Positions 1 through 64,000 of a stretch of DNA of 64,000 nt are shown piece by piece. Source of the DNA: Agrypnia vestita (Eukaryota > Arthropoda > Insecta > Trichoptera > Phryganeidae); assembly GCA_016648135.1 (NCBI GenBank), contig JADDOH010018668.1, positions 1 to 64,000 on the forward strand. Direction: 5' to 3'. The translations under genes were made by a program, and so were the position numbers. The notes beneath the pieces were generated by a model. That model worked only from the letters and a program-made list of their open reading frames with translations, did not search any database and had not been told where the DNA came from. Within the stretch, counting starts at the first letter, position 1. Each line of letters opens with the position of its first letter.

Positions 1-39
1 ACCTAACCTAACCTAACCTAACCTAACCTAACCTAACCT
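1..39. repeat. (CCTAA)n / (TTAGG)n telomere-type array
   Basis: About 7.6 perfect copies of ACCTA in a row, i.e. CCTAA on this strand and TTAGG on the other. This is the canonical arthropod telomere repeat. The array is cut by the window edge, so it cannot be told whether it is a true chromosome end, an interstitial block or a telomere-targeted insertion. It lies about 300 bases beyond the last visible MCM9-like exon. Confidence 0.85.
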
Positions 40-49
40 CAATTCGACG

Positions 50-169
50 GGCAACCATCGGCCCTATACAAAAGTTATATCTTAGTTACCAACCATCGGC
101 ATAGGTAGATAAAAATCCCAAATAACTGTACCGAAAATAACCAGTTAAAATAACGATTGACCATCACTA
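50..169. mobile_element. MITE fragment, TAGTGATG-ended family
   Basis: The 3' half matches the right half of the element at 22828-23061: both have TATCTTAGTTAC, then ACTGTACCGAAAATA, and end in CATCACTA or GTCACTA. The left terminus is missing, replaced by unique sequence and the telomere-type array. A non-coding, truncated copy. Confidence 0.55.
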
Positions 170-345
170 ATCCCGATGAAAATACAGTACAGCATCGAAA
201 CCTTAAGAAGTTTAAAAACGATCAGTGCGGATTAAACAAAATTTGTAAGTTTTCCCAAATTAACAATTAAGGTATTGTTTAGTTTGTTAGTCTACGAAAT
301 ATGTACTATAGTATTCAGTCATACTAGATAGCTGTTGCCATTTAC

Positions 346-479
346 CTGCTAAGGAGTGGTGTTCCAAGCGAAACATTGACGCTAAGAGCTTGCTCTGTAT
401 CACAATTTCCTTTGGGTTTGCAAGCAGCAATAACCGCACATCGGGTATTTAATTTACACATAATACCAGCAGATAATAC
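346..479 (-). CDS. Mcm9: MCM9-like helicase, exon with sensor-1 region (partial gene)
   Basis: Minus-strand exon of 134 bases (44 codons plus two bases). It follows acceptor AAG|GTATTA and ends at donor AGCAG|GTAAAT. It encodes CKLNTRCAVIAACKPKG and then LSVNVSLGTPLLS, matching the MCM9 AAA+ core (family pattern CKLNTR..ILAATNPKG...SVN..LGSPLLSRFDL). It is in phase 0 with the exon at 706-852. Two oddities: three extra residues (VLS) at the acceptor compared with the family, and the sensor-1 ATNP motif reads ACKP, so the usual Asn is gone. The next exon, expected to begin with the arginine-finger RFDL, would lie before position 346 and is not visible; a telomere-type array is there instead. 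This may be a divergent MCM9 or a decaying/truncated copy. Confidence 0.75.
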
Positions 480-705
480 CTTCAGGTAATCATCAAACTT
501 GCAGGTTCATATAACCGGCACGCAATATCACTTTGATTTCCTCACACGCCTTCCCATCCAAAAAGGGAATGAAACCACCGATTGATACTACTCTTTTTCC
601 AAATCTACTTGATAAATCTACCCGAAAGCTGGCATTTAACAGTGGTACGCAGATTCGTTAATCACGGGTACTTATCATACAGCCCTCGGATGTCAGACAA
701 CTTAC

Positions 706-852
706 TTTGGCAACAGAAATGGTCTGCTGTTCCATGGTCTCGTGAATGCTCGCTCTGTCGTGTTCTCTCATCTGGGCCAGTTCATCGAAGCAGCACGCTC
801 CTCCGTCTGCCAACACCAGGGCACCGGCTTCCAGTTGCAATTCACCATCTTC
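706..852 (-). CDS. Mcm9: MCM9-like helicase, Walker B exon (partial gene)
   Basis: Minus-strand exon of 147 bases (49 codons, phase 0 at both ends), acceptor TTATTAG|GAAGAT and donor GCCAAA|GTAAGT. It encodes [18 protein letters not shown], with Walker B Asp-Glu in CCFDE, followed by [19 protein letters not shown]. This is the most conserved stretch of MCM helicases; the LADGG/LADAG form with REHDR/KEHDR best fits MCM9, which works with MCM8 in homologous recombination and fork repair. Exons with the zinc-binding N-terminus and Walker A (GDPGTGKS) should lie at higher coordinates, but I could not find them, so introns are long or the gene is broken. Family assignment is firm for MCM and likely for MCM9. 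Confidence 0.8.
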
Positions 853-859
853 CTAATAA

Positions 860-3800
860 TTTGAAGCGCAACAATGTCGGATCCACAAGTTTTAATACCA
901 AATGACGCCTTTTGGTTAGTATGAAACCTTGTAAATCACTCATGAAAGCAGCACGGATCACTCAATCATTAATTCACTAAGGCACCTTGGGGCATCAAAA
1001 TATATTCAAATAAAAAAAAATATGACAACTATCGCACACATACAATTTGTTTTATTATCATTGTTTACATTAATAAATATTTTTCATTAACAAATTATTA
1101 TTAAAATTTCAAAATGGTGGAGTTGTGTGCTGTCCCGCAAAGATCCTTCTCCGCGACGCTCGCAGCTGGTGGAGATAATCATGTTGCCAGGGTATGAGAG
1201 AAATGAAAAAGTTAATTATTTTTCTTGATAAATGATGTAACGTCTATCATGTAGCGTATCTAAAAAAAATTTTTTTTTGCGCAAGTGAGATCACATGTAA
1301 TAAACATTTTTTCCTAAATAAAAAATTTAAATTCATAACAGTTTTTGAATTAAAGGAGATGATATCATCTCGGGTCTTAAAAAATAAGTTGCCAAATTTT
1401 GAGATTGACCGGTCGAACGGTACAGATTTGCGTTGAAAATATTATAAGGTGGAGGGGAAGGGGTTTACCCCTTTAAGGGAAGGGGGGAAATGTCGCCTTT
1501 ACTCACCGGGTTTTAAAGAATAAGTTACCAATTTTTGAGTCCGATCGGTCAAATGGTACAGATTTGCACTAAAAATAAATCAGTGGTGGCGAAAGGGTAA
1601 AAGGGGAGGGGGGAAATTTTGCCTATGTTACCCGCCGAGTCCTAAAGCATAAGTATGCAAAATTTGAGTTGAATCTGACAAAAAAACCTTTTATTTAAAA
1701 GCTAGACATATTCCTCTGGGATGATATACTTTTTTTGGACCCAAAGAAATTGGATTCTGCATTATATTAAAAACAAGTCACCGCATAATTACTTAGGCAC
1801 CTCAAATGCAGTTAAAAAAGCCATCTTTGCGATTTGGGAATATTACCGAATCTTAATAGATTATTTAAAAGATACCGTAACAAAGAAATAAACTCGAAAA
1901 GCGAACATTTCACCTGTATTATAACACTCGACAGCGTCTGACAGCTTCTATCGATGGTTATGTTTGTAATCGTTAAATGGTTTTTTTATCGGTTTGCGTT
2001 GTTTTACGCCAACGGTTTTTTTGGTAAGAATGGCTTTATGCAAAGTATGTAATTTTAGCAGCTTAAGCGACACTAAATAAAAATGTATTTTTTATAAGCG
2101 CAATTTCTACGTACATCAAACAAGTGTCGCTATCTTTTTACTAGTTTTTATAAAATTACGATAACTCTACAATTCACCGATGAGACACACGGGTAGGCAG
2201 CGTACAATATGCATACAAGTTGACAAGTTGAGATTTGAGATAGATACTTGCATCTCTTAAAATTTATAGATAGAAAAAACTAAGCTGATAAATCGTAAAT
2301 TCATGTTTTTATTTCGTTTTTTAGTATTTGGATTTATGTTTAGAATACTATTTTATACTGTGACGCACTTTTTTTACAAAAAAATCGCGGAACGTTTGAA
2401 TATTTTTTACACGTTGATACAAGATACCACGTTATGATATCTTAATCAATTTATAGATTTCTTTTAGAAAAGACATTACTTTCTAACTTTGAATTTTTTT
2501 TAATGTTGGATTTTTAGCATTAAGTGATACAAAAATCGACGAGATTGAAAATAAACAAAATATACTAAACTTTAAAAGATACTTTTATGGCATTGAAATG
2601 CTTCCATAAATGTGAAATGCTTCCATAAAATGGAAATAAAACGCATTATTGCACTTTTTACCTTTTTGTGCTTTGATGCGTCTATGCTACGATTTAAAAT
2701 CATCACACATTTATTTATTTTTGTCGATTTACATCTTTAGGAACCAATAACTTTCACAAATATTTTCTATCTCCGTTAGTTATTTTACTTTTCATTACGT
2801 TGCGGCCTTATAGCTTATATTATGAAGATAAATAAATAAATAGATTTAATTTGGCATTTGTTTTGCTTCCGTTTTTTTGGGAACAAACTTTATTTTTTGT
2901 ATTGTTTAGCCGTTGAAGATTTTGATGGCAATATTATTATATGGATATTATCTTTCCAGCCGCGGGAAAAGAAAGTGATCAATGTCCACGACTTTCAAAT
3001 TTCTTCCCGGATTCCGGCTGGAACCCACCAATTCTTTTATGGTACGAAACAAGGAATTAAAACACGAAATGACTATGTAAATTAAGCGACAAAGAGGAAA
3101 CTTCTTCGAAAAAATAGCAATCAAAGAGAGGAATAAAAATATAAAATTACAAACACGAAGCTACTTATTGCCGCTTTGAAAAATATAACGAAAAATGCCT
3201 TCCTTTTTCTAAGAACTTTCCCTTTTATGCTCTCCGAGATTTATTTTTCCAAACAAACTATAAAATTACAATATAACATGTACGTTCTAAATATTTCTTC
3301 ATTCAAAATTTTCGATATTTAAGCTATAAATTGTCGAGTTCTTACTCGCATAAAATAATAAAGAAAACACACGATTTTTATTAAATCAATAAGCAAATAT
3401 GAACATTATATGAAACAATTTCAATTTTTACAACATTTTAATTATATAGTGTTTTGCCAAATCATTCGATAAATATTTTGGAGGAAGCAGATATCTTAAT
3501 TTACGTGGATGTAATAGCTCAGGCAAAAATTGATCAGAAGCATCACTTGCAGTACCGAACCGAGACATCTAAACTTCAATGTTATAGGCTGAATTGTTTC
3601 ATTGACCTCCCAGTTTTATTAGTTTCTCTCACCAATGATATTGCTTTCTTTTAGCATTAGTAACAGTCAACACATACCTTTAGGAATCTGATTAGAATTA
3701 TTTATGTGCAAAAAACGATTAAAATGTACTATCAAAGAACCAAATAAAACGGTTCGAACTTATATTATTTGGCAATTGCCTGGTTCTCGACTACCTGCCG

Positions 3801-4800
3801 CCGCGAGTCTATCCGTAATCTGCCCCGTGTCCGCCAGTCACGGGCGCCACCCAGCTGATCAGTGATCTGCTCCCGGCTGACTAAAAGGGACCAACCATCC
3901 TGTCGCCGGCCGCCGTAGCGCACGCAAGTGATATTCCTGTATGCAACTGTAAATTGTCACAAAAAATAACAATATTTAACCGTGAGTATCATTTGCATCT
4001 ATCTAGATTTGCTCATTATACTTACATTTACTCCAATGACAGCAAAATAATATATTAAAAATTGTCTAAAATTTGAAATACATCAACTGAAACGGTTTAC
4101 CGAATAAAACAGCAATTTGCGAAACACTAAAACTCATTCACAAGCTAAAAATGGCGAAATACAAAACGAAGACACTAAATTACACAAAATACACGAAAAT
4201 GTTCAACACTATACTAGAACGGCTTAAAATTACACAATGACTCTGTTATATATATGTTAATATTGAGATTTTCGCGGTTTATAAACAAAATTAACATAAA
4301 TTAATTATTCATTATTACATTTTTTTATAATATTTGTGTAAAAACATATCCTTAAATAAAATACCACTAACCAAAATACAAATTTCGTTTGGATTTTATG
4401 GATGACAATTTGAACGTACCTCAGCAATTGCGGAACAAAATATTTACCACAGTAGTTAAAGGTAAACGTTAAATATTGTTTATTAATTCAGTCATTATCA
4501 CGAGGAACTAAAACATTTTAAACGAGCATAAAATATATAGATATTCTATAACCATGAGATGTGTAAGAGTACCAAATTTTTTAAATAAATACGAAATATA
4601 ACATAGATTTTATCTCAAAGGAAGACTCATTTCTAAAGATGAAATCAGCATTTATTAAATACAAATTACGTTACAACTTGAAAGTACATAAAACTCAAAC
4701 AAAATTTATTTTTAAATGCGTCCTTTATTAGTAGATAAACAAAGACGAGGAACTATACTTAACTTGATCAACAAGTCACTTTTCAATTGATAGCTATTGG
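860..4800. other. AT-rich stretch with no recognised gene
   Basis: Apart from the tandem repeat at 1380-1690 this stretch is AT-rich and shows no recognised exon. A distinctly GC-rich patch at about 3775-3945 could be a promoter or non-coding exon, but no splice signals or motif confirm that. Short open frames at 2858-3085 and 3454-3654 (+) resemble no family I know and have no supporting signals. Confidence 0.4.
1380..1690. repeat. About 135-bp tandem repeat, GGTACAGATTTG family
   Basis: The block with GGTACAGATTTG at 1419 and again at 1555 repeats with a period near 135 bases, each unit followed by a G-rich run (GGGGAAGGGG or similar) and TTACCCGCCGAGTCCT-like sequence. A third unit decays at its end. 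The same units recur at 34330-34812 (opposite orientation) and 55690-55990. Other copies have inverted termini; this one lacks them. Confidence 0.7.
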
Positions 4801-4805
4801 TTGTA

Positions 4806-5098
4806 TTCTGAAATAAGCAATATTGCTATTTCTGTATCTCGACAGTTATTTTAAAAGATTTAACGCCGCCAATTTTAACGTTTTAAGTTTGACAGGTTTG
4901 AAATTAATGAATTCAATCAATCAGAAAGGTCTAAAACGTAAACAAATAATTTATTCACGCTTATGAATGATGATTTTTCTAATTGATTAAATTCATTAAT
5001 CTTTAACCTATCTAACTTAAAACTTCAAAATTGGCGGCATTACAATGATTAACAATAACTGTCTTGATACAGAAATAAGAAAATTGCTTATTTCAGAA
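4806..5098. mobile_element. MITE with TIRs starting TTCTGAAATAAGC
   Basis: Left end TTCTGAAATAAGCAAT and right end ATTGCTTATTTCAGAA are inverted. The match continues inward through AGAAATA/TATTTCT and GACAGTTATT/AATAACTGTC, and both subterminal blocks carry CGCCAATTTT or its complement. The element is 293 bases long, non-coding, and flanked by TA on both sides, which fits a Tc1/mariner-type target duplication. Confidence 0.75.
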
Positions 5099-5104
5099 TA
5101 TAGG

Positions 5105-6385
5105 CCGTATATTAAAGATGGAGATCATGATAAATGTACATGTCTGCCCAACATAAAGGTTGTAAAAATCAGTATCAGTGTAATTGTGGAAAAACTATTA
5201 TCATAACAGTAAAACGAGCAATTTTTAGCAAATATATTTTTGTGAATATTTCTGTGTACTTAACTACAAATTATTTTTTTGAGTTATGACTTTTTTATCG
5301 CATGTACGACATATCAGAATCGAGAGAGAGAGGGGAGAGAGAAAACAAATATTCAAGTTTATCAATGTTGTGCTTTCTCGAGTTAATAATAACTTTTTTA
5401 TAGATATTCTAATGTTTAAAATTTGCACTGCAGTATTGCATAAGTATTACACGATTTGATTTTTATAACGCATACTCGAAATCATATCCGTATTGCTCGG
5501 TTTTTCAGGGCATTTCAGGCACAATTCAATCATTTTTATCGTAACGTTCCGTTCGTCTATATTATGTCTAAAATAAGAATCATTATTAAGTTCATGTTCA
5601 CAAAGAAACTTAAATATTTATACATTGATAGTTGTACGCTGTATTCTATAAAATGTATTCTTTTTGACCTCCTTTTGAGATAAATCAATAAAAATCACAA
5701 ATAACCAACAATTTTACGTCAAAATAAGTAACATTTTCTCAGAAATTGATTACTAATAAAACACCAAATAAAATAAAAATACTTGTATCTTGACGGTATT
5801 TTATCGTTTTTCAACCTGGGTATAAAGAAAGAATTTAGGAATATGTATTCACAGGTATATACTCTTTTACGTAAATGTATGACAGTAATGAACATTGAAA
5901 AATGAAATGAAAGATAACGGATTTTTTTTTACATTTTATTCGAGGCTTAAACCATCTTGCATCAAAACTGCGATGAAAAATATAATTCAACCTTCAAACC
6001 ATTTTATTTGAGGCTCAAACCATACCTTCTACGATTCTAGTTTGTGTGATGCACGTATAGATGGCATTGGACGATAGGCCAAAATCGGGCGCGATGGTGC
6101 TGCAGTAGCGACGAGGTTCATAACTATAATGGCGGCCCTCTGTTGGAAATTTCTGTAAATTACGTTGTATGGACTGTCCGGACCCTGTGCGCACCGTTAT
6201 GTAGGTAGACACGGCGTTAGTGTGGCAAACCTCAAAAATATTCGCACCCGCGCCGGTGTTTAGCGCGTAGAAGTAATTATTTAATACTGAAGAAAACCAA
6301 GTACTGCAAATGTTAGGTTCGCAAGTCTTTTTGCGTAAACGAAGAAGGTGGAAAATAAACCGTGACAATATACATATAGAAAAAC

Positions 6386-6388
<3 letters not shown>
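5105..6388. other. No recognised gene
   Basis: AT-rich sequence. A 117-codon minus-strand open frame at 6015-6368 partly overlaps GC-richer sequence but matches no family I recognise and has no convincing start or splice context. Nothing else is seen. Confidence 0.35.

Positions 6389-6436
<48 letters not shown>
6389..6436. repeat. (TA)n microsatellite
   Basis: Near-pure TA dinucleotide run directly left of the element at 6443. A matching run follows that element at 8362-8440, as expected if it inserted into a TA tract. Confidence 0.9.
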
Positions 6437-6442
<6 letters not shown>

Positions 6443-6629
6443 CAGGGTGTCCCGTATCTCGACGTCAAGCCAAAGTCGGGTGATAGGCAAAATCATAATA
6501 GTTATCAGAAAAATATTTTAAAAATCTAAGTAATTTGTTTTAAAAATTATAAGCATTTAAAAAACACCCTGTGAAGGTCTTTTCACTCCTGTTGCTACAA
6601 ATCTTTATTTTTCTGCATTTTTTTTATTA

Positions 6630-6812
6630 TTATGTAATCTTGAATAATGCTTCTGTAAACTTTTGTCCAAAATTCCAAAATCCAAAACCCGGATGACGAG
6701 CAGCATTTGGATACCTCTCACGGTAAAGTCTAGCTGCGGCACTGGCATTACATCTGCATTTCTCATAAATGAGGTGCATGTTGGCATATTCTTGTGCGGT
6801 GTACACAGACAT
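6630..6812 (-). pseudogene. DUF4817-type helix-turn-helix remnant
   Basis: The frame reads VYTAQEYANMHLIYEK and then ASAAARLYRERYPNAARHP. This pattern (Y-T-x2-E-Y-A-x-M-H-x2-Y, then A-A-x-x-Y-x-x-R-Y-P) is the N-terminal helix-turn-helix often found in insect DNA-transposon proteins and annotated as DUF4817. After about 40 residues the similarity is lost, and the frame ends within the inverted arm. It is best read as a fossil DNA-binding domain of the parent transposon, not a host gene. Confidence 0.6.
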
Positions 6813-6869
6813 GGTGGCACTTCAGAACACGATCAACGATAGTCCAGGGAAAAGCAAAAGTCGTCTTAA

Positions 6870-7585
6870 GGGCTTGTTCAGACACAGCGGGAACCGTGCC
6901 GTTTCAGAATCGCATGAAATCCGTGCGGGTCTCATTTACCTAGGTTTGTATGTGATCGTTCAGACACAACCGTGCGGTTAGTCAACCGCTGCGGTGCCCG
7001 CAACCCAACCGCTAGAAAATAGACCCGCACGGCGCCCGCACGATCCTAATACTATGGGGCCTTACGAGAACGTTCAGTCGCGTTGCGGGCACCGCACGGT
7101 TCCATGTCACAACAGGAGCACGCGTGGATTATATTCTGTTTTCTATGGTTACGGATCGCTTTGACATTGAATTTTTTATTGATGAAGTGGAGAAAAGACC
7201 AGTAATACGGTAGAAAAGACCTGTAATAGTGTGAGGATTACTCAAATATGCCAAGAACCAAGCTTGGCAGGAGTTGGTGGAGATATTTGGAAATGGTGGA
7301 AAAAAAGAGTATTTTAGAGAAGTAGGTATTTATTCACCAAAAATGAACTGACAGAATGATATTTATGTGTCTCGTCATGGAAGACGGCCGTCGTTAACAA
7401 AGTAATGAGCGAATATATCTCTGATATTCAAAGATGGAGAACGGCACCAAAACTGTCAAACTGACGTTTATTTTCGCGCGCACAAATCGCTTATTAACCG
7501 CGGCTGTGTGAACAGATGACACAAATCGCATGTTTTGAAACGCGATTCTGAAACTGAACGGTTCCCGCTGTGTCTGAACAAGCCC
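6870..7585. mobile_element. PIF/Harbinger-type MITE nested in the 6443-8361 element
   Basis: TIRs begin GGGCTTGTTCAGACACAGCG and end in the inverse (CGCTGTGTCTGAACAAGCCC); about 45 bases are inverted, down to TTTCAGAATCGCAT-like sequence. The trinucleotide TAA directly abuts each end (6867-6869 and 7586-7588), the usual PIF/Harbinger target duplication. The 716-base body is GC-richer than its host, has further internal palindromes around CCGTGCGGTT, and carries no open frame of note. Confidence 0.8.
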
Positions 7586-8361
7586 TAAAGAGAAACTAAA
7601 CAGTCAAAATCCAAATCACAAGCAATCAGGTCCAATAAACAAGGCAAAAAGTATGATATCAACACACACAAATACGAAAAGATGCAAAGTACGAAAGTAA
7701 ACGAAGGATCGTAACATTCTGATCTGCAATAGCGAATAACTGGTGTCACTATCTGTCTCGCTCACACTTCGTGAAATGACTCCTCCGTCTAACTCAAACT
7801 AGACTAGAATCTTGAAGTTACGGCCTTAAAGAAAGGCTTGGTACATTAGAATTCTTTTTAAGTAAATAAGAAAAAAAAATTCAAAACTGGGTTTCATTAC
7901 AAAAAAAAAATTTTTGTCCACAATTTAAGAAATAATCTAGCAAGTGTTATACCATTTTGGAATCTTTATTAAATGCGCCAACTGAAGTTGAAGTTACTTT
8001 CCAACCTCGTGTTGTACATTTTTCTTCAAGTACAGTCAGTTAAAACTGGGCAAAGTATTGATTTTGAATCCTTGGTTTGGTCAAAAAGTGACATTTTCTT
8101 CCAAGCTGGAACAGTTGGCTTTGAATTTTGGACAAAAGTTTACAGAAGCATAATTCAAGATTGCATAATAATGAAAAAATGAAAAAAAATAAAGATTTGT
8201 AGCAACAGGAGTGAAAAGACCGTCACAGGGTGTAGATTTTTTTTTAAATGCTTATAATTTTTAAAACAAATGACTTAGATTTTTAAAATATTTTTCTGAT
8301 AACTATTATGACTTGGCCTATCACCCGATTTCGGCTTGACGTCGAGATAGGGGAACCCCTG

Positions 8362-8375
8362 TATATATATATAAC

Positions 8376-8419
<44 letters not shown>

Positions 8420-9300
8420 TATATATATATATTATATCATTGTTCTGATTGCGAATGATTTATTTTATGAAATAGGTACATTTGGCCGACACCAAAATTT
8501 TTATTTTTTATTATCTACGTTTTATGATAAAAAGTATACATATTCCATATTCTATACTAATAAATTAGGTACCTAGTCATAATATAGTTTTAATCAATAG
8601 AGAATAATACCTACATAACTTTCATTTAATTTATTACAATCATTCGCGTTAATAAACGTCAAAATCTATACATTTTTGGTTAAGTCGCCAACACGCCAAC
8701 AGAATGAGTTGTAGGTATATTTGTTTGTCGTATCGCATAAGTAGTATAAATCATGAAGATATTTATAATTAATTGATTCCATATAGGGTTGATTGGCCGG
8801 TTTTGGCCACTTGGACATTCAAAGGTGTATAAATAAGACAATTAAATATATTTGTTATTTTATTTATGCAAATCAATTCTACTGTGTTTTGTTTTGATAA
8901 ATAATAGCTGTAGGTACCTACTGCCATTTTCTTTCCTTGAGTATCGGTTGAAGTTCTTGGTGACATTCTGGTTATAAATTATTAATGTCTCAGAAAAAAC
9001 AATAAGGGCCTGTGGATGAGTAGGTACCTACCTAATGTAAAAATAACTTTTTAATCACTTACGTTTGTGTTCGTGAATCCATTTAGTAGGTAGGTACATT
9101 GTACGAAAGTCCTAGAAACATTGTTTTAAGGTTATTTCACAATTGAGTTTATTTCTTAGTAGAAGAATGCCACATGGTCACAGCTGAATCACATAGTGTG
9201 ATAGTTTTGGTCACGTTGTTATCTAGATCTACTAAAATATTTCTAAGATTTTTATCAAAATCGTTTAGATTAGTCTAGTTGTACTCATTTAATTAAACCA
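8362..9300. other. (TA)n tract, then no recognised gene
   Basis: TA-rich microsatellite to about 8440, then AT-rich sequence with scattered GGTACCTA-like motifs (8910-9100). No coding or structured feature is supported. Confidence 0.5.
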
Positions 9301-9304
9301 ACAA

Positions 9305-10000
9305 TTCACTATACAAATCATCCACACAAATGCTCCCACAAGTGCCTTAGATGATGAAGATGTCGAGCAACTTTACGAAGACATCACCAAAGCCAAAAAA
9401 TCTGAAAAAGCTAAACTAGTTATTATTACTGGCGATTTTAACGCCAAAATTGGAGAGAGGAAACAAGGAGATCCCCATAATATAGGACAGTTTGGATTGG
9501 GAAACAGAAATGAAAGGGGCGAAATGTTGCTGGACTATCTACGTAAAGAAGATATGTACTGTCTAAATACCTTCTATAAAAACAAACACAAAGAAGGACT
9601 TGGAAAAACCCAGACGGAAAGACCAGAAATGAGATAGACTACATTCTGTCAGACAAAAAGATATATTGTAAGGACGTCTCGTTATTAAATAAATTTGACA
9701 CAGGCAGTGACCACAGATTAGTTAGGGCATTTTTTAGGGTAAATTCAAGAATGGAAAGGGAAGCTTTGACAAACAGAAAAAGTCACACAATACCAACAAT
9801 AGATTTATTAACTAGAAACAAATATACTTTTCAAGAAACACTTGTAGATAAAATATAAGGAGAAAGAGATCTCGAACAAATGAAAATAGACACTCAAACA
9901 ATAAATTAACATCAATTATCCAAACATCTGTAAAAAAGATTTCATATAGACAACAAAAAAATAACAGCAAATTATCAAATTGAAGTTGTAGCAAATGAAA
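9305..10000 (+). pseudogene. Non-LTR retrotransposon endonuclease domain (broken)
   Basis: Read with one frameshift near 9590, the plus strand encodes an apurinic-type endonuclease: LVIITGDFNAKIGE (motif GDFNA), then GKTRNEIDYILSD and later GSDHRLVRAFF (motif SDHR), followed by linker sequence. These are the Asp/Asn/His motifs of RTE/Jockey-like LINE endonucleases, which nick the target DNA for target-primed reverse transcription. The frame is interrupted by stops after about 9857. The reverse transcriptase domain is missing, and an unrelated MITE follows before the C-terminal part resumes. Confidence 0.8.
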
Positions 10001-10004
10001 TTTT

Positions 10005-10200
10005 CATGATCGGTATAAGTTAATATAATGATAGTTCAACTTTTTGAAAAAAATAAGTCAGAAATATTGGAAAAAAATGCAAACTTTGATATTGCATATC
10101 TCCATAACTATTGAGCTCATGGTTGTTTTAACATTTTAGACTCATTACATAGTCAGGAATCTAGCGGCCAAGTTTCTGTTGCCAGCTCTGGTACACCCTG
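10005..10200. mobile_element. MITE inserted between LINE segments
   Basis: Matches the family at 14210-14450 and 24391-24758: AAATAAGTC(A/G)GAAATATTG, then AAATGC(A/C)AACTTTGAT, GCATATCTCCATAACTATTGA and a right end CACCCTGTATATA. The flanking LINE code stops before it and resumes right after, so it sits in or at the edge of a deletion in the LINE. Confidence 0.6.
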
Positions 10201-10204
10201 TATA

Positions 10205-10745
10205 TAAGTACCTAGGACACAAGATAAAAATGGACAAAGAGATCCAAACAGCAGAATTGCGAAGACGAATAGGAATGAGCTGGGCTGCTTTTGGTAAACT
10301 CAAACATATCTTCGAGAACAAAGAGATCCAAATTAGCCTAAAAAGAAAACCCTTTGAATCATGCATAGGTAGTGCCAGTGATGACGTATGTAAAGTGTAG
10401 AAAAGCTCAAATGCACGCAACGATCCATAGAGAGATCCATGCTTGGAGTAAGCCTAACAGATATAATTAGGAATGACGAAATTAGGCGCAGAACTAGAGT
10501 AGTGGATATCATGGATCGTATAGCGAAGCAAAAATAGCAACGGGCAGGACATGTTGCAAGGCAGGATGCTACAAGATGGCCTCCCAGAGTTCTGAAATGG
10601 AGACATTGGGAGAATAAAAGAGGCATCGGAAGACCTCGATATAGCCGCTGTGGGAGGAAAGAAATGGCTACAATTAGCAAACAACAAGAAAGTATGGAAG
10701 AGGCCTACATCCAGCAGTGGAGAAATGAAGGCTGATGAAGAAAAA
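10205..10745 (+). pseudogene. Non-LTR retrotransposon, C-terminal segment
   Basis: Encodes KYLGHKIKMDKEIQTAELRR and GMSWAAFGKLKHIFENKEI, then in shifted frames remnants of the post-RT segment (AGHVAR-like, then RPRYSR- and EAYIQQW-like endings). The order KYLG, W-x-AF-x-KL, G(H)VAR and GRP is the conserved tail of insect endonuclease/reverse-transcriptase elements. Stops and frameshifts make it non-functional. Confidence 0.7.
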
Positions 10746-11223
10746 GAGAAAGACCTTAGTTATTCTGATTCCATGACAATTTGGCTATTCGCATTTGTCA
10801 AACTGTCGATCCCTGGCCTAGAGTTATCGGTCAAGATAGTTGTCGCCAGTCGTGGTCAATTTGTTTATTTTTATTTAACAAGTTCTTCAGAAAAATATTA
10901 CACTTTAAAACGTTTTATGAAAAATTCAGTTACTAGTTAAATACCTTTGTAGTGATTTTAGTAGTGAAACTAGGTTCAGCATTTTCGGGAAACAGTGTGA
11001 TTACAATAACCGGCGATATAACAATATAAAGATGATAACAATAATCAATCAATGTATAAATAGATGAGACGAAACTGTATATTTATGGGAAAGTAGGTAT
11101 AGAAGTTTTTTGGGTGTACATAGGGCTTATGACGTATCACACATGTAATCACTTTACACAATGTAACGTTCGCCATTTCCACCCATGATATAATACCATG
11201 TATACTAATTTTTGGAAGTTGTA

Positions 11224-12509
11224 TTAGGTCCTTACATATGAAATTGGCGTTTTGCCTTACTGGCAAATTTGATCTCAAATATCTTCTCTTTGGTTAGGAA
11301 TTCCAAATCCAAATTTATACAGCTATTTACTCATGTATTTGTGTTTTGAAAATTATAATTCATTTGTTTTTTCCTCAATTGTTTTTTTCTTTGCGTCACT
11401 CAGTTTACGAAATGAAAAACTTGAAATATCGCGTTATTTACGAGTACGAGTTCCAACGTGGCACCAGTGCTACAGAAACGGCTCGAACGATTAATGATGT
11501 GTATGGCGACGGTGCCGCAAAAGAAAACACAGTGCGTTTTTGGTTCCAACGTTTTCGTTCTGGAAATTTCGACCTGCAGAACAAGCCCCGTGGACGGCCG
11601 GAGACCAAAGTTGATAATGAAGAATTGAAGGCTATTGTGGAAGCGGATCCATCGCAAACCACATCCGAGTTAGCTGCAGGCTGCGGTGTTAGTGATAAAA
11701 CTGTTTTAATCCACTTGAAGCAAATTGGTAAGGTGAAAAAGCTTGAAAGGTGGGTACCTCACGAATTGAGTGAAGCAAATCAACAAACGCGCGTTGACTG
11801 CTGCGTTGCATTACTCAACCGGCACAATAATGAAGGGATTTTAAATCGAATCATTACCTGTGATGAAAAGTGGATCCTGTACGATAATCGGAAGCGCTCA
11901 TCGCAATGGCTGAACCCTGCCGAACCAGCCAAACCATGCCCCAAGCGAAAATTGACTCCAAAAAAGTTACTTGTGAGCGTTTGGTGGACTAGTGCTGGTG
12001 TCGTTCACTACAGCGTTCTTAAATCTGGCCAGACGATTACGGCAGATGTCTATTGTCAGCAACTGCAAACCATGATGGAAAAGCTAGCTGCTAAACAACC
12101 GAGGCTGGTTAATCGCTCTAGGCCACTGCTGCTTCATGATAACGCTAGACCACACACTGCACAACAGACGGCTACCAAATTAGAGGAGCTTCAATTGGAA
12201 TGTCTAAGACATCCACCGTACTCTCCGGACCTTGCCCCAACAGATTACCATTTTTTTCGAAATTTGGATAACTTCTTGCAAAGGAAAAAATTCAACTCCG
12301 ATGGGGCAGTCCAAACCGCCTTCAAAGATTTTATTGATTCCCGTCCGAATGGTTTTTTTAGTAAAGGGATCGATGAACTACCTATGAGATGGCAAAAGTG
12401 CATATATAGCAATGGTACATACTTTGATTAAATAAATATATTATAACAAAAAAAAATCGGCTTTATGTTCCTCCCATACTAAACGCCAATTTCATATGTA
12501 AGGACCTAA
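11224..12509 (+). mobile_element. mariner transposon, apparently full length
   Basis: TIRs of about 29 bases start TTAGGTCCTTACATATGAAA at both ends (right end inverted), and TA dinucleotides flank them (11222-11223 and 12510-12511). The total of 1286 bases is the usual length for mariner. It contains an uninterrupted transposase frame. The TIR and protein resemble the cecropia/mellifera side of the mariner family. A deleted relative lies at 56219-57332. Confidence 0.95.
11412..12431 (+). CDS. mariner transposase, intact frame
   Basis: The protein of 339 residues begins MKNLKYRVIYEYEFQRGTSA; an in-frame upstream ATG at 11346 exists, but family members start here. The N-terminal half holds two helix-turn-helix units that bind the TIRs, with a GRPETKV linker between them. 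The catalytic domain has the full D,D34D triad: Asp in TCDEKW, Asp in LLHDNARPH, and Asp 34 residues later in YSPDLAPTDYHFF. The signature blocks WVPHEL and YSPDLAP are present. It catalyses cut-and-paste transposition into TA. Length, triad, TIRs and TA duplication are all intact, so it may encode an active or recently active enzyme. A polyadenylation-like AATAAA overlaps the stop region. Confidence 0.95.
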   Translation: MKNLKYRVIYEYEFQRGTSATETARTINDVYGDGAAKENTVRFWFQRFRSGNFDLQNKPRGRPETKVDNEELKAIVEADPSQTTSELAAGCGVSDKTVLIHLKQIGKVKKLERWVPHELSEANQQTRVDCCVALLNRHNNEGILNRIITCDEKWILYDNRKRSSQWLNPAEPAKPCPKRKLTPKKLLVSVWWTSAGVVHYSVLKSGQTITADVYCQQLQTMMEKLAAKQPRLVNRSRPLLLHDNARPHTAQQTATKLEELQLECLRHPPYSPDLAPTDYHFFRNLDNFLQRKKFNSDGAVQTAFKDFIDSRPNGFFSKGIDELPMRWQKCIYSNGTYFD

Positions 12510-12524
12510 TATATATATTTAAAT

Positions 12525-12650
12525 TATGCACCACGTTTCACATGTGAGTTCTAACGATCCGCGGCTTGCACCAAAGCTTTTTCATTCCGCTTGAATAACC
12601 ACAGATGTCGCTAATGAGACATCTTTATAGACTTTTTGGAGTTTTTTAAA
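12525..12650 (-). repeat. Dispersed repeat, copy of the 52.2/53.0 kb family
   Basis: On the minus strand it reads CATTAGCGACATCTGTGG, AATGAAAAAGCTTTGGTGC and TCACATGTGAAACGTGG, matching 52190-52290 and 53040-53120 in order. Only the 5' part of the family unit is present. Confidence 0.6.
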
Positions 12651-14070
12651 GCAATATAATTTATCTGTGTAATTAAATTCATTCGAATTACTAACATTAC
12701 ACTAGGATACGCCAGATATATTATTAAAAAAAAATTTAAAAGGAATTTACGCAAAACGTATAATATATTCTTTGATGAATGATGAATTTTAACATTAATG
12801 CAAATGTTTCAGTTAAAATAAAAATAAGAAAATATTTTTGTATGATTTATTGACATAATATACAGGATCCTTAATTATGCGTACATCACATATATAAATT
12901 AGAAGTTTCATAAAATTGAAGTGGTGTCTGTGTTCATACATACATGTTCATACATAGTCAAAGCAAATCCTATTTATTAAACTTGCAATTCCTGGTCCAT
13001 ACAGAACGAACAACAAAAATCACGTATTGTATATAGTACACAGTAAACCTGAAGCTCTTTTTCTAAACGTTCAAGTTGTAGATACATTATAATTTACTTA
13101 ACAAAAATACTTACAGGGATACATTCTGACACCGAATTTATACAATATTTAAAAACATTTTAAGTTTAACCAAACATATTGTTTTCAGAAGATCACGCAC
13201 AATTTTTCAAGATATTTTATTTGATTGGCAAATGTCATCTAGGGTTTACATTCTATACAGATTTATTTTCTGGTATCACTATCCATTTTACAGAATAATA
13301 TTATTTACTGACTAGCACAAAATGCTGAAATATAAATAGGTTTCCATTAGGTGCTGTAATCAGCACACCGAGACAAAAGTAAATATACATATTTGCAAAA
13401 AAAAAAGATTTTTTGCGATAGAATATTATGTATAATAAAGAAAAGAATATCTCTTGGGACATATTTTTTTAAAAATTGATTTCGTAGAAATTATAGCTAA
13501 GCACAGCTTCCATTTCAAAAGCCATCGTGTGACGACTGAAGATCACTAAATTACACCTGTCCGAGATACGTGGGCTGCGACAAAAACCTACCCACAGCAG
13601 AAGATCTTAGAGATACTTTACATACCTACATACTAAAATATCTACACAAGTCTTACAAAAGAAATAACTAAATAAATTAACGTAATATTTTTCTCCAGCA
13701 CTTAAGCTTAAACATAGTCGATTTTCTTTTCTGATAACTTTCAAACGAGTCTTGTTTATGTACCTATTTATAAAATTTCATTTATTTACATAAAATACTT
13801 TATTTAGACAAAACTTTTAATACATCCATTCAAGGAATTGGTGGAGGTTATTTTATTTCAACGAAAATCACAATATATGTAATTTAATAACAAACGAAAT
13901 ACGTAAAAGAACACGCTGTTTAGGTACAATGTATATTGTGGCTTACACTTCGTATGGATCACGGCTAACATATAAATTATAAGCTCATGAACTACTTTAT
14001 TGAAATACATTTGACTGGATTGAAAAACTACTTCAGTGACAGTAAATGGAATATTATGTTCACTGTTTTT
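12650..14070. other. No recognised gene
   Basis: AT-rich sequence without a supported exon or repeat structure. The short open frame at 13858-14073 (-) has no recognisable content. Confidence 0.4.
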
Positions 14071-14084
14071 CACTGCAGTATATA

Positions 14085-14197
14085 ATTGATACTTAAATGA
14101 TTTAAAGGTTAAGTACTCCTTAAAAGTGTTATTTTGTAATGAAAATCACGCTTTTAAGGCGTACTTAAACTTTTTTATCATTAAGTATTGTCTCTGT
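14085..14197. mobile_element. Small palindromic MITE (copy 1)
   Basis: Near-palindrome: ATACTTAAATGATT with AGTACTCCTTAAAAGTG on the left and CACGCTTTTAAGGCGTACTT then ATTAAGTATTGTCTCTGTAT on the right. A second copy at 37645-37762 has the same arms, so this is a short TIR element and not a chance hairpin. Confidence 0.65.
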
Positions 14198-14209
14198 ATT
14201 CGGGACATA

Positions 14210-14450
14210 AGAAGATTTGGGCAACATAGGGCAGTCGTCAATTCCATATAAGTTACTGTAATGATACTTCAACGTTTTGTAAAAAATAAGTCAGAAATAT
14301 TGAAAAAATGCAAACTTTGATGTCGCATATCTACTTAACTATTGATATGAGGTCATGCTTGCTTGAACATTTTTGACTCATAATCAAGGCAGGAATCTAC
14401 ATGTAAAATATTGTGGACTAGCTCTGTTACATCCTGTATATGATAAAATA
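14210..14450. mobile_element. MITE fragment, AAGTC(A/G)GAAATATTG family
   Basis: Shares AAAAATAAGTCAGAAATATTG, GCAAACTTTGAT and AATCAAGGCAGGAATCTAC with the elements at 10005 and 24391, and ends at TACATCCTGTATATGA. Inverted termini are incomplete. Confidence 0.55.
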
Positions 14451-14663
14451 AAAACAGAAATTTAAATCCATTAATCATAAGATAAATAGATTTTTAAAAA
14501 ACCTTATTTGGCATATCGCTCATGACAAAAAAATATCTCACATACCATACTTTTGTAAAAATCAAGTTTTTTGTGTATTTGTCTTCAAAATGTAATCTGG
14601 CAAAACCTTGCATCATAAAAACGCTTATTCGTGTCTCTTAATCCATGAAATCAATTCATTTAT

Positions 14664-14706
14664 CCTAATGATTGTAAAGAATCTAGGTTCTTTACAATAA
14701 TTAGGA
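14664..14706. repeat. Near-perfect hairpin, about 20-bp stem
   Basis: ATCCTAATGATTGTAAAGAA and TTCTTTACAATAATTAGGAT are inverse copies (one mismatch) around a 6-base loop. Size is at the lower limit of a miRNA-like stem. No flanking element was recognised. Confidence 0.55.
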
Positions 14707-15805
14707 TACAAGGTTCTTCAAATGCAGTTCTTTGCCTCCCCTATAAAATTTGTGTAAGGTGGCTCACGACTTATTGTTCTATCATGAGCGATATGGAAGT
14801 TAAATGTACAAAAATGACTTTGAATGCAAAAAAGATTGCCAACTCATGGACTAGACAATTCGGAAATATATCAATAAGTGTTTTATGCTCATAAGCGTAA
14901 CACCATAATTATATATATGGCGATCTGGCGCGCTTGCTAATTAACCTCAGTCCAGCGCTCTGGGCCACAAATTATTTATGCATCCCAATTTGAAATAAGT
15001 ACTTATAAAATTTTGGTGTCTACTCGTTTTGGGTTATTTATAAACAATATATCAAAACAATTATATTTTTTATAGGAGCTAATTTTTATAAAATCTCTTA
15101 CCTTGTGTAATAAAATAAATTAACAGCTGTTTCGACTGAAGTGAACTTTAATTATTAATTTTAAAAAAACTAATAAATTTTACATACATCACACTGGTTA
15201 TTTTTAATGTTTAATATTTACAGAATAAACTTCTGCATTCACTAAAATGATAAAGATCGATATGTACTTAGTTATAATTTTAGAACTTAGTCTTTGGTAA
15301 TTGAAATAAATTAGATGAATCACTTAGAAGAATAATTAACTTTTAACTCAAAAGTGAAAATTTTCTCTGCTGGGAGAATGAGATACCGATTAGACTATGT
15401 TCCTCAATTTAATATAGAGTGGCGAAATAGAGTGAAAGGAAAGTCTGTCTAATAGTGTTTGTCTAAATTATGATACGTGGCATATAGATGCAGGAGCGCC
15501 ACTCTCCATATGGGATCCGTATTACGGATGGTGGCACTTTTTTACTATGCGCCACATACCATGAAAATCAAATTTGACCATTGACTCTGATTCTGTCAGG
15601 ATTTTAACCGCTTTGAAAAGCTAAATAAACGACTTATAATTATAATATTGATAGAACATTGTAGAGATTATTGACGATAATCATTAAAATGGATGAAAAA
15701 TAAATAATACCATATACTATATACAGACCAAATATCAACTAAAATATGTAAATTTATACCTCCCACTATTAGACCCGAGTATTATACTAATAATGTTTCA
15801 ATTCA

Positions 15806-16048
15806 ATGTCGAAAATAGATAACTTAATAAAAACGGAGTTCAAAAAATTTCATGCGGAGGTTGCAATAGATCCTTCAGTCAAACTTCTAAAAATTAGACT
15901 TAAATTCAACAATAGACTAAAAGAGCACTGTCATTGTCTAACGAGTAAAAACTTTTCTGAGTTTGCGAATAACATCATGGAAAATATTCATTCTTTTGAT
16001 CCATGTACCAATACTCTTCCGTATCCCGCCGCGTCAAAAAATGAATAA
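15806..16048 (+). CDS. Possible small orphan protein (80 codons)
   Basis: Opens MSKIDNLIKTEFKKFHAEVA and is charged and not low-complexity. It has no recognised domain, signal peptide or membrane segment, and no splice or promoter evidence was found. The next frame overlaps a GC-rich patch at about 16070-16170. It could be a chance frame or a transposon-derived fragment. Confidence 0.2.
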   Translation: MSKIDNLIKTEFKKFHAEVAIDPSVKLLKIRLKFNNRLKEHCHCLTSKNFSEFANNIMENIHSFDPCTNTLPYPAASKNE

Positions 16049-16049
16049 T

Positions 16050-17276
16050 TTAAAAAAATTGGGAATTAAAGCCTCTGGGACCAGGCCGCTCCCGTGCGCC
16101 CTAGCGCCCCTGTCCCCAGGGTCCAGGGTGCACCGGTGCGTCCAGAACGTTATTAATTATTTCTCGACGGCCGCGTATCGAATTTGAAAAATGTGATTTT
16201 TTCCCAGTAGAGAAATCCCGCGGTGACCTGTCGTTCCATTTTCAACTCAAAAACATCACTGTTTATATTTTGAATCAACAATCAAAACAGAAGTTTTTCT
16301 GCCGTCAAAATCGTATAGAATAGTTGTAGATGGCGCCCAGATCGCGTGTTGCGCAATCGAAAGTCTTCAAGGTCACGCGCAATGTGCGCGGGAAATACGA
16401 TTTATTTTTTTCGATTTTCGATTTATTTGTACACGTTTACACAAATACATACGATATGTTTTGCGATATTTGTCAGTTTTTGTTGGTTTATGATTCAATT
16501 GAATACTAACAGTGATTTGTTAACAAAAATATATTTGTTAACAATTTTGTTGCGTTTATTTGAAATATGTGTGTGTGTGAAAGTGTATCATATTTATGTG
16601 TTATGAGTGCGATGTCCCGTCGTGTGCCGTGCCGTGCAACAAAATATACCACACAGAAGAAGATTATTAGGTAGGCATCAAATAATAAAAGTAGCGTTGT
16701 CTCTAATAAACAAATAAAAAATAATTATTATTTTTCGGAAAATGTTGCGCCGGCAACTTTATCGGAATTCAAAAAAAGTTTTTTTTTTACTTAAACGATA
16801 AAAAAATCATTGCATTTCGACACTTACGATAAAATAATATGAATGTGTGTGTTTTTTTTTATATACGCACGTTTTCATGGTTTTTTTGTAAAAATAAAAA
16901 TCACAAAAAAAACAGAAAATCTCTGGCCTTGACCTATAAAACGCTTCTTTCACCAACACCGGTGACTTTTGTTTCTTTTGTCAGTTCTCAATTAATTATT
17001 TATGTGTATTTCCACCAAATCCACGTAATTTTTTTAATACACTCGAATGTGGTCAATGGTTTAATACTTCACCTGTCGATGGGGAATCCCGACGAACTGA
17101 AATTCGAGTAGTAATATATAAAATACAAATACAGTCAAGTAGAGAAAACATGTTCATGTTTTCCATCCATTTTAATGACTTGTAATTAGTTTCAACAATA
17201 TTTTTGGAAACTAGTCAATAGTTTGCGGTGTGTTCTCTCGGTTTTTTATTCACATAAAGGTTTGTCCACTGTCCGC
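16050..17276. other. 3' flank of the apterous gene, no coding feature
   Basis: Downstream of the apterous stop codon on the minus strand. A GC-rich patch (about 16070-16180) and CGCG-containing sequence near 16330-16400 stand out from the AT-rich background. Part of this could be 3' UTR if the proximal poly(A) signal is not used. Confidence 0.4.
17245..17250 (-). terminator. Poly(A) signal AATAAA after apterous stop
   Basis: AATAAA on the minus strand about 26 bases past the TGA stop (complement at 17277-17279). This would give a very short 3' UTR, so a more distal signal may be used instead. Confidence 0.4.
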
Positions 17277-17474
17277 TCAACAGTACTCGTGATGGGCGTC
17301 CTCTTGCTGGAGATAGGCGTCGGAGAAGGGGGCCGCCGCGATGTGCGCGTGGTGGTGGCCAGGGTTGGCGCCGCCGCCCAGGGACCCGTTGGCGCCGTTC
17401 TGCTGCCCGCCGGCGCCCGTCTCCTGCCGCATCATGTTCCGCCGCCACTTGGCGCGGGCGTTCTGGAACCACAC
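17277..17474 (-). CDS. ap: apterous exon 6: homeodomain helix 3 and C-terminus
   Basis: Acceptor TTTCACCAG|GTGTGG. Encodes VWFQNARAKWRRNMMRQE, then a Gly/Asn/His-rich tail (GANGSLGGG, HHHAH) ending DAHHEYC and TGA. It begins phase 0, after the Gln codon of exon 5, so the intron splits the homeodomain just before W48-F49, a position conserved in LIM-homeobox genes. High GC content stands out from the flanks. Confidence 0.95.
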   Translation of the reverse strand: MWFQNARAKWRRNMMRQETGAGGQQNGANGSLGGGANPGHHHAHIAAAPFSDAYLQQEDAHHEYC

Positions 17475-20400
17475 CTGGTGAAACCAACATGTCATGTTCT
17501 GTATCATCATCCGTATCATTTTATGTATTATTCGCTGTACCTACTCTTTAACTCCGTGCACGGTTGCCGGCAAACTTCTTGAAATTTTTTGGCGTAGTGG
17601 GGGAATGCGCCGAAGACAAAATTTGGGTCTCTATGGTGGAATGGTACACGCGCAAACTTCTCCCCACTACGCTGAAAAATTTCAAGATGTTTGCCGGCTA
17701 CTGTAACAATTATTTTGGCTTAACGTTTACCTTACTACCCACGTTCTGTGTAAATTTAGTCCTAGTATACTAATTATAAGTTTTACAGTGGTGAAACTTG
17801 CCTTAAATATAAATAAGGCTATTTAGTTTGACGAAAAACAAAACAAACTGTACGAGTGCATTAAATCTCCAAATAGGTGATAAATAAGTGAATACAAGCT
17901 CCAAGGTAAGTTCACTTCCTTGGAGCTTTTCCCATGCAATTTTTTTTATAATAAACTTTATAAGTCCTGTGCGTATGCAATTTGACTTTTACTAGTTTTT
18001 TTTTAAGCTCATGACGGTTTGTCGAGCATTAAATATTTACGTGTAACAATAATCTTTTCACAATACTATAAATTAATATCGATAAGCCTTATTTTAGAAA
18101 TTTAATATAAGAACCAATTGTCATAAATTTTCGAAATTCGGAGTGAAGTATCTATTATACCTACCGACGGAGCAATTCAAATTTTAAATATTCCATGACG
18201 TTATCGGACTGCCGGCGCCGTTGGTAGTAATCAAACTTTTGTAATGATTCCAATTTGAAAAAAAATGATTCCAAATTGCAATAAAATTTCTAAAAATCCA
18301 AAATTATACTATAATTATAATTATTTTTTAACGAAAATTTGATATATATTTTTTATCGTCGCCACGAGTCTGCTTGCAAAGTTTCAGCTCGATTGGATCA
18401 CGGGAAAAGGGTTAAAAATCGATCCAAAGTTTTTTCGTCAAGAAAACAAGCAAGCAGACGCCACGAGTCAAAAGAAAGGAAGTAAAAATATCAATTGAGC
18501 GGCAACATAAATTAATATCAAAATTTGAAAAAGCTAATATCTATATATTTATTAATTGGTAAATACAAGTAAAGAAAATGTATGTACATTTATTTATTAT
18601 TGAATTTTGCTGCACTAGGTAAGTACCGTATATCTACATACGCATTATGTTTAGAAATGGTTTTGTCAATTATATGTTTTTATTTATTTTCATAGATGGC
18701 GGTAGTGTGCTGCCATACATATTGTATGAAAACTTTGAATAAATATTTTAAAACAATCAAACAACATAAATTACATAAAATTTGAGAATGTAAATCATTA
18801 AGGGTAGTTATTGTTTACATTAATGTAAAAAAAAAAGATTTTTTGGATAGTTTACAAGATACAAACCAAAATATATCAAAGTTACAAAATCCACACGCTT
18901 GATACCAGCCGCGTAGCATATATACACAATCAGAAGCGTTGGGTGTTAGAAGTGTGCGTCTTCGCTGTGATGGCACTTGCTGGACATTGATTTGTTTATA
19001 AACGATGATTTTTTTCCATCGCGTGTGCGCTCTCTTGGCGTTTTGTTTGCATTTCCATTCATTTCACACCACAGATTGCAGGAAAGCGAGAGGAAAGAAG
19101 TAGCACATCAATATGCAAGAATATTGATGCAACACTAGCATACTTTAATTATTATTTCTTACACTTACATACATTTTAGCGATACACACATTTTGGCTGA
19201 TCTATGCCTTTCTCACTACAATCTGTGTTGAGACAGGCATAGGCATAGTATTGACATCACAAAATAAATAAGAACGTATGCGCATTAATGATAATTGCAA
19301 AATAATTTAAATACATAAATAATTGAAGTAAAAGGTATCGATGAGCTGGACACAACGACACCTGTGAATATAAAACGACATTTCATCTGACAGCTTCACA
19401 TGTAGCACTCCACCTTATTCTTAATTTAAAATCGCGAATATTAGTGTAACCATTATTCAATAAATCTTTAATAAAATTACCATGCTCACGCATATTATTG
19501 TCTTGTTACTTTATTCCTCACTTTGAGCTAAATTATTTAATTACGATCACTAATGAAATCGACGAGCTCTATGTAAAGATTTTTTTTTCATCGTATTGCG
19601 TATTCTAAAGCTTTATGAATTTTAGAACTTCAGAACTTTTAGAATTTCAGATAAAAAGGTTCATTAATAAAATAAAAAATACGATCCAAGCTCTCTTCTG
19701 CAAAGTAACAGATTTGCAGATAGAGTACTTTACGTAGGGCACGTCGAAATATTCATGCACAAGGAAGGATGCTGGACAGCTTCTCAACAGCCTACTGCCC
19801 GATAACCGATTGCCCGATAAGCCAACTGCCCGAAAAGCCAGAATTTTTATTTATTTGAAAAGGTATACGAAAATGTGCACGAGTTCTTAGGGTGATCATT
19901 TTTAACCGTACTCGTACATGATTGTAAGCCCTGAGCCATCGTGTGAGAGACTTCCATCCACTTTTCTCATATATAAATAGCTTCGTCTCTGTGAGACTTC
20001 TATAATTTATCCTTAATTAATTAATCATCCCTCCGGGGACCAAATGCGGTAACTGTGTTCTTAGAACATTCTTTCATATAAAAATATTGTTAAAATATAA
20101 TATGCTGGGGCATGATTGGAGTTAAAAATTGAAAATATTGATTTTTAGGTGTATTCTTGTAGATATGTTATAATTCGAAAGAATTTCATATATTCATTAA
20201 TAATTGCTAAAAAACTCTTTGACAAATAATACATATATAGAAGTATCATTAACAGTTGCGAAATGTATGTATACTAACTTTTTAATGAGAAAAAATAACA
20301 ACAGATGTCCCTGGCAGAGACCAGTGCAATATATGAAATGTCCTTGATTCGAAACATATAAAGAACTTATGATAATGTGTGGATGTTCTTATGATGGAAT

Positions 20401-23400
20401 TGGTGAACGTTGCATTGTGTGTGTTCACTTATTGATCACTTAAGCCAGCTGATACAGGTTGTAAGCCCTGAGCCATCGTATAAGAGACTTCCATCCAATT
20501 TTCTCAAATATAAATATCTTCGTCTCTGTGAGACTTGTATAATTCATCCTCAATTAATACATTTAAATTTAAATTAAATATAATTATAAATTGTTAGGAA
20601 GATGGATTTGGGGAAGTTAGCCTGACGGGAAGTTGAGTTCAGAACGTGGTTCGATGTATAAAACGAACTTAAAACGGTACAAATGGTCCCTAAAAGTCTC
20701 GGTATCAATATTAATTATCTTTTGAAAGTAAAAAATATTAGTAAATTAAATATTAGCAAGTCTAAGAGAATGTACTTCACACAAATCAAAAATAAAAATA
20801 ATGAAAAACCGATAGGAAGGTTCAGAGTATTGAGACCAATAGAAGGAAACCGGGAAGAACGGGACCTATATGAAAGTGATCAGTTCAAGGATACTGAATA
20901 AAACAGATAGAACAAAATGATAAGAGAAGACCACCTCAGGATGAACGGGATAAACAGAAGACAAAATAAGAAAATAATACGCAACAATAGAGCTAGGAAG
21001 AAGTTGGCTAAGGCATATGTCGTGTTGATGATGATGATGATACGCATGTACACATACACACTTTCGCAAATTAATTTTACTTTCTTGATTGCACTTCGAC
21101 TGCTAACTGTCAATTTGGTGTAAAAACAAAAAAACGTTTATATTAAAACATCCCTTTGCATAAATTTTTTAAATAACATACTTTTTTTACAAATATTTAA
21201 GAAATATTTATGTAAATTTATATTATATTTATTTCTTAAATGAAAAAAAATCTTTTGCGATTCTGTATTTTCCTTAAATTACCGAATATTTGTGTGTTTT
21301 TGAAGATACACAGATTCATCACAAAGTACTCGATATGTTCATTATTTAATCTTTTTTTATGTAGGTACAAAACCATTAGTGTTTTATGGGTAAATATTAA
21401 TATTTTTCTGTACATAGATATTAATATTGTATTATATAATAAATGTTTATACATACTATGTCAGAGCGCTGTAATATTTATAAATTAATAAATTTGTTAT
21501 GAAATACCTGCAAAACTCTTTTGGATAGTCCTGTTTTCTGCGCCAGCTGCTTGAGGTCCTTGGCATCAGGGTTCTGGTTGATGGCGAAGTAAGACTTCAT
21601 GGTCCTGAGCTGGTGGTGTTTGAAGCTGGTCCTCATTCTCTTTGTGCGCTGGGAGTGCCTTCCCGAAGCACTGCTGGGGGACGCCACCGAGGAGTCGTAG
21701 GACAAGGACTCCATCGACGAGTTCAGGTCGGCCGGATGAAGTATCTCTGGCAAGAAAACAAATACTAAGAAAATCATCGTCAAAACTGCGTAATCGTCCA
21801 ACCGTAGCCTTTGCTCGTCGTTCTTCCAAAATTGCAATGCGGGATCCAACCTGCAAGTCACTAGTTCTCTCCTTAAGGCAGCTACGAGGAAAATGCTAGG
21901 AATTGAACCAACCCCTCATTTTTTTAATTTGATTAAGTCATTTGAAACTGTCGATAGCCAGACTTAGACACATCGAAGTTCCGTTATCCTGATAAAATCG
22001 ACAAAATTCTGTAGCTTTTTCATGACGGAATGAAAGCATTAGTGGTTCAGCATTCTGTTCTCAGGTTTTCAAGGTGGTTCAGAATTTTTTGGTATTGTTT
22101 TCTGGAATATTCTGCGGTGTATATGTGACCTCTCTGGCCGACATTTCGGATCCCATTGCAGGGCCCATCATCATGTGTTGTGAAGAACACGAAACGTTGG
22201 TCAGAGAGGTCAGAAATATACGACATCCCAGAAATCTACCCGCAGAAAATTATTGATCCTGTCTGTCGTGTTGGAAACAGCTAAACAGAGGTTACCAGAC
22301 GATGTTCAGCAGACATACTGCTTTGAAGAAGGATTACCTTTCTCAAAGAAATACCGTTGTAGAAGAAAAAGACCACGGATCTGCATGTAACTGCATTACA
22401 ACCTGCAGATTTGTATACATATCACGAGTTTAATTAAACTGTCGATGTTTTTAAGAGACCATGACGGCACGTAGTAAAATCGAAATTCCTCTATAAAAAA
22501 ACGATATTCTTGAATACCTCAAATACTGAAAGACGAACAAACAGGGTACTGACTTTCTTATACACAAGATGCTCCAGAACTTGTGGGTTCAGGATTGGGC
22601 TCTTCAGTCACCTGAAGAAGTGAATCTTTGTCAATTTATCATCTCTTTATATCTCATTCGCATCACTTTCGATTTGCTAACATTCGTGAGATATACACTT
22701 TCCATGAATACGTGCTAGCCATTCTAGGACATTCTAGCCACCATGCATTGATTAGCATCACTATTATCTACTTACACTGCATCATCCGCATATAGTAGAC
22801 AGGATGTGATCACATTATTATCATAATTAGTGATGGTATTTAAACCGGCGACAGGCCAACCATTTTTTGAGATTTGTATCTGATTGTATCCATGATTGGC
22901 AACTAATTTTTTGCAATTATCGGTACTAGATAATAGCGAAAATACGCATAATAAATAATAGAACGGTTCTATCTTAGTTACTAGACATCGGTACAATCGG
23001 ACACAAATCTCAACTAACTGTACCGAAAATATCCGATTAAAAGAACCGTTTGACGTCACTAATTATAATCTATATTCTAAATGATTTTTTATACTAAAAA
23101 TATTGTTTAGAATTTATTTTTTTTATAAAAAATTTAGATTGTGGCGGATACGCCTCGCCAGTATGGCGACATCTGTGGGCCACGCGGCTCGTGACGGTTA
23201 GTAAATAAATTGTTAAAATGACGCCAGGCGGCGCTTTGCCACCAAACCGCGTAAAGAGGGACGGAGTCCAGAGATGCCAAGTCTGGAGAAGAACCGACAC
23301 TCCCGCACCACCAGCGGCCAGACTAATCAGACTTCTCCACCAGTACCTAATATCACTTATTGATTGTAAACTGCCATGCCTCTGCATATTTAACACTTTG

Positions 23401-26400
23401 CAACATTTAATACTAACTTTATGTGTAAACATTAAAAAGTGAATACAGTAGTCAATTATTAGTGTTTCCATTCTCAATTACAACATCCTTCTATCTCCGG
23501 CGTAATAACTGTATGTAAGTACTCGTCGATATTATTAATTATATTTCGCGTGTTGGTCGCGCCAACCATTTCGTAGAAACGATACGCGTCACGATCTTCT
23601 ACCCGCAGTACCGATACATTTTATTAGATCATTTATATAAATCTTAAATTATCTTCAGCTTAAATCACATTTTTCAAAATATTTTGCACATTTCGAGGAT
23701 AATTTGTCAGATTTCTTGACAAAATTGTCTTTCTTTTATAACCGTAGTCACTTTCCTTTGTAATAGCGTCAAGGATAAAAATCAGGTGAATAAAGCGGCC
23801 AAATGATATCATAAAATTTTTGCATTACGCTGTAAGGAAATGCAAGCCGCAAAAATTGCACGGCAGCGTAACCTGTGTGCTATATGGCTCAGTCGTGCAG
23901 AAAGCACATGTGCTGCAGACCTTGTTATTGAATTTCACATATATAAGGTTTAACGAAATCGTGCTACGAATACATCGTTATGATTTTAGCGAATTCTTGT
24001 GCATGACGTCTAAATGACGTATCTAGACAATTTACGTAATCGTACACAGTTTTGAACGTCATAAACAAACATAAACGTAATCTCAAACAGTTTTACTTAC
24101 AGCTTCAACCTTTAAGTAGTATTCGTATGAGATTTTTTTTTTTGCTGCTAGACTTTGGCAAGTCTTGCAATGTAAGTACTGAATTGTACAAATCACAAAA
24201 ATCTTGGAGTATTCGCAATGGGAGATGCATTTTTATGAAAAGTTTAAATAACACTGGTTTACAAGGTTCTTGCTTGCTAGAATCCGAGAACTATTTGTTA
24301 AAGATTCTTTTAGCCGATTCCTGATCTGTGCTTTTTTTATCACTTCAGAAAAAAAGTTGGCAAATATTATGTTCATAATTTTTTGCAATATATAAAGGGT
24401 TATTTGGAAAACATTAATAACCTCGCAGGACTGTACTCGTACCTTGAGTGTGAGTCGAAAATGTCCAAGCTATTATGACCTAATATCAAAAGTTAAGGAG
24501 ATATGCGACATCATATCTCCTTAACTAACTTGTATTAAAGGGAAAGAATTTTTCGTAATTGATATTAGTTAGTGTAATGATATTCCAACGTTTTACAAAA
24601 AATAAGTCGGAAATATTGAAAAAAAATGCCAACTTTGATGTTGCATATCTCCATAACTATTGATATTAGGTCATGACAGCTTGGACATTTTCGACTCATA
24701 ATCAAGGCAGGAATACAGTCCTGCAAGGTTTTTAACGTTTTCCAAATAACCCTTTATATGAGTAAGTTTTAAAGAATCAGTGATATCTACTTAAATTAAT
24801 GTGGGCTTTTTCGTTGAAATGACGTTGTATTATGTTGAAAAGCAAATAACGAATATATTTGTATATCAAAAACTTTATGTAGTGGAAAAGAGCTGTTTCG
24901 ATTGGCTAGAGAAAGGGAGATGGGCTCTAAAGTGACAGTCAACGTTGGGGGTCCTGACTCAACACTAGAAGAAGAAAACTGGAAAAAATGTTTTTAATTA
25001 TAATAATAATTTTAATTTTAATTAAATAAACACCATCAAATTAATATAGAACGCTTATCTTGATCGAGCGAGTTGCCAAACTTTTGGGTGTTCTACTGTT
25101 ATGCAAACTAAATATACTGAAAAGCTAAAAATGAGTAGTGGTATCTCAAAAACGGTACGTGATAGGGAAAAACGGTGTTGATTTTTGGAATCAGCACCAT
25201 CAAATTAGTCTCAAACAGATGTTATTAATTTTAATTAAACATTTTGTATTAAACACTTAACTAGTAACGTGACGTCTACCGGTTTCGATACCACCGTATC
25301 TTCATCAGGACGGACGGGCGTTGCTACAGCTATGGTGGGGGTAATTGAGAAGCGGACGCCGAAATGGGGAATATAAGTAAAGGGTATATAATTAAGTAAA
25401 GAATATAAGTAGAAGTAAAGGGCTATTCATAAAATTGTTCTGGTTGTTAATTATATCGGCTTAAGTGTTCAGGCATTTTTTTATTTCTTGTATTTCTAAG
25501 TTATCTAATCTAAGGCCCTATTATTTTCGTGTAGAATCTTGATACCGTTTTCCTTTTTTCAGAATTCTAGAACCATCTTTTGGTAACAGGCCACACGTTT
25601 AAAAACGTGGTATCGAAACCGGCAGACGTAGAGTTACGAGTTAAGTGGTTAATACAAAGTTGTTTAATTAAAATTAAAAATTAAAAACAAAATTAACTCT
25701 ACAAACATCGAAAATGAAACAGAAGTTTTTATCAAGGAAGCAGATAAAAAGTCAAAATTTGTTGGCCACCTAAGTTTGAAAAATTATTTATATTTATTGT
25801 ATACTAAAAAGTTATTCCCAAAAAACATCTCGCGTCCCAAAAATATTTCGCGTCTCGCGACACAAAAATTCATTTACGGAAAAAATTAGACTATTGTGAA
25901 TTGCTTCCCGCCGGTATAATGAGCTGTGGTATGTTGCGGCCTCGATATTGTAAAATACACGTACAGATATTGGCTTCACTCTCGCGATGCGGACGTCTGG
26001 TGGATCTAAAATATAAGGGCCAATTTGTGCTCCGGAATAACATCTTCCCTAAGATGAAGACGTCTTTGTTGTCAAAAGCGCATCAGATGGGGTGATACGT
26101 CACGCTGTTTTCATGTTGAAGGGCCGAGGGGCGGGCGTCCTGCGCGGCCGAGCAGGAGCGGGTGCAGCTTTAAAGGTTTTAATAGATTATAATAAAGTTG
26201 GTACTGCGCGATCCTAAACCTGAAATACCGGTATTGTAATCGCCACTACGATAAGAGTGGTGTACCCCTGATCAAACTGTTAGGTGTTTTAATGAACGGT
26301 CTATTAATGTGCTGTGTTGTATCACGCGCTGTTTCATTGCGATGTGAAGTAACTTTTGCGTACGGCGCCTGTGTAACACGTCGACCATATAAATATATTT

Positions 26401-29400
26401 ATTGTAACGAGGCTAAAAAGAATCACGCACTCACGTCAAGTGACAGTTGTTTGAAATGATCACAACCGAACCGGCCTAGCGTAATCTACGGCTTACGGGA
26501 AACATCGAGAAACATTTATTAAAGCCTGGAAGCCACGACAAACTTCTAGTAAACACTAGAAAGGCCTAGAAAGCAGCAGATATGAATAGGACCGCGCGCG
26601 GGAGTAACGTCGCGGTTGTTTTTGGGCGCGCTTGACAGCGGAACGGCAGTGCGAGGCACCACGAGGTGCGAAGGCCAAGCGAGCGGTAATTCGACGGCGA
26701 ATACTCTGGAAAATTCTAACGTAGCGAAATAAACCGAAGCGAAATAATACGGGCGGAAATTGGATGGAAGGTCCTAGTGAATAGAAAATAAAGTGTTAAA
26801 GCGATTACAAATTGTCTATTTACGAGTGATAAGTTTACGAAACAGTTAAGTGACTACGTTTGATTAATTAATTAATCAGTAATTAATAAATCCTGTATTA
26901 AATTTCAGCGTTTACATTAATTCCTCCCGCAGCCACGACACGTGACATTATTAACGTAGTTTGATGATATATTTATAAGATTGTTAATTTGTAATTCAGG
27001 ATATCATTACGTAACAAAGCATTAACAGGTATCTCTTAATTATTATATAAAGCGGAAAATTGGTTTAAAGCGGCAAAAATTTGGCATCACGATTTTTCCA
27101 TAGCATTCAATTTTAGCGGCCTCATTAAATTCCATTTTCGTAATGGAAACTTTGAAATATTTAAATAACTGTTAAAATTTTTTAATCATAAAATATTTCT
27201 TATAAAAATGTGTTTTTAACGAAAACATGGAGAAAAGTTGGACTTTTTGAACGTAGTTCGTTTCAAAATGTTCATATATTAAATTAAGAACTTCGTTTAT
27301 TTTGTGCTGGGATAATCACCAATTACAATAGTCTTCTTAGTCAGAGAATAGAGGTATACATATATATATATACACATATATATATATATATATACTACGC
27401 ATGGCTAACACATAGTAATTGCATTGTTTTTCTTAAATTAAAAGAGATCTTATGTATACCCTAATATATATTAAAAGTTAACTAATAATAAATATCNNNN
27501 NNNNNNNNNNNNNNNNNNNNNNNNNAGATATTTATTATTAGTTAACTTTTAATATATATTAGGGTATACATAAGATCTCTTTTAATTTAAGAAAAACAAT
27601 GCAATTACTATGTGTTAGCCATGCGTAGTATCATAGTAGATACCCATTCTGTTATCTGGGCAGCGCCAGCGGTAAATGAATATTCGAATTTCGTAATAGA
27701 AAATGCCTTGAACGATAATTACATGTAATTTTTGTGGAAATATCAGCCACGGGCTCTGTTCACCGTTTCCACAATTGCCAGTCGGCAAATAGACTGTCGT
27801 ATTTGTAAGGCGAGCCGCCTGCCGCCCGCCACCCCAACGCGAGCAGCACAGCCCCGGCCGCTTCCCCTCGAGAGCGCGTTTTATTTGCCGGCATCTCGAC
27901 AAGTTAGGGGCAAACAAAGATAATGTCGCGATAACAATGATCACAATAGCGAATGCTACTCGAATGTTTAATTCACGCTACTCCACGAGGCATGACACTT
28001 TATTATGACTGGCAACGTTCCGGTTGCTACGTAACATAAAATAATCGAATCGCTCAAATTCTATTAAAAAAATATTATAATAAATGTAGATAGCTTCGTC
28101 TCTGTGAGATATCTGTTATTTATCTTAATTAATGATGTTCCCTCTGAGGACAATATCCTTGTTTTCCTAAAAACTTTAACATGCACTAAAAAAATTGGGT
28201 GTGTAATAGTGTGCACCTATGTTAATAGTTCAGATGAATGTCTTATATATGTATATACATAAAAATAATATTGCTTCATACTGTAATCAAAAATAAAGAA
28301 GTTTTATATATGTTTACATTTTTATATTCTTGTATTGTTTATATCTTACTTACTTAATTTAATGTCGTAATTTTTATTACTTAATCTAATGTTTCTTTGT
28401 CTATATCTTACTTATTTAATCTAATGTCTTACACTAACGATTTTATTAATAATAGATATATACATATATGACAATGTCCCCACTTTTAAACACAAGAATA
28501 AATTCTCATTTAAAAGTGAGTAAGCGTATAATATAAATGTGTATTAATTATATTATATTGAATACACTCTTAAGTTTGTAAATTTACCAAATAAATTTAA
28601 TAAAAATAAAAAAATTAAGAAAGGCAATCGAATTTGTATGTGTGGGCCATGCGTACGACGTACATTGTTTTGTGTTTTGGTGTTTATGCCCGTAAACTAA
28701 TACTAATTCGATTATTTTTCTTAAATGAAAGACCAATACTAGTTGCGATATCTATACACTGGTTCATGGAAATGATAATTTTTCTTACCGTAGATGTCGT
28801 TAGTGAAGTGATTATAAAAATTTAAAACAAGGTTTGATAATATAGTAGAGCACTTCCTGATAATATATATTTTTTTAGAATCCATTGTATTATGGATGTA
28901 GCCACTTAACTGGCCCTAGGACATGTTCCTGAGTAATTTTTTAGTTGTACCCTTTTTATAAAACCATGTATAGGTACTACATACAAATTTAAAAATAAAA
29001 GCTATTATACAATATACATTGTTGATTTTTAAGATGCAAAGAAATGATGTACCTTAATACGTTTTTAATATAATCTACTTCTACTAATGTTATAGAAATT
29101 AAATGAAAAATTTATATACTCTAACATAAGATAATTTACAAACATACTATATAATCTGTACGTATGTATATTTTTAACAGGGAAATAAAATAATGTATAA
29201 TAAAAGTAAATTTGCAGATCGTAAGAAATATTTTTTTATATTTATTTTTCTCTTGGAAAATCCGAATGTTATTTAGTTTAGTTAGTAGGGTGTGATAACT
29301 ATGATTAATGGACATGTATATTGTGCCTACTGGAGACATATTGCACCGCCCAAAATAAACAGAGGCCTTAAGCGCAAAACAAACTTGCTGCGCTTGGGTC

Positions 29401-32400
29401 CTTTATGTTTCGTAACAAAGGGTAGTCCTTGAAGGCCGAAGGGTTGAAACAATAACTCTACGGATTATTTTGGGGTAAGTTGTCTATACTTGCTTCACCA
29501 ATTACTTGTCTGTTTTATTGCATGTATTTTTACAATAGTTAAAAATAAAAATAATCTTTTTTTATTTTCAAGCATTTTCTGAGCTCAAGAAGAAAATTTG
29601 ATATATCGAGTGCGAGAACGTAATGGAAAATTTCGTCAAAAGACCAAGTATGCATGAAAATTCGTAATGGAACACTTAATTACTAGTGTATTTAATAATA
29701 AAATATTGGTATTTTTTGATTTCGATGCGATTTATTTAAAACAAAATCATATAAAGAGACACCCTTCATTATTCAGAGGCTTATACATTTTATATATTAT
29801 AAAAATGTCAAAACCTCCAGGTTTAGAATTATATTAATATATTTTATTTATATTTTGTAAAACGTTTGAAAATTCGATCTAATCAAGACAAGTCAGAAAT
29901 ATGGAAAAAAACGCAAACTTTGACGTCCACAACTTTATATATTTTCTTAAAATATTGCTATTTTTCATATAATTTGACAATATTTAAAGTAACTTATGTC
30001 ATTTAAGTATATAAATAATGTAAGTAAAGTTATAAATTCATTCAGTTAAATACAAGTCAAAAACGATCCAAACTAAAACCGATATGGCGAGAAATATTGA
30101 AAAAACGCAAACTTTGCCCCTATGTCCATAATAATAGGTAGAAATTTACGACTCATAACGACTATTTGTTGTATTGTAGAATAGGTTTGAAACACCCTAT
30201 ATATTAGAGGAGAAGGTAATATGTGTTAAGTTTACGGATACGAGAGGGGCGTATCCGTAAACTTAACACAACGAAACAATGCGCGTATTACGCACTGCAC
30301 CTACACCTACTCAATTGCAAGCTTACTATATGAAAAGACCCATACCAGCCGATGGTAAAAAATTAACTTGGCGGAAAAACAATTTAACCAACTGCTTTGG
30401 AGGAACACCTTGAATATTATTTATCACAGATAGAAATAATAATATATTATATGGCCTAACTCGTAGCGACGCGCTGGGAGTGAACATGATTATTATATTT
30501 GTGAATTTAGTAAGTGAAAATGAATCTATAATGAATATTCTTCCATACGTGTGGTATGGAATCCTGGATTCCATATTAAATGCATGCTTGTAATATTCAA
30601 TTTTATGATTTTTTAAAAATAAATCCATAAATAAATTTTAATAAAGGTCCTTTTTGTTATGAAGACATTAAGAATAAATGCAAAGCTGATCTTAGCATAA
30701 TTAATAGAAATAAAAAAGGGTCGCTCAGGTGGTTTGGGCATGTTGAGCGAGTGACTGAAGAAAGAATGGTAAGAAAGATGCTAGTGTTGACGGCGCCAGA
30801 AAGAGAGGGCGACCGCGGAAGACGTGGCATGACCAGATTAACCAGATACTGGAAGATGGTCCCGTTAGTGCCACAGGTGAGCCGGGGTGGCGTTCATCCC
30901 ACCCTTATGAGGGATGAAGCTACTCACCGACCAGCTCAGGGTAGGTCGTGAGGTTCGTTCGCTGAAGGTCTGCGATTTAGTATAGCGATATAAGCGATAT
31001 AATCAAGCGATATAATTAAACAACATGATTCCAAATTCGGATCTAGTACAGTTTATTACATACATATATTTGCAAGGTTTCAAAGTCTTAATAATTAATT
31101 AAAAGAAATGATCAAAATATAACCATTTTATAATGCTTGTAATTAGCAAGTAAAGAAAACAAGACTTTAAAAGGTAGCGTTCATAGCTTCATTACTCTCA
31201 AGAGAATAAATATAAAAAATAAATAATTTATAATGCTAAAAAAATTACAACCAGGAAAGTTTCAAGTGGTGAGGTTGCAATATGAAAGTTACGAGTATCC
31301 TTTAAGAGAAATAAAATAAAATAAACATTTTATAATGCTAGGTATGGGAACAAGAGAAAGGTTTTATTGGTGATGTTGTAATGTGACCGTTTCGATCATT
31401 TCTTTAAGAGAAAAAATAAATGCAATAAACCCTTTCCTTAAAAAAATATAATAGATTCAAAGAGTGAAGAGAATGAAATGTTTCCAATTTGTATGTTCGT
31501 ATTATAAAATTTAAGCGATGCTTAATTATCAATTGTCTAGCTGAGAATAAAGAAAAAAGAAAACTGAAGGTTAGTCTTTAACTTTTGTGAAATGATAAAT
31601 GCGAAAATGATGAAATTAAATGTTTCCAATTATAAAATTTTAAGAGTTGCTTAGTTATCAAGTTGCTTAATTATTATGTTAGAAGTCCCCAACAACCGCT
31701 GAGCCTGCGTGCGAAGATGTATGAATGTCAGGAGGCGAAAGTGTATGTCAGTACAGAAGAGTATGGCACTCTATCCTCTCTGACTACCCCCACGGGGAAA
31801 AGGCGTGATGGTAAGAAAGTACGTTTTGAAAATGGTATAGAATTTAAAAATTGCGAACTTCAACAAAATAGGGGTTCTATTTTAAAACAATTTTAAAACT
31901 GTTGAAGATTTCAAAAACTGCGTAATTCAAGAATATATGTTTCAAGAAAATAGTATTGTTTAAACACCGAAGAACAACAGGGGTTCTATATTAATATATT
32001 CTGCTCTATCAGGTAATACTATACTAGTAGTTTGTAGTAATTAACAAAATTACATACAAACCTCGGCAAGTATTTCTCATCGTCTGAAATTCGTTGCAGC
32101 AAAGTATTATTAGGTATTCTGCACCAATAAGTAAAGTTTGCGATGCTATAGCTTCGTTCGCCATTCGCTCAATTGCACAACACTTCCAGGCACAGCCAAC
32201 AAAGTTGCAGCAGACAAAAGCTGGAAATGTTGCGTTCTTTCAAAGCCAGCAACGCGCTTTCAGGGAATTCTCAGACTTGTTTACAGTTTATGATTCCGTT
32301 TGAAGAGTTCCGTTACACCATTTTAGTGGCGCGCGGTGTGCGACTGTTCTGTAATTATGCTGACGGAAAAGTCTGCGAGTTCAAAATCGGAATTAAATGT

Positions 32401-35400
32401 CGAGACCAAACTGACTGTTTTGACATTGAATACCTATTTTAACACTTCCAACTAGCGAAACACTTGTCGGAATGCTTACAATTCATTGATCGCGGCTTCT
32501 ACAACGAAGTCAGTCCTATTTTATTTTATTTATTTATTTTATTTTATTAATTACACGGCTTAATAGCCTTTTACAACAGGTTTATACATAATTAAAATAC
32601 AACAAACTATTAAATGTAAAAGAAAAATAAAGGGTATAAATGTAAAAGAGTATATATACATAGTTTAAACATAATGAGGTTAGACATATATGTAAAAAAA
32701 GTATATATGCAAAAAAGTGTAAAGTAGTGATCTCAGAAATTTTTACTCACCGATAATATAGCAATATTAAATTTGATTAGCCAGGTATATATAAAAAATT
32801 TAAGACATTATATAAAAATTTAATATTTTGAAAAGAAATGATCATATAATGATTTTTTAAATTTTGAGAGAGATAGATTTAAAATGTCGACATATGTAGG
32901 TAGTTCATTGCCCAGTTTATGCATCCGAGGTATGCTAGAATTTGAACGATAGTTTGTGTTATTTATTATTTATTATTATGATATTTTGAAAATAAGAACA
33001 TGTTTTTTTTGTTTAACAATGTTTTTTGTTGATGATACGCATCTTTATTTAAAAAAAACATTCTCAAGGGTGGGAAAAGATAATACTACGCCACACATAC
33101 GTTATTCCGCATGCTCTTAGGTCGCTGAATCCTTTAACAGGGCTGTCCTAAAATATTTTGTTTAATCGTTTTTTTTAAATAGAGATGTGAACACGGAGAT
33201 GTGCCGCATCAATATTCTTTTTTACCATTTACAAACTAAGCTAAAAGCTTGTGCGAAGAACACAGGTCTTACCTGCTGGTATCCTGTAATGGGGCTCGAA
33301 CCGCCGACCACCACATCATTAGGCGAGCGCCATGACCGCTACACCAACATGTCTGATCGTGTCAGATCTTTTGCAGTCGTTTTGCTTTTAACAATTTCTA
33401 AAGTAGACTCGTGGGAGCGTACACGACAAACTCATTACAGTAAAGAATGAACAAATGAGGAAGTAAGTCGATATTAACATAGCGAATCGGATTAAAAAAC
33501 TAACGCTTAAAATGAGGAGAGGATAGTAAGAAATATATATGACGCGAGAGTTGATGGCATCAGAAATAAAAGATGGCCTTTAAAACCTTGGGAGAGCAAA
33601 GAAAACCTGAGATCGAAGAGTTTGTAAGAGAAGATAAATGCCTTTCTACGTACCTTTATAGAGAAACGGGCATTATAGCAATAAAGTTTATTATTAAATG
33701 ATGGTATAAATAAATAAATAAGAAGAAGAAAATTTTGCCCCGCAATTTTGTGCAATAAGCCGGACCTGAATTAAATGCTGACGTCTGTTGTTATTTTTGA
33801 TGATACACGCAGAATCGTTCCCAAAATTCAACATGCATGATGTGTTGCTACAGCTAGTATATAAGGAGTGAAATTCATAAAATACAAATAAAAAAGAATA
33901 ACATTCTTACATATTTCTTACAAAATTGTAAGATAGTTAGAGAGCCAATCATTAAACATTTGCTGTGCTTGAATGAATGTGATACTGTTTGCTAGGGATG
34001 ACATAATTCGTGATGTTTTACATACATTTTTTAAATGCTAGTGAAAATGAAATGGGAATGGGCAGGCCAAGTTACGAATACAGTTATCTAATGCCATCCG
34101 TGGAGGATCGAAAGGCCTCACATGATTCGAGAAATACGTGGCAGCGAAAAATAACACAGAAAAAGTAGGAGACATTTGGCGAGATTTCATCCAGTGAACG
34201 GACGGTGGCTGATGATGATAAAGATATCAAAAGGTGTACTTAAAACAAAATGAAGATCTAAATATAATATATTTAGAACAAGTAAATTAAAGTATAAATA
34301 ATGTCGTATATAAAAATTAATGTTTTTTGTTCATATTTTGTGCGCTGTTATACCGTTTATCCGATCTGACCAAAATTTTGCATACTTATTCATCAGGACC
34401 CGGCGGGTAACGTTGGTAACATTTTTCCCCTCCTCCTATACCCCTTCTCTTGATATATTATAATTTCCATGTAAATCTGTACCGTTCGACCGATCTGACC
34501 CAAATTAAGGAAACTTATTCTTTAAGACTTTGCGGAAAACATGGCCCACATTTTCCCCTCTCCCCTTTGTATATTCTCTGTATAAATCCATACCATGTGA
34601 CAGATTTTACCCAAATTTTGCATACTTTTTCTTAAGGACCCAGTGGAAAATATAGGCCACACTTCCTCGTCGACATTTCATCCATCCCGGCCTAGATGAA
34701 ATAGAAAAATTGTTTTTTAGAGCATTTGCAAGCAATAGAACCTTTGTTTTCTCCCACAAACTTATTATTAACTTAATCTGTAACCCGTTGACGCCGGGTT
34801 CGAATAGCTAGTAAATTATAATTTTGTTATAAATTATATTGTAGGTATTTTATAAATAATAATAAAATACCTACATTATACTCTCCATAAGCTTGATCCA
34901 TTGGCTCATCTTATGGGGAGTATAATGCCATTAAAATGTTATAACGTAGATGTAATTTATTATTTATTTTCGGTTAAAAGTGATCTTTCCTGATATCATA
35001 GCACACAATTTTTTTTCATTCAATATATTTAGCTCTTTACATGAAATTGAAATTTAGTAGATACTGACATTTCAAAAAATTCATTAAAAAGTATTCACCT
35101 ACCCAGCGTGTTGTTAGACATCCTCATGGCTTGCACTTGTAGCGAGTCCGGTGAAGCTACTTGAGATTTTCTCTTCCGGGGACGGCCTTTCTGCACCGGG
35201 CCCACCGAAAAATACTGATTGGGGGACCCGCTTGACCTAAAATATATTACAATTAATTCATTTTGAAATTGCTTTAATTTTCTAATGAAAATATCCTAAA
35301 ATAATTTATGTAGACAATCATTCTCAGTAGATTACTTTTACCAAATGCCTAGAATTTGTTTTAAATACTAGTTCTGGCGCCAAATCTAATATATGGAAAT

Positions 35401-38400
35401 TACACCTGAAATTTATGAAAAAAAAGTAAACTGAATGCGGTCACTTAGGCGCATGTATAGGAGACCTATATGTGTGTATCTACAATAGAACGAATAATTA
35501 ACAGTATCCAGCATTAAATTAAGAGACCAAAATGGTTCGTAAAATGGTTTGGTCATGTAGAACGCGCGAGCAAGAAGGGTAAAGAAAATTTAAGAGGAAA
35601 CTAGAGCGCAGGAAGATAGATGTACTAGAGATGTGGTGTAGGCTGCGAATGCATCTCAAAAAAAAAAAATTTTCAATATTGACCAACGTCTATCCTCCAC
35701 AATTCAAATGCGTGCTCATGCGACTTCACAAATTTAAAATTCTACAATTTTGATAATTTTTAAGATATATTAATTTTAATTTCTGTTATATGTTCAATTT
35801 TACTAAAATTTTCATTTCCAATTTCGCATACATTGAAAAAGAAGAAGAATCTCTCTAATACTGTCGATATCACTTCTTCTTCCTTGCACTGTCCCAACAA
35901 ATTGCCTAGGTTGACTGTTGGGGTCGGCTCTTCTCGTTCTCAGGCTATATCTTCGGTTCTGGGTATTGCTTTCATCCAGGCCGTTTCTCTGTAATATTTT
36001 GAAGCATTGAGTCATCCAGGAGTTCTTTGGTCTTCTTCTGAATGACTGGATGAATCTTCATAGACATTGCCTGATTCACTGTGTGGTCTGGTGGTCTCCG
36101 TTTTATGTGCCTATATATATATATATTCACTTGGAATATTGGAACAACTCCTCAACTCCAAGATATGTCAGTATTCTTTCTACCCAACCACTACTTGCGT
36201 TCTATTTTATCTCTAATATTTATAGGAGGCGATATATGGATCCACGACTTATTACGTATAGTACAATCTCTTTCAAATCATTTATTCGGATGCTATAAGA
36301 AATGTTGCTTTGGCTAATATATTACTTGGCATTCTTTTCATTCATGAATCGATGATCTCAATATTCAGATTTTGCTACGCTATGGCTAATGGGCTCACAG
36401 TCCTCTTCAGAGAATAAAGTATAACTCTCACCTGAACATAGCCGCTATCTCCTCCTCGCAGTAAGCCTCGCTGAAGATGAGCTCGTAGTGCGGCCGGCAG
36501 TAGATAGCGGCGTCCCTCATGCCGAAGGTGTCCCCCTTGGAGAGCGGCACGCCGCAAGAGGAGCACGTGAAGCAGCTCAGGTGGAAGACCAGGTCTTTGG
36601 CCCTCATCACCAGCTCGTTGGCGGAGATGCCAGCCTGGCAGCGGGAACAGCGCTTCACGCAAAACATTCTGTGGACAAATGCGACTTCGATAGTTCTTTA
36701 TTACCCGGTACACCTTACCTTTACGTAAGACTATCGTATTTTAAATCTCAATGGATAGCTGTACATGACCACTAATAATTATTAGTTCACGAGGTTTTTG
36801 GTATAATATCGGTGTATAATTGTAAGGTGTTCTGTAAATACAGTTTAGTACCTTACCTAGTACCGTACCCATTACCTACAGTTTTAGAACTTTCTCTTTG
36901 TTCTCTACATAATCACTAATTAACATACCAACGCGCCATTTCCTCAATTTTCTACACTCACCTGTCCTACCACACCTCTTTTTCGTTGCGTTGAATATCA
37001 AAGGATAGTTATAATAATGATTAGCACCTACGCAAGGTTTTTAGGTATTTTTTTGTATAATTTTAAAGTGTTTTATAAGTACTGTTTAGTACTTAGAACT
37101 TTCTCTTTTTTCTCTACATAATTATTAATTAACAAACAATGCGCTATTTCATCCATTTCCTACACTCACCTGTCCTACCACACCACTTTTGCGTTGACCA
37201 CTTTTATACATCTTGTCTTGCACACTCCTTGGTTGTTAGCTGTCATCTAAAATGTGGTTTATCTGTTCATGCCAGTCTACCTAGGGGTCGCAGATAGAAA
37301 TACCATAAGAACGTTTGTATTTCTCTTTAAATAAAATATTTTTGAAAAACATTTCAACTAGTGGCATAGAAGTACAATTAACCGTATACCGGTTAATCGA
37401 ATAAAACGCATCGGAAGATGAAAATAAAAGTACGAATTCGAGGTAATGCATTCTTGGAAAAATTTTTATGTCGTCATGGTGTGGATTTTATTTTGTATTA
37501 TTTTGATTGAATGAAAGACCTTTATTGATTCAGTCCTGGAGGTGATGACGCTATTGGTTACGTGGTCTGGCCGCTGGACAAATTACAATGGAGATGGGAT
37601 GAAAAAAAGAGAGAGACAAAAAATTGACAGTCTCAGGCTCGGATACAGTCAATACTTAATGAATTAATGGTGAAAATACGCTTAAAAGTAATTTTAAGTA
37701 CCAAGCACGCTTTTAAAGCGTACTTTAACCTTTCAATTATTTAAGTTTTGACTCTGTATAGCCTTCATAAATCTTGGAAATTCTGCCCAAAACATGAGTC
37801 TCATAGTAAACCAGCTGAAGACCAAATACATGGCCGTTGGGTGCTCCCAACAAATCCCAACTCTCTCGTTTGGAAGTCAAAATTTTGAAACGGTACCGAG
37901 ATTTACATACCTAGGATCCCTGATAACAAGCAACAATAATACTACAGAAGAGATCCAGAAAAGCATAGTGAGCGCAAATCGCTGTTTTTTCCACCTACAA
38001 AAGCAGATGAAATCCAGACTGCTATCCAGAAACACCAAGATATTAGATACATAACGCTTATTAGGCCAGTGCTCACGTACGCAGCTAAGACGTGGGTACT
38101 AACTAAGGGGAATGAGCGAACACTGGACGTTTTTGAAAGGAAAATTTTGAGGCGTATCTTCGGACCGGTTCTAGAAAATAGACTTTGGCGCAGACGTTAC
38201 AACAATGAGCTCTATAGTCCATTTAAAGAGCCAAACGTCACAAAATTTATAAAACTGGGAAGACTTCGGTGGCTGGCTCATGTGGATAGAATGTCCGAGC
38301 ATCAAGCACCAAAGTCCCTGCTGAACTCAAGGCCAATAGGGCGAAGGAGCTTAGGAGGGCCAAAATTAAGATGAAGCAACCTCAAAGACTCTCCTCAAAG

Positions 38401-41400
38401 ACATCTCTGCCTTAGAGCTTTGGAACTGGAGAGAGTTGGCACTAGACCGAGATGAGTGGAGGAAAATTATTGAGGAGGCCAAGACCCACCAAAGAGGTGC
38501 CAAGAATGATGATGATGATGATGATAAGTCTAAAAAATTAATTTTATTATTTGTTTGAATCTACTTATATTCATTTATTACACATACATGTTTCGGAAAA
38601 ACCTTTCAATCGTCAGGGTGTTTTATAAATGTCAAAATATCAAAATGAACGATCACGCTGATGATGGACAGGTTTTTCATAAACATTTAGGTGTAATTAA
38701 TGAATATAAGTACATTAAAATAAATAATAAAATTAATTTTTTAAAATGTCAGTGTACACAGTTGCTCAACCAATTGAAAAGATCTATTTATTTTAATTTG
38801 TTTCAACCATGCACCTTCGATCGACGAAAGGAAAAATATTTTAGATGATATAATTTAAATTTTTCAAACTTCTCGTATAGATTTAAATACTGGTAATCGA
38901 TAAAAAGTATACGATTCTTTGTTATGAAGGTGTTCGACGTAATATTTCTGTGAATACGTTTTAATTTCAGAAAGTCAAATATTGATGTTTGGTTTTATCC
39001 TCTTCGCTCACTTTACTGTTGGTAATTTTAAAACCCTACACTTAAAGCTGTCTCTATCACCTGCTAGATTCTCACCCCCTGATTACTTAATGTCATCATT
39101 CGTTTTATACTAAATCAATCAATTTGTATTAATTCTAAAATCTCTATAAATTTAAAGATTCCTTGGATAAATTATATACTATGTGATGTGACAAGTAATA
39201 GTGATATATCCAAGAAAAACAGATAGTAGGATAAACTCGGGAAAAGTTTGCTTTGATTTTTGGAGATTGCTGTCGCTGAGGTGGTTGTTACAGAATTTAA
39301 ATATTAAACTAAATGAAACACTGATAAAACCGATTACTCTATAGGCACAGGCGTGAAGTTAAGTCTGTCAAGTTTGTAGGTTTTTGAAAATAAATTCGTA
39401 CTCAAGGTTACTGGTATAATACGAGATAAACCGAGGACGGAAAAGCCAAAAACTGTAATTTTGGGTACTATACACGTCCCAGATATCCTGAGAAAGGTGA
39501 AAGCACGAATGCTGCAGTGGACAGAATATTTGAATCACGTAACACGCTCAAAGTCAAAAAATGTTCTTAGGTTCTCTCGTCGTTCAAAATCATTTGGTTT
39601 GAGTTTTCTGAGATATGGTTATTGATGTCATGTCTATCTCTTGTTTTTAGATTTTTGAATTTTACATTTCATTTTATTTTACTGTCATTTTTATTGCTTC
39701 TTGATTTTTAGATTGGATTTGTTTACAATTATTTCATTTTGTTGTAATTTTGTTGCTTCTTGAATTTCAGACATAATTATTTTAATTTGTTGTAGTTTTA
39801 TTGATTGTTGACATTCATATTTGATTTGATAACTATTATTTCATTTGATGTAATTTTGTTATACTTTATGTTAAGTAATGTTTTATTTTTCTTTATATAT
39901 CACTTTATTAATTGTTTTTGATAGAATTATATCTTATCTCCTTTTTTTATTATTACCTATCAATCTAAACATGTTTATATATATTGTTTCTTTAATGGTA
40001 CGTTGTACCGTGTATTAATTAATTAAATAAATATTATGCCGTGTTTTTCAACCTTTCTGGCCAAAATTTCGGATTCCTTTGCAGGGTCCATTATCAAGGC
40101 CGATGTGTTGTTGATGGGGAAGAGCGGGTAATGTTAAGATGGACCTGCAAAAAGTGAGCGCGTTTCCTGAAGATTGGGGCGTAGTTATTAAGGGATGGAA
40201 AACCTCTTTTGTGATTTCTGTCATAGACTTTCGAGTACCATGGGTCCGCTGATTCTATTTTTTTATTTTAATTAGACCTTTGTATATATTGATGTATTCT
40301 TCTTATGTTTCTTCTTCTGCAATACCAGGATCAATACATAGCGTCTTCGGTCCGATAATAGGTTAGAATTAACCTCGGTCCTAGGTCCCGCAGTTTTCAG
40401 CAAGATTAATCAATATTAAAAAAAATTAAAAATAAATCCATCCAGTATCCAATCTTGCAGATTGTGCTTCAGGTCGCAAAAATGCACTGAGGAAAAATCC
40501 CTTTAGGTATCTGCGCAGTGTTTTCAAAATATTAGAATAATATTTTATTTTCCAGTGTCAGATTTAATGTTGAATTAAATTATACAGAGCATAAATAATT
40601 TGCAAATTTCATGATAATTCATTTCTAAAACAAACAAAATTATACAATTTTTTATATCATTTTTAACAGAGAACTGATACGCCAATCGCTTAAACGCAAC
40701 TTCACAACATATGAAATCATAGTAAATAATTACAATCTTTTCAAGTAACGCATACGCCAATTATCTTCACAATAACTAGTATGTTATCAGAAAATGAGAC
40801 AAATGATAAAGAAGATTATAAAATAAAATAAACATCTTTTAGCACATACAAATATTTTATTCACGCTGTTATCAATTCAGATCTTTACAAGTTTACAAGT
40901 AAATAAACATAATCGCTCTTCGCAAATAATCCCTTTAAAAAGCATAAGAAAATAGCTTTTAAAATTATATTATACATAAAACAAATGCAAGGAAATAATA
41001 TTTTTGATGTTTATAGCGTTAACTTTATGGTTAAACATAATTATAAATTTTACTTAAATAACTTTGTAAAAACCACTTAAATTTAAGTGGTTTATACAAA
41101 GATATTTAATTAAAATTTATACAAGGAAATAATTCTCAAAATTGCAATCTTGATTATTAACGCAATAATAAATATTTCATCCCTATAATATAGATACTTT
41201 GATTACAACTGAATTATATTGAGTAGCGCTGGAATATAAAAAACTTCTCCTTCAACTCGATTCAAAACATCGAAATATTTTCATTCTTAAACTATTATTT
41301 CGCACAAAATCTTTGAACTCGATATAGGCTTAAAAATAATTCATAGGAAATTTTTTATAAGGAATTGAAATAATGTATAAAGAAAGAAAAGAAATAACAC

Positions 41401-44400
41401 ATACATTAGTCAAATAAACATTAAAGGAAGCCTTTATTTATCAAAATTGATGTTTAATATAAGAATATATTAATAAAATAATTGTTTTATAAAATATAGC
41501 AACATTCTATGTTAAAAATTCTCCTCTCCCGGTTGTTAAAAATATTTAAAAATTATTTTAAATGTAAGTAATTGATTTATAGGATAAATTAGAAACAAAA
41601 TCTTTATCTGACACTTAGCGACAGACAAAAACTGAAATTAGTAATATTGAAAAGTTCTTCGGTAAGCTTAGGTAGGATTAGATTATGTAAGATTTTGACA
41701 AAAATCTAATAAATTAATAATTATTTTTCGATACATAATATCTACCTTGAAAGCAAAAATGAAATAATTTAGTGATTTTCCATAAAAGGAAGGGACAACT
41801 AGTATAATTTGAGTGTGAAATTTTTTACATATCTTAAAAAGTTAACCCAGAGTTGTCAGCAATTCTTAACCACAGTACCAAGTATTCTGAAAATACCTAA
41901 ATTGATTTGTTACATACCTTCTAAGCGAAAAATGTGATTATAATGGTTTTGGTTAAGTTTTTGCGTTCGTCAAATAATTTAACAGTTGTAGACCCCATGG
42001 CAAGAAATTGTTAAGTAACATTTTTGTCAAAAATGAGTTAATAAGTGTTAATAAGTTAAGAGTTAATAAGTAATAAATGTACGCTCTTTCCATTGGAAAT
42101 AAGTTCAGAACTTAAAAATAATTAGAACATGTTCAAATCATAGGGATGAACATGATAACTACACTTTTTCATAAAAATTAAATCAGTTAATAATGGAAAG
42201 AACATGTTATCTTCAATAATAACATGTTCACGCCATCATTCTGAAATTAACACGCCTTTTAATTTGATTGGAATATTTATGTTTAATATAAATTTTACTT
42301 TGGCAGTACTGTCATATATTTGTAGAATATTACAATATATACTTATATATTATTTTTCAATAATTTTAAATGGTACATACCATGTTTTGTATTATTAATT
42401 AACATGTCAGGTATTTTGTAATTTTGGATTATGGATGGTAAAAACGGATAGCATTTGAAGGGTTGTTTGATGTTCGTATTTTACCAATTTTATAAACGTG
42501 CCCTAGTATTAAAAATGAGTTCCAGAGGCGAAAAAATGATTGTTAAATACAATTTTTAGGCAAAATTAGTATACTTTTATATTTTTGTGCATAAATGCGT
42601 TTTTTTACATTGTAAATACTTTTTAGATATTTTAGTGTCATAAATCAATAAAAATTAATCTTAAATTAGCAATAAAACATAATTTTCAAAGGCGAAATGC
42701 AAATGTCTAATTATCTCAAAATGACTTGAATGTTAGTTAACAACTTCTCGCCATGGGGTTTTCATTTATGTTGACTAGTTTTCACTGCCTTAACTTTTAC
42801 CTATAGTAATCGTCCTTGCAGTAAATGTTGCGGTCCCTGGCGAAGCAGGTGAGCTCCGAGTCCAGCGGCAGGCGGCACTCGCAGCAGCGCAGGCAGGGCG
42901 CGTGCCATTGCCTGTCGGCGGCCAGCAGGTAGTACCTGCCAATCACATAATAAACTGTAGATGTGGCAAGTCAAAAATAAGGCAATTGCCTTACTTGCAT
43001 TCGTCACCGAACGGATCTTCTTCCTCGATTGGACGCGACGGCACGCCGAAAAAAGAGTCCCGAGGTAAAAGGAATAGAGTATCGTGCACTATTGTAAGAA
43101 TGAGTGTGTTATTTTAGCCACTGTGACTTCAAGTTACCTGATTTTTCTACATTTGCTACATTTGAAAGTAGAATAGTATGGGAATAACGTGTCTGTTTAT
43201 AATACGTGAATGGTACCTGCAACAATTATGCACTTACATAAATATATCTAATTTTTACCCGAAGCAAACACATTGTGGTGAGACATGATATCTTTAAATA
43301 ATATAGCTTTTTGTTTAACACCACTTTATTGAGTTAAAACCAACTAGTTTCGACTCACAACTGAGTCTTCATCAGGGTTCAGATATTAACTAAATAAAAA
43401 CAGAATTACGAACAATTAAGAAAGCACTAAGGGAAGAAAGAGACAGAACGTCAACTGTGGTGGGGGTTGGGTGAAAGAGAGAGGGTATGGGTGGGTATAG
43501 TTAATTGGAAGGGGAATATATCTAGAATTGGACTCCGGGATAAATCTAGTTGCTTATTAAGTAAATATTTTTATTTATTTGTTTTTAAAGATTTTTTTAT
43601 TTCCAAAGCTTATAAATTATTGAGACGAATACCTATGTCATTTCTATGAAGTACATCTACACCCGAAGATTAGTCAAATGCATGTTTTTTTTCTATTAAA
43701 TGAATTGCAAATTCTGAATAGCCTACACTATTTAAACATCTTTTATGTTCAATGACCCCCACCACAGTTGACGTTCTGTCTCTTTCTTCCCTTAATGCTT
43801 TCTTAATTGTTCGTAATTCTGTTTTTATTTAGTTAATATCTGAACCCTGATGAAGACTCAGTTGTGAGTCGAAACCTGGTTTTAACTCAATAAAGTGGTG
43901 TAAAACAAAAAGTTATTTTATTTAAAGATAAATATATCTGTATGTTTCAGTACACAAAACCAAGTATTTGGTTGGTCGATGTGGAATCAGGCACCAGCCA
44001 ATTAGGAGCCGGCAAAAATCTGAGTCTTGCAGGTTAAAATTATTTATAAAAGTTACAAACAATAATGAAACTTCTTCATAAAGAGAAAAATGATTTTGTA
44101 TTGATATTATTAATATTATTAATAAAAATGTACTTTGTTTTCACCACTTATATATTGAAAATATCAACATGTTTCAGGGCAAATGGTAACTTTGTCAGGA
44201 TAAAATGTATACTAAGAAATTAAAAATCAAAAATCGATTTTTAATTATACTCGTACATTGTATCCTGCCAAAGAGACCTTTGGCCCTCAATCATGTTGAT
44301 ATTTTCAATATTTAAGTGGTGAAAACAAAGTACATTTTTATTAACAATATTATTATTAATGAAATTATTATTTGTCGATCGAGGTTATAAAGTAAAGCAT

Positions 44401-47400
44401 AATTTGGGTTAGTGTACAGGATACATCGCTGAATGAGTGCAGTCATCCATTGGTACTACCCGAAGGCAAGCTTGAGGACGAAAAGCCGCTCTAAAACATG
44501 CTGGACTGACGAAATCATCAAATTCTGCGAAAATACAGTGCAGCAAATTAAAATGGCCATAGAAAAAAGGAAGGAAGACATCGGGGATGCCTTTATCCAG
44601 CACTAGATAGTAATATAAAACTCGGGTGTGGGTCAACTTTCCGACAACTCAACTCCCAGACAAAAAATTATTTCATTTAGGATTTGTATTCGCATATTTT
44701 TGTGAAAATATGCATTGACTTATTTTAAACTGTTTTTGAGAATATTTTTTCTATGGGGATTTTTGTAAGCTGAGGAAATTTCATTTCCTATCTTTCCGAA
44801 AAATTGTGTTGAATATTCACGTGTTTTTTATTAAACTAATTACTCTATAATTTGTTGTAAGAAAAGTATATAATCTAAACAGCAAAAATAAAACTTAATA
44901 GTACACATAATTGGAATACAATTAGAAATATCAATACTCATATAACACCTAGAAATAGGTTTGTGTGTTTTTTTGTAACTTTTGTTTATACAAAGCAGTT
45001 TAAAATCGTAAATGCATTTTAAAAAACACATACTTAGCACACTATTAGAAATATCTGTATTAAAAATAATACCTTGATGTTGTTTTATGTAGTCTGGAGT
45101 GTTGAGATTATTTTTTTACAAAAATAAGTTTAAAATCTAAAATATATTAAAAATAAAACTTTATATTAAAAACATTAATCATCAATATCATTGAAAGATT
45201 TGGTAGATACTTCGTGGTGCAACTTGTAATTTAAAATATGTTTTACTTTACTTTGTAATACACACACACAATATGAGTTGTTATATTACTACTATAGTTT
45301 CGAGAGGAGCAGTCCCTCTCATCATTAGGTATAGAGATCAACATCATCATCACCTGATGAAGAGAGGGACTGCTCTTCTCGAAACTAAAGTAGGAATTTA
45401 ATAACTCATATTGTGTGTGTATTACAAAGTAAAGCAAAACATATTTTAAACATTAATCTTCTTTTGAAATTTTTCGAATTTTTCTAAATTAGTGTTAAAG
45501 GTATTTCTTTTTACATACAAATTTGATTTAAAAGTACTTTTAAAAAAACACAACAATAAAACACATCAGAATATTCAAAACAATTTCAAAATATTGTTTG
45601 AAATGAATCATCTTTAAGTAACACACTAGGGAAAAATATAATTTAAAAAATATACTATCGGTTTGATGTTAGGTGTTAGGTAATAGATGAATATGTTTAC
45701 AGATGAAAAAATTATGCACGTATTTTTTTAAAGAATTCTAGAATACAACATCTTATAATTTAAATAAAAAGTTGGCTTGTTGGGAAATCGGGTGTCGGGC
45801 AATCAGCTGTCGGGCAATCGGCTGTCGGTCAATGGGCTGTCGGGCAGTTGGTTTGTCGGGAAATCGGCTATCGGGCAATTAGCTTTCGGGCAATTGGCTG
45901 TCGGACAATCAGCTCTCCGGCAATTTTTTCGTACATTGGTTGTTTTAAAATACATTAAAAAAATTATTTGTAGTAGGTAAGTGAAAATGAAATTTGTTTT
46001 TGTTTATGTGCTTGAATACGCGAGTTTATAAAACTGAACGTGTATGAAGTATTATTGAGCCTTAAATGAGACAATCGTGTGACTGTTCGAATTGATACTA
46101 CAAAATGTGTCAAACAGGGATGCGTAATGTGACAATGGCTTTTCAACCTGTCCATGGATAATTGTATGAAATAACTGAAGGAACTGAAGTAGGAGCGAAA
46201 ATGGACGGGCTTACCATATCCTGCCTACTGTACGCAGATGATGCAGTATTAGTGGCTAAATGCGAAGCTGATCTACAATGCCTGGTATCATGGATGTCCG
46301 ATGTTTGCTTGTAGCGTGAACTTAAGGTGAATGTCAGCAAATAAAACGTGATGGTGAAGAAACGAAAAAGAGTTTTTAAGTGTGATGTAATCGTAAACAA
46401 TAATACTTAGAACAAGTGAACGATTTGTGTATTTGGGAAATATATTTAGTAGGTACAGCAATACTAGGAACCATATCAAAAGGAAAGAATGTGAGAAATG
46501 AAATAAATGGCGCTCTTAATTTAATTATGGCAAATATGAATCCCTCAAAGGAAGTCAGACTAGCGGTACATAATAGCATTCTATTGCCAGTTCTGATCTA
46601 ATTCGTTCAGTTCAGTTCTAATGCGTTCTATAGCCAAGTAAGCGATGTCTTCAATTGGTAAAATAGGAATGAAATTAGGCTGAATTCGGTAGAAATGCGG
46701 TCACTAAGGCGCTAGTGTGGTAAACCTTTGGTCCATAGAGTGAGGAGTGAACAAATTAGAAGTGAATATTATTCTGGCTGAAGCGTGGTAAATATAATGA
46801 AGAAAGGATCGCTGAGAAGGTTGGTCATGTGGAACGCATAGGCGAGGAACTTGTTAAGGAAATATATGAGGCGAGTGTTGAAGGTAGCAGGAATAGAAAG
46901 ATCGACCTGTTAAAAGCTACAACAACTGTATAGAGGAAGCGAAAGTGTAGTGTAAATAAAGAAAGAAAATATGGAGTTTTATCCTCTCCATCTTCCCGTG
47001 CAGAGAAACGGCTCGATGGTTAGATAGTTAGTTAGTGTATTTATATCCATAGAATATCCTAGTTTGGTTATATCGAATTAGAGAAAGATAAATATAAAAC
47101 TGCACAAGGTGAGTGTTGATGAGATCAGAAATTTAGTACCTACTTGGAGAAACTAGAGACCAGTAAGAAGGTCCTGTTACGTAGAAAATAATAATCGACA
47201 GAGATATAAAATGAGATGAGAGTTTCGCGTGTCATGGAGAATGTGATGTTTATCGTGATCGATTCCAAAGATTTTAAATTAAAATAAAATATAACAGTTG
47301 CGGTAATACATGATATCTCGTATTATACATAATATCTCGTATTACTCATTAAAAAAAAGTATCCTCTAAAATCAGAGTTTAATTGATAGAAACGTTAGCA

Positions 47401-49564
47401 AACAACTGTTCTGTAACATCAATCACACAGTCAATGGTCAAATCTCGGGTGAAGGAGAGATTCTTATTCCTAGGTTCGAAGCATTGCATTGTATGTTTAT
47501 TTTTATTAAATAAAGCAAATAAAATTAGATAAAATAATAATTATTAAAAGTGAATGAGATTTTAATATATTTTTTTAAATTACATATCCATTATGCAAAC
47601 AATCAATTTTTATCTATGACTTCTTGATTAGTATAAATTACATCTTAAATCTTGTTAATATTTATTTGTCTATTATGGTGATTAATGTAATAGTTATAAA
47701 TACATATTTAAAAAAAACTCATTGTTTGATGCCATTGTATTGAATAAATACCAACTAGTTTTGACTACCAAACGACTCCTCAGAACATCTGAAATTAAAG
47801 TCCTGATATCCACTGCTGGAAAAACTTTACATGCTCGTGTCCGAACTGTAGATATAAGAGAAACATGCAAAATAGAGGACATATCATAGATGAAATAGAT
47901 CCAGAAGGAGATTCTGGAGGGATCACGTAGCCAGAACACAGTGACAGATTCGTGCATACAGCAGCTAATGAAATCCCCTCTGGACAATGCCCACCGGGAA
48001 GAAGACCGAAACCTCGTCATCACAGGAGGCGTAGTTTTCTGTCCTAAGATCGACTGACCAAAGATCGACAGATCTAATAAAAGAAAAAGAAGTGGAAGAA
48101 GTAGTTTCGGCTCAGAGATAAGCCTTATTAGGTTTGAATATATACTGTAAATTTATTTAAGTACCTATATATTCAACCCTAATGAAGGCTCAGCTTCGAG
48201 ACGAATCTAGTTGGTATTTTATTTAATATTTAATTTTATTCATGTAAAAGTTAACATTTTTTGGTGCTACCTAGTTTCCTATTATTTAAACACAGTGAAA
48301 ATACGTTGGGTATTAAGCTATACTTAATCTTATTGGATTCAGTAGAAACAAGAAAAAAATTTAATGTAGGAATCTCCTAGTAATAAATAAAATCCATCCT
48401 ACCTACTATTGCAATTCATTGGTTATCAGCTTTGAACTTTCCATAACTCTGCAAGATTGATTAATATAACTAAAGACCAGGGGCGTGCAGTGGAAACAAG
48501 AAGCGTGACTTTTTCCTGAGCATATATTTTGAAAAGAAACCGAAATAAGAGATATATCTACTAATATTCAAATCAAAATAATTAACATTATATTCAGATT
48601 TTAATATTTCATCATATTCTGCTAGTTAAATATTTAATTTCGTTATTTTTTCTCAAATATACGGTTACATAAAAGTCATGCTTCTTAATCCCACTGCACG
48701 CGCCTGCTAAAGACACACTTAGCATCATGCTGTTTCATTTTAATTTATTTTCATGTTATAATCGCGCCGTTTCTCTCCAGAGGAAGTCGATGAGAGCTCC
48801 ACAATATTCTTTCCTATTAAACCTCTCTTGATCACTTTCACACATAAATAGTCGAATATGGCCATCTTCAAATATGTGGTAAATGTGTGTATTAAATTGT
48901 TAAACTCCACTATGTAGTAAACTTTCAATAAATTGGTCGCAGTTTACAAACTCACCCCAGATATTGAAAAAATGGATACCACCGTATAAAAAATAAACAA
49001 ACAAATTTTTATAATCTTCTAACATTAAAGGCCGCCATGAGGGTTAAATATTTGTATATTTTTATCTGGAGGGCAAAAAAAAGACATAAAAAATACACTT
49101 GACTTGAAAAAAAAACAAAAAAAATGATCTACTAACCAATTAAAGGTTCCCACAAAAATACCCAACATCGTACATTGTACTAAGGATTTCTTATTTGACT
49201 TTATTACAAATAATAATAAAAAGATAAATCTAAAAAAAATAGTAATACTGAATACTTAGAATAACACGTGTAGTTTTTGAAAAGATCTAAGAGTTGTCGC
49301 ATGGTTAAAATAAATTAAAATAACAAATAAAAATAACAAATAAAAATAACAATAGATTAAAATACTTTCAAAAACAGTTTTTTTGAAATGGTTAATTTAA
49401 ACCATTTTTTGAAATGGTTAATTTAAACCATTAAAAAAAATAGAAATAATAAAAAAAATTGTTTAAAAATTATTTTACCTATCCAAAATTGCTCCCCCGC
49501 ACCCCGCGCACCCTTCGGGTGGTGCCGGAGATCTCTCGGGAACTCCGTCCCTATCCTTGAGCAT
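17277..49564 (-). CDS. ap: apterous / Lhx2-Lhx9-type LIM-homeodomain transcription factor (whole gene)
   Basis: Six coding exons (49564-49479, 42935-42801, 36668-36432, 35236-35103, 21746-21508, 17474-17277) join with matching phases into 1029 bases, i.e. 342 residues plus stop. LIM1 is residues 19-71 (C19, C22, H40, C43, C46, C49, C68, D71). LIM2 is 81-134 (C81, C84, H103, C106, C109, C112, C131, H134). The basic KGRPRKRK linker is 169-176 and the homeodomain about 232-291 (W279, F280, N282, R284). LIM domains recruit the Chip/Ldb cofactor; the homeodomain binds TAAT-type sites. Known roles of the family are dorsal wing/appendage identity and neuronal fate. Linker and homeodomain are closer to Lhx2/9-like apterous paralogues than to Drosophila Ap, as far as memory allows. 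It is shorter than typical members, so 5' exons may be missing. Confidence 0.93.
17560..17706. mobile_element. GCCGGCAAAC-ended MITE, copy 1
   Basis: TIRs TTGCCGGCAAACTTCTTGAA and TTCAAGATGTTTGCCGGCTA surround a short core containing GACAAAATTTGGGTCTCT. Copies at 50824-50958 and 58888-59019 carry the core in the opposite orientation. Located in the last apterous intron, 86 bases from exon 6. Confidence 0.8.
17710..19780. other. Apterous last-intron sequence, no gene seen
   Basis: AT-rich. A 10-bp-stem palindrome (AGCTCCAAGG ... CCTTGGAGCT) lies at about 17899-17929. A LINE-tail-like stretch (TTTCAGCTCGATTGGATCAC) is at about 18385. GC-richer sequence of unknown nature lies at 18900-19090. 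Confidence 0.4.
19791..19840 (-). repeat. 15-bp minisatellite, about 3 units
   Basis: On the minus strand the units read GGGCA(A/G)T(C/T)GG(C/T)T(T)ATC. It is the same 15-base motif as the longer array at 45778-45927, in the opposite orientation. Two distant, inverted occurrences suggest that a mobile element carries it. Confidence 0.6.
19905..20035 (+). repeat. Dispersed repeat, TCGTCTCTGTGAGAC family (copy)
   Basis: Contains TTGTAAGCCCTGAGCCATCG, GAGACTTCCATCCA and CTTCGTCTCTGTGAGACTTC, repeated almost exactly at 20458-20560. Diverged relatives are at 28088-28160, 52330-52450 and 53230-53350. Function unknown; non-coding. Confidence 0.65.
20458..20560 (+). repeat. Dispersed repeat, TCGTCTCTGTGAGAC family (copy)
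   Basis: About 90% identical by eye to 19910-20015. It is preceded by TGATCACTTAAGCCAGCTG, which also precedes the copies at 52350 and 53235. That places the family's conserved order as TGATCACTTAA..CAGC, TAAGCCCT, GTCTCTGTGAG. Confidence 0.65.
20683..20901 (+). other. Unidentified 72-codon open frame
   Basis: Begins MVPKSLGININYLLKVKNIS and is Lys/Asn-rich. It is followed by a frame with an AKAYVVLMMMM-like end caused by a GATGATGAT run near 21030. Such (GAT)n tails end several LINEs in this window (e.g. 38505-38525), so this may be the 3' end of a retrotransposon. No domain is recognised. Confidence 0.25.
21508..21746 (-). CDS. ap: apterous exon 5: homeodomain helices 1-2
   Basis: Acceptor TTCTTGCCAG|AGATAC, donor TTGCAG|GTATTT; 239 bases. 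Encodes a Ser-rich lead (MESLSYDSSVASPSS), then RTKRMRTSFKHHQLRTMK, SYFAINQNPDAKDLKQLAQK and TGLSKRVLQ, nearly identical to apterous/Lhx2/9 homeodomains. The first codon is completed by one G from exon 4, giving Glu198. Confidence 0.96.
22135..22235. repeat. Foldback with hammerhead-like arms (degenerate)
   Basis: GACCTCTCTGGCCGACATTTC on the left is inverted as GAAACGTTGGTCAGAGAGGTC on the right. On the minus strand the left arm has ATGATGA (22168-22174), a paired GGGCCC..GGGATCC stem II and GAAAT (22143-22147). The right arm on the plus strand has only TGAAGAACACGAAACG. See the hammerhead finding. Confidence 0.5.
22772..22826 (-). pseudogene. Reverse-transcriptase palm scrap (YADD)
   Basis: The minus strand encodes VITSCLLYADDAV, the catalytic YADD box of LINE reverse transcriptases with its usual upstream context. 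Similarity ends where the MITE at 22828 begins. Too short to assign to a clade. Confidence 0.55.
22828..23061. mobile_element. hAT-like MITE with 8-bp target duplication
   Basis: Ends TAGTGATGG and GACGTCACTA are inverted. The flanking octamers ATCATAAT (22820-22827) and ATTATAAT (23062-23069) match at 7 of 8 bases, typical of hAT superfamily insertion. Length 234; internal blocks ATCGGTAC and TCTTAGTTACTAGACATCGG are shared with copies at 50-169 and 59639-59868. Inserted next to a LINE scrap. Confidence 0.75.
23132..23510 (+). other. GC-richer block, possible solo-LTR-like sequence
   Basis: Begins TGTGGCGGATACGCCTCGCC, has GTGAATACA/AATACAGT signals near its end and a TTACAACA end. The overall composition fits an insect retrotransposon LTR, but no direct repeat partner or target duplication was found. 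Weak call. Confidence 0.25.
24391..24758. mobile_element. MITE with TIR TATAAAGGGTTATTTGGAAA
   Basis: Left end TATAAAGGGTTATTTGGAAA and right end TTTCCAAATAACCCTTTATA are perfect inverses. Further inverted blocks are CGCAGGACTGTA/TACAGTCCTGCA and GAGTCGAAAATGTCCAAGC/GCTTGGACATTTTCGACTC. The centre holds a separate small palindrome around GGAGATATG (about 24495-24530). It is the best-preserved member of the family also seen at 10005, 14210, 29870 and 63915. Confidence 0.85.
25216..25680. mobile_element. Foldback element A with hammerhead-like arm
   Basis: Left arm AATTTTAATTAAACATTTTG...GTCTACCGGTTTCGATACCAC is inverted as GTGGTATCGAAACCGGCAGAC...AATTAAAATT on the right (about 75 bases). The left arm carries a complete hammerhead core on the minus strand. 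The right arm keeps only the stem II 3' side, GAAAC and helix III. No coding content in between. Confidence 0.75.
25273..25312 (-). ncRNA. Hammerhead ribozyme motif, type I layout (element A)
   Basis: Read on the minus strand: CTGATGA at 25308-25302, stem II GATAC/GTATC closed by a GGTG loop, GAAAC at 25286-25282, helix III as the palindrome ACCGGT, cleavage-site A, and stem I CGTC/GACG. Every core nucleotide of the hammerhead consensus is present. The helix III is minimal, as in Penelope-like elements and retrozymes, where dimers are thought to be the active form. Activity is not shown by sequence. Confidence 0.72.
26300..26950. other. GC-richer block with TATA-like motif, possible promoter or LTR
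   Basis: CCATATAAATATAT near 26383, GC-rich CGCGCGCGG sequence at 26590-26700, several AATAAA-like motifs (26728, 26790), ending CACGACACGTGACA. Such content within an AT-rich intron could be an alternative promoter or lncRNA start, or a solo LTR. No second copy or target duplication was found. Confidence 0.3.
27392..27632. repeat. Perfect 105-bp inverted repeat around an assembly gap
   Basis: 27392-27496 and 27526-27632 are inverse copies (for example ACTACGCATGGCTAACACAT against ATGTGTTAGCCATGCGTAGT) separated only by 29 Ns (27497-27525). (TA)n runs lie just outside at 27358-27390. Either a real palindrome that broke the assembly or a scaffolding artefact. Confidence 0.9.
27497..27525. other. 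Assembly gap (29 N)
   Basis: Run of undetermined bases at the exact centre of the inverted repeat described at 27392-27632. Confidence 1.
27640..29860. other. Intronic sequence, no gene seen
   Basis: Mostly AT-rich. A GC-richer patch at 27770-27910 contains CCGCCTGCCGCCCGCCACCC-like sequence. A diverged TCGTCTCTGTGAGA repeat copy is at 28088-28160. Nothing else is supported. Confidence 0.4.
29870..30205. mobile_element. Decayed MITE pieces, AAGTC(A)GAAATAT family
   Basis: Two partial matches, AAGTCAGAAATATGGAAAAAA with CGCAAACTTTGACG (29892) and GAGAAATATTGAAAAAACGC with AACTTTGCCCC (30090), ending AAACACCCTATATATTA. Both belong to the 24391-24758 family but are rearranged. Confidence 0.45.
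30222..30270. repeat. Perfect 21-bp-stem hairpin
   Basis: TGTGTTAAGTTTACGGATAC(G) is followed after the 7-base loop AGAGGGG by its exact inverse. No larger element could be drawn around it. Confidence 0.9.
30715..30890 (+). pseudogene. LINE C-terminal fragment
   Basis: Encodes GSLRWFGHVERVTEERMVRK-type sequence (LRWFGHVER), a hallmark of the region after the reverse transcriptase in insect LINEs, then RGRRGMTRLTRYWKM. No frame-maintaining continuation. Confidence 0.6.
31120..31430. repeat. Three imperfect about 100-bp tandem units
   Basis: Each unit starts with ATTTATAATGCT or ATTTTATAATGCT (31126, 31227, 31328) and ends with AAGAGAATAAAT-like sequence. Middles are diverged. A related duplication (AATGTTTCCAATT...) follows at 31475-31670. 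Confidence 0.6.
31663..32442 (+). other. Unrecognised open frames in the second LIM-side intron
   Basis: Frames at 31663-31896 (MLNYYVRSPQQPLSLRAKMY...) and 32094-32442 carry no domain I know and no clear splice sites. They might be decayed retrotransposon or chance frames. Confidence 0.15.
33165..33347 (-). mobile_element. tRNA-derived SINE, copy 1
   Basis: On the minus strand a Pol III A box (TGGTGTAGCGG, 33346-33336) and B box (GGTTCGAGCCC, 33302-33292) are 34 bases apart, as in tRNA genes, with GGCGCTCGCCTAATGATGTG between. The body runs to an ATTTAAAAAAAA tail at 33165. The copy at 53665-53816 shares head, body and tail. Confidence 0.8.
33505..33655 (+). pseudogene. LINE C-terminal fragment
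   Basis: Encodes RIVRNIYDARVDGIRNKRWP and LKPWESKENLRSKSL, resembling the tail of an insect LINE ORF2 (VRNIYDARVDG..GRP). No longer frame. Confidence 0.4.
34035..34225 (+). pseudogene. LINE 3' fragment with (GAT)n-like tail
   Basis: KMKWEWAGQVTN- then RGSEK- and FHPVNGRWLMMM-like codons, i.e. the AGHVAR and WL..D tail of LINE ORF2 with two stops, ending in GATGATGAT. Confidence 0.55.
34330..34812 (-). repeat. GGTACAGATTTG satellite element, inverted copy
   Basis: Two to three units inverse to those at 1380 (CAAATCTGTACCGT, CAAATTTTGCATACTTATTC and so on), then AACCTTTGTTTTCTCCCACA and a terminal ACGCCGGGTTCGAATAGCTAGT, matching the right terminus of the element at 55613-56067. Confidence 0.7.
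34846..34924. repeat. Two adjacent hairpins
   Basis: TGTAGGTATTTTATAAATAA region folds on AAAATACCTACA. Directly after, ATTATACTCTCCATAAG pairs with CTTATGGGGAGTATAAT (17-bp stem, one G-T-type mismatch, 18-base loop). Confidence 0.65.
35103..35236 (-). CDS. ap: apterous exon 4: linker
   Basis: Acceptor TATATTTTAG|GTCAAG, donor ACGCTGG|GTAGGT; 134 bases with one base carried over at each end. Encodes SSGSPNQYFSVGPVQ, KGRPRKRKSQ and DSLQVQAMRMSNNTL. The GRPRKRK basic block between LIM2 and the homeodomain is shared by apterous and Lhx2/Lhx9 and may act as a nuclear-localisation or AT-hook-like element. Phases match exons 3 and 5 exactly. Confidence 0.93.
35530..35660 (+). pseudogene. LINE C-terminal fragment
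   Basis: Encodes KWFVKWFGHVERARK (WFGHVER motif) before stops. A short scrap of a LINE ORF2 tail 300 bases upstream (by gene direction) of apterous exon 4. Confidence 0.5.
36432..36668 (-). CDS. ap: apterous exon 3: LIM2 domain
   Basis: Acceptor TTTGTCCACAG|AATGTT, donor ATGTTCAG|GTGAGA; 237 bases. Encodes MFCVKRCSRCQAGISANELV, MRAKDLVFHLSCFTCSSCGV and GMRDAAIYCRPHYE with all eight zinc ligands (C-x2-C, H-x2-C, C-x2-C, C-x2-H). One base joins AG of exon 2 to make Arg74; AG at its end joins G of exon 4 to make Arg153. GC-rich relative to the introns. Confidence 0.96.
36793..37185. repeat. Direct duplication, about 180-240 bp units
   Basis: 36793-36977 and 37036-37184 share in order GTATAATTNTAA, GTTTAGTAC, TTAGAACTTTCTCTTT, CTCTACATAATNA and CACTCACCTGTCCTACCACA. 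The second unit lacks an internal stretch. An intronic tandem duplication. Confidence 0.75.
37645..37762. mobile_element. Small palindromic MITE (copy 2)
   Basis: ACAGTCAATACTTAATGAAT and the inverse ATTTAAGTTTTGACTCTGTA flank ACGCTTAAAAGTA / GCACGCTTTTAAAGCGTACT. Same family as 14085-14197. Confidence 0.65.
37785..38530 (+). pseudogene. Non-LTR retrotransposon 3' end (RT thumb to tail)
   Basis: The frame runs NQLKTKYMAVG, FTYLGSLITSNN (FxYLG motif), EEIQKSIVSANR, a stop, then RPVLTYAAKTWVLTK (PVLxYxxxTW motif), FERKILRRIFGP, LRWLAHVDRMSE and GRRSLGGPKLR, and in another frame ELWNWRELALDRDEWR. This is the canonical C-terminal order of insect RTE/Jockey-like ORF2. It ends in a (GAT)n tract typical of a LINE 3' tail. 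At least one stop and one frameshift; non-functional. Lies in the third-to-second exon intron of apterous, on the opposite strand. Confidence 0.85.
38588..38625 (-). repeat. Degenerate hammerhead-like motif
   Basis: Minus strand: CTGACGA (38616-38610), short A/U stem II, GAAAC (38594-38590) and palindromic ACATGT. One core change (CTGACGA for CTGATGA), and stem I pairing is weak. A partial relative (CGATCGTCAGGGGTGTGTTT) is at about 63208. Confidence 0.35.
39655..39855. repeat. Imperfect about 60-bp tandem repeat, T-rich
   Basis: Units share ATTTCATTTTNTTGTAATTTT-like sequence followed by GTTGCTTCTTGA/TTTNAGA and ATNATTATTT. About three to four diverged units. Confidence 0.5.
40057..40102 (-). 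repeat. Degenerate hammerhead-like motif (F family)
   Basis: Minus strand: GGCC, then TTGATAA (40097-40091, from CTGATGA), a CCCTGCAAAGG stem-loop, CCGAAAT (GAAAT 40070-40066), then GGCC pairing for stem I. It shares GCCGTGTTTTTC upstream and the stem II sequence with 63753-63804, showing a dispersed family. Confidence 0.4.
41994..42764. mobile_element. Possible TIR element, CCCCATGGC ends
   Basis: Left ACCCCATGGCAAGAAATTGT and right ACAACTTCTCGCCATGGGGT are inverted over about 40 bases (TTGTTAAGTAACATT/AATGTTAGTTAACAA). The 770-base interior is AT-rich without coding capacity. It ends 37 bases before apterous exon 2's donor. No clear target duplication was found. Confidence 0.55.
42801..42935 (-). 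CDS. ap: apterous exon 2: second half of LIM1
   Basis: Acceptor TGATTGGCAG|GTACTA, donor TACTATAG|GTAAAA; 135 bases. Encodes YYLLAADRQWHAPCLRCCEC, RLPLDSELTCFARD and RNIYCKDDYY. It provides the H-x2-C, C-x2-C and C-x2-D zinc ligands of LIM1; the first C-x2-C lies in exon 1. Nearly identical in pattern to Lhx2/Lhx9 (DRYYLLA, CCEC, SELTCFA). Confidence 0.96.
   Translation of the reverse strand, partial: VLPAGRRQAMARALPALLRVPPAAGLGAHLLRQGPQHLLQGRLL
43338..43379 (-). ncRNA. Hammerhead ribozyme motif (element B, left arm)
   Basis: Minus strand: CTGATGA (43375-43369), stem II GACTCA/TGAGTC with GTTG loop, GAAAC (43351-43347), helix III palindrome ACTAGT, cleavage-site U, stem I AACC/GGTT. All core positions match the hammerhead consensus. 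Confidence 0.72.
43843..43883 (+). ncRNA. Hammerhead-like motif (element B, right arm)
   Basis: CTGATGA (43847-43853), the same GACTCA/TGAGTC stem II, GAAAC (43871-43875). Helix III is shortened (CTGGTT instead of TAGTTGGTT), so this arm's copy has probably lost the cleavage site. Stem I AACC/GGTT remains. Confidence 0.5.
44106..44365. repeat. Foldback with about 115-bp arms
   Basis: AAAAATGTACTTTGTTTTCA and ATTGAAAATATCAACATG on the left are inverted as CATGTTGATATTTTCAAT and TGAAAACAAAGTACATTTTT on the right, meeting at AAAATCGATTTT near 44233. Arms about 85% identical by eye; no coding content. Confidence 0.8.
45284..45332 (-). ncRNA. Hammerhead-like motif (element C, left arm)
   Basis: Minus strand: CTAATGA (45328-45322, one change from CTGATGA), stem II GAGAGGG/CTCCTCTC with ACTGC loop, GAAAC (45301-45297), helix III palindrome ACTATAGT, then A and stem I TAC/GTA. 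Confidence 0.55.
45350..45395 (+). ncRNA. Hammerhead-like motif (element C, right arm)
   Basis: CTGATGA intact (45354-45360), stem II GAGAGGG/CTCTTCTC, GAAAC (45381-45385), helix III slightly decayed (ACTAAAGT). The complementary damage in the two arms points to one ancestral intact ribozyme. Confidence 0.55.
45778..45927 (+). repeat. 15-bp minisatellite, about 9-10 units
   Basis: Units of GGGCAATCGGCTGTC with substitutions (GGGCAATCAGCTGTC, GGTCAATGGGCTGTC, GGGCAATTAGCTTTC and so on). As a frame it gives a five-residue repeat (SGNQL, SGNRL), likely incidental. Same motif inverted at 19791-19840. Confidence 0.85.
46145..46960 (+). pseudogene. Non-LTR retrotransposon, RT palm to C-terminus (decayed)
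   Basis: Encodes EVGAKMDGLTISCLLYADDA, VLVAKCEADLQCLVSWM (YADD catalytic box and following helix), a stop, then LKVNVSK, ISKGKNVRNEINGALNLIMA and KEVRLAVHNSILLPVLI (thumb region), and degraded MRSLRR, GKPLVHRVR and LRRLVMWNA. Several stops and frameshifts. Same strand sense as other LINE tails here, antisense to apterous. Confidence 0.75.
47735..47795 (-). repeat. Degenerate hammerhead-like arm fragment
   Basis: Minus strand CTGAGGA, a GTC..GTC stem II remnant, AAAAC and ACTAGTTGGTATTTATT; the outer part equals the outer arm at 48205-48230. At least two core positions are changed. Confidence 0.35.
48100..48240. mobile_element. Foldback D with hammerhead-like arms
   Basis: Left GGCTCAGAGATAAGCCTTAT, TAGGTTTGAATATATA and right TATATATTCAACCCTAATGA, AGGCTCAGCTTCGAG are inverse. 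Left arm (minus): CTAATAA (48131-48125), stem GGCT/AGCC, GAAAC (48108-48104). Right arm (plus): CTAATGA (48179-48185), stem GGCTC/GAGAC, GAATC, CTAGTTGG. Both cores decayed but orientation is again outward. Confidence 0.5.
48245..49478. other. Apterous first-intron end, AT-rich
   Basis: No exon or element recognised. A short tandem/palindromic unit (AAATGGTTAATTTAAACCAT, twice) lies at about 49385-49432, just 50 bases from the exon 1 donor. Confidence 0.45.
49479..49564 (-). CDS. ap: apterous exon 1 (first recognised): start of LIM1
   Basis: Donor TTTTGGATAG|GTAAAA. Encodes MLKDRDGVPERSPAPPEG and CAGCGGAILD, ending AG that joins exon 2 to give DRYYLLA. CAGCG is the first zinc pair of LIM1. 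ATG at 49564 keeps the frame open; an in-frame TGA lies ten codons upstream. However, CTGAATCCAG|TCATG two bases before the ATG is a possible acceptor, and related proteins have a longer N-terminus, so this could be an internal exon. The LIM identity is firm; the start is not. Confidence 0.85.
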
Positions 49565-49981
49565 GACTGGATTCAGAAACGAACACCGAACTCACTGTTG
49601 AGAATCACTGGTTAATCACAAAAATTTCGGACGTCATTGATATAGTGATAACTACTATCAAACGTGTTCCATGATTTTTTTACATTGATAACGCAGCAAA
49701 ATGAAAACGTCGCAAGTGAAAATATTTTAACGATATGGTATTAAACTTTTTTAGGCGAGAAATAAAATTATTTGATTGAAATAATGTTCATATTTTAGTT
49801 AAAGATTTTTTTATATTCACCGAGAGTTTATTAACAGTCAATAAACATTTATTATAATCATTCGGATATAAAGAAATGAGAACAGAAATGATTTGTAAAA
49901 CTCGCAATTATCGCAAATTGCAATTGACATTTTTAGTGTTGTAATTTATGAATTTCGTTTAATGTAGACAAAAAAAAAATA

Positions 49982-50203
49982 GTGGTGTGTGTCGAGGGTT
50001 GGAAACTAATTTCACAATGTCCGAACTGTCAATGGTTAGCGATCTGCGTCCGCGGCTGTGACGAACGCGTATCCCGACGCCGCCCTGCCGACTGGCGGCG
50101 CCGGCGGAGAGCGTCCCGGCGCTCCTCCCCCCCCATCATCCCCTCCAGACCCGAGGGGTGGGAACTCGAGCCGGGTGCATCCCCAAGAACGTGGCAGCCG
50201 TGA
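49982..50203. promoter_or_regulatory. GC-rich island upstream of apterous exon 1
   Basis: A sharply GC-rich, CpG-containing block (for example GGCGGCGCCGGCGGAGAGCG near 50093) in an AT-rich setting, 420 bases upstream of exon 1 by gene direction. It has open frames on both strands, as GC-rich DNA does, but none resembles a known protein. Promoter or 5' UTR exon of apterous is the likeliest reading. Confidence 0.4.
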
Positions 50204-50321
50204 TATTTGATTTTGCCAAGTCTCGCGTTGAAAATGGTCAAGTGAACGCGATGCGTAGAAAAAGGAAAAGAAAATAAATTAAAACACGATATCCGGGAAG
50301 AAGATGAGAGTTTTCGTCAAG

Positions 50322-50385
50322 TAGTCTGTTACTCCGAGAGTTAAGACTCTCGCCTAGCGATCCGACGGCCGGTGGTTCGAGAAGA
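50322..50385 (+). mobile_element. tRNA-like SINE head
   Basis: TAGTCTGTTACTCCGAGAG resembles an A box region and GGCCGGTGGTTCGAG a B box, with ACTCTCGCCTAGCGATC between (CTCGCCTA is shared with the SINEs at 33165 and 53665). The body beyond it is not recognisable. Confidence 0.5.
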
Positions 50386-50823
50386 AGAATCGTTAAGCTG
50401 AAAATTGTAAGAATATGACGTAGATACTTATACAAGAATATTATTATACAAGAAATCCAAAGAGTAGAACAGCAAAAAAATTACAGAATTGACAATACAG
50501 TAAAGATAGTACAGTTTAAAATGGCGGCGTGAAGTATATAAGATAATACACAATTTAGAAAAAGGAGATGTGAAGTATATACAAAGTTAAACAAATAGGT
50601 ATAATAATTTGTTTATGATTGCATTATGAATCAGGACGGCAGGGTGTGGAGTTTTTAGTAGCGAATCTTTATATTGTGCCGAGCTGAAATTAAAAATATC
50701 ACAGATATGCGCATGGTGTTACCTAGCTTATGCGTCTGGGTACAAGAGGGTTAAAATGCGAGCTGGTTCTAGTGTTGTCACAATAAGATTAATTAAAAAA
50801 ATTAACTTAAAAGTATTAATAAA

Positions 50824-50958
50824 GTAGCCGGCAAACATCTTGAAATTTTACGGCCTAGTGGGGGGAAATTTGCGCATGTCCCGTTCCACCAAAGAGACCC
50901 AAATTTTGTCTTCTGCGCATTCCCCCACTACGCCAAAAAAGTTTGCCGGCAACTGTAC
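50824..50958. mobile_element. GCCGGCAAAC-ended MITE, copy 2
   Basis: TAGCCGGCAAACATCTTGAA and AAAAAAGTTTGCCGGCAACT ends with core AGACCCAAATTTTGTCTTCT. Opposite core orientation to copy 1 at 17560. Confidence 0.8.
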
Positions 50959-50972
50959 CAGTATTAAGTATA

Positions 50973-51008
50973 CCCTGATGAAGGAACTTTGTTTCCGAAA
51001 CCGGTTGG
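50973..51008 (+). ncRNA. Hammerhead-like motif, single copy
   Basis: CTGATGA (50975-50981), stem II GGAA/TTCC, GAAAC (50997-51001), helix III palindrome ACCGGT. Stem I is short (CC/GG, then mismatches). Lies 15 bases after the MITE at 50824-50958. Confidence 0.5.
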
Positions 51009-51455
51009 CTTTACCAAAAATAAAGTAATGATGAACTATGTCAATTTGTTTAATTATATTCATAATGAATAATGACAAAGTATATAATAGCAAAATACAG
51101 CAGTAAAATATATGAGTAATTTAGTACTATTATTGCTTCCAGGGGAGGAGTCTCTCTCATCGCTAATTATATATATCGGCCATTAACGGAAACAAGTCAA
51201 GGATTGGAGAAGTGTAGTGCCTAATTAATTACTTAATTATGGTGTGCAGTATTAAATAATTATATTTTTAATTAAAATGTTGCACCGTGAAGTAACGTTC
51301 GCATCTCTATTATTTCCATTAATAATTCATAATTTAGGGGTTTTGTACTCAAGTGCATGCTAGTCTTGACAAGGTTAACACGCATGTGATAAATATTGGT
51401 GAAAAGTTAACAGTACTATGGTTGTGGTATACAGTGTTGTGAAGTATATAGTGTT

Positions 51456-51500
51456 GGCCCTGATGAAGTGACGGGTACGTCTCAAAACCGGTAGACCTAA
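51456..51500 (+). ncRNA. Hammerhead-like motif, single copy
   Basis: CTGATGA (51460-51466), stem II GTGACG/CGTCTC with GGTA loop, then AAAAC (51484-51488) where GAAAC is expected, and palindromic ACCGGT followed by A and GACC. One core base is altered; sequence otherwise close to element A. Confidence 0.45.
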
Positions 51501-51509
51501 AATCTGGTA

Positions 51510-52190
51510 GCGGTTTATACTCATTTAACTAACACTGTTATAATATCTAACCACAAAGTTAATGCTTTAAATATTAATAATATACCTATATTCTTATTAA
51601 TTATATAAATATTTAACTATTAAATATGTTTATTGCTGCTTTTCTCTCAAATAGTGGACATTGTTGCTTTTGCTATTTACATTTTACATACTTGGATATT
51701 GCTATCTTTGTATGTAGTTTCAGTCTAAAATCGACGTCAACATATGTATGAAGCGGCCATTTTGTCACGTGACACATCCTTGGGAGTTGATTGGTTGCAG
51801 TGGACATTACTGCCTATGCTTTCCATATTACGACACGAGAATATTGCTGTTTTTGCTTTTAATATAAAATATATTTTAAAATCTCGAATTCTGTACATTC
51901 TAAATCAGTAGTTCCCGGTAACGGCATTCAAAACATTTTAGAAATTTTTTGAATACCGCTGCCTTTGCTCTTACACCCCTCAATTAATTTTCGTCCCCCC
52001 ATATAAAAAATATTTAAGGCAAGTCGATCATATCGACAAAAAAATTATTTTAGAATATTTTGAGTCTGTCCAAATTTTTCAAGAACATTACTGGATTTTA
52101 TTCCAGGGGGACATGATTAATCAAGACATATTATGGATGCTAATATATATTGCTTTAAAAATTCCCATAAAAAATATAAATACGTCATTT
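51510..52190. other. No recognised gene
   Basis: AT-rich; no repeat partner or coding feature was seen within it. Confidence 0.4.
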
Positions 52191-52450
52191 GTGACATCTG
52201 TGTTTGATTAGGGGAATGAAAAAGCTTTGGTCGCCGGTGGTGCTAGTGATTATTACAAAACACATGTGAAACGGGTTGTAAAACTAACTTACAAAAAAAA
52301 ATGATAAATGTGGTATTCTATCATGGGTGGAAAAGGTGAACGTTACATTAAGTGATCACTTAAACCAGCCGTACGATGGTTCGTAAGCCCTGTGAACACA
52401 CAAAAAATATAATTTCGTCTCTGTGAGGTATCTATAATATATCTTGAATT
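52190..52450 (+). repeat. Dispersed repeat family, copy 1 (full)
   Basis: Ordered blocks: GACATCTGTGTTTGATTAGG, GAATGAAAAAGCTTTGGTCG, CACATGTGAAACG, TGGTATTCTATCATGGGTGG, GAACGTTACATTAAGTGATC, ACTTAAACCAGCCG, TAAGCCCTGTGAACACAC, TTCGTCTCTGTGAGGTATC. The same order recurs at 53050-53350. Unclassified, non-coding. Confidence 0.7.
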
Positions 52451-52586
52451 TATTTTATATTTTCTTCTTATATTTATATAATTAATTCGTACGTTTTGTG
52501 AAAGCGGGCCATGAATAAAGTTTATATGTAAAAATTAAGATCTGAATACATATTGTGAAAAAATACATTTATTTTTTACCTTTAAT

Positions 52587-52710
52587 ATGGATCAATATCG
52601 CAGTGGAGAAAAAACGCATATATATTACAGACTAATGAAAAATAAATTGAGAAATGTTACCCTACAGCTTGCCCTTATACAAAGGCAGCAGACGGAACGC
52701 AGCAAAGGTG
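52587..52710 (+). other. Possible orphan exon
   Basis: ATG then DQYRSGEKTHIYYRLMKNKL and QLALIQRQQTERSK, ending at a very good donor AGCAAAG|GTGAGTCG. No acceptor is needed if it is a first exon. The protein is not recognised. The following 60 codons of the same frame end at 52784. Confidence 0.25.
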
Positions 52711-53049
52711 AGTCGCTTTTCCTCGGCAGGAGAACTCCTGGCTGCTGGAGGGAAGTGTTGGCCCGTAGAAACCTGGAGTGGTAGATACTGCATATAAATC
52801 ATCGTTCTTTTAATACCCTTTCACGATGCGTTGGAACAGTGTGCGTCGAGCGAACTACAGAAAACAACCGAGGGTTGTTTTGTATCGTTCAACTGACGTT
52901 GTTTTTCGTCACAACCACATTAAAACTCGTTTTTGTAAAATCTTTTAACATACATGTTCAGTCCCTTTACACACATGAAAAATCTCATTACACATATAAA
53001 GGATATTACTAAAAATTCTAAAAAATCAAAAAAAAATCAAAAAATTGAT

Positions 53050-53350
53050 TTCTCATTAGCGACATCTGTGATCATTTAAGGGGAATGAAAAAAGCTTTTG
53101 ATGCCGGCTGCGCTGAGGATTGTTGCAACACACATACGAAGCTTGCCGTATAAATTAAATATATAGAACTTCCAAAAAAATTAGTAGACATGGTATTCTA
53201 TCATGGGTGGAAATGGTAAACGTTACATTGTGTAAAGTGATCACTTAAGTCAGCCGTAAATAAGGTCTTAAGCCCTATGAACACACAGAGGCTTCCATAC
53301 CTACTTTCCCATAAAAATATAATTTGGTCTCTGTGAGACATCTATAATAT
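53050..53350 (+). repeat. Dispersed repeat family, copy 2 (full)
   Basis: Same block order as 52190-52450: TTAGCGACATCTGTGATCA, GAATGAAAAAAGCTTTTGAT, TGGTATTCTATCATGGGTGG, AAACGTTACATTGTG, GATCACTTAAGTCAGCCG, TAAGCCCTATGAACACAC and TTGGTCTCTGTGAGACATC. About 840 bases downstream of copy 1, same orientation. Confidence 0.7.
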
Positions 53351-53664
53351 GTTGATTGGTTAAGTCCCTTATGTATACGTTGAACAGCATCCAAAACTTA
53401 TTTATATTTTAAAGAAGATTTATTGGATTCTCGCTTAGTCAGCAAGTACTGAGGACGGAGAAAGATGAAAGTGCCTCGTCGGCGGTTTTCTATCTTCCTT
53501 GGATGAAAATGAAAACGTTTTTCCAAATATTGGGGGTGCACAGACCGTATTTTACTTATCATTTTATTTTTACCGTATTCAGTATACATCCATTGCTATA
53601 TTGCCAGCTCCACGCTCCACTTTAATACATGAGTGTTGGTACCAGGACTCCATTCATTGAAACA

Positions 53665-53816
53665 ATTTTTTTTTAAATAGAGACGCGAACATGAGATGCG
53701 TGTCGCATCAATATTCTAACTATTCTCTGGATAGGACTAACTTGCTGGTGTCCTGGAATGGGGCTCGAACCACCGACCACCAGATCACTAGGCGAGCGTT
53801 ATTACCAATACACCAA
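53665..53816 (-). mobile_element. tRNA-derived SINE, copy 2
   Basis: B box GGTTCGAGCCC (53771-53761) and an A-box-like TTGGTGTATTGGTAATA (53816 side) on the minus strand, GATGCGACACGCATCTCAT-type body and ATTTAAAAAAAA tail at 53665. Same family as 33165-33347. Confidence 0.75.
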
Positions 53817-54289
53817 CAAGCTACTCATATTACTATTGATGGGATAGTTTATCTATTACTTCGCAGGTTGTGATGCTATGTAGTATCATATTAATACTTT
53901 GTCTTTCATGACTGATTCTTACTTAAATCCGTATCCAGTGAAAGTGCAGTCTATATATCCATTATCCACAATCTATATCTGAGTATATAATGGATCAACA
54001 AATGTTTTTTTTGTCTTAATCATCTGTCCCACTAATATATCTTATTTATCTTTTCCTTTTGATGTTCCATTTTTTCCATTTGCGAATCTTTTGTCAAAGT
54101 ATTTGGTCTGTAGGTACCATTTTATTACGCCCGTTCTTGTTTGGACGTCTTTGTACTGATTGGTTTCCAAAACTGATTTAGGCTGACTGAAATATCCGTA
54201 TCCATAACTAAAAGATTGACGGCAGATCGATGCGTTTGAGATATGGTGCTGGAGACATATGTTGCCTTTACCGAGAATAGTGTCTCCAT

Positions 54290-54545
54290 ATTACAAGAAT
54301 TTAAAATTAAGGCGATTTCTCAACCACTTGTCTGAATCGAAGCCGTCTATTTTTGACATCTAGCCTGGAGAAGCTTGTTGTGGTGGACCACATCGAGGGT
54401 CGAGAGAGAAAAGGAAGATCTCCCATTGTGAGACCCCTGGCGTTGGATTGACCAAGTGATAAAAGCTAACCGGAGAAGATGGAGGAGAAGACAAGAGAGA
54501 TCACGATCCTCAGTCATGAGGAAGACCGAAAACAGAAAGACAACA
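54290..54545 (+). pseudogene. LINE C-terminal fragment
   Basis: Frames encode WRSLEKLVVVDHIEGRERKG-like sequence, RSPIVRPLALD and RRRWRRRQERSRSS, resembling the VxxHIEGRRKRGR tail of an insect LINE. Several stops. Confidence 0.45.
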
Positions 54546-54549
54546 GAAT

Positions 54550-55610
54550 TACCAAATATTGATCAACTAGGTACAGGTTCATACGAGACTGCCGAATTTG
54601 GAATCTAAGGGTCAATAGTCATTTAAACAGTTAAGCATTTGCGAGCTCTGCACAAAACAGGTTTTTGGAAGCCAATGGCTACGAATACTTCAACATTGAT
54701 TACAAGGCGACACATGGCATTTCTTTATCTTTAAAAGTGAAAATGCCAAAAACTACAGGTCAGTAGCAAGCATACAACGTTTACATAACAAACATATATT
54801 TAATTCGTAAATATTATAAAATTTTAAGTAACGTACGTATAAAATATTAATATGAAAATGTAGGAGAATCCTACCCTCTCAGAGATATGGAACAGATCAA
54901 TGTCCAAAGTGATATTGTTCACAGGCATAATCATCGTTGATACGCTGCTGTATATTGGAATGTGAAACAATCTATGCTGACGCTGTTTTAGGTAATTTTC
55001 AGAAACATAAAAATTTCAGGGTTTTTGATCATGCACATTCCTTCTAGCCTCTAGACTATTGTAGCCAAGCAAACCCTCGAGAAACTCGGCAGGGTAAAGC
55101 CGAGGACAATGCTTGTACTGTCTCTTGTAGAGACATATCATAGCGGTGGTAGGCCCAAGACTATGAAATTTATTCTCCGCATTACGGAACGGTGAATCAG
55201 AAGAATTTATTTAAAAAACGCGCTTTAATCAAAATGTCTAAACGGGAGAAAAAAAAAATTTTAACAGCTAAAGTACTAAGATCGATCATCGACATACATG
55301 GTATGTCCATAAAATCAAAAGTGTAGACACTTTCTTCTTGTTCCGCCAAGAAAAAAATATACTAGTAAGAATACGAAAGCGATTGCAACAAAAAATGATA
55401 TTGTTTGAAAAAATGCATCCCTTAAAAATAATATCTCAAATTAGTACTTTTTTATCATAAGCATTATTCAATATAACATTTTTTTTTTTTTATTTTTCGT
55501 CACATAAATCTTTTAATCAATTCTAACCTCACTGAGCTGAAATTAATAAAACTAAATTAAAATTCTTGGCAATTTCGTTAAAAAGTATATTTATAATTTA
55601 TCTATATTTA
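54550..55610. other. No recognised gene
   Basis: Mixed-composition sequence. TAGCCAAGCAAACCCTCGAG and GCGGTGGTAGGCCC near 55060-55155 are GC-richer, but no family is recognised. Confidence 0.35.
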
Positions 55611-55612
55611 CC

Positions 55613-56067
55613 ACTAGCTGTTAATACCCGGCGTTGCACAGGTTGAGAATTAAGTTTAAGATAAATTTGTGAGGGTAAACAAAGGTCGAATCGAAGATTC
55701 GAACGGTATAGATTTGCATCAAAAATATATCAGGGGCGGGGAAGGAATAGGGGGGAAAGGTCGCATATGTTACCCGCCGAGTCCTTAAGAATAAGTTACA
55801 AAATTTTGATTCCGATCGGTCAAACGGTACAAGATTTGCATCGAAAATATATCAGCGGACGGAAAGGGTTAGAAGAATAGGGGGGAAATGTCACCTATGT
55901 TACCCGCCGAGTGCTATTGCCGAGTGCCCCCTATTCTCATACCCCTTCCCCCCCCCTGACATATTTTCGATGCAAATCTATACCGTTCGAATCAAACCTT
56001 TGTTTCCCCCAAAAATTTATTTTCAACTAATCCTTAACCTGTGCAACGCCGGTTACGAACAGCTAGT
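55613..56067. mobile_element. TIR element with internal satellite units
   Basis: Left ACTAGCTGTTAATACCCGGC, GTTGCACAGGTT and right AACCTGTGCAACGCCGGTTA, ACAGCTAGT are inverted, with ACAAAGGT/ACCTTTGT inside. The interior holds two direct units (CGGTATAGATTTGCATC 55698, CGGTACAAGATTTGCATC 55817) and a third in reverse near 55960. Related right terminus at 34812 and units at 1380. Confidence 0.75.
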
Positions 56068-56218
56068 TTAAAATTAAACAAACCGACAGATATCGCCAGC
56101 ATGTACAATTGTACAATACCCCCATAAAATAGCATGTCAGCATTTTAAATACTTTTTCTTATTAATTAAACTGATTTCGTAAAATTAAAGAATGATTATT
56201 GTTTTTTCATGACAAATA

Positions 56219-57332
56219 TTAGGTCCTTACATATGAAATTGATGTTTTGCCGTACTGGCAAATTTGATCTCAAATATCTTCTCTTTGGTTAGGAATTCCA
56301 AATCCAAATTTATACAGCTATTTACTCATGTATTTGTGTTTTGAAAATTATAATTCATTTGTTTTTTCCTCAATTGTTTTTTTCTTTGCGTCACTCAGTT
56401 TACAAAATGAAAAACTTGAAATATCGCGTTATTTATGAGTACGAGTTCCACCGTGGCACCAGTGCTGCAGAAACGGCTCGAAGGATTAATGATGTGTATG
56501 GCGACGGTGCCGCTAAAGAAAACACGGTGCGTTTTTGGTTCCAAAGTTTTCGTTCTGAAAATTTCGACCTGCAGAACAAGCCCCGTGGACGGCCGGAGAC
56601 CAAAGTTGATAATGAAGAATTGAAGGCTATTGTGGAAGCGGATCCATCGCAAACCACATCCGAGTTAGCTGCAGGCTGCGGTGTTAGTGTAAAACTGTTT
56701 TAATCCACTTGAAGCAAATTGGTAAGGTGAAAAAGCTTGAAAGGTGGGTACCTCACGAATTGAGTGAAGCAAATCAACAAACGCGCGTTGACTGCTGCGT
56801 TGCATTACTCAACCAGCACAATAATGAAGGGATTTTAAATCTTAAATCTGGCCAGACGATTACGGCAGATGTCTATTGTCAGCAACTGCAAACAATGATG
56901 GAAAAGATAGCTGCTAAACAACCGAGGCTGGTTAATCGCTCTAGGCCACTGCTGCTTCATGATAACGCTAGACCACACACTGCACAACAGACGGCTACCA
57001 AAATAGAGGAGCTTCAATTGGAATGTCTAAGACATCCACCGTACTCTTCGGACCTTGCCCCAACAGATTACCATTTTTTTCGAAATTTGGATAACTTCTT
57101 GTAAAGGAAAAAATTCAACTCCGATGGGGCAGTCCAAACCGCCTTCAAAGATTTTATTGATTCCCGTCCGAATGGTTTTTTTAGTAAAGGGATCGATGAA
57201 CTACCTATGAGATGGCAAAAGTGCATAGATAGCAATGGTACATACTTTGATTAAATAAAAATATTATAATAAAAAAAAATCGGCTTTATGTTCCTCCCAT
57301 ACTAAACGCCAATTTCATATGTAAGGACCTAA
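56219..57332 (+). mobile_element. mariner, internally deleted second copy
   Basis: Same 29-base TIRs as the 11224 element (TTAGGTCCTTACATATGAAA) and TA on both flanks (56217-56218, 57333-57334). At 1114 bases it is 172 shorter than the intact copy, mainly through a deletion after GGGATTTTAAAT at about 56840. Confidence 0.95.
56407..57254 (+). pseudogene. mariner transposase, dead copy
   Basis: Closely matches the intact transposase at 11412-12431. Lesions: a one-base loss near 56690 shifts the frame after GCGVS; the internal deletion removes the block with the first catalytic Asp (TCDEKW); and CAA to TAA creates a stop after DNFL at about 57103. HDNARPH and LAPTDYHFF remain. It cannot encode an active enzyme, but its TIRs could still be recognised by transposase from the intact copy. 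Confidence 0.93.
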
Positions 57333-57479
57333 TACTTTTCCCTGCCAATTTAAGAGCGTTCAGTTGATCTGGAAGTGGGTCAAATATTGATTACAAGATT
57401 TCTCGCTGACAGGCAAGTGAAGCTTAATAAAAGTATATAGCCAGAAAATGGACCATTTAGAAACAATCTTCTTCTTCTC

Positions 57480-57936
57480 GTGCCCTGTCCGTTTACCGGA
57501 TGTTGGCTATCATGTTGGCTATGCGGACTTTGTTTACTGCGGCCCGGAACAGCTCCACAGTAGACTGGCCAAACCACTGCCTCAAGTTTTTCAGCCATGA
57601 AGTCCTCCTTCTTCCAGGGCCCCGACTTCCGGCAATCTTTCCCTGCATTATGAGATGCAAGATCTCGTATTTCTCTGGATGTCTCATCACATGTCCTAGA
57701 TATTGAAGTTTTCGTATTTTTATTGTTTTAACAACTTATTTTTCTTTATTGATCCGAGCCATAACATCTTCATTCGTAACTCTGTCCATCCAGCTTATTT
57801 TGAGAATTCTTCTGTAGATCCACATCTCGAATGCCTCAAGTCGCCTTATCAGTTGTTCGGTAAGCGTCCATGCTTCCATTCCACTGAATAATACTGAACA
57901 TGAATTAGAAACAATCATTTCTATAAATGTGCACAA
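57480..57936 (-). pseudogene. Non-LTR retrotransposon C-terminal segment
   Basis: Minus strand, in two frames: FSGMEAWTLTEQLIRRLEAF, EMWIYRRILKISWMDRVTNE (57936-57736), then MMRHPEKYEILHLIMQGKIA, GRRRTSWLKNLRQWF and FRAAVNKVRIANMIANIR (57690-57493). This is the well-known tail of an abundant insect endonuclease/reverse-transcriptase LINE (GxEAWTL, EMWxYRRILKISW, GRRRxSWLxNLRQW). One frameshift lies between the halves. Only the 3' end survives, as is usual for 5'-truncated insertions. Confidence 0.85.
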
Positions 57937-58249
57937 ACAATTTAAAATACTGTTGTTGGATTAAACAATTTTTGTGCGAAATGCCCAGGATATAAATTTT
58001 TAACGAAAATGGCGCTATACGAGTGTACACGCGTTAAATATCCATTATTCCATCAATTATTACTATTTTTGTTATAAATATAATAGAAATTCGGGCTCCG
58101 GTGCATACAATTTACCACGATTCTAATAAAGATATTGGAATTGTGGAAAACAACTATAAGTCTTAATTAATCTAAATAACATAACCCAACTGATGCGTTA
58201 GATCTTCTGGATTAACCTTCTTCTTTCTATTTTTCCAATTTCCATTTCA

Positions 58250-58613
58250 TTTGTGGTCGGCTCTCCTTACTCTTTTTTTCACGATTCCCTGTTCTGGGCC
58301 ATCGTTTCATCCAACTGGGCATTCTTCAGGTCTTTCTCCACACCACTCCATGTGGCACTGGGTCGACCTCTACCCCTTTTATTTTTTGTATTCAAAATAT
58401 AATACAATGATCTCCATGCCTCATTACATGGCCATACCATTTCAGTTGCGATTCCTTTACCCTTCCAGTAACAGGGACCACTCTAAAACTACCCCTGATA
58501 TGCTCAATTCTCATTCTGTCGCGTCTCGTTACACCCCCAGACAATCTGAGCATTTTCATTTCACTGGTATGGAGTTTTTGCTCGTGCACCTTCTTTAGGG
58601 TCCAGCATGTCAT
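58250..58613 (-). pseudogene. Non-LTR retrotransposon C-terminal segment (second family)
   Basis: Minus strand reads KLHTSEMKMLRLSGGVTRRD, RMRIEHIRGSFRVVP and RVKESQLKWYGHVMR, the EMKMLRW..GVT..D..RNE.IRG...V.PI..K..E.RL.WYGHVMRR pattern of another insect LINE tail. It differs from the neighbouring 57.5 kb family. Ends within a few codons after HVMRHGD. Confidence 0.8.
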
Positions 58614-58887
58614 TACTGCAGTTTTGTATACAAAAGCTTACCTATACCTAGTTCTCACAAGAATACGACTGTCACTCGAAACTCAAGTGAGCGATCTCCA
58701 TTTCTGCCATTCTACACAGATTCTGTAGGTAACGTCAGCGTCAATGAGTCTAGTTACTTTTTAACTTAGAGCTTCTGGTTTAACCATTTAGAGGATTAGC
58801 CGATTGAGTTGTGTGTTTTTGATATTAATTATGATAGAAGGATTAGAGTGTGTGGGACATAAAACTACCATTTGTGTCAAGTATAGT

Positions 58888-59019
58888 CAGTAGCCGGCAA
58901 ACATCTTGAAATTTTACGAGGTAGTGGGGGAAAGTTTGCGCGACGAGACCCAAATTTTGTCTTCTGCGCATTCCCCCACTACGCCAAAAAATTTCAAGAA
59001 GTTTGCCCTCAACTGTAAA
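58888..59019. mobile_element. GCCGGCAAAC-ended MITE, copy 3
   Basis: TAGCCGGCAAACATCTTGAA and ATTTCAAGAAGTTTGCCCTC ends, core GAGACCCAAATTTTGTCTTC. Same core orientation as copy 2. Confidence 0.8.
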
Positions 59020-59635
59020 TATAATAAGGACAGTAAATGTAAATTGAATCGATTCTTAGTGAATTTATTAAAATTAATAATAAAGGTTGGATGAAATATG
59101 CTGATTGGAATTTACACGGTGGAAATGGAGTTAGAAACAAAGGCCTTTGTTTATCGCGCATCCAAAAAGAAGGTGCGCGTGAGGGACGCCTTCACCACGT
59201 GCTCTGGCGAGTGCTGACTTCACGCAGTGCTGGTTGATTTGATCAGCGTTCAGTGGAAGTTGATTGGATTCGTTCATCGCTCGCCGCAACCACATTACAA
59301 ATGGAGAGGACTAAATGAAGGAAAGCTTTATTCTTCAGATACATCTAGGACAATGGGAAATCTTGTATCTTACAACTTATTACGAAAGGGAGGATAGAAC
59401 GCAGCGGATAAGTACGTTATATTGGCATCAAAAAATGATATTTGAAGAAAAAAGGCAATATCTTATTTAACAATTTGGATATCTTTGCACTATCGCTTTC
59501 TTCCTATTACAAATGTTATTACTAAGTTTATCTGATTGTGCCAGGTCATTCGTGGGCTGTTCCTATTACGTTTTCGCGCATCATTTTACTATCATCACCG
59601 CTACCACCAGCATTATCCAATACTCATATAAAATT
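59020..59635. other. GC-richer patch, otherwise nothing recognised
   Basis: 59150-59300 is GC-rich with GCGCGTGAGGGACGCC and CACGTGCTCTGGCGAG. It could be regulatory or an upstream non-coding exon of apterous, but no splice signal ties it to the gene. Confidence 0.3.
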
Positions 59636-59638
59636 TTC

Positions 59639-59868
59639 TAGTGATGATCAAAACCCTTATTTTAACCGGTTACATATTAACTGTTATTTTAACCGGTTAC
59701 ATAAAAACGGTAATTTGTGATTTTTATCTGATGTATCGCTGTATCGATGATTGGTAACTGATTTTACGAGGGCAACTATCGGTACACTAGAAATTAATTA
59801 ATTCTCAGTTACAAATAATTGATACAATCAGATGTAACCGGTTAAAATATAGGTTTTGGTCATCACTA
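59639..59868. mobile_element. MITE, TAGTGATG-ended family
   Basis: TAGTGATGATCAAAACC and GGTTTTGGTCATCACTA ends with ATTTTAACCGGTTACAT / ATGTAACCGGTTAAAAT inside. Related to 22828-23061. Flanking octamers do not match, so the target duplication is lost. Confidence 0.7.
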
Positions 59869-60099
59869 CACGTATCTGAATTATCTTAGCGACACAATTG
59901 AATAACAGCGTACGCATTTATTGTTGGAGAGAAAAATATCCATAGTCACTAATTGAAAGATAAATGAAAATAATTCACAAATTGAATATTCTCAATGTTG
60001 CCAGCATATATATTTTACAAAAGTAATTGAACGAAAGATTTGATGTATCGGAGAAGTTGATTTTTATTAAGATTCGGTGGGTTGACCAGACCAGGCTGC

Positions 60100-60700
60100 A
60101 GAGAAATGTGGAGGAAATTTGTCATTGACATTAGCAGACCACAAACGATTGAAGAAACAGCAACGGAGGTCGTCTATGTCAGCAATAGTTATTTGTACCG
60201 GTACATGTATTAGCCCCGTGTCCTCAACAACTCCTTTCTCCCCTCAATTGTAAATAAATCGCCGGATTCTTATATGAGATACGCAAAAAGCAGTGCTTGC
60301 ATTAGACAACGGTCATTCAAAGCTGATTGAAATTGCTTTTGATAGGGATGTAGTAATATTTCAATACATTCAGAGAGTCTAATGGGCATAAAAATGAGGT
60401 CCCGCGATAGTAAAAAGGAGCGTAGTCAATGCTCGCTGAAGCTCTCTGTGGGTCGTGAGTTATGAGCCGTAGACTCTAATTATTCTGTAAATACGAGCGA
60501 GAGACTTTATGAATGGTTTCCCGTCTTAATTACATGGTAACGAGTGAAGAACATGAATGAAAGATTTCCAACTAATTACTAAAGAACAACCTGTAAATTG
60601 TTTTTGTTTTTCACGTTCGACATCTTGTTCCTAATTAATAAATGTGATGTTTCATGACTATAATATTACACTGACTCATCCAACAAGGCGCGGGCACTAG
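60100..60700. promoter_or_regulatory. Candidate regulatory region (complex unique sequence)
   Basis: About 600 bases of balanced-composition sequence without repeats, open frames or splice signals, containing several TAATTA/ATTA homeodomain-type cores (TCTAATTATT 60475, TTAATTACAT 60515, CTAATTACTA 60573, CTAATTAATA 60633). It lies upstream of apterous. This is an inference from composition only. Confidence 0.3.
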
Positions 60701-61882
60701 GGTGGGACTTACTTTTAGTGATTAAGCAAACCGTTGGGTTTAGATATTTTTTATTGTTTTTTTTTCGGATAAGAATTGTCGACTTCAAAAAAAAAAGGAT
60801 TTAATTTTAATATTGTGAAAATATTTATTAATTCTTAGAAGAATGGAACAGAATTCGATAAATAACTAGTCTTACTTACTATCCCGTTTCGCCCGAGATT
60901 TTGATTCTTGTATATATTATTATAATATTCCATTAGGTATATGAGTTTCAATCAAATCAAGTAATCACAAACTATTCAAATAAATGTTCATATTGGGTTC
61001 TTTAAAATTCTGCTGTATCTTCGGCCGAAAAATTCATTATTTTCGAAATCTTTTGAAAAATCAAAAAATCTTTTGAAAACGGACGAACAATATGACGTAT
61101 ATCTTATACTTGTTGACTTACAATATTTCAAAGTTTCGTTTCTCGTGATGGATATGGAGAATATTCGTATTGACCTAAAAATTCCGGTCATACGGAATAA
61201 GCTATGTAAATATGACGAAATATGTCAGAGCCCATTCGAGACCGTTCGAGACCTTTTGCTGCTTCGCTTTTATAATTAAGATAACAGTTACCGATAATTG
61301 TTGCAATCAGATACCAATCACAAAATCATGGTTCACAACGCAATCGGGATTTACTTCTCTCTATTTACTTTTCTGTGGCAGAGAGTCTGCAAGTCCTGAC
61401 TACTTTAATTTTATTTGTTTTTGAATTTTCCCGAATAAAAGGCATCGTATGCAGTGGTGGTATGATATTCGTCTTTAAGACATGCATATGATTTTTGCTG
61501 ACACCCCTAAAAACTTGTTTAGACACAATTATTAGGTAGGCATGTCATATTGTCCCCAGATTTGTTTCAGTCTTGTCTCTGGAGCCACTGGAGCGTGCAA
61601 CATGTAATCTTCATATAAGACCTTTGGATACGAATTATTACGTACGTATTCGTACGACTATTTTCGTACATATTGAGCGCGCACATTGATTGCGTCTTGC
61701 GTTGGTCACGGTCAGTTACTTTTCGCATTTCTCCAATAATGTTTGTGCCAAATGAATAATCTGTATCTCCTGGAAAACTTTCTTCTTACTCTTAGGCTGC
61801 TACGGCTTCGTCGGCATAGTCAAATGGGTGAACGAAATATAATATACTAGAAAGGGATGAATTTGATAAATTCCATCATATT

Positions 61883-62050
61883 ATGGCGGGCTTAAATAAT
61901 AGAAAATTTCATGACTATCTATCTAATGGATTCACAAATGTTGGGGAGAATCGAAGGGCAACGAGAGCTCATAACATCGGAGAAATATGTAAAAGTTTTT
62001 TTGTTCGAGTACATAATTATACCTCACCTTCATTAAACCAAATTATTTAA
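61883..62050 (+). pseudogene. Possible transposase C-terminal scrap
   Basis: Frame MAGLNNRKFHDYLSNGFTNV, ENRRATRAHNIGEICKSFFV, ending shortly after. The RxxNIxExxxxFF pattern resembles the C-terminal end of some PIF/Harbinger nucleases. Flanking sequence has recurrent ATTCGTACG motifs (61650 and 62270), perhaps terminal repeats. Weak. Confidence 0.25.
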
Positions 62051-62579
62051 CTGATGGTCAGGCAGTTGAATCACTTTGGTCCCACAAAAATTTGTGGTCA
62101 TGTATCAAATTGACAAATTTTTCAATATCCATCGTACGAAATTGCAAAAATTTCCGAACAAATCCGGATCGTGTCGGACGTCGCATCTATACGTGCGTAC
62201 ACGCACTACTAAGTCTTGTACAGTGTGCGATGTTCAATACTACTTTGAAGGTCAGGAATGTACTTGCGTATTCGTACGTATACGGACTACTCAATTTCGT
62301 ACGAAAACGCATCCAGTGTGCGGCCGGCATAGAGTTCGTGAAGATGGATGAAACTTAATTCTTATCAAAGTTCGGGTAAATGAATTCGAGTTAGAGTTCG
62401 CGAAAAAAAAGAAATTTTTATTTTAATTGATGCATAGCGAAATATCGTCAAAAATTCAATGGTGTTGGTGAATTCTTGGAGACAACGGAGCGGTCAGTGT
62501 TTTTTATTTTAAATCTTTTTGATTAATTTAATTTTTTCAATACTCCTTCATTATTTAATTCATGTAGGAGTCCTGATGG

Positions 62580-62925
62580 AAGAGGAAGAACGAGCCAGCA
62601 TTGGAAGTTTTTGAAAGGAAAATTTTGAGATGTATCTTTAGACCGGTTCTACATGGACTTTGGCGCAGGTGCTACAAAAAAGACCTTTATACATTGTTTG
62701 AGGAGTCAAGCATCACAAAATTAATAAAATTGCGGAGAATTCGGTGGCAGGCTCATGTATAGAGGCAGATAACTGCATAACGAGAACCGAAGTCCCTGCC
62801 AATTCAAAACCAGTAGGGCGAAGGAGCTTAGGAAGGCCAAAATTAAGATGGAGCGAAAATGTTCTTAAAGACATACCAATCTGCCTCGGAGATCAAGAAC
62901 TGGAGAGAGCTGGGTTCGGTTGGAT
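62580..62925 (+). pseudogene. LINE C-terminal fragment, relative of 37785-38530
   Basis: Frames read FERKILRCIFRPVLHGLWRR, FEESSITKLIKLRRIRWQAH and RRSLGRPKLRW, close to FERKILRRIFGPVLE and GRRSLGGPKLR at 38.1-38.4 kb. Two frameshifts and stops. Confidence 0.75.
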
Positions 62926-62959
62926 TTTTTTGGTCTTTAATGGGAATAAATACAGCAGT

Positions 62960-63745
62960 GGTGAAATTTTATGAAACGTGATATTATTCAATAGTTATTC
63001 ATTTTTAAACAACCACGATGTTCTTTTATTCTCGTCCGTAGATTTTCGCCGTTTGTTCTTTGTATTTTTTGTTGCAATCTACTTAAATTATTTGTATATA
63101 AGTAAAGTAACTTTGAACTACACACACGTGCAAAAAATACAAATTTTTAATTACTAATACGTGTTTTTATATAAGCATCGATGCTTTATTTAAATAATTG
63201 AATCATTCGATCGTCAGGGGTGTGTTTGAATTCTAACTCACGTTGAATATTACCTAAAGGGGAACTTAATACCTACATTTTCATCGCTGCTTCGCTCAAT
63301 ATATTCGTCTCCATTCCCCTCCCACTCTTCAACGGCCGCATTTTACAATCCCCCACCCTACCTCGCCCGCCCTACCCCAGCCAACCACCACAGCTTCTCA
63401 TACCCCATTGGCCATCATGTTTATACAGATTAAGTTTTTCTGCAGAAGGTGGCTTTCAGAAATGTAGATTATTCCGCTAGATGACTGGGGAAATGTACGG
63501 AATATTTTATGGAGGAATATTCAAATATTCATTCCTGGGTTTTAGGGATTTGATGCAAGGTATGGATGTTGATAATCATGCATGAGAAGTGGGTGAAGAG
63601 AAGAATGTGGATGAGGGGACATGAGAGTGTGGCGCTCTATACTCTCTGTGGGAGAAATGTATATCACTGGGACGCGAACCCGGAGTTTACTAATGCTGGT
63701 TTACCAACGATTGTGCTTTCTGGGATATTATGCCGTGTTTTACGA
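62960..63745. other. No recognised gene
   Basis: AT-rich with a C-rich stretch at 63300-63410 (CCCCACCCTACCTCGCCCGC). A fragment related to the 38.6 kb hammerhead-like motif is at about 63205-63225. Confidence 0.4.
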
Positions 63746-63752
63746 TATTTTT

Positions 63753-63804
63753 GATCGACGTTTCGGATCCCATTGCAGGGTAGGTAGGTACATCATCAGG
63801 GCTG
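63753..63804 (-). ncRNA. Hammerhead-like motif (F family)
   Basis: Minus strand: CTGATGA (63799-63793), an extended stem II region ending CCCTGCAATGGGATCC, GAAAC (63764-63760) then GTC, giving helix III ACGT and the classic GUC cleavage site. Stem II holds a small insertion (TACC repeats), and stem I pairing is not convincing. Relatives at 22143-22174 and 40057-40102. Confidence 0.45.
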
Positions 63805-63912
63805 ATGTACTATAATGTGGGCTGAACCCATTTCATAACGGATAAACAAAGAAAAATATATAAAAAAATAAAGACAGATTGATTTATTCTAATTTCCTAT
63901 AAAAATAAATAT

Positions 63913-64000
63913 ACACAGGGTTATTTGGAAAACATTTATAAAGTCGCAGGACTATATTCCTGCTTTAATTATGAGTCGAAAATGTTTAGCAAACATGGTC
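63913..64000. mobile_element. MITE, left half cut by window end
   Basis: ACAGGGTTATTTGGAAAACA, GTCGCAGGACTATATTCC and GAGTCGAAAATGTTTAGC match the left half of 24391-24758. Confidence 0.75.

Follow-up and report, generated by a model that had tools for sequence, protein, structure and literature searches.

Minimal type I hammerhead ribozymes have reportedly been described in Penelope-like elements (PLEs) by Cervera & de la Pena 2014 and Lunse et al. 2017. A typical GIY-YIG PLE, as outlined in the relevant part of PMC3846280, has an inverted pseudo-LTR, a 31-bp tail and a target-site duplication (TSD). One-tail inverted PLE copies and minimal PLE hammerheads are both already published, as the pertinent sections of PMC3846280 and PMC7761336 make clear, and the role of the hammerheads in these elements is called a mystery in that portion of PMC7761336. 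The protein of an Anolis carolinensis PLE (PAc, Poseidon) cleaves and extends both target strands from two reverse transcription (RT) start sites that bracket the tail, while later steps of PLE insertion still await experimental validation (PMC11167929). Here, we describe foldbacks tipped by ribozyme motifs in Agrypnia vestita; they belong to a type of mobile element that is already known and that abounds in this genome. The thousands of intact modules, the strict asymmetry of the ends and the duplications of ~12 bp provide natural products for testing a two-ended mechanism.

The elements share with the PLE examples presented in PMC3846280 an RT plus GIY-YIG open reading frame (ORF), truncated 5' ends, inverted copies arranged head-to-head, a short TSD and a tail on one inverted end, here of 30-40 nt. 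They differ from those examples in the modal length of the TSD (~12 bp versus 8-10 bp), in having no direct tandem partner within 1.5 kb around 29 copies, and in the coexistence of several families in one genome. As in PAc, the target is AT-rich, the tail lies between two RT start sites, of which the outer falls within AC-rich sequence at the beginning of the ORF, cutting and extension appear to affect both target strands, and the hammerhead lies near the junction of repeat and ORF; unlike in PAc, each paired insertion has exactly one tailed end, and the tail reaches ~37 nt beyond the presumed start codon rather than 111-118 nt (PMC11167929). The ribozyme modules resemble the PLE hammerheads covered in the consulted parts of PMC7761336 and PMC6155905 in CUGAUGA, stem II, GAAA and a diminished helix III, and in their location in a PLE repeat as thousands of dispersed copies. 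In metazoan non-LTR retrozymes, too, a small non-autonomous repeat bears a type I hammerhead, but these elements are characterized, in the portion of PMC7229834 that concerns them, by direct tandem repeats and abundant circular RNAs, whereas we observed inverted pairs and no tandem.

We analyzed a contig stretch of 64,000 nt (hereafter, the window). A preliminary description had placed the motifs in and around apterous, and this setting fits a homeodomain at 21478-21912 (minus strand) matching Lhx9 in PDB and a LIM domain near 42.8 kb, in a hand-translated stretch. The exact core pattern (CTGATGA, one base, stem II, GAAAC) occurs five times (25308-, 43375-, 43847+, 45354+ and 50975+) versus none in 12 first-order Markov simulations, and one mismatch yields 8 window entries, of which 45325- and 45328- are two registers of a single module, versus 0-2 in simulations. 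Another of these entries, 38658+, represents a degenerate copy. A covariance model that we built on 22 modules drawn from elsewhere in the genome identified 11 hammerhead-like modules in the window, all with E ≤ 0.014 (next best, E = 2.7 at 63748-63809-). Further members of the same families are in the training set, so that the E-values measure resemblance within a family in addition to structure. The count of at least eight motif places given in the preliminary description is upheld by these 11 modules, although its 22.1-kb pair and 63.8-kb site are not significant. The covariance search that it suggested had a divided outcome, as Rfam hammerhead models gave no window match even at E ≤ 10 and did not reach the gathering cut-off. 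Annotation by Rfam only would therefore omit these modules.

In all five exact window modules, one extra base separates CTGATGA from stem II, which corrects the preliminary description and may set them slightly apart from the published PLE hammerheads. This base is A in 90, T in 8, G in 1 and C in 1 of the 100 matches listed for a pattern that itself required one extra base; in an unconstrained list of 20 stem-forming matches, there was one extra base in 13, two in 6 and none in 1. Known hammerhead alignments, in the section of PMC10085705 that addresses them, carry at most 1-2 inserted nucleotides between CUGANGA and the adjacent stems, a limit within which the modules fall. As in minimal type I hammerheads, CUGANGA and GAAA cores flank a paired stem II. 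Hammerhead cleavage sites take a base other than G, and the predicted cleavage-site base of 33 modules is A in 16, T in 16, C in 1 and G in none. Helices I and II covary between families, so that stem II sequences vary while pairing is kept, as had been claimed; 0 of 500 shuffles matched this covariation. Core, helices, cleavage-site base and covariation support, at the level of sequence, the assignment of the modules as putative minimal type I hammerheads. Several module families are represented, and their modules are similar to PLE hammerheads.

Across the 1.32-Gb genome, the module pattern has 7,434 exact matches and the reversed pattern has none. Coincidental resemblance to a short motif would be in keeping with the silence of Rfam in the window and with a palindrome-based scan of the window alone, in which 8 sites compared with 2-10 in 20 simulations were not significant; however, the genome-wide counts and the covariation test refute such an origin, whose probability we consider negligible. 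Since the modules occur in thousands genome-wide, the suggested colonization of the apterous locus in particular is not supported.

At 43.3 kb, the foldback consists of two 5'-truncated PLE cDNAs inserted head-to-head with their 3' ends outward. It is bounded by copies of a 12-bp TSD, ATAAATATATCT, at 43238-43249 (left) and 43928-43939 (right, overlapping the end of the A unit by ~3 nt). The B end begins with a tail of PLE cDNA (approximately 43250-43285, minus strand) comprising the presumed start codon and an AC-rich stretch, followed by the B unit (43286-43756, minus strand, left limit approximate), a 5'-truncated cDNA with the decayed end of a GIY-YIG endonuclease ORF and a 3' region containing a hammerhead module (43333-43385, minus strand, 53.0 bits; GACTCA/TGAGTC, palindrome ACTAGT, helix I AACC/GGTT). 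The A unit (43755-43930, plus strand) is a second, inverted partial cDNA without a tail, its 3' end outward, and its module (43837-43886, plus strand, 37.9 bits) has lost part of helix III. ORFs run into the unit in the 15 copies of this family examined. Among 53 homologues, PF26215 was detected in 49, RVT_1 (PF00078) in 19 and GIY-YIG (PF01541) in 10. Individual Pfam matches in the family are RVT_1 in L033:3-353 (E = 3.1e-6, 27.5 bits, below the cut-off of 29.6) and GIY-YIG in L026 (E = 0.0011, 19.7 bits, below the cut-off of 22.6) and L028 (E = 0.0013), with no GIY-YIG seen in L024 by Pfam profile comparison. The family thus combines a reverse transcriptase domain, a C-terminal GIY-YIG domain, inverted copies with a tail and a short TSD, as expected of a PLE.

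The 29 distinct copies that we fetched were the best-scoring of 1785 candidates, a selection that favors two-armed copies; 18 are two-armed insertions and 11 lack a second arm within the 1.5 kb fetched. All 18 two-armed insertions have one tailed and one tail-less end, and a TSD of 11-14 bp flanks 16 of them (cross-pairing control maximum 11, in 2 of 306). The remaining two have no TSD. A repeat of 11-13 bp occurs at the 5' truncation in 4 of 11 single-arm copies, a count without control. Where the 5' end of the shorter unit was measured (17 insertions), it was different in every case. Because the inner junctions differ, the inversion forms as the element inserts; the simplest route is reverse transcription starting at both cut ends.

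We therefore consider it very probable that the foldbacks are PLE insertions in which two 5'-truncated cDNAs, primed at the two sides of a staggered cut, were joined head-to-head at insertion. In its 3' region, each family carries a candidate minimal type I hammerhead, which has the extra base and a palindromic "helix III". Each end of the staggered cut would prime reverse transcription of PLE RNA, in an order and by an enzyme that we infer. Synthesis would start near the 3' end of the RNA, either at an outer site (B), giving the 30-40-nt tail, or at an inner site (A), giving a tail-less end. The cDNAs would then stop at variable 5' points and be joined, and the product would be a foldback with two outward hammerheads flanked by a ~12-bp target duplication, matching the end anatomy observed. 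A rule of one tail per insertion does not follow from the experiments on PAc in vitro, in which the start site showed no strand difference (PMC11167929).

A rival reading is that antisense PLE RNA (or cDNA) primes synthesis on itself by folding back its 3' end, and that the hairpin product is inserted. In the part of PMC3846280 devoted to Penelope elements of Adineta vaga, palindromes where the inverted copies meet led to a proposal of self-priming for the same head-to-head arrangement. In our set (12 of 18 pairs compared), the arms of L013 and L025 are identical with no other copy closer, and rare variants are common to both arms in L014 (two sites) and L016 (one site). However, the mean distance between arms within pairs (0.024) is hardly below that between pairs (0.029), in the window copy unit position 1 abuts position 290, which leaves no tight hairpin turn, and self-priming, as we read it, predicts equal termini rather than the tailed and tail-less ends of 18/18 insertions. 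We judge it unlikely, though it deserves weight.

Under synthesis from both cut ends, PLE integration may even be two-ended by rule, with the two target ends using different RNA start sites, one apiece in every insertion; in this tentative extension, about which we are more doubtful than confident, the 45.2-kb family would be a short non-autonomous derivative made up solely of two such ribozyme-bearing ends, rebuilt each time it inserts. If true, the insertions would record in the genome the action of a paired complex in which each DNA end is allotted its own start site. The short palindromic unit at 45181-45450 runs from a tail (~45181-45231) through a minus arm, a loop and a plus arm to a tail-less end, with an 11-bp TSD, AAACATTAATC, at 45170-45180 (left) and 45448-45458 (right, overlapping the arm end by ~3 nt). 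It carries hammerhead modules at 45284-45338 (minus strand, 18.0 bits; CTAATGA, ACTATAGT) and 45344-45401 (plus strand, 21.6 bits; CTGATGA, stem II GAGAGG../..CTTCTC). With ~80 bases of flank fetched, a TSD of at least 11 bp was present in 13 of 21 sequences of this family, which include the window copy and one locus counted twice (control maximum 10, in 1 of 418). The loops of the separate insertions L078 and L090 differ at a single base, so an inherited junction is possible in this family.

Foldbacks or MITEs of DNA transposons, with terminal inverted repeats carrying the motif incidentally, would also have two arms and a ~12-bp TSD, and the 45.2-kb family takes the form of ~270-bp two-armed units that match on both strands at 40 of 40 scored places (38 over nearly the whole unit). 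Yet the ends are unequal with a tail on one only, the inner limits at which arms are truncated vary, some copies have a single arm with a terminal repeat, and RT/GIY-YIG ORFs are located upstream of the arm, making this origin extremely unlikely. For the 43.3-kb family, the unequal ends and variable truncation contradict the equal, transposase-recognized terminal inverted repeats of a DNA transposon or MITE. Nor is a new class of "hammerhead-capped inverted repeats" supported: of the several families of such elements proposed in the preliminary description, the plurality holds but not the separate kind, as the 43.3-kb foldback is a PLE insertion.

The modules of each foldback in the window face outward, and all 15 neighboring pairs within 5 kb among the 100 matches listed are inverted and outward-pointing. 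The statement that the motifs always point outward is thus correct inside each foldback, while every order occurs between neighboring window elements (50965+/51450+ direct; 43837+/44157- facing each other). It had also been suggested that the elements may spread, like retrozymes, as RNA in self-cleaved or circular form. The sections of PMC7229834 and PMC7761336 concerned do describe minimal type I hammerheads from PLEs and canonical ones from metazoan retrozymes, but direct tandem neighbors make up 0 of those 15 pairs, 31 of 36 cDNA units cross the predicted cleavage site uncut, no measured unit starts there, and a transcript spanning the entire 43.3-kb foldback is predicted to fold into a long hairpin that sequesters the ribozyme. 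We regard this mode of spread as very unlikely. Retrozymes as a class are direct repeats with a hammerhead per monomer, whereas all 15 listed pairs are inverted. By analogy with published work, the hammerhead most likely acts as a dimer or with protein assistance in PLE transcripts, and it would not be required to define the inserted ends.

PLE identity, shown for the 43.3-kb family, is indicated for the GATAC/ACCGGT family (25.2 kb) and inferred for the others. Of 30 module loci at 29 distinct places, 13 have PLE protein homology within 1.5 kb (reversed control 0), and in 10 of those 13 it is upstream on the strand of the module. The 25222-25680 foldback, for which no TSD was found, has 74-nt arms that are 88% identical; the left carries a module recovered by the covariance model (25268-25318, minus strand; GATAC/GTATC, palindrome ACCGGT), and the right, at 25.6 kb, is without CTGATGA and retains only the 3' half of stem II and GAAAC. 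In tblastn searches of five fetched GATAC-type loci, PLE matches occur upstream on the same strand in three (L046, L069 and L074), and no upstream match was found in L064 and L067. The match at L074 is weak (E = 1.8e-4). The 50.97-kb family is represented by a single module (50965-51015, plus strand, 50.7 bits; GGAAC/GTTTCC and ACCGGT), with no PLE homology at two fetched loci, L053 and L073.

Of the foldbacks listed in the preliminary description, those at 25.2, 43.3, 45.2 and 48.1 kb stand; the one at 22.1 kb (22135-22215), an old remnant with GAAAT/GAAAC ends, was not significant in the model search. The 48.1-kb foldback has a decayed module with TCTAGTTGGT in its right arm (48169-48221, plus strand). 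The set further includes a module at 51.45 kb and two foldbacks, one at 38.5-38.7 kb and the other at 44.1-44.36 kb. The foldback at 44105-44358 contains a decayed module (44157-44208, minus strand), with a right-arm counterpart (44255-44306+) at E = 3.2 only. In that at 38531-38743, the left arm has a module with CTGACGA, GAAAGGTTTTTCC and ACATGT (38576-38626, minus strand) and the right arm a degenerate one (38648-38698, plus strand). The 51.45-kb module (51450-51502, plus strand, 41.3 bits) is decayed and has the palindrome ACCGGT.

The foldback at 43.3 kb was used as the query of a DNA search in which the best 40 of 1785 candidates were scored, by a whole-query ranking that favours two-armed copies. 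Thirty loci were retrieved, two of which (L017 and L030) are the same insertion, leaving 29 distinct ones. The retrieved loci have one unit in common, read on the minus strand of the window, and in all 15 copies examined an open reading frame enters this unit. One copy contains an RVT_1 stretch (E = 3.1e-6), and GIY-YIG was matched in two others (E = 0.0011 and 0.0013) and not in a third tested; all of these matches are below Pfam's cut-offs. Among 5.8 billion proteins searched we recovered 53 homologues, with PF26215 in 49, RVT_1 in 19 and GIY-YIG in 10; Pyrocoelia pectoralis is the sole named organism among their sources. Judged by these predicted domains, the family is a Penelope-like element (PLE) with an endonuclease, and the window holds a decayed, 5'-truncated copy. 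We rejected a DNA transposon on the grounds of unequal ends, variable truncation and the RT/GIY-YIG reading frames. A different GIY-YIG-like PLE C-terminus, named by eye, lies near one copy of the family (L035:2390-2617, plus strand).

Within the 1.5 kb retrieved, 18 of the 29 distinct insertions have a second unit on the opposite strand, with the 3' ends facing outward. One end of the pair (end A) stops at about TTTATTTAAAGAT, while the other (end B) has a further 30-40 nt, the tail, which takes in a presumed start codon and AC-rich sequence; all 18 two-unit insertions have one end of each kind. Folding of the tail as a hairpin was no better than that of shuffles. A direct repeat of 11-14 bp, mostly 12, flanks 16 of the 18 pairs, compared with at most 11 bp (2 of 306) when flanks of different insertions were cross-paired. 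In the window, both copies of this target-site duplication (TSD), ATAAATATATCT, are present at 43238-43249 and 43928-43939. Across the 17 insertions measured, the shorter unit has a different 5' end each time, and 4 of the 11 single-unit copies carry an 11-13 bp repeat at the 5' truncation, a count without a control. The inverted structure thus arises as the element inserts, and some insertions appear to be one-ended. For Penelope elements, the accessible part of one paper describes an inverted pseudo-LTR, a 31-bp tail optional on one, and duplications of 8-10 bp (PMC3846280); in the literature covered, partly in excerpt and with few subscription journals, we found no statement of a one-tail rule that holds strictly across many insertions.

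An Anolis PLE protein cleaves both target strands and extends both, and reverse transcription begins internally on the RNA, from two sites on either side of a "tail" (PMC11167929). If both ends of a staggered cut primed reverse transcription of the PLE in this way, the expected product would be a pair of cDNAs whose 3' ends face outward, together with a short duplication, which is the same anatomy as that seen here. Head-to-head pairs could also be made by antisense self-priming, as proposed earlier (PMC3846280, accessible part); however, every pair has unequal ends, and we consider self-priming less likely than priming from both ends of the cut for this reason. In the 12 of 18 pairs compared, the mean distance between arms was 0.024 within pairs vs. 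0.029 between pairs; two of these insertions (L013, L025) have identical arms and two (L014, L016) have rare variants common to both arms.

The units mostly retain both sides of the predicted hammerhead cleavage site, joined and intact in 31 of 36; position 416, just past that site, is the start of none of the measured units (the nearest start is at 423). Thus, the inserted templates were mostly uncut there, in line with the Anolis work, where hammerhead cleavage is dispensable in vitro (PMC11167929). The transcript of the whole 43.3-kb foldback is predicted to fold into a single long hairpin (-317 kcal/mol, whereas 20 shuffles averaged -116) in which the module pairs with its own antisense copy. 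Dimeric cleavage has been published for such hammerhead variants, according to a title cited in PMC7761336. A retrozyme was rejected because there is no direct tandem among the 15 listed pairs of neighbouring modules and the units are mostly uncut at the cleavage site.

The predicted modules consist of CTGATGA, stem II, GAAAC and a short palindromic helix III. When CTGATGA and GAAAC were required around a stem II of 4 bp or more, with 0-2 extra bases allowed, the window had five exact sites vs. none in 12 simulations, all five with a single extra base before stem II; modules without that base amounted to two weak sites vs. 0-1 in 20 simulations. The published PLE consensus may already include the same base. 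A covariance model built from 22 modules elsewhere in the same genome matched the window 11 times at E ≤ 0.014, well separated from the following match (E = 2.7). Among these matches are arms of the foldbacks at 38.5 and 44.1 kb, absent from the preliminary description; its sites at 22.1 and 63.8 kb were not significant in this search. Modules point outward inside each window foldback, as that description has it, and do not do so consistently between neighbouring elements, as judged by the orientations of the model matches. A scan for remnants with palindromic helix III, allowing two core mismatches, found 8 window sites vs. 2-10 simulated, so that this class is not significant. Rfam release 15 gave no hammerhead at gathering or E ≤ 10 thresholds for the whole window and two 76-nt stretches. 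Folded singly, the modules at 25.2, 45.3 and 50.97 kb were no better than shuffles and that at 43.3 kb was weakly better (21 of 200 shuffles equally good).

Across the 1.32-Gb assembly, the pattern CTGATGA-N-G-N(8-14)-C-GAAAC-NN-GT has 7,434 exact matches and its backwards-read form none. Of 100 matches listed, 59 are distinct, and among these, stem II positions 2-5, free in the pattern, are paired in 52, 48, 38 and 49 vs. 37.2, 24.9, 25.4 and 30.4 expected from column make-up. Helix III has two free bases, and these are self-complementary in 95 of the 100. In 23 of 33 modules helix I, also free, forms a run of three or more pairs at the offset expected for it (500 permutations: mean 13.6, maximum 18), compared with 0, 0 and 1 modules when the offset is 0, 2 or 3. 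The base at the cleavage site, placed by the hammerhead numbering and cleavage-site rule that we assume here, is A, T or C in all 33. Counted over the full set of 30 module loci (29 distinct rows), pairing reaches 86.2% of cells vs. 69.2% after shuffling, with 64 compensatory cells vs. 20.4. Pairing is retained across several families whose letters differ, as had been proposed for stem II. The alignment behind the model holds 22 of the 30 loci; those excluded are L057, L061, L062, L064, L070, L072, L074 and L075, among which L061, L062 and L074 are without helix I pairing and L072 is the partner module of L071. The modules are hammerhead-like by structure, with predicted ribozyme activity. Among the 100 listed places, all 15 neighbouring pairs within 5 kb point outward. 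Two pattern searches of viral contigs returned 0 and 2 matches; the two, pattern-chosen IMG/VR contigs, match this genome's model at E = 0.0005-0.0008 (L001:6565-6620, minus strand; L002:11493-11548, plus strand). In the same comparison, eight loci from this genome itself had no match at E ≤ 1.

The 45.2-kb foldback belongs to a second, shorter family. Among the best 40 scored of 1601 candidates, the window included and the ranking again favouring two-armed copies, all 40 places have matches on both strands, and in 38 the query is covered from position 22 or earlier to 278 or later. In the 20 copies retrieved (L078 and L079 have identical flanks) the arms align, and the 17 parsable loops, 16 of them distinct, are 16-36 nt long; those of L078 and L090, separate insertions, are one base apart. 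Of 21 sequences including the window, 13 have a duplication of 11 bp or more, compared with at most 10 bp (1 of 418) in cross-pairings, and the tail is found at one end. This family looks like a short non-autonomous PLE composed of two ends with predicted ribozymes, which PLE enzymes would mobilise. Thousands of dispersed copies of minimal hammerheads are reported in PLE repeats in the accessible parts of two papers (PMC6155905, PMC7761336); no description of a short family of two ends only was found in the literature covered, again partly excerpts and few subscription journals.

PLE protein homology lies within 1.5 kb of 13 of the 30 module loci (L071 and L072 being one place), upstream and on the same strand in 10, with none in a reversed control. 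Three of the five loci with GATAC/ACCGGT modules, the type of the 25.2-kb foldback, are among these 10. We found no TSD for the 25.2-kb and 22.1-kb foldbacks, and at 47.7-48.2 kb one of two zones has a 10-base match, as do 2% of random zones, which is not convincing.

As the preliminary description had it, modules are found close to the coding segments of a LIM-homeobox gene of apterous/Lhx9 type and in the stretches between them. The window holds 3 strict modules vs. 0.36 expected per 64 kb (7,434 per 1.32 Gb); because the window was picked by a reader, this excess is no evidence of a special attraction to the locus. Other repeats were also observed. Two related mariner-like transposase reading frames, named by eye, lie at 11298-12431 and 56293-57104 (both plus strand), the second broken. 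An inverted pair of ~320 nt (6368-6685 and 8115-8437) is 89% identical and 1.4 kb apart, and 27392-27631 is a near-perfect palindrome of two 120-nt arms (99%) with no spacer. By eye, CGGGCAATCGGCTGT-like units form a short, degenerate tandem at 45785-45925, which has a relative near 19796 on the other strand. Finally, the short foldbacks at 14089-14188 and 37647-37746 are related, and the first has weak, sub-threshold matches to miRNA models.
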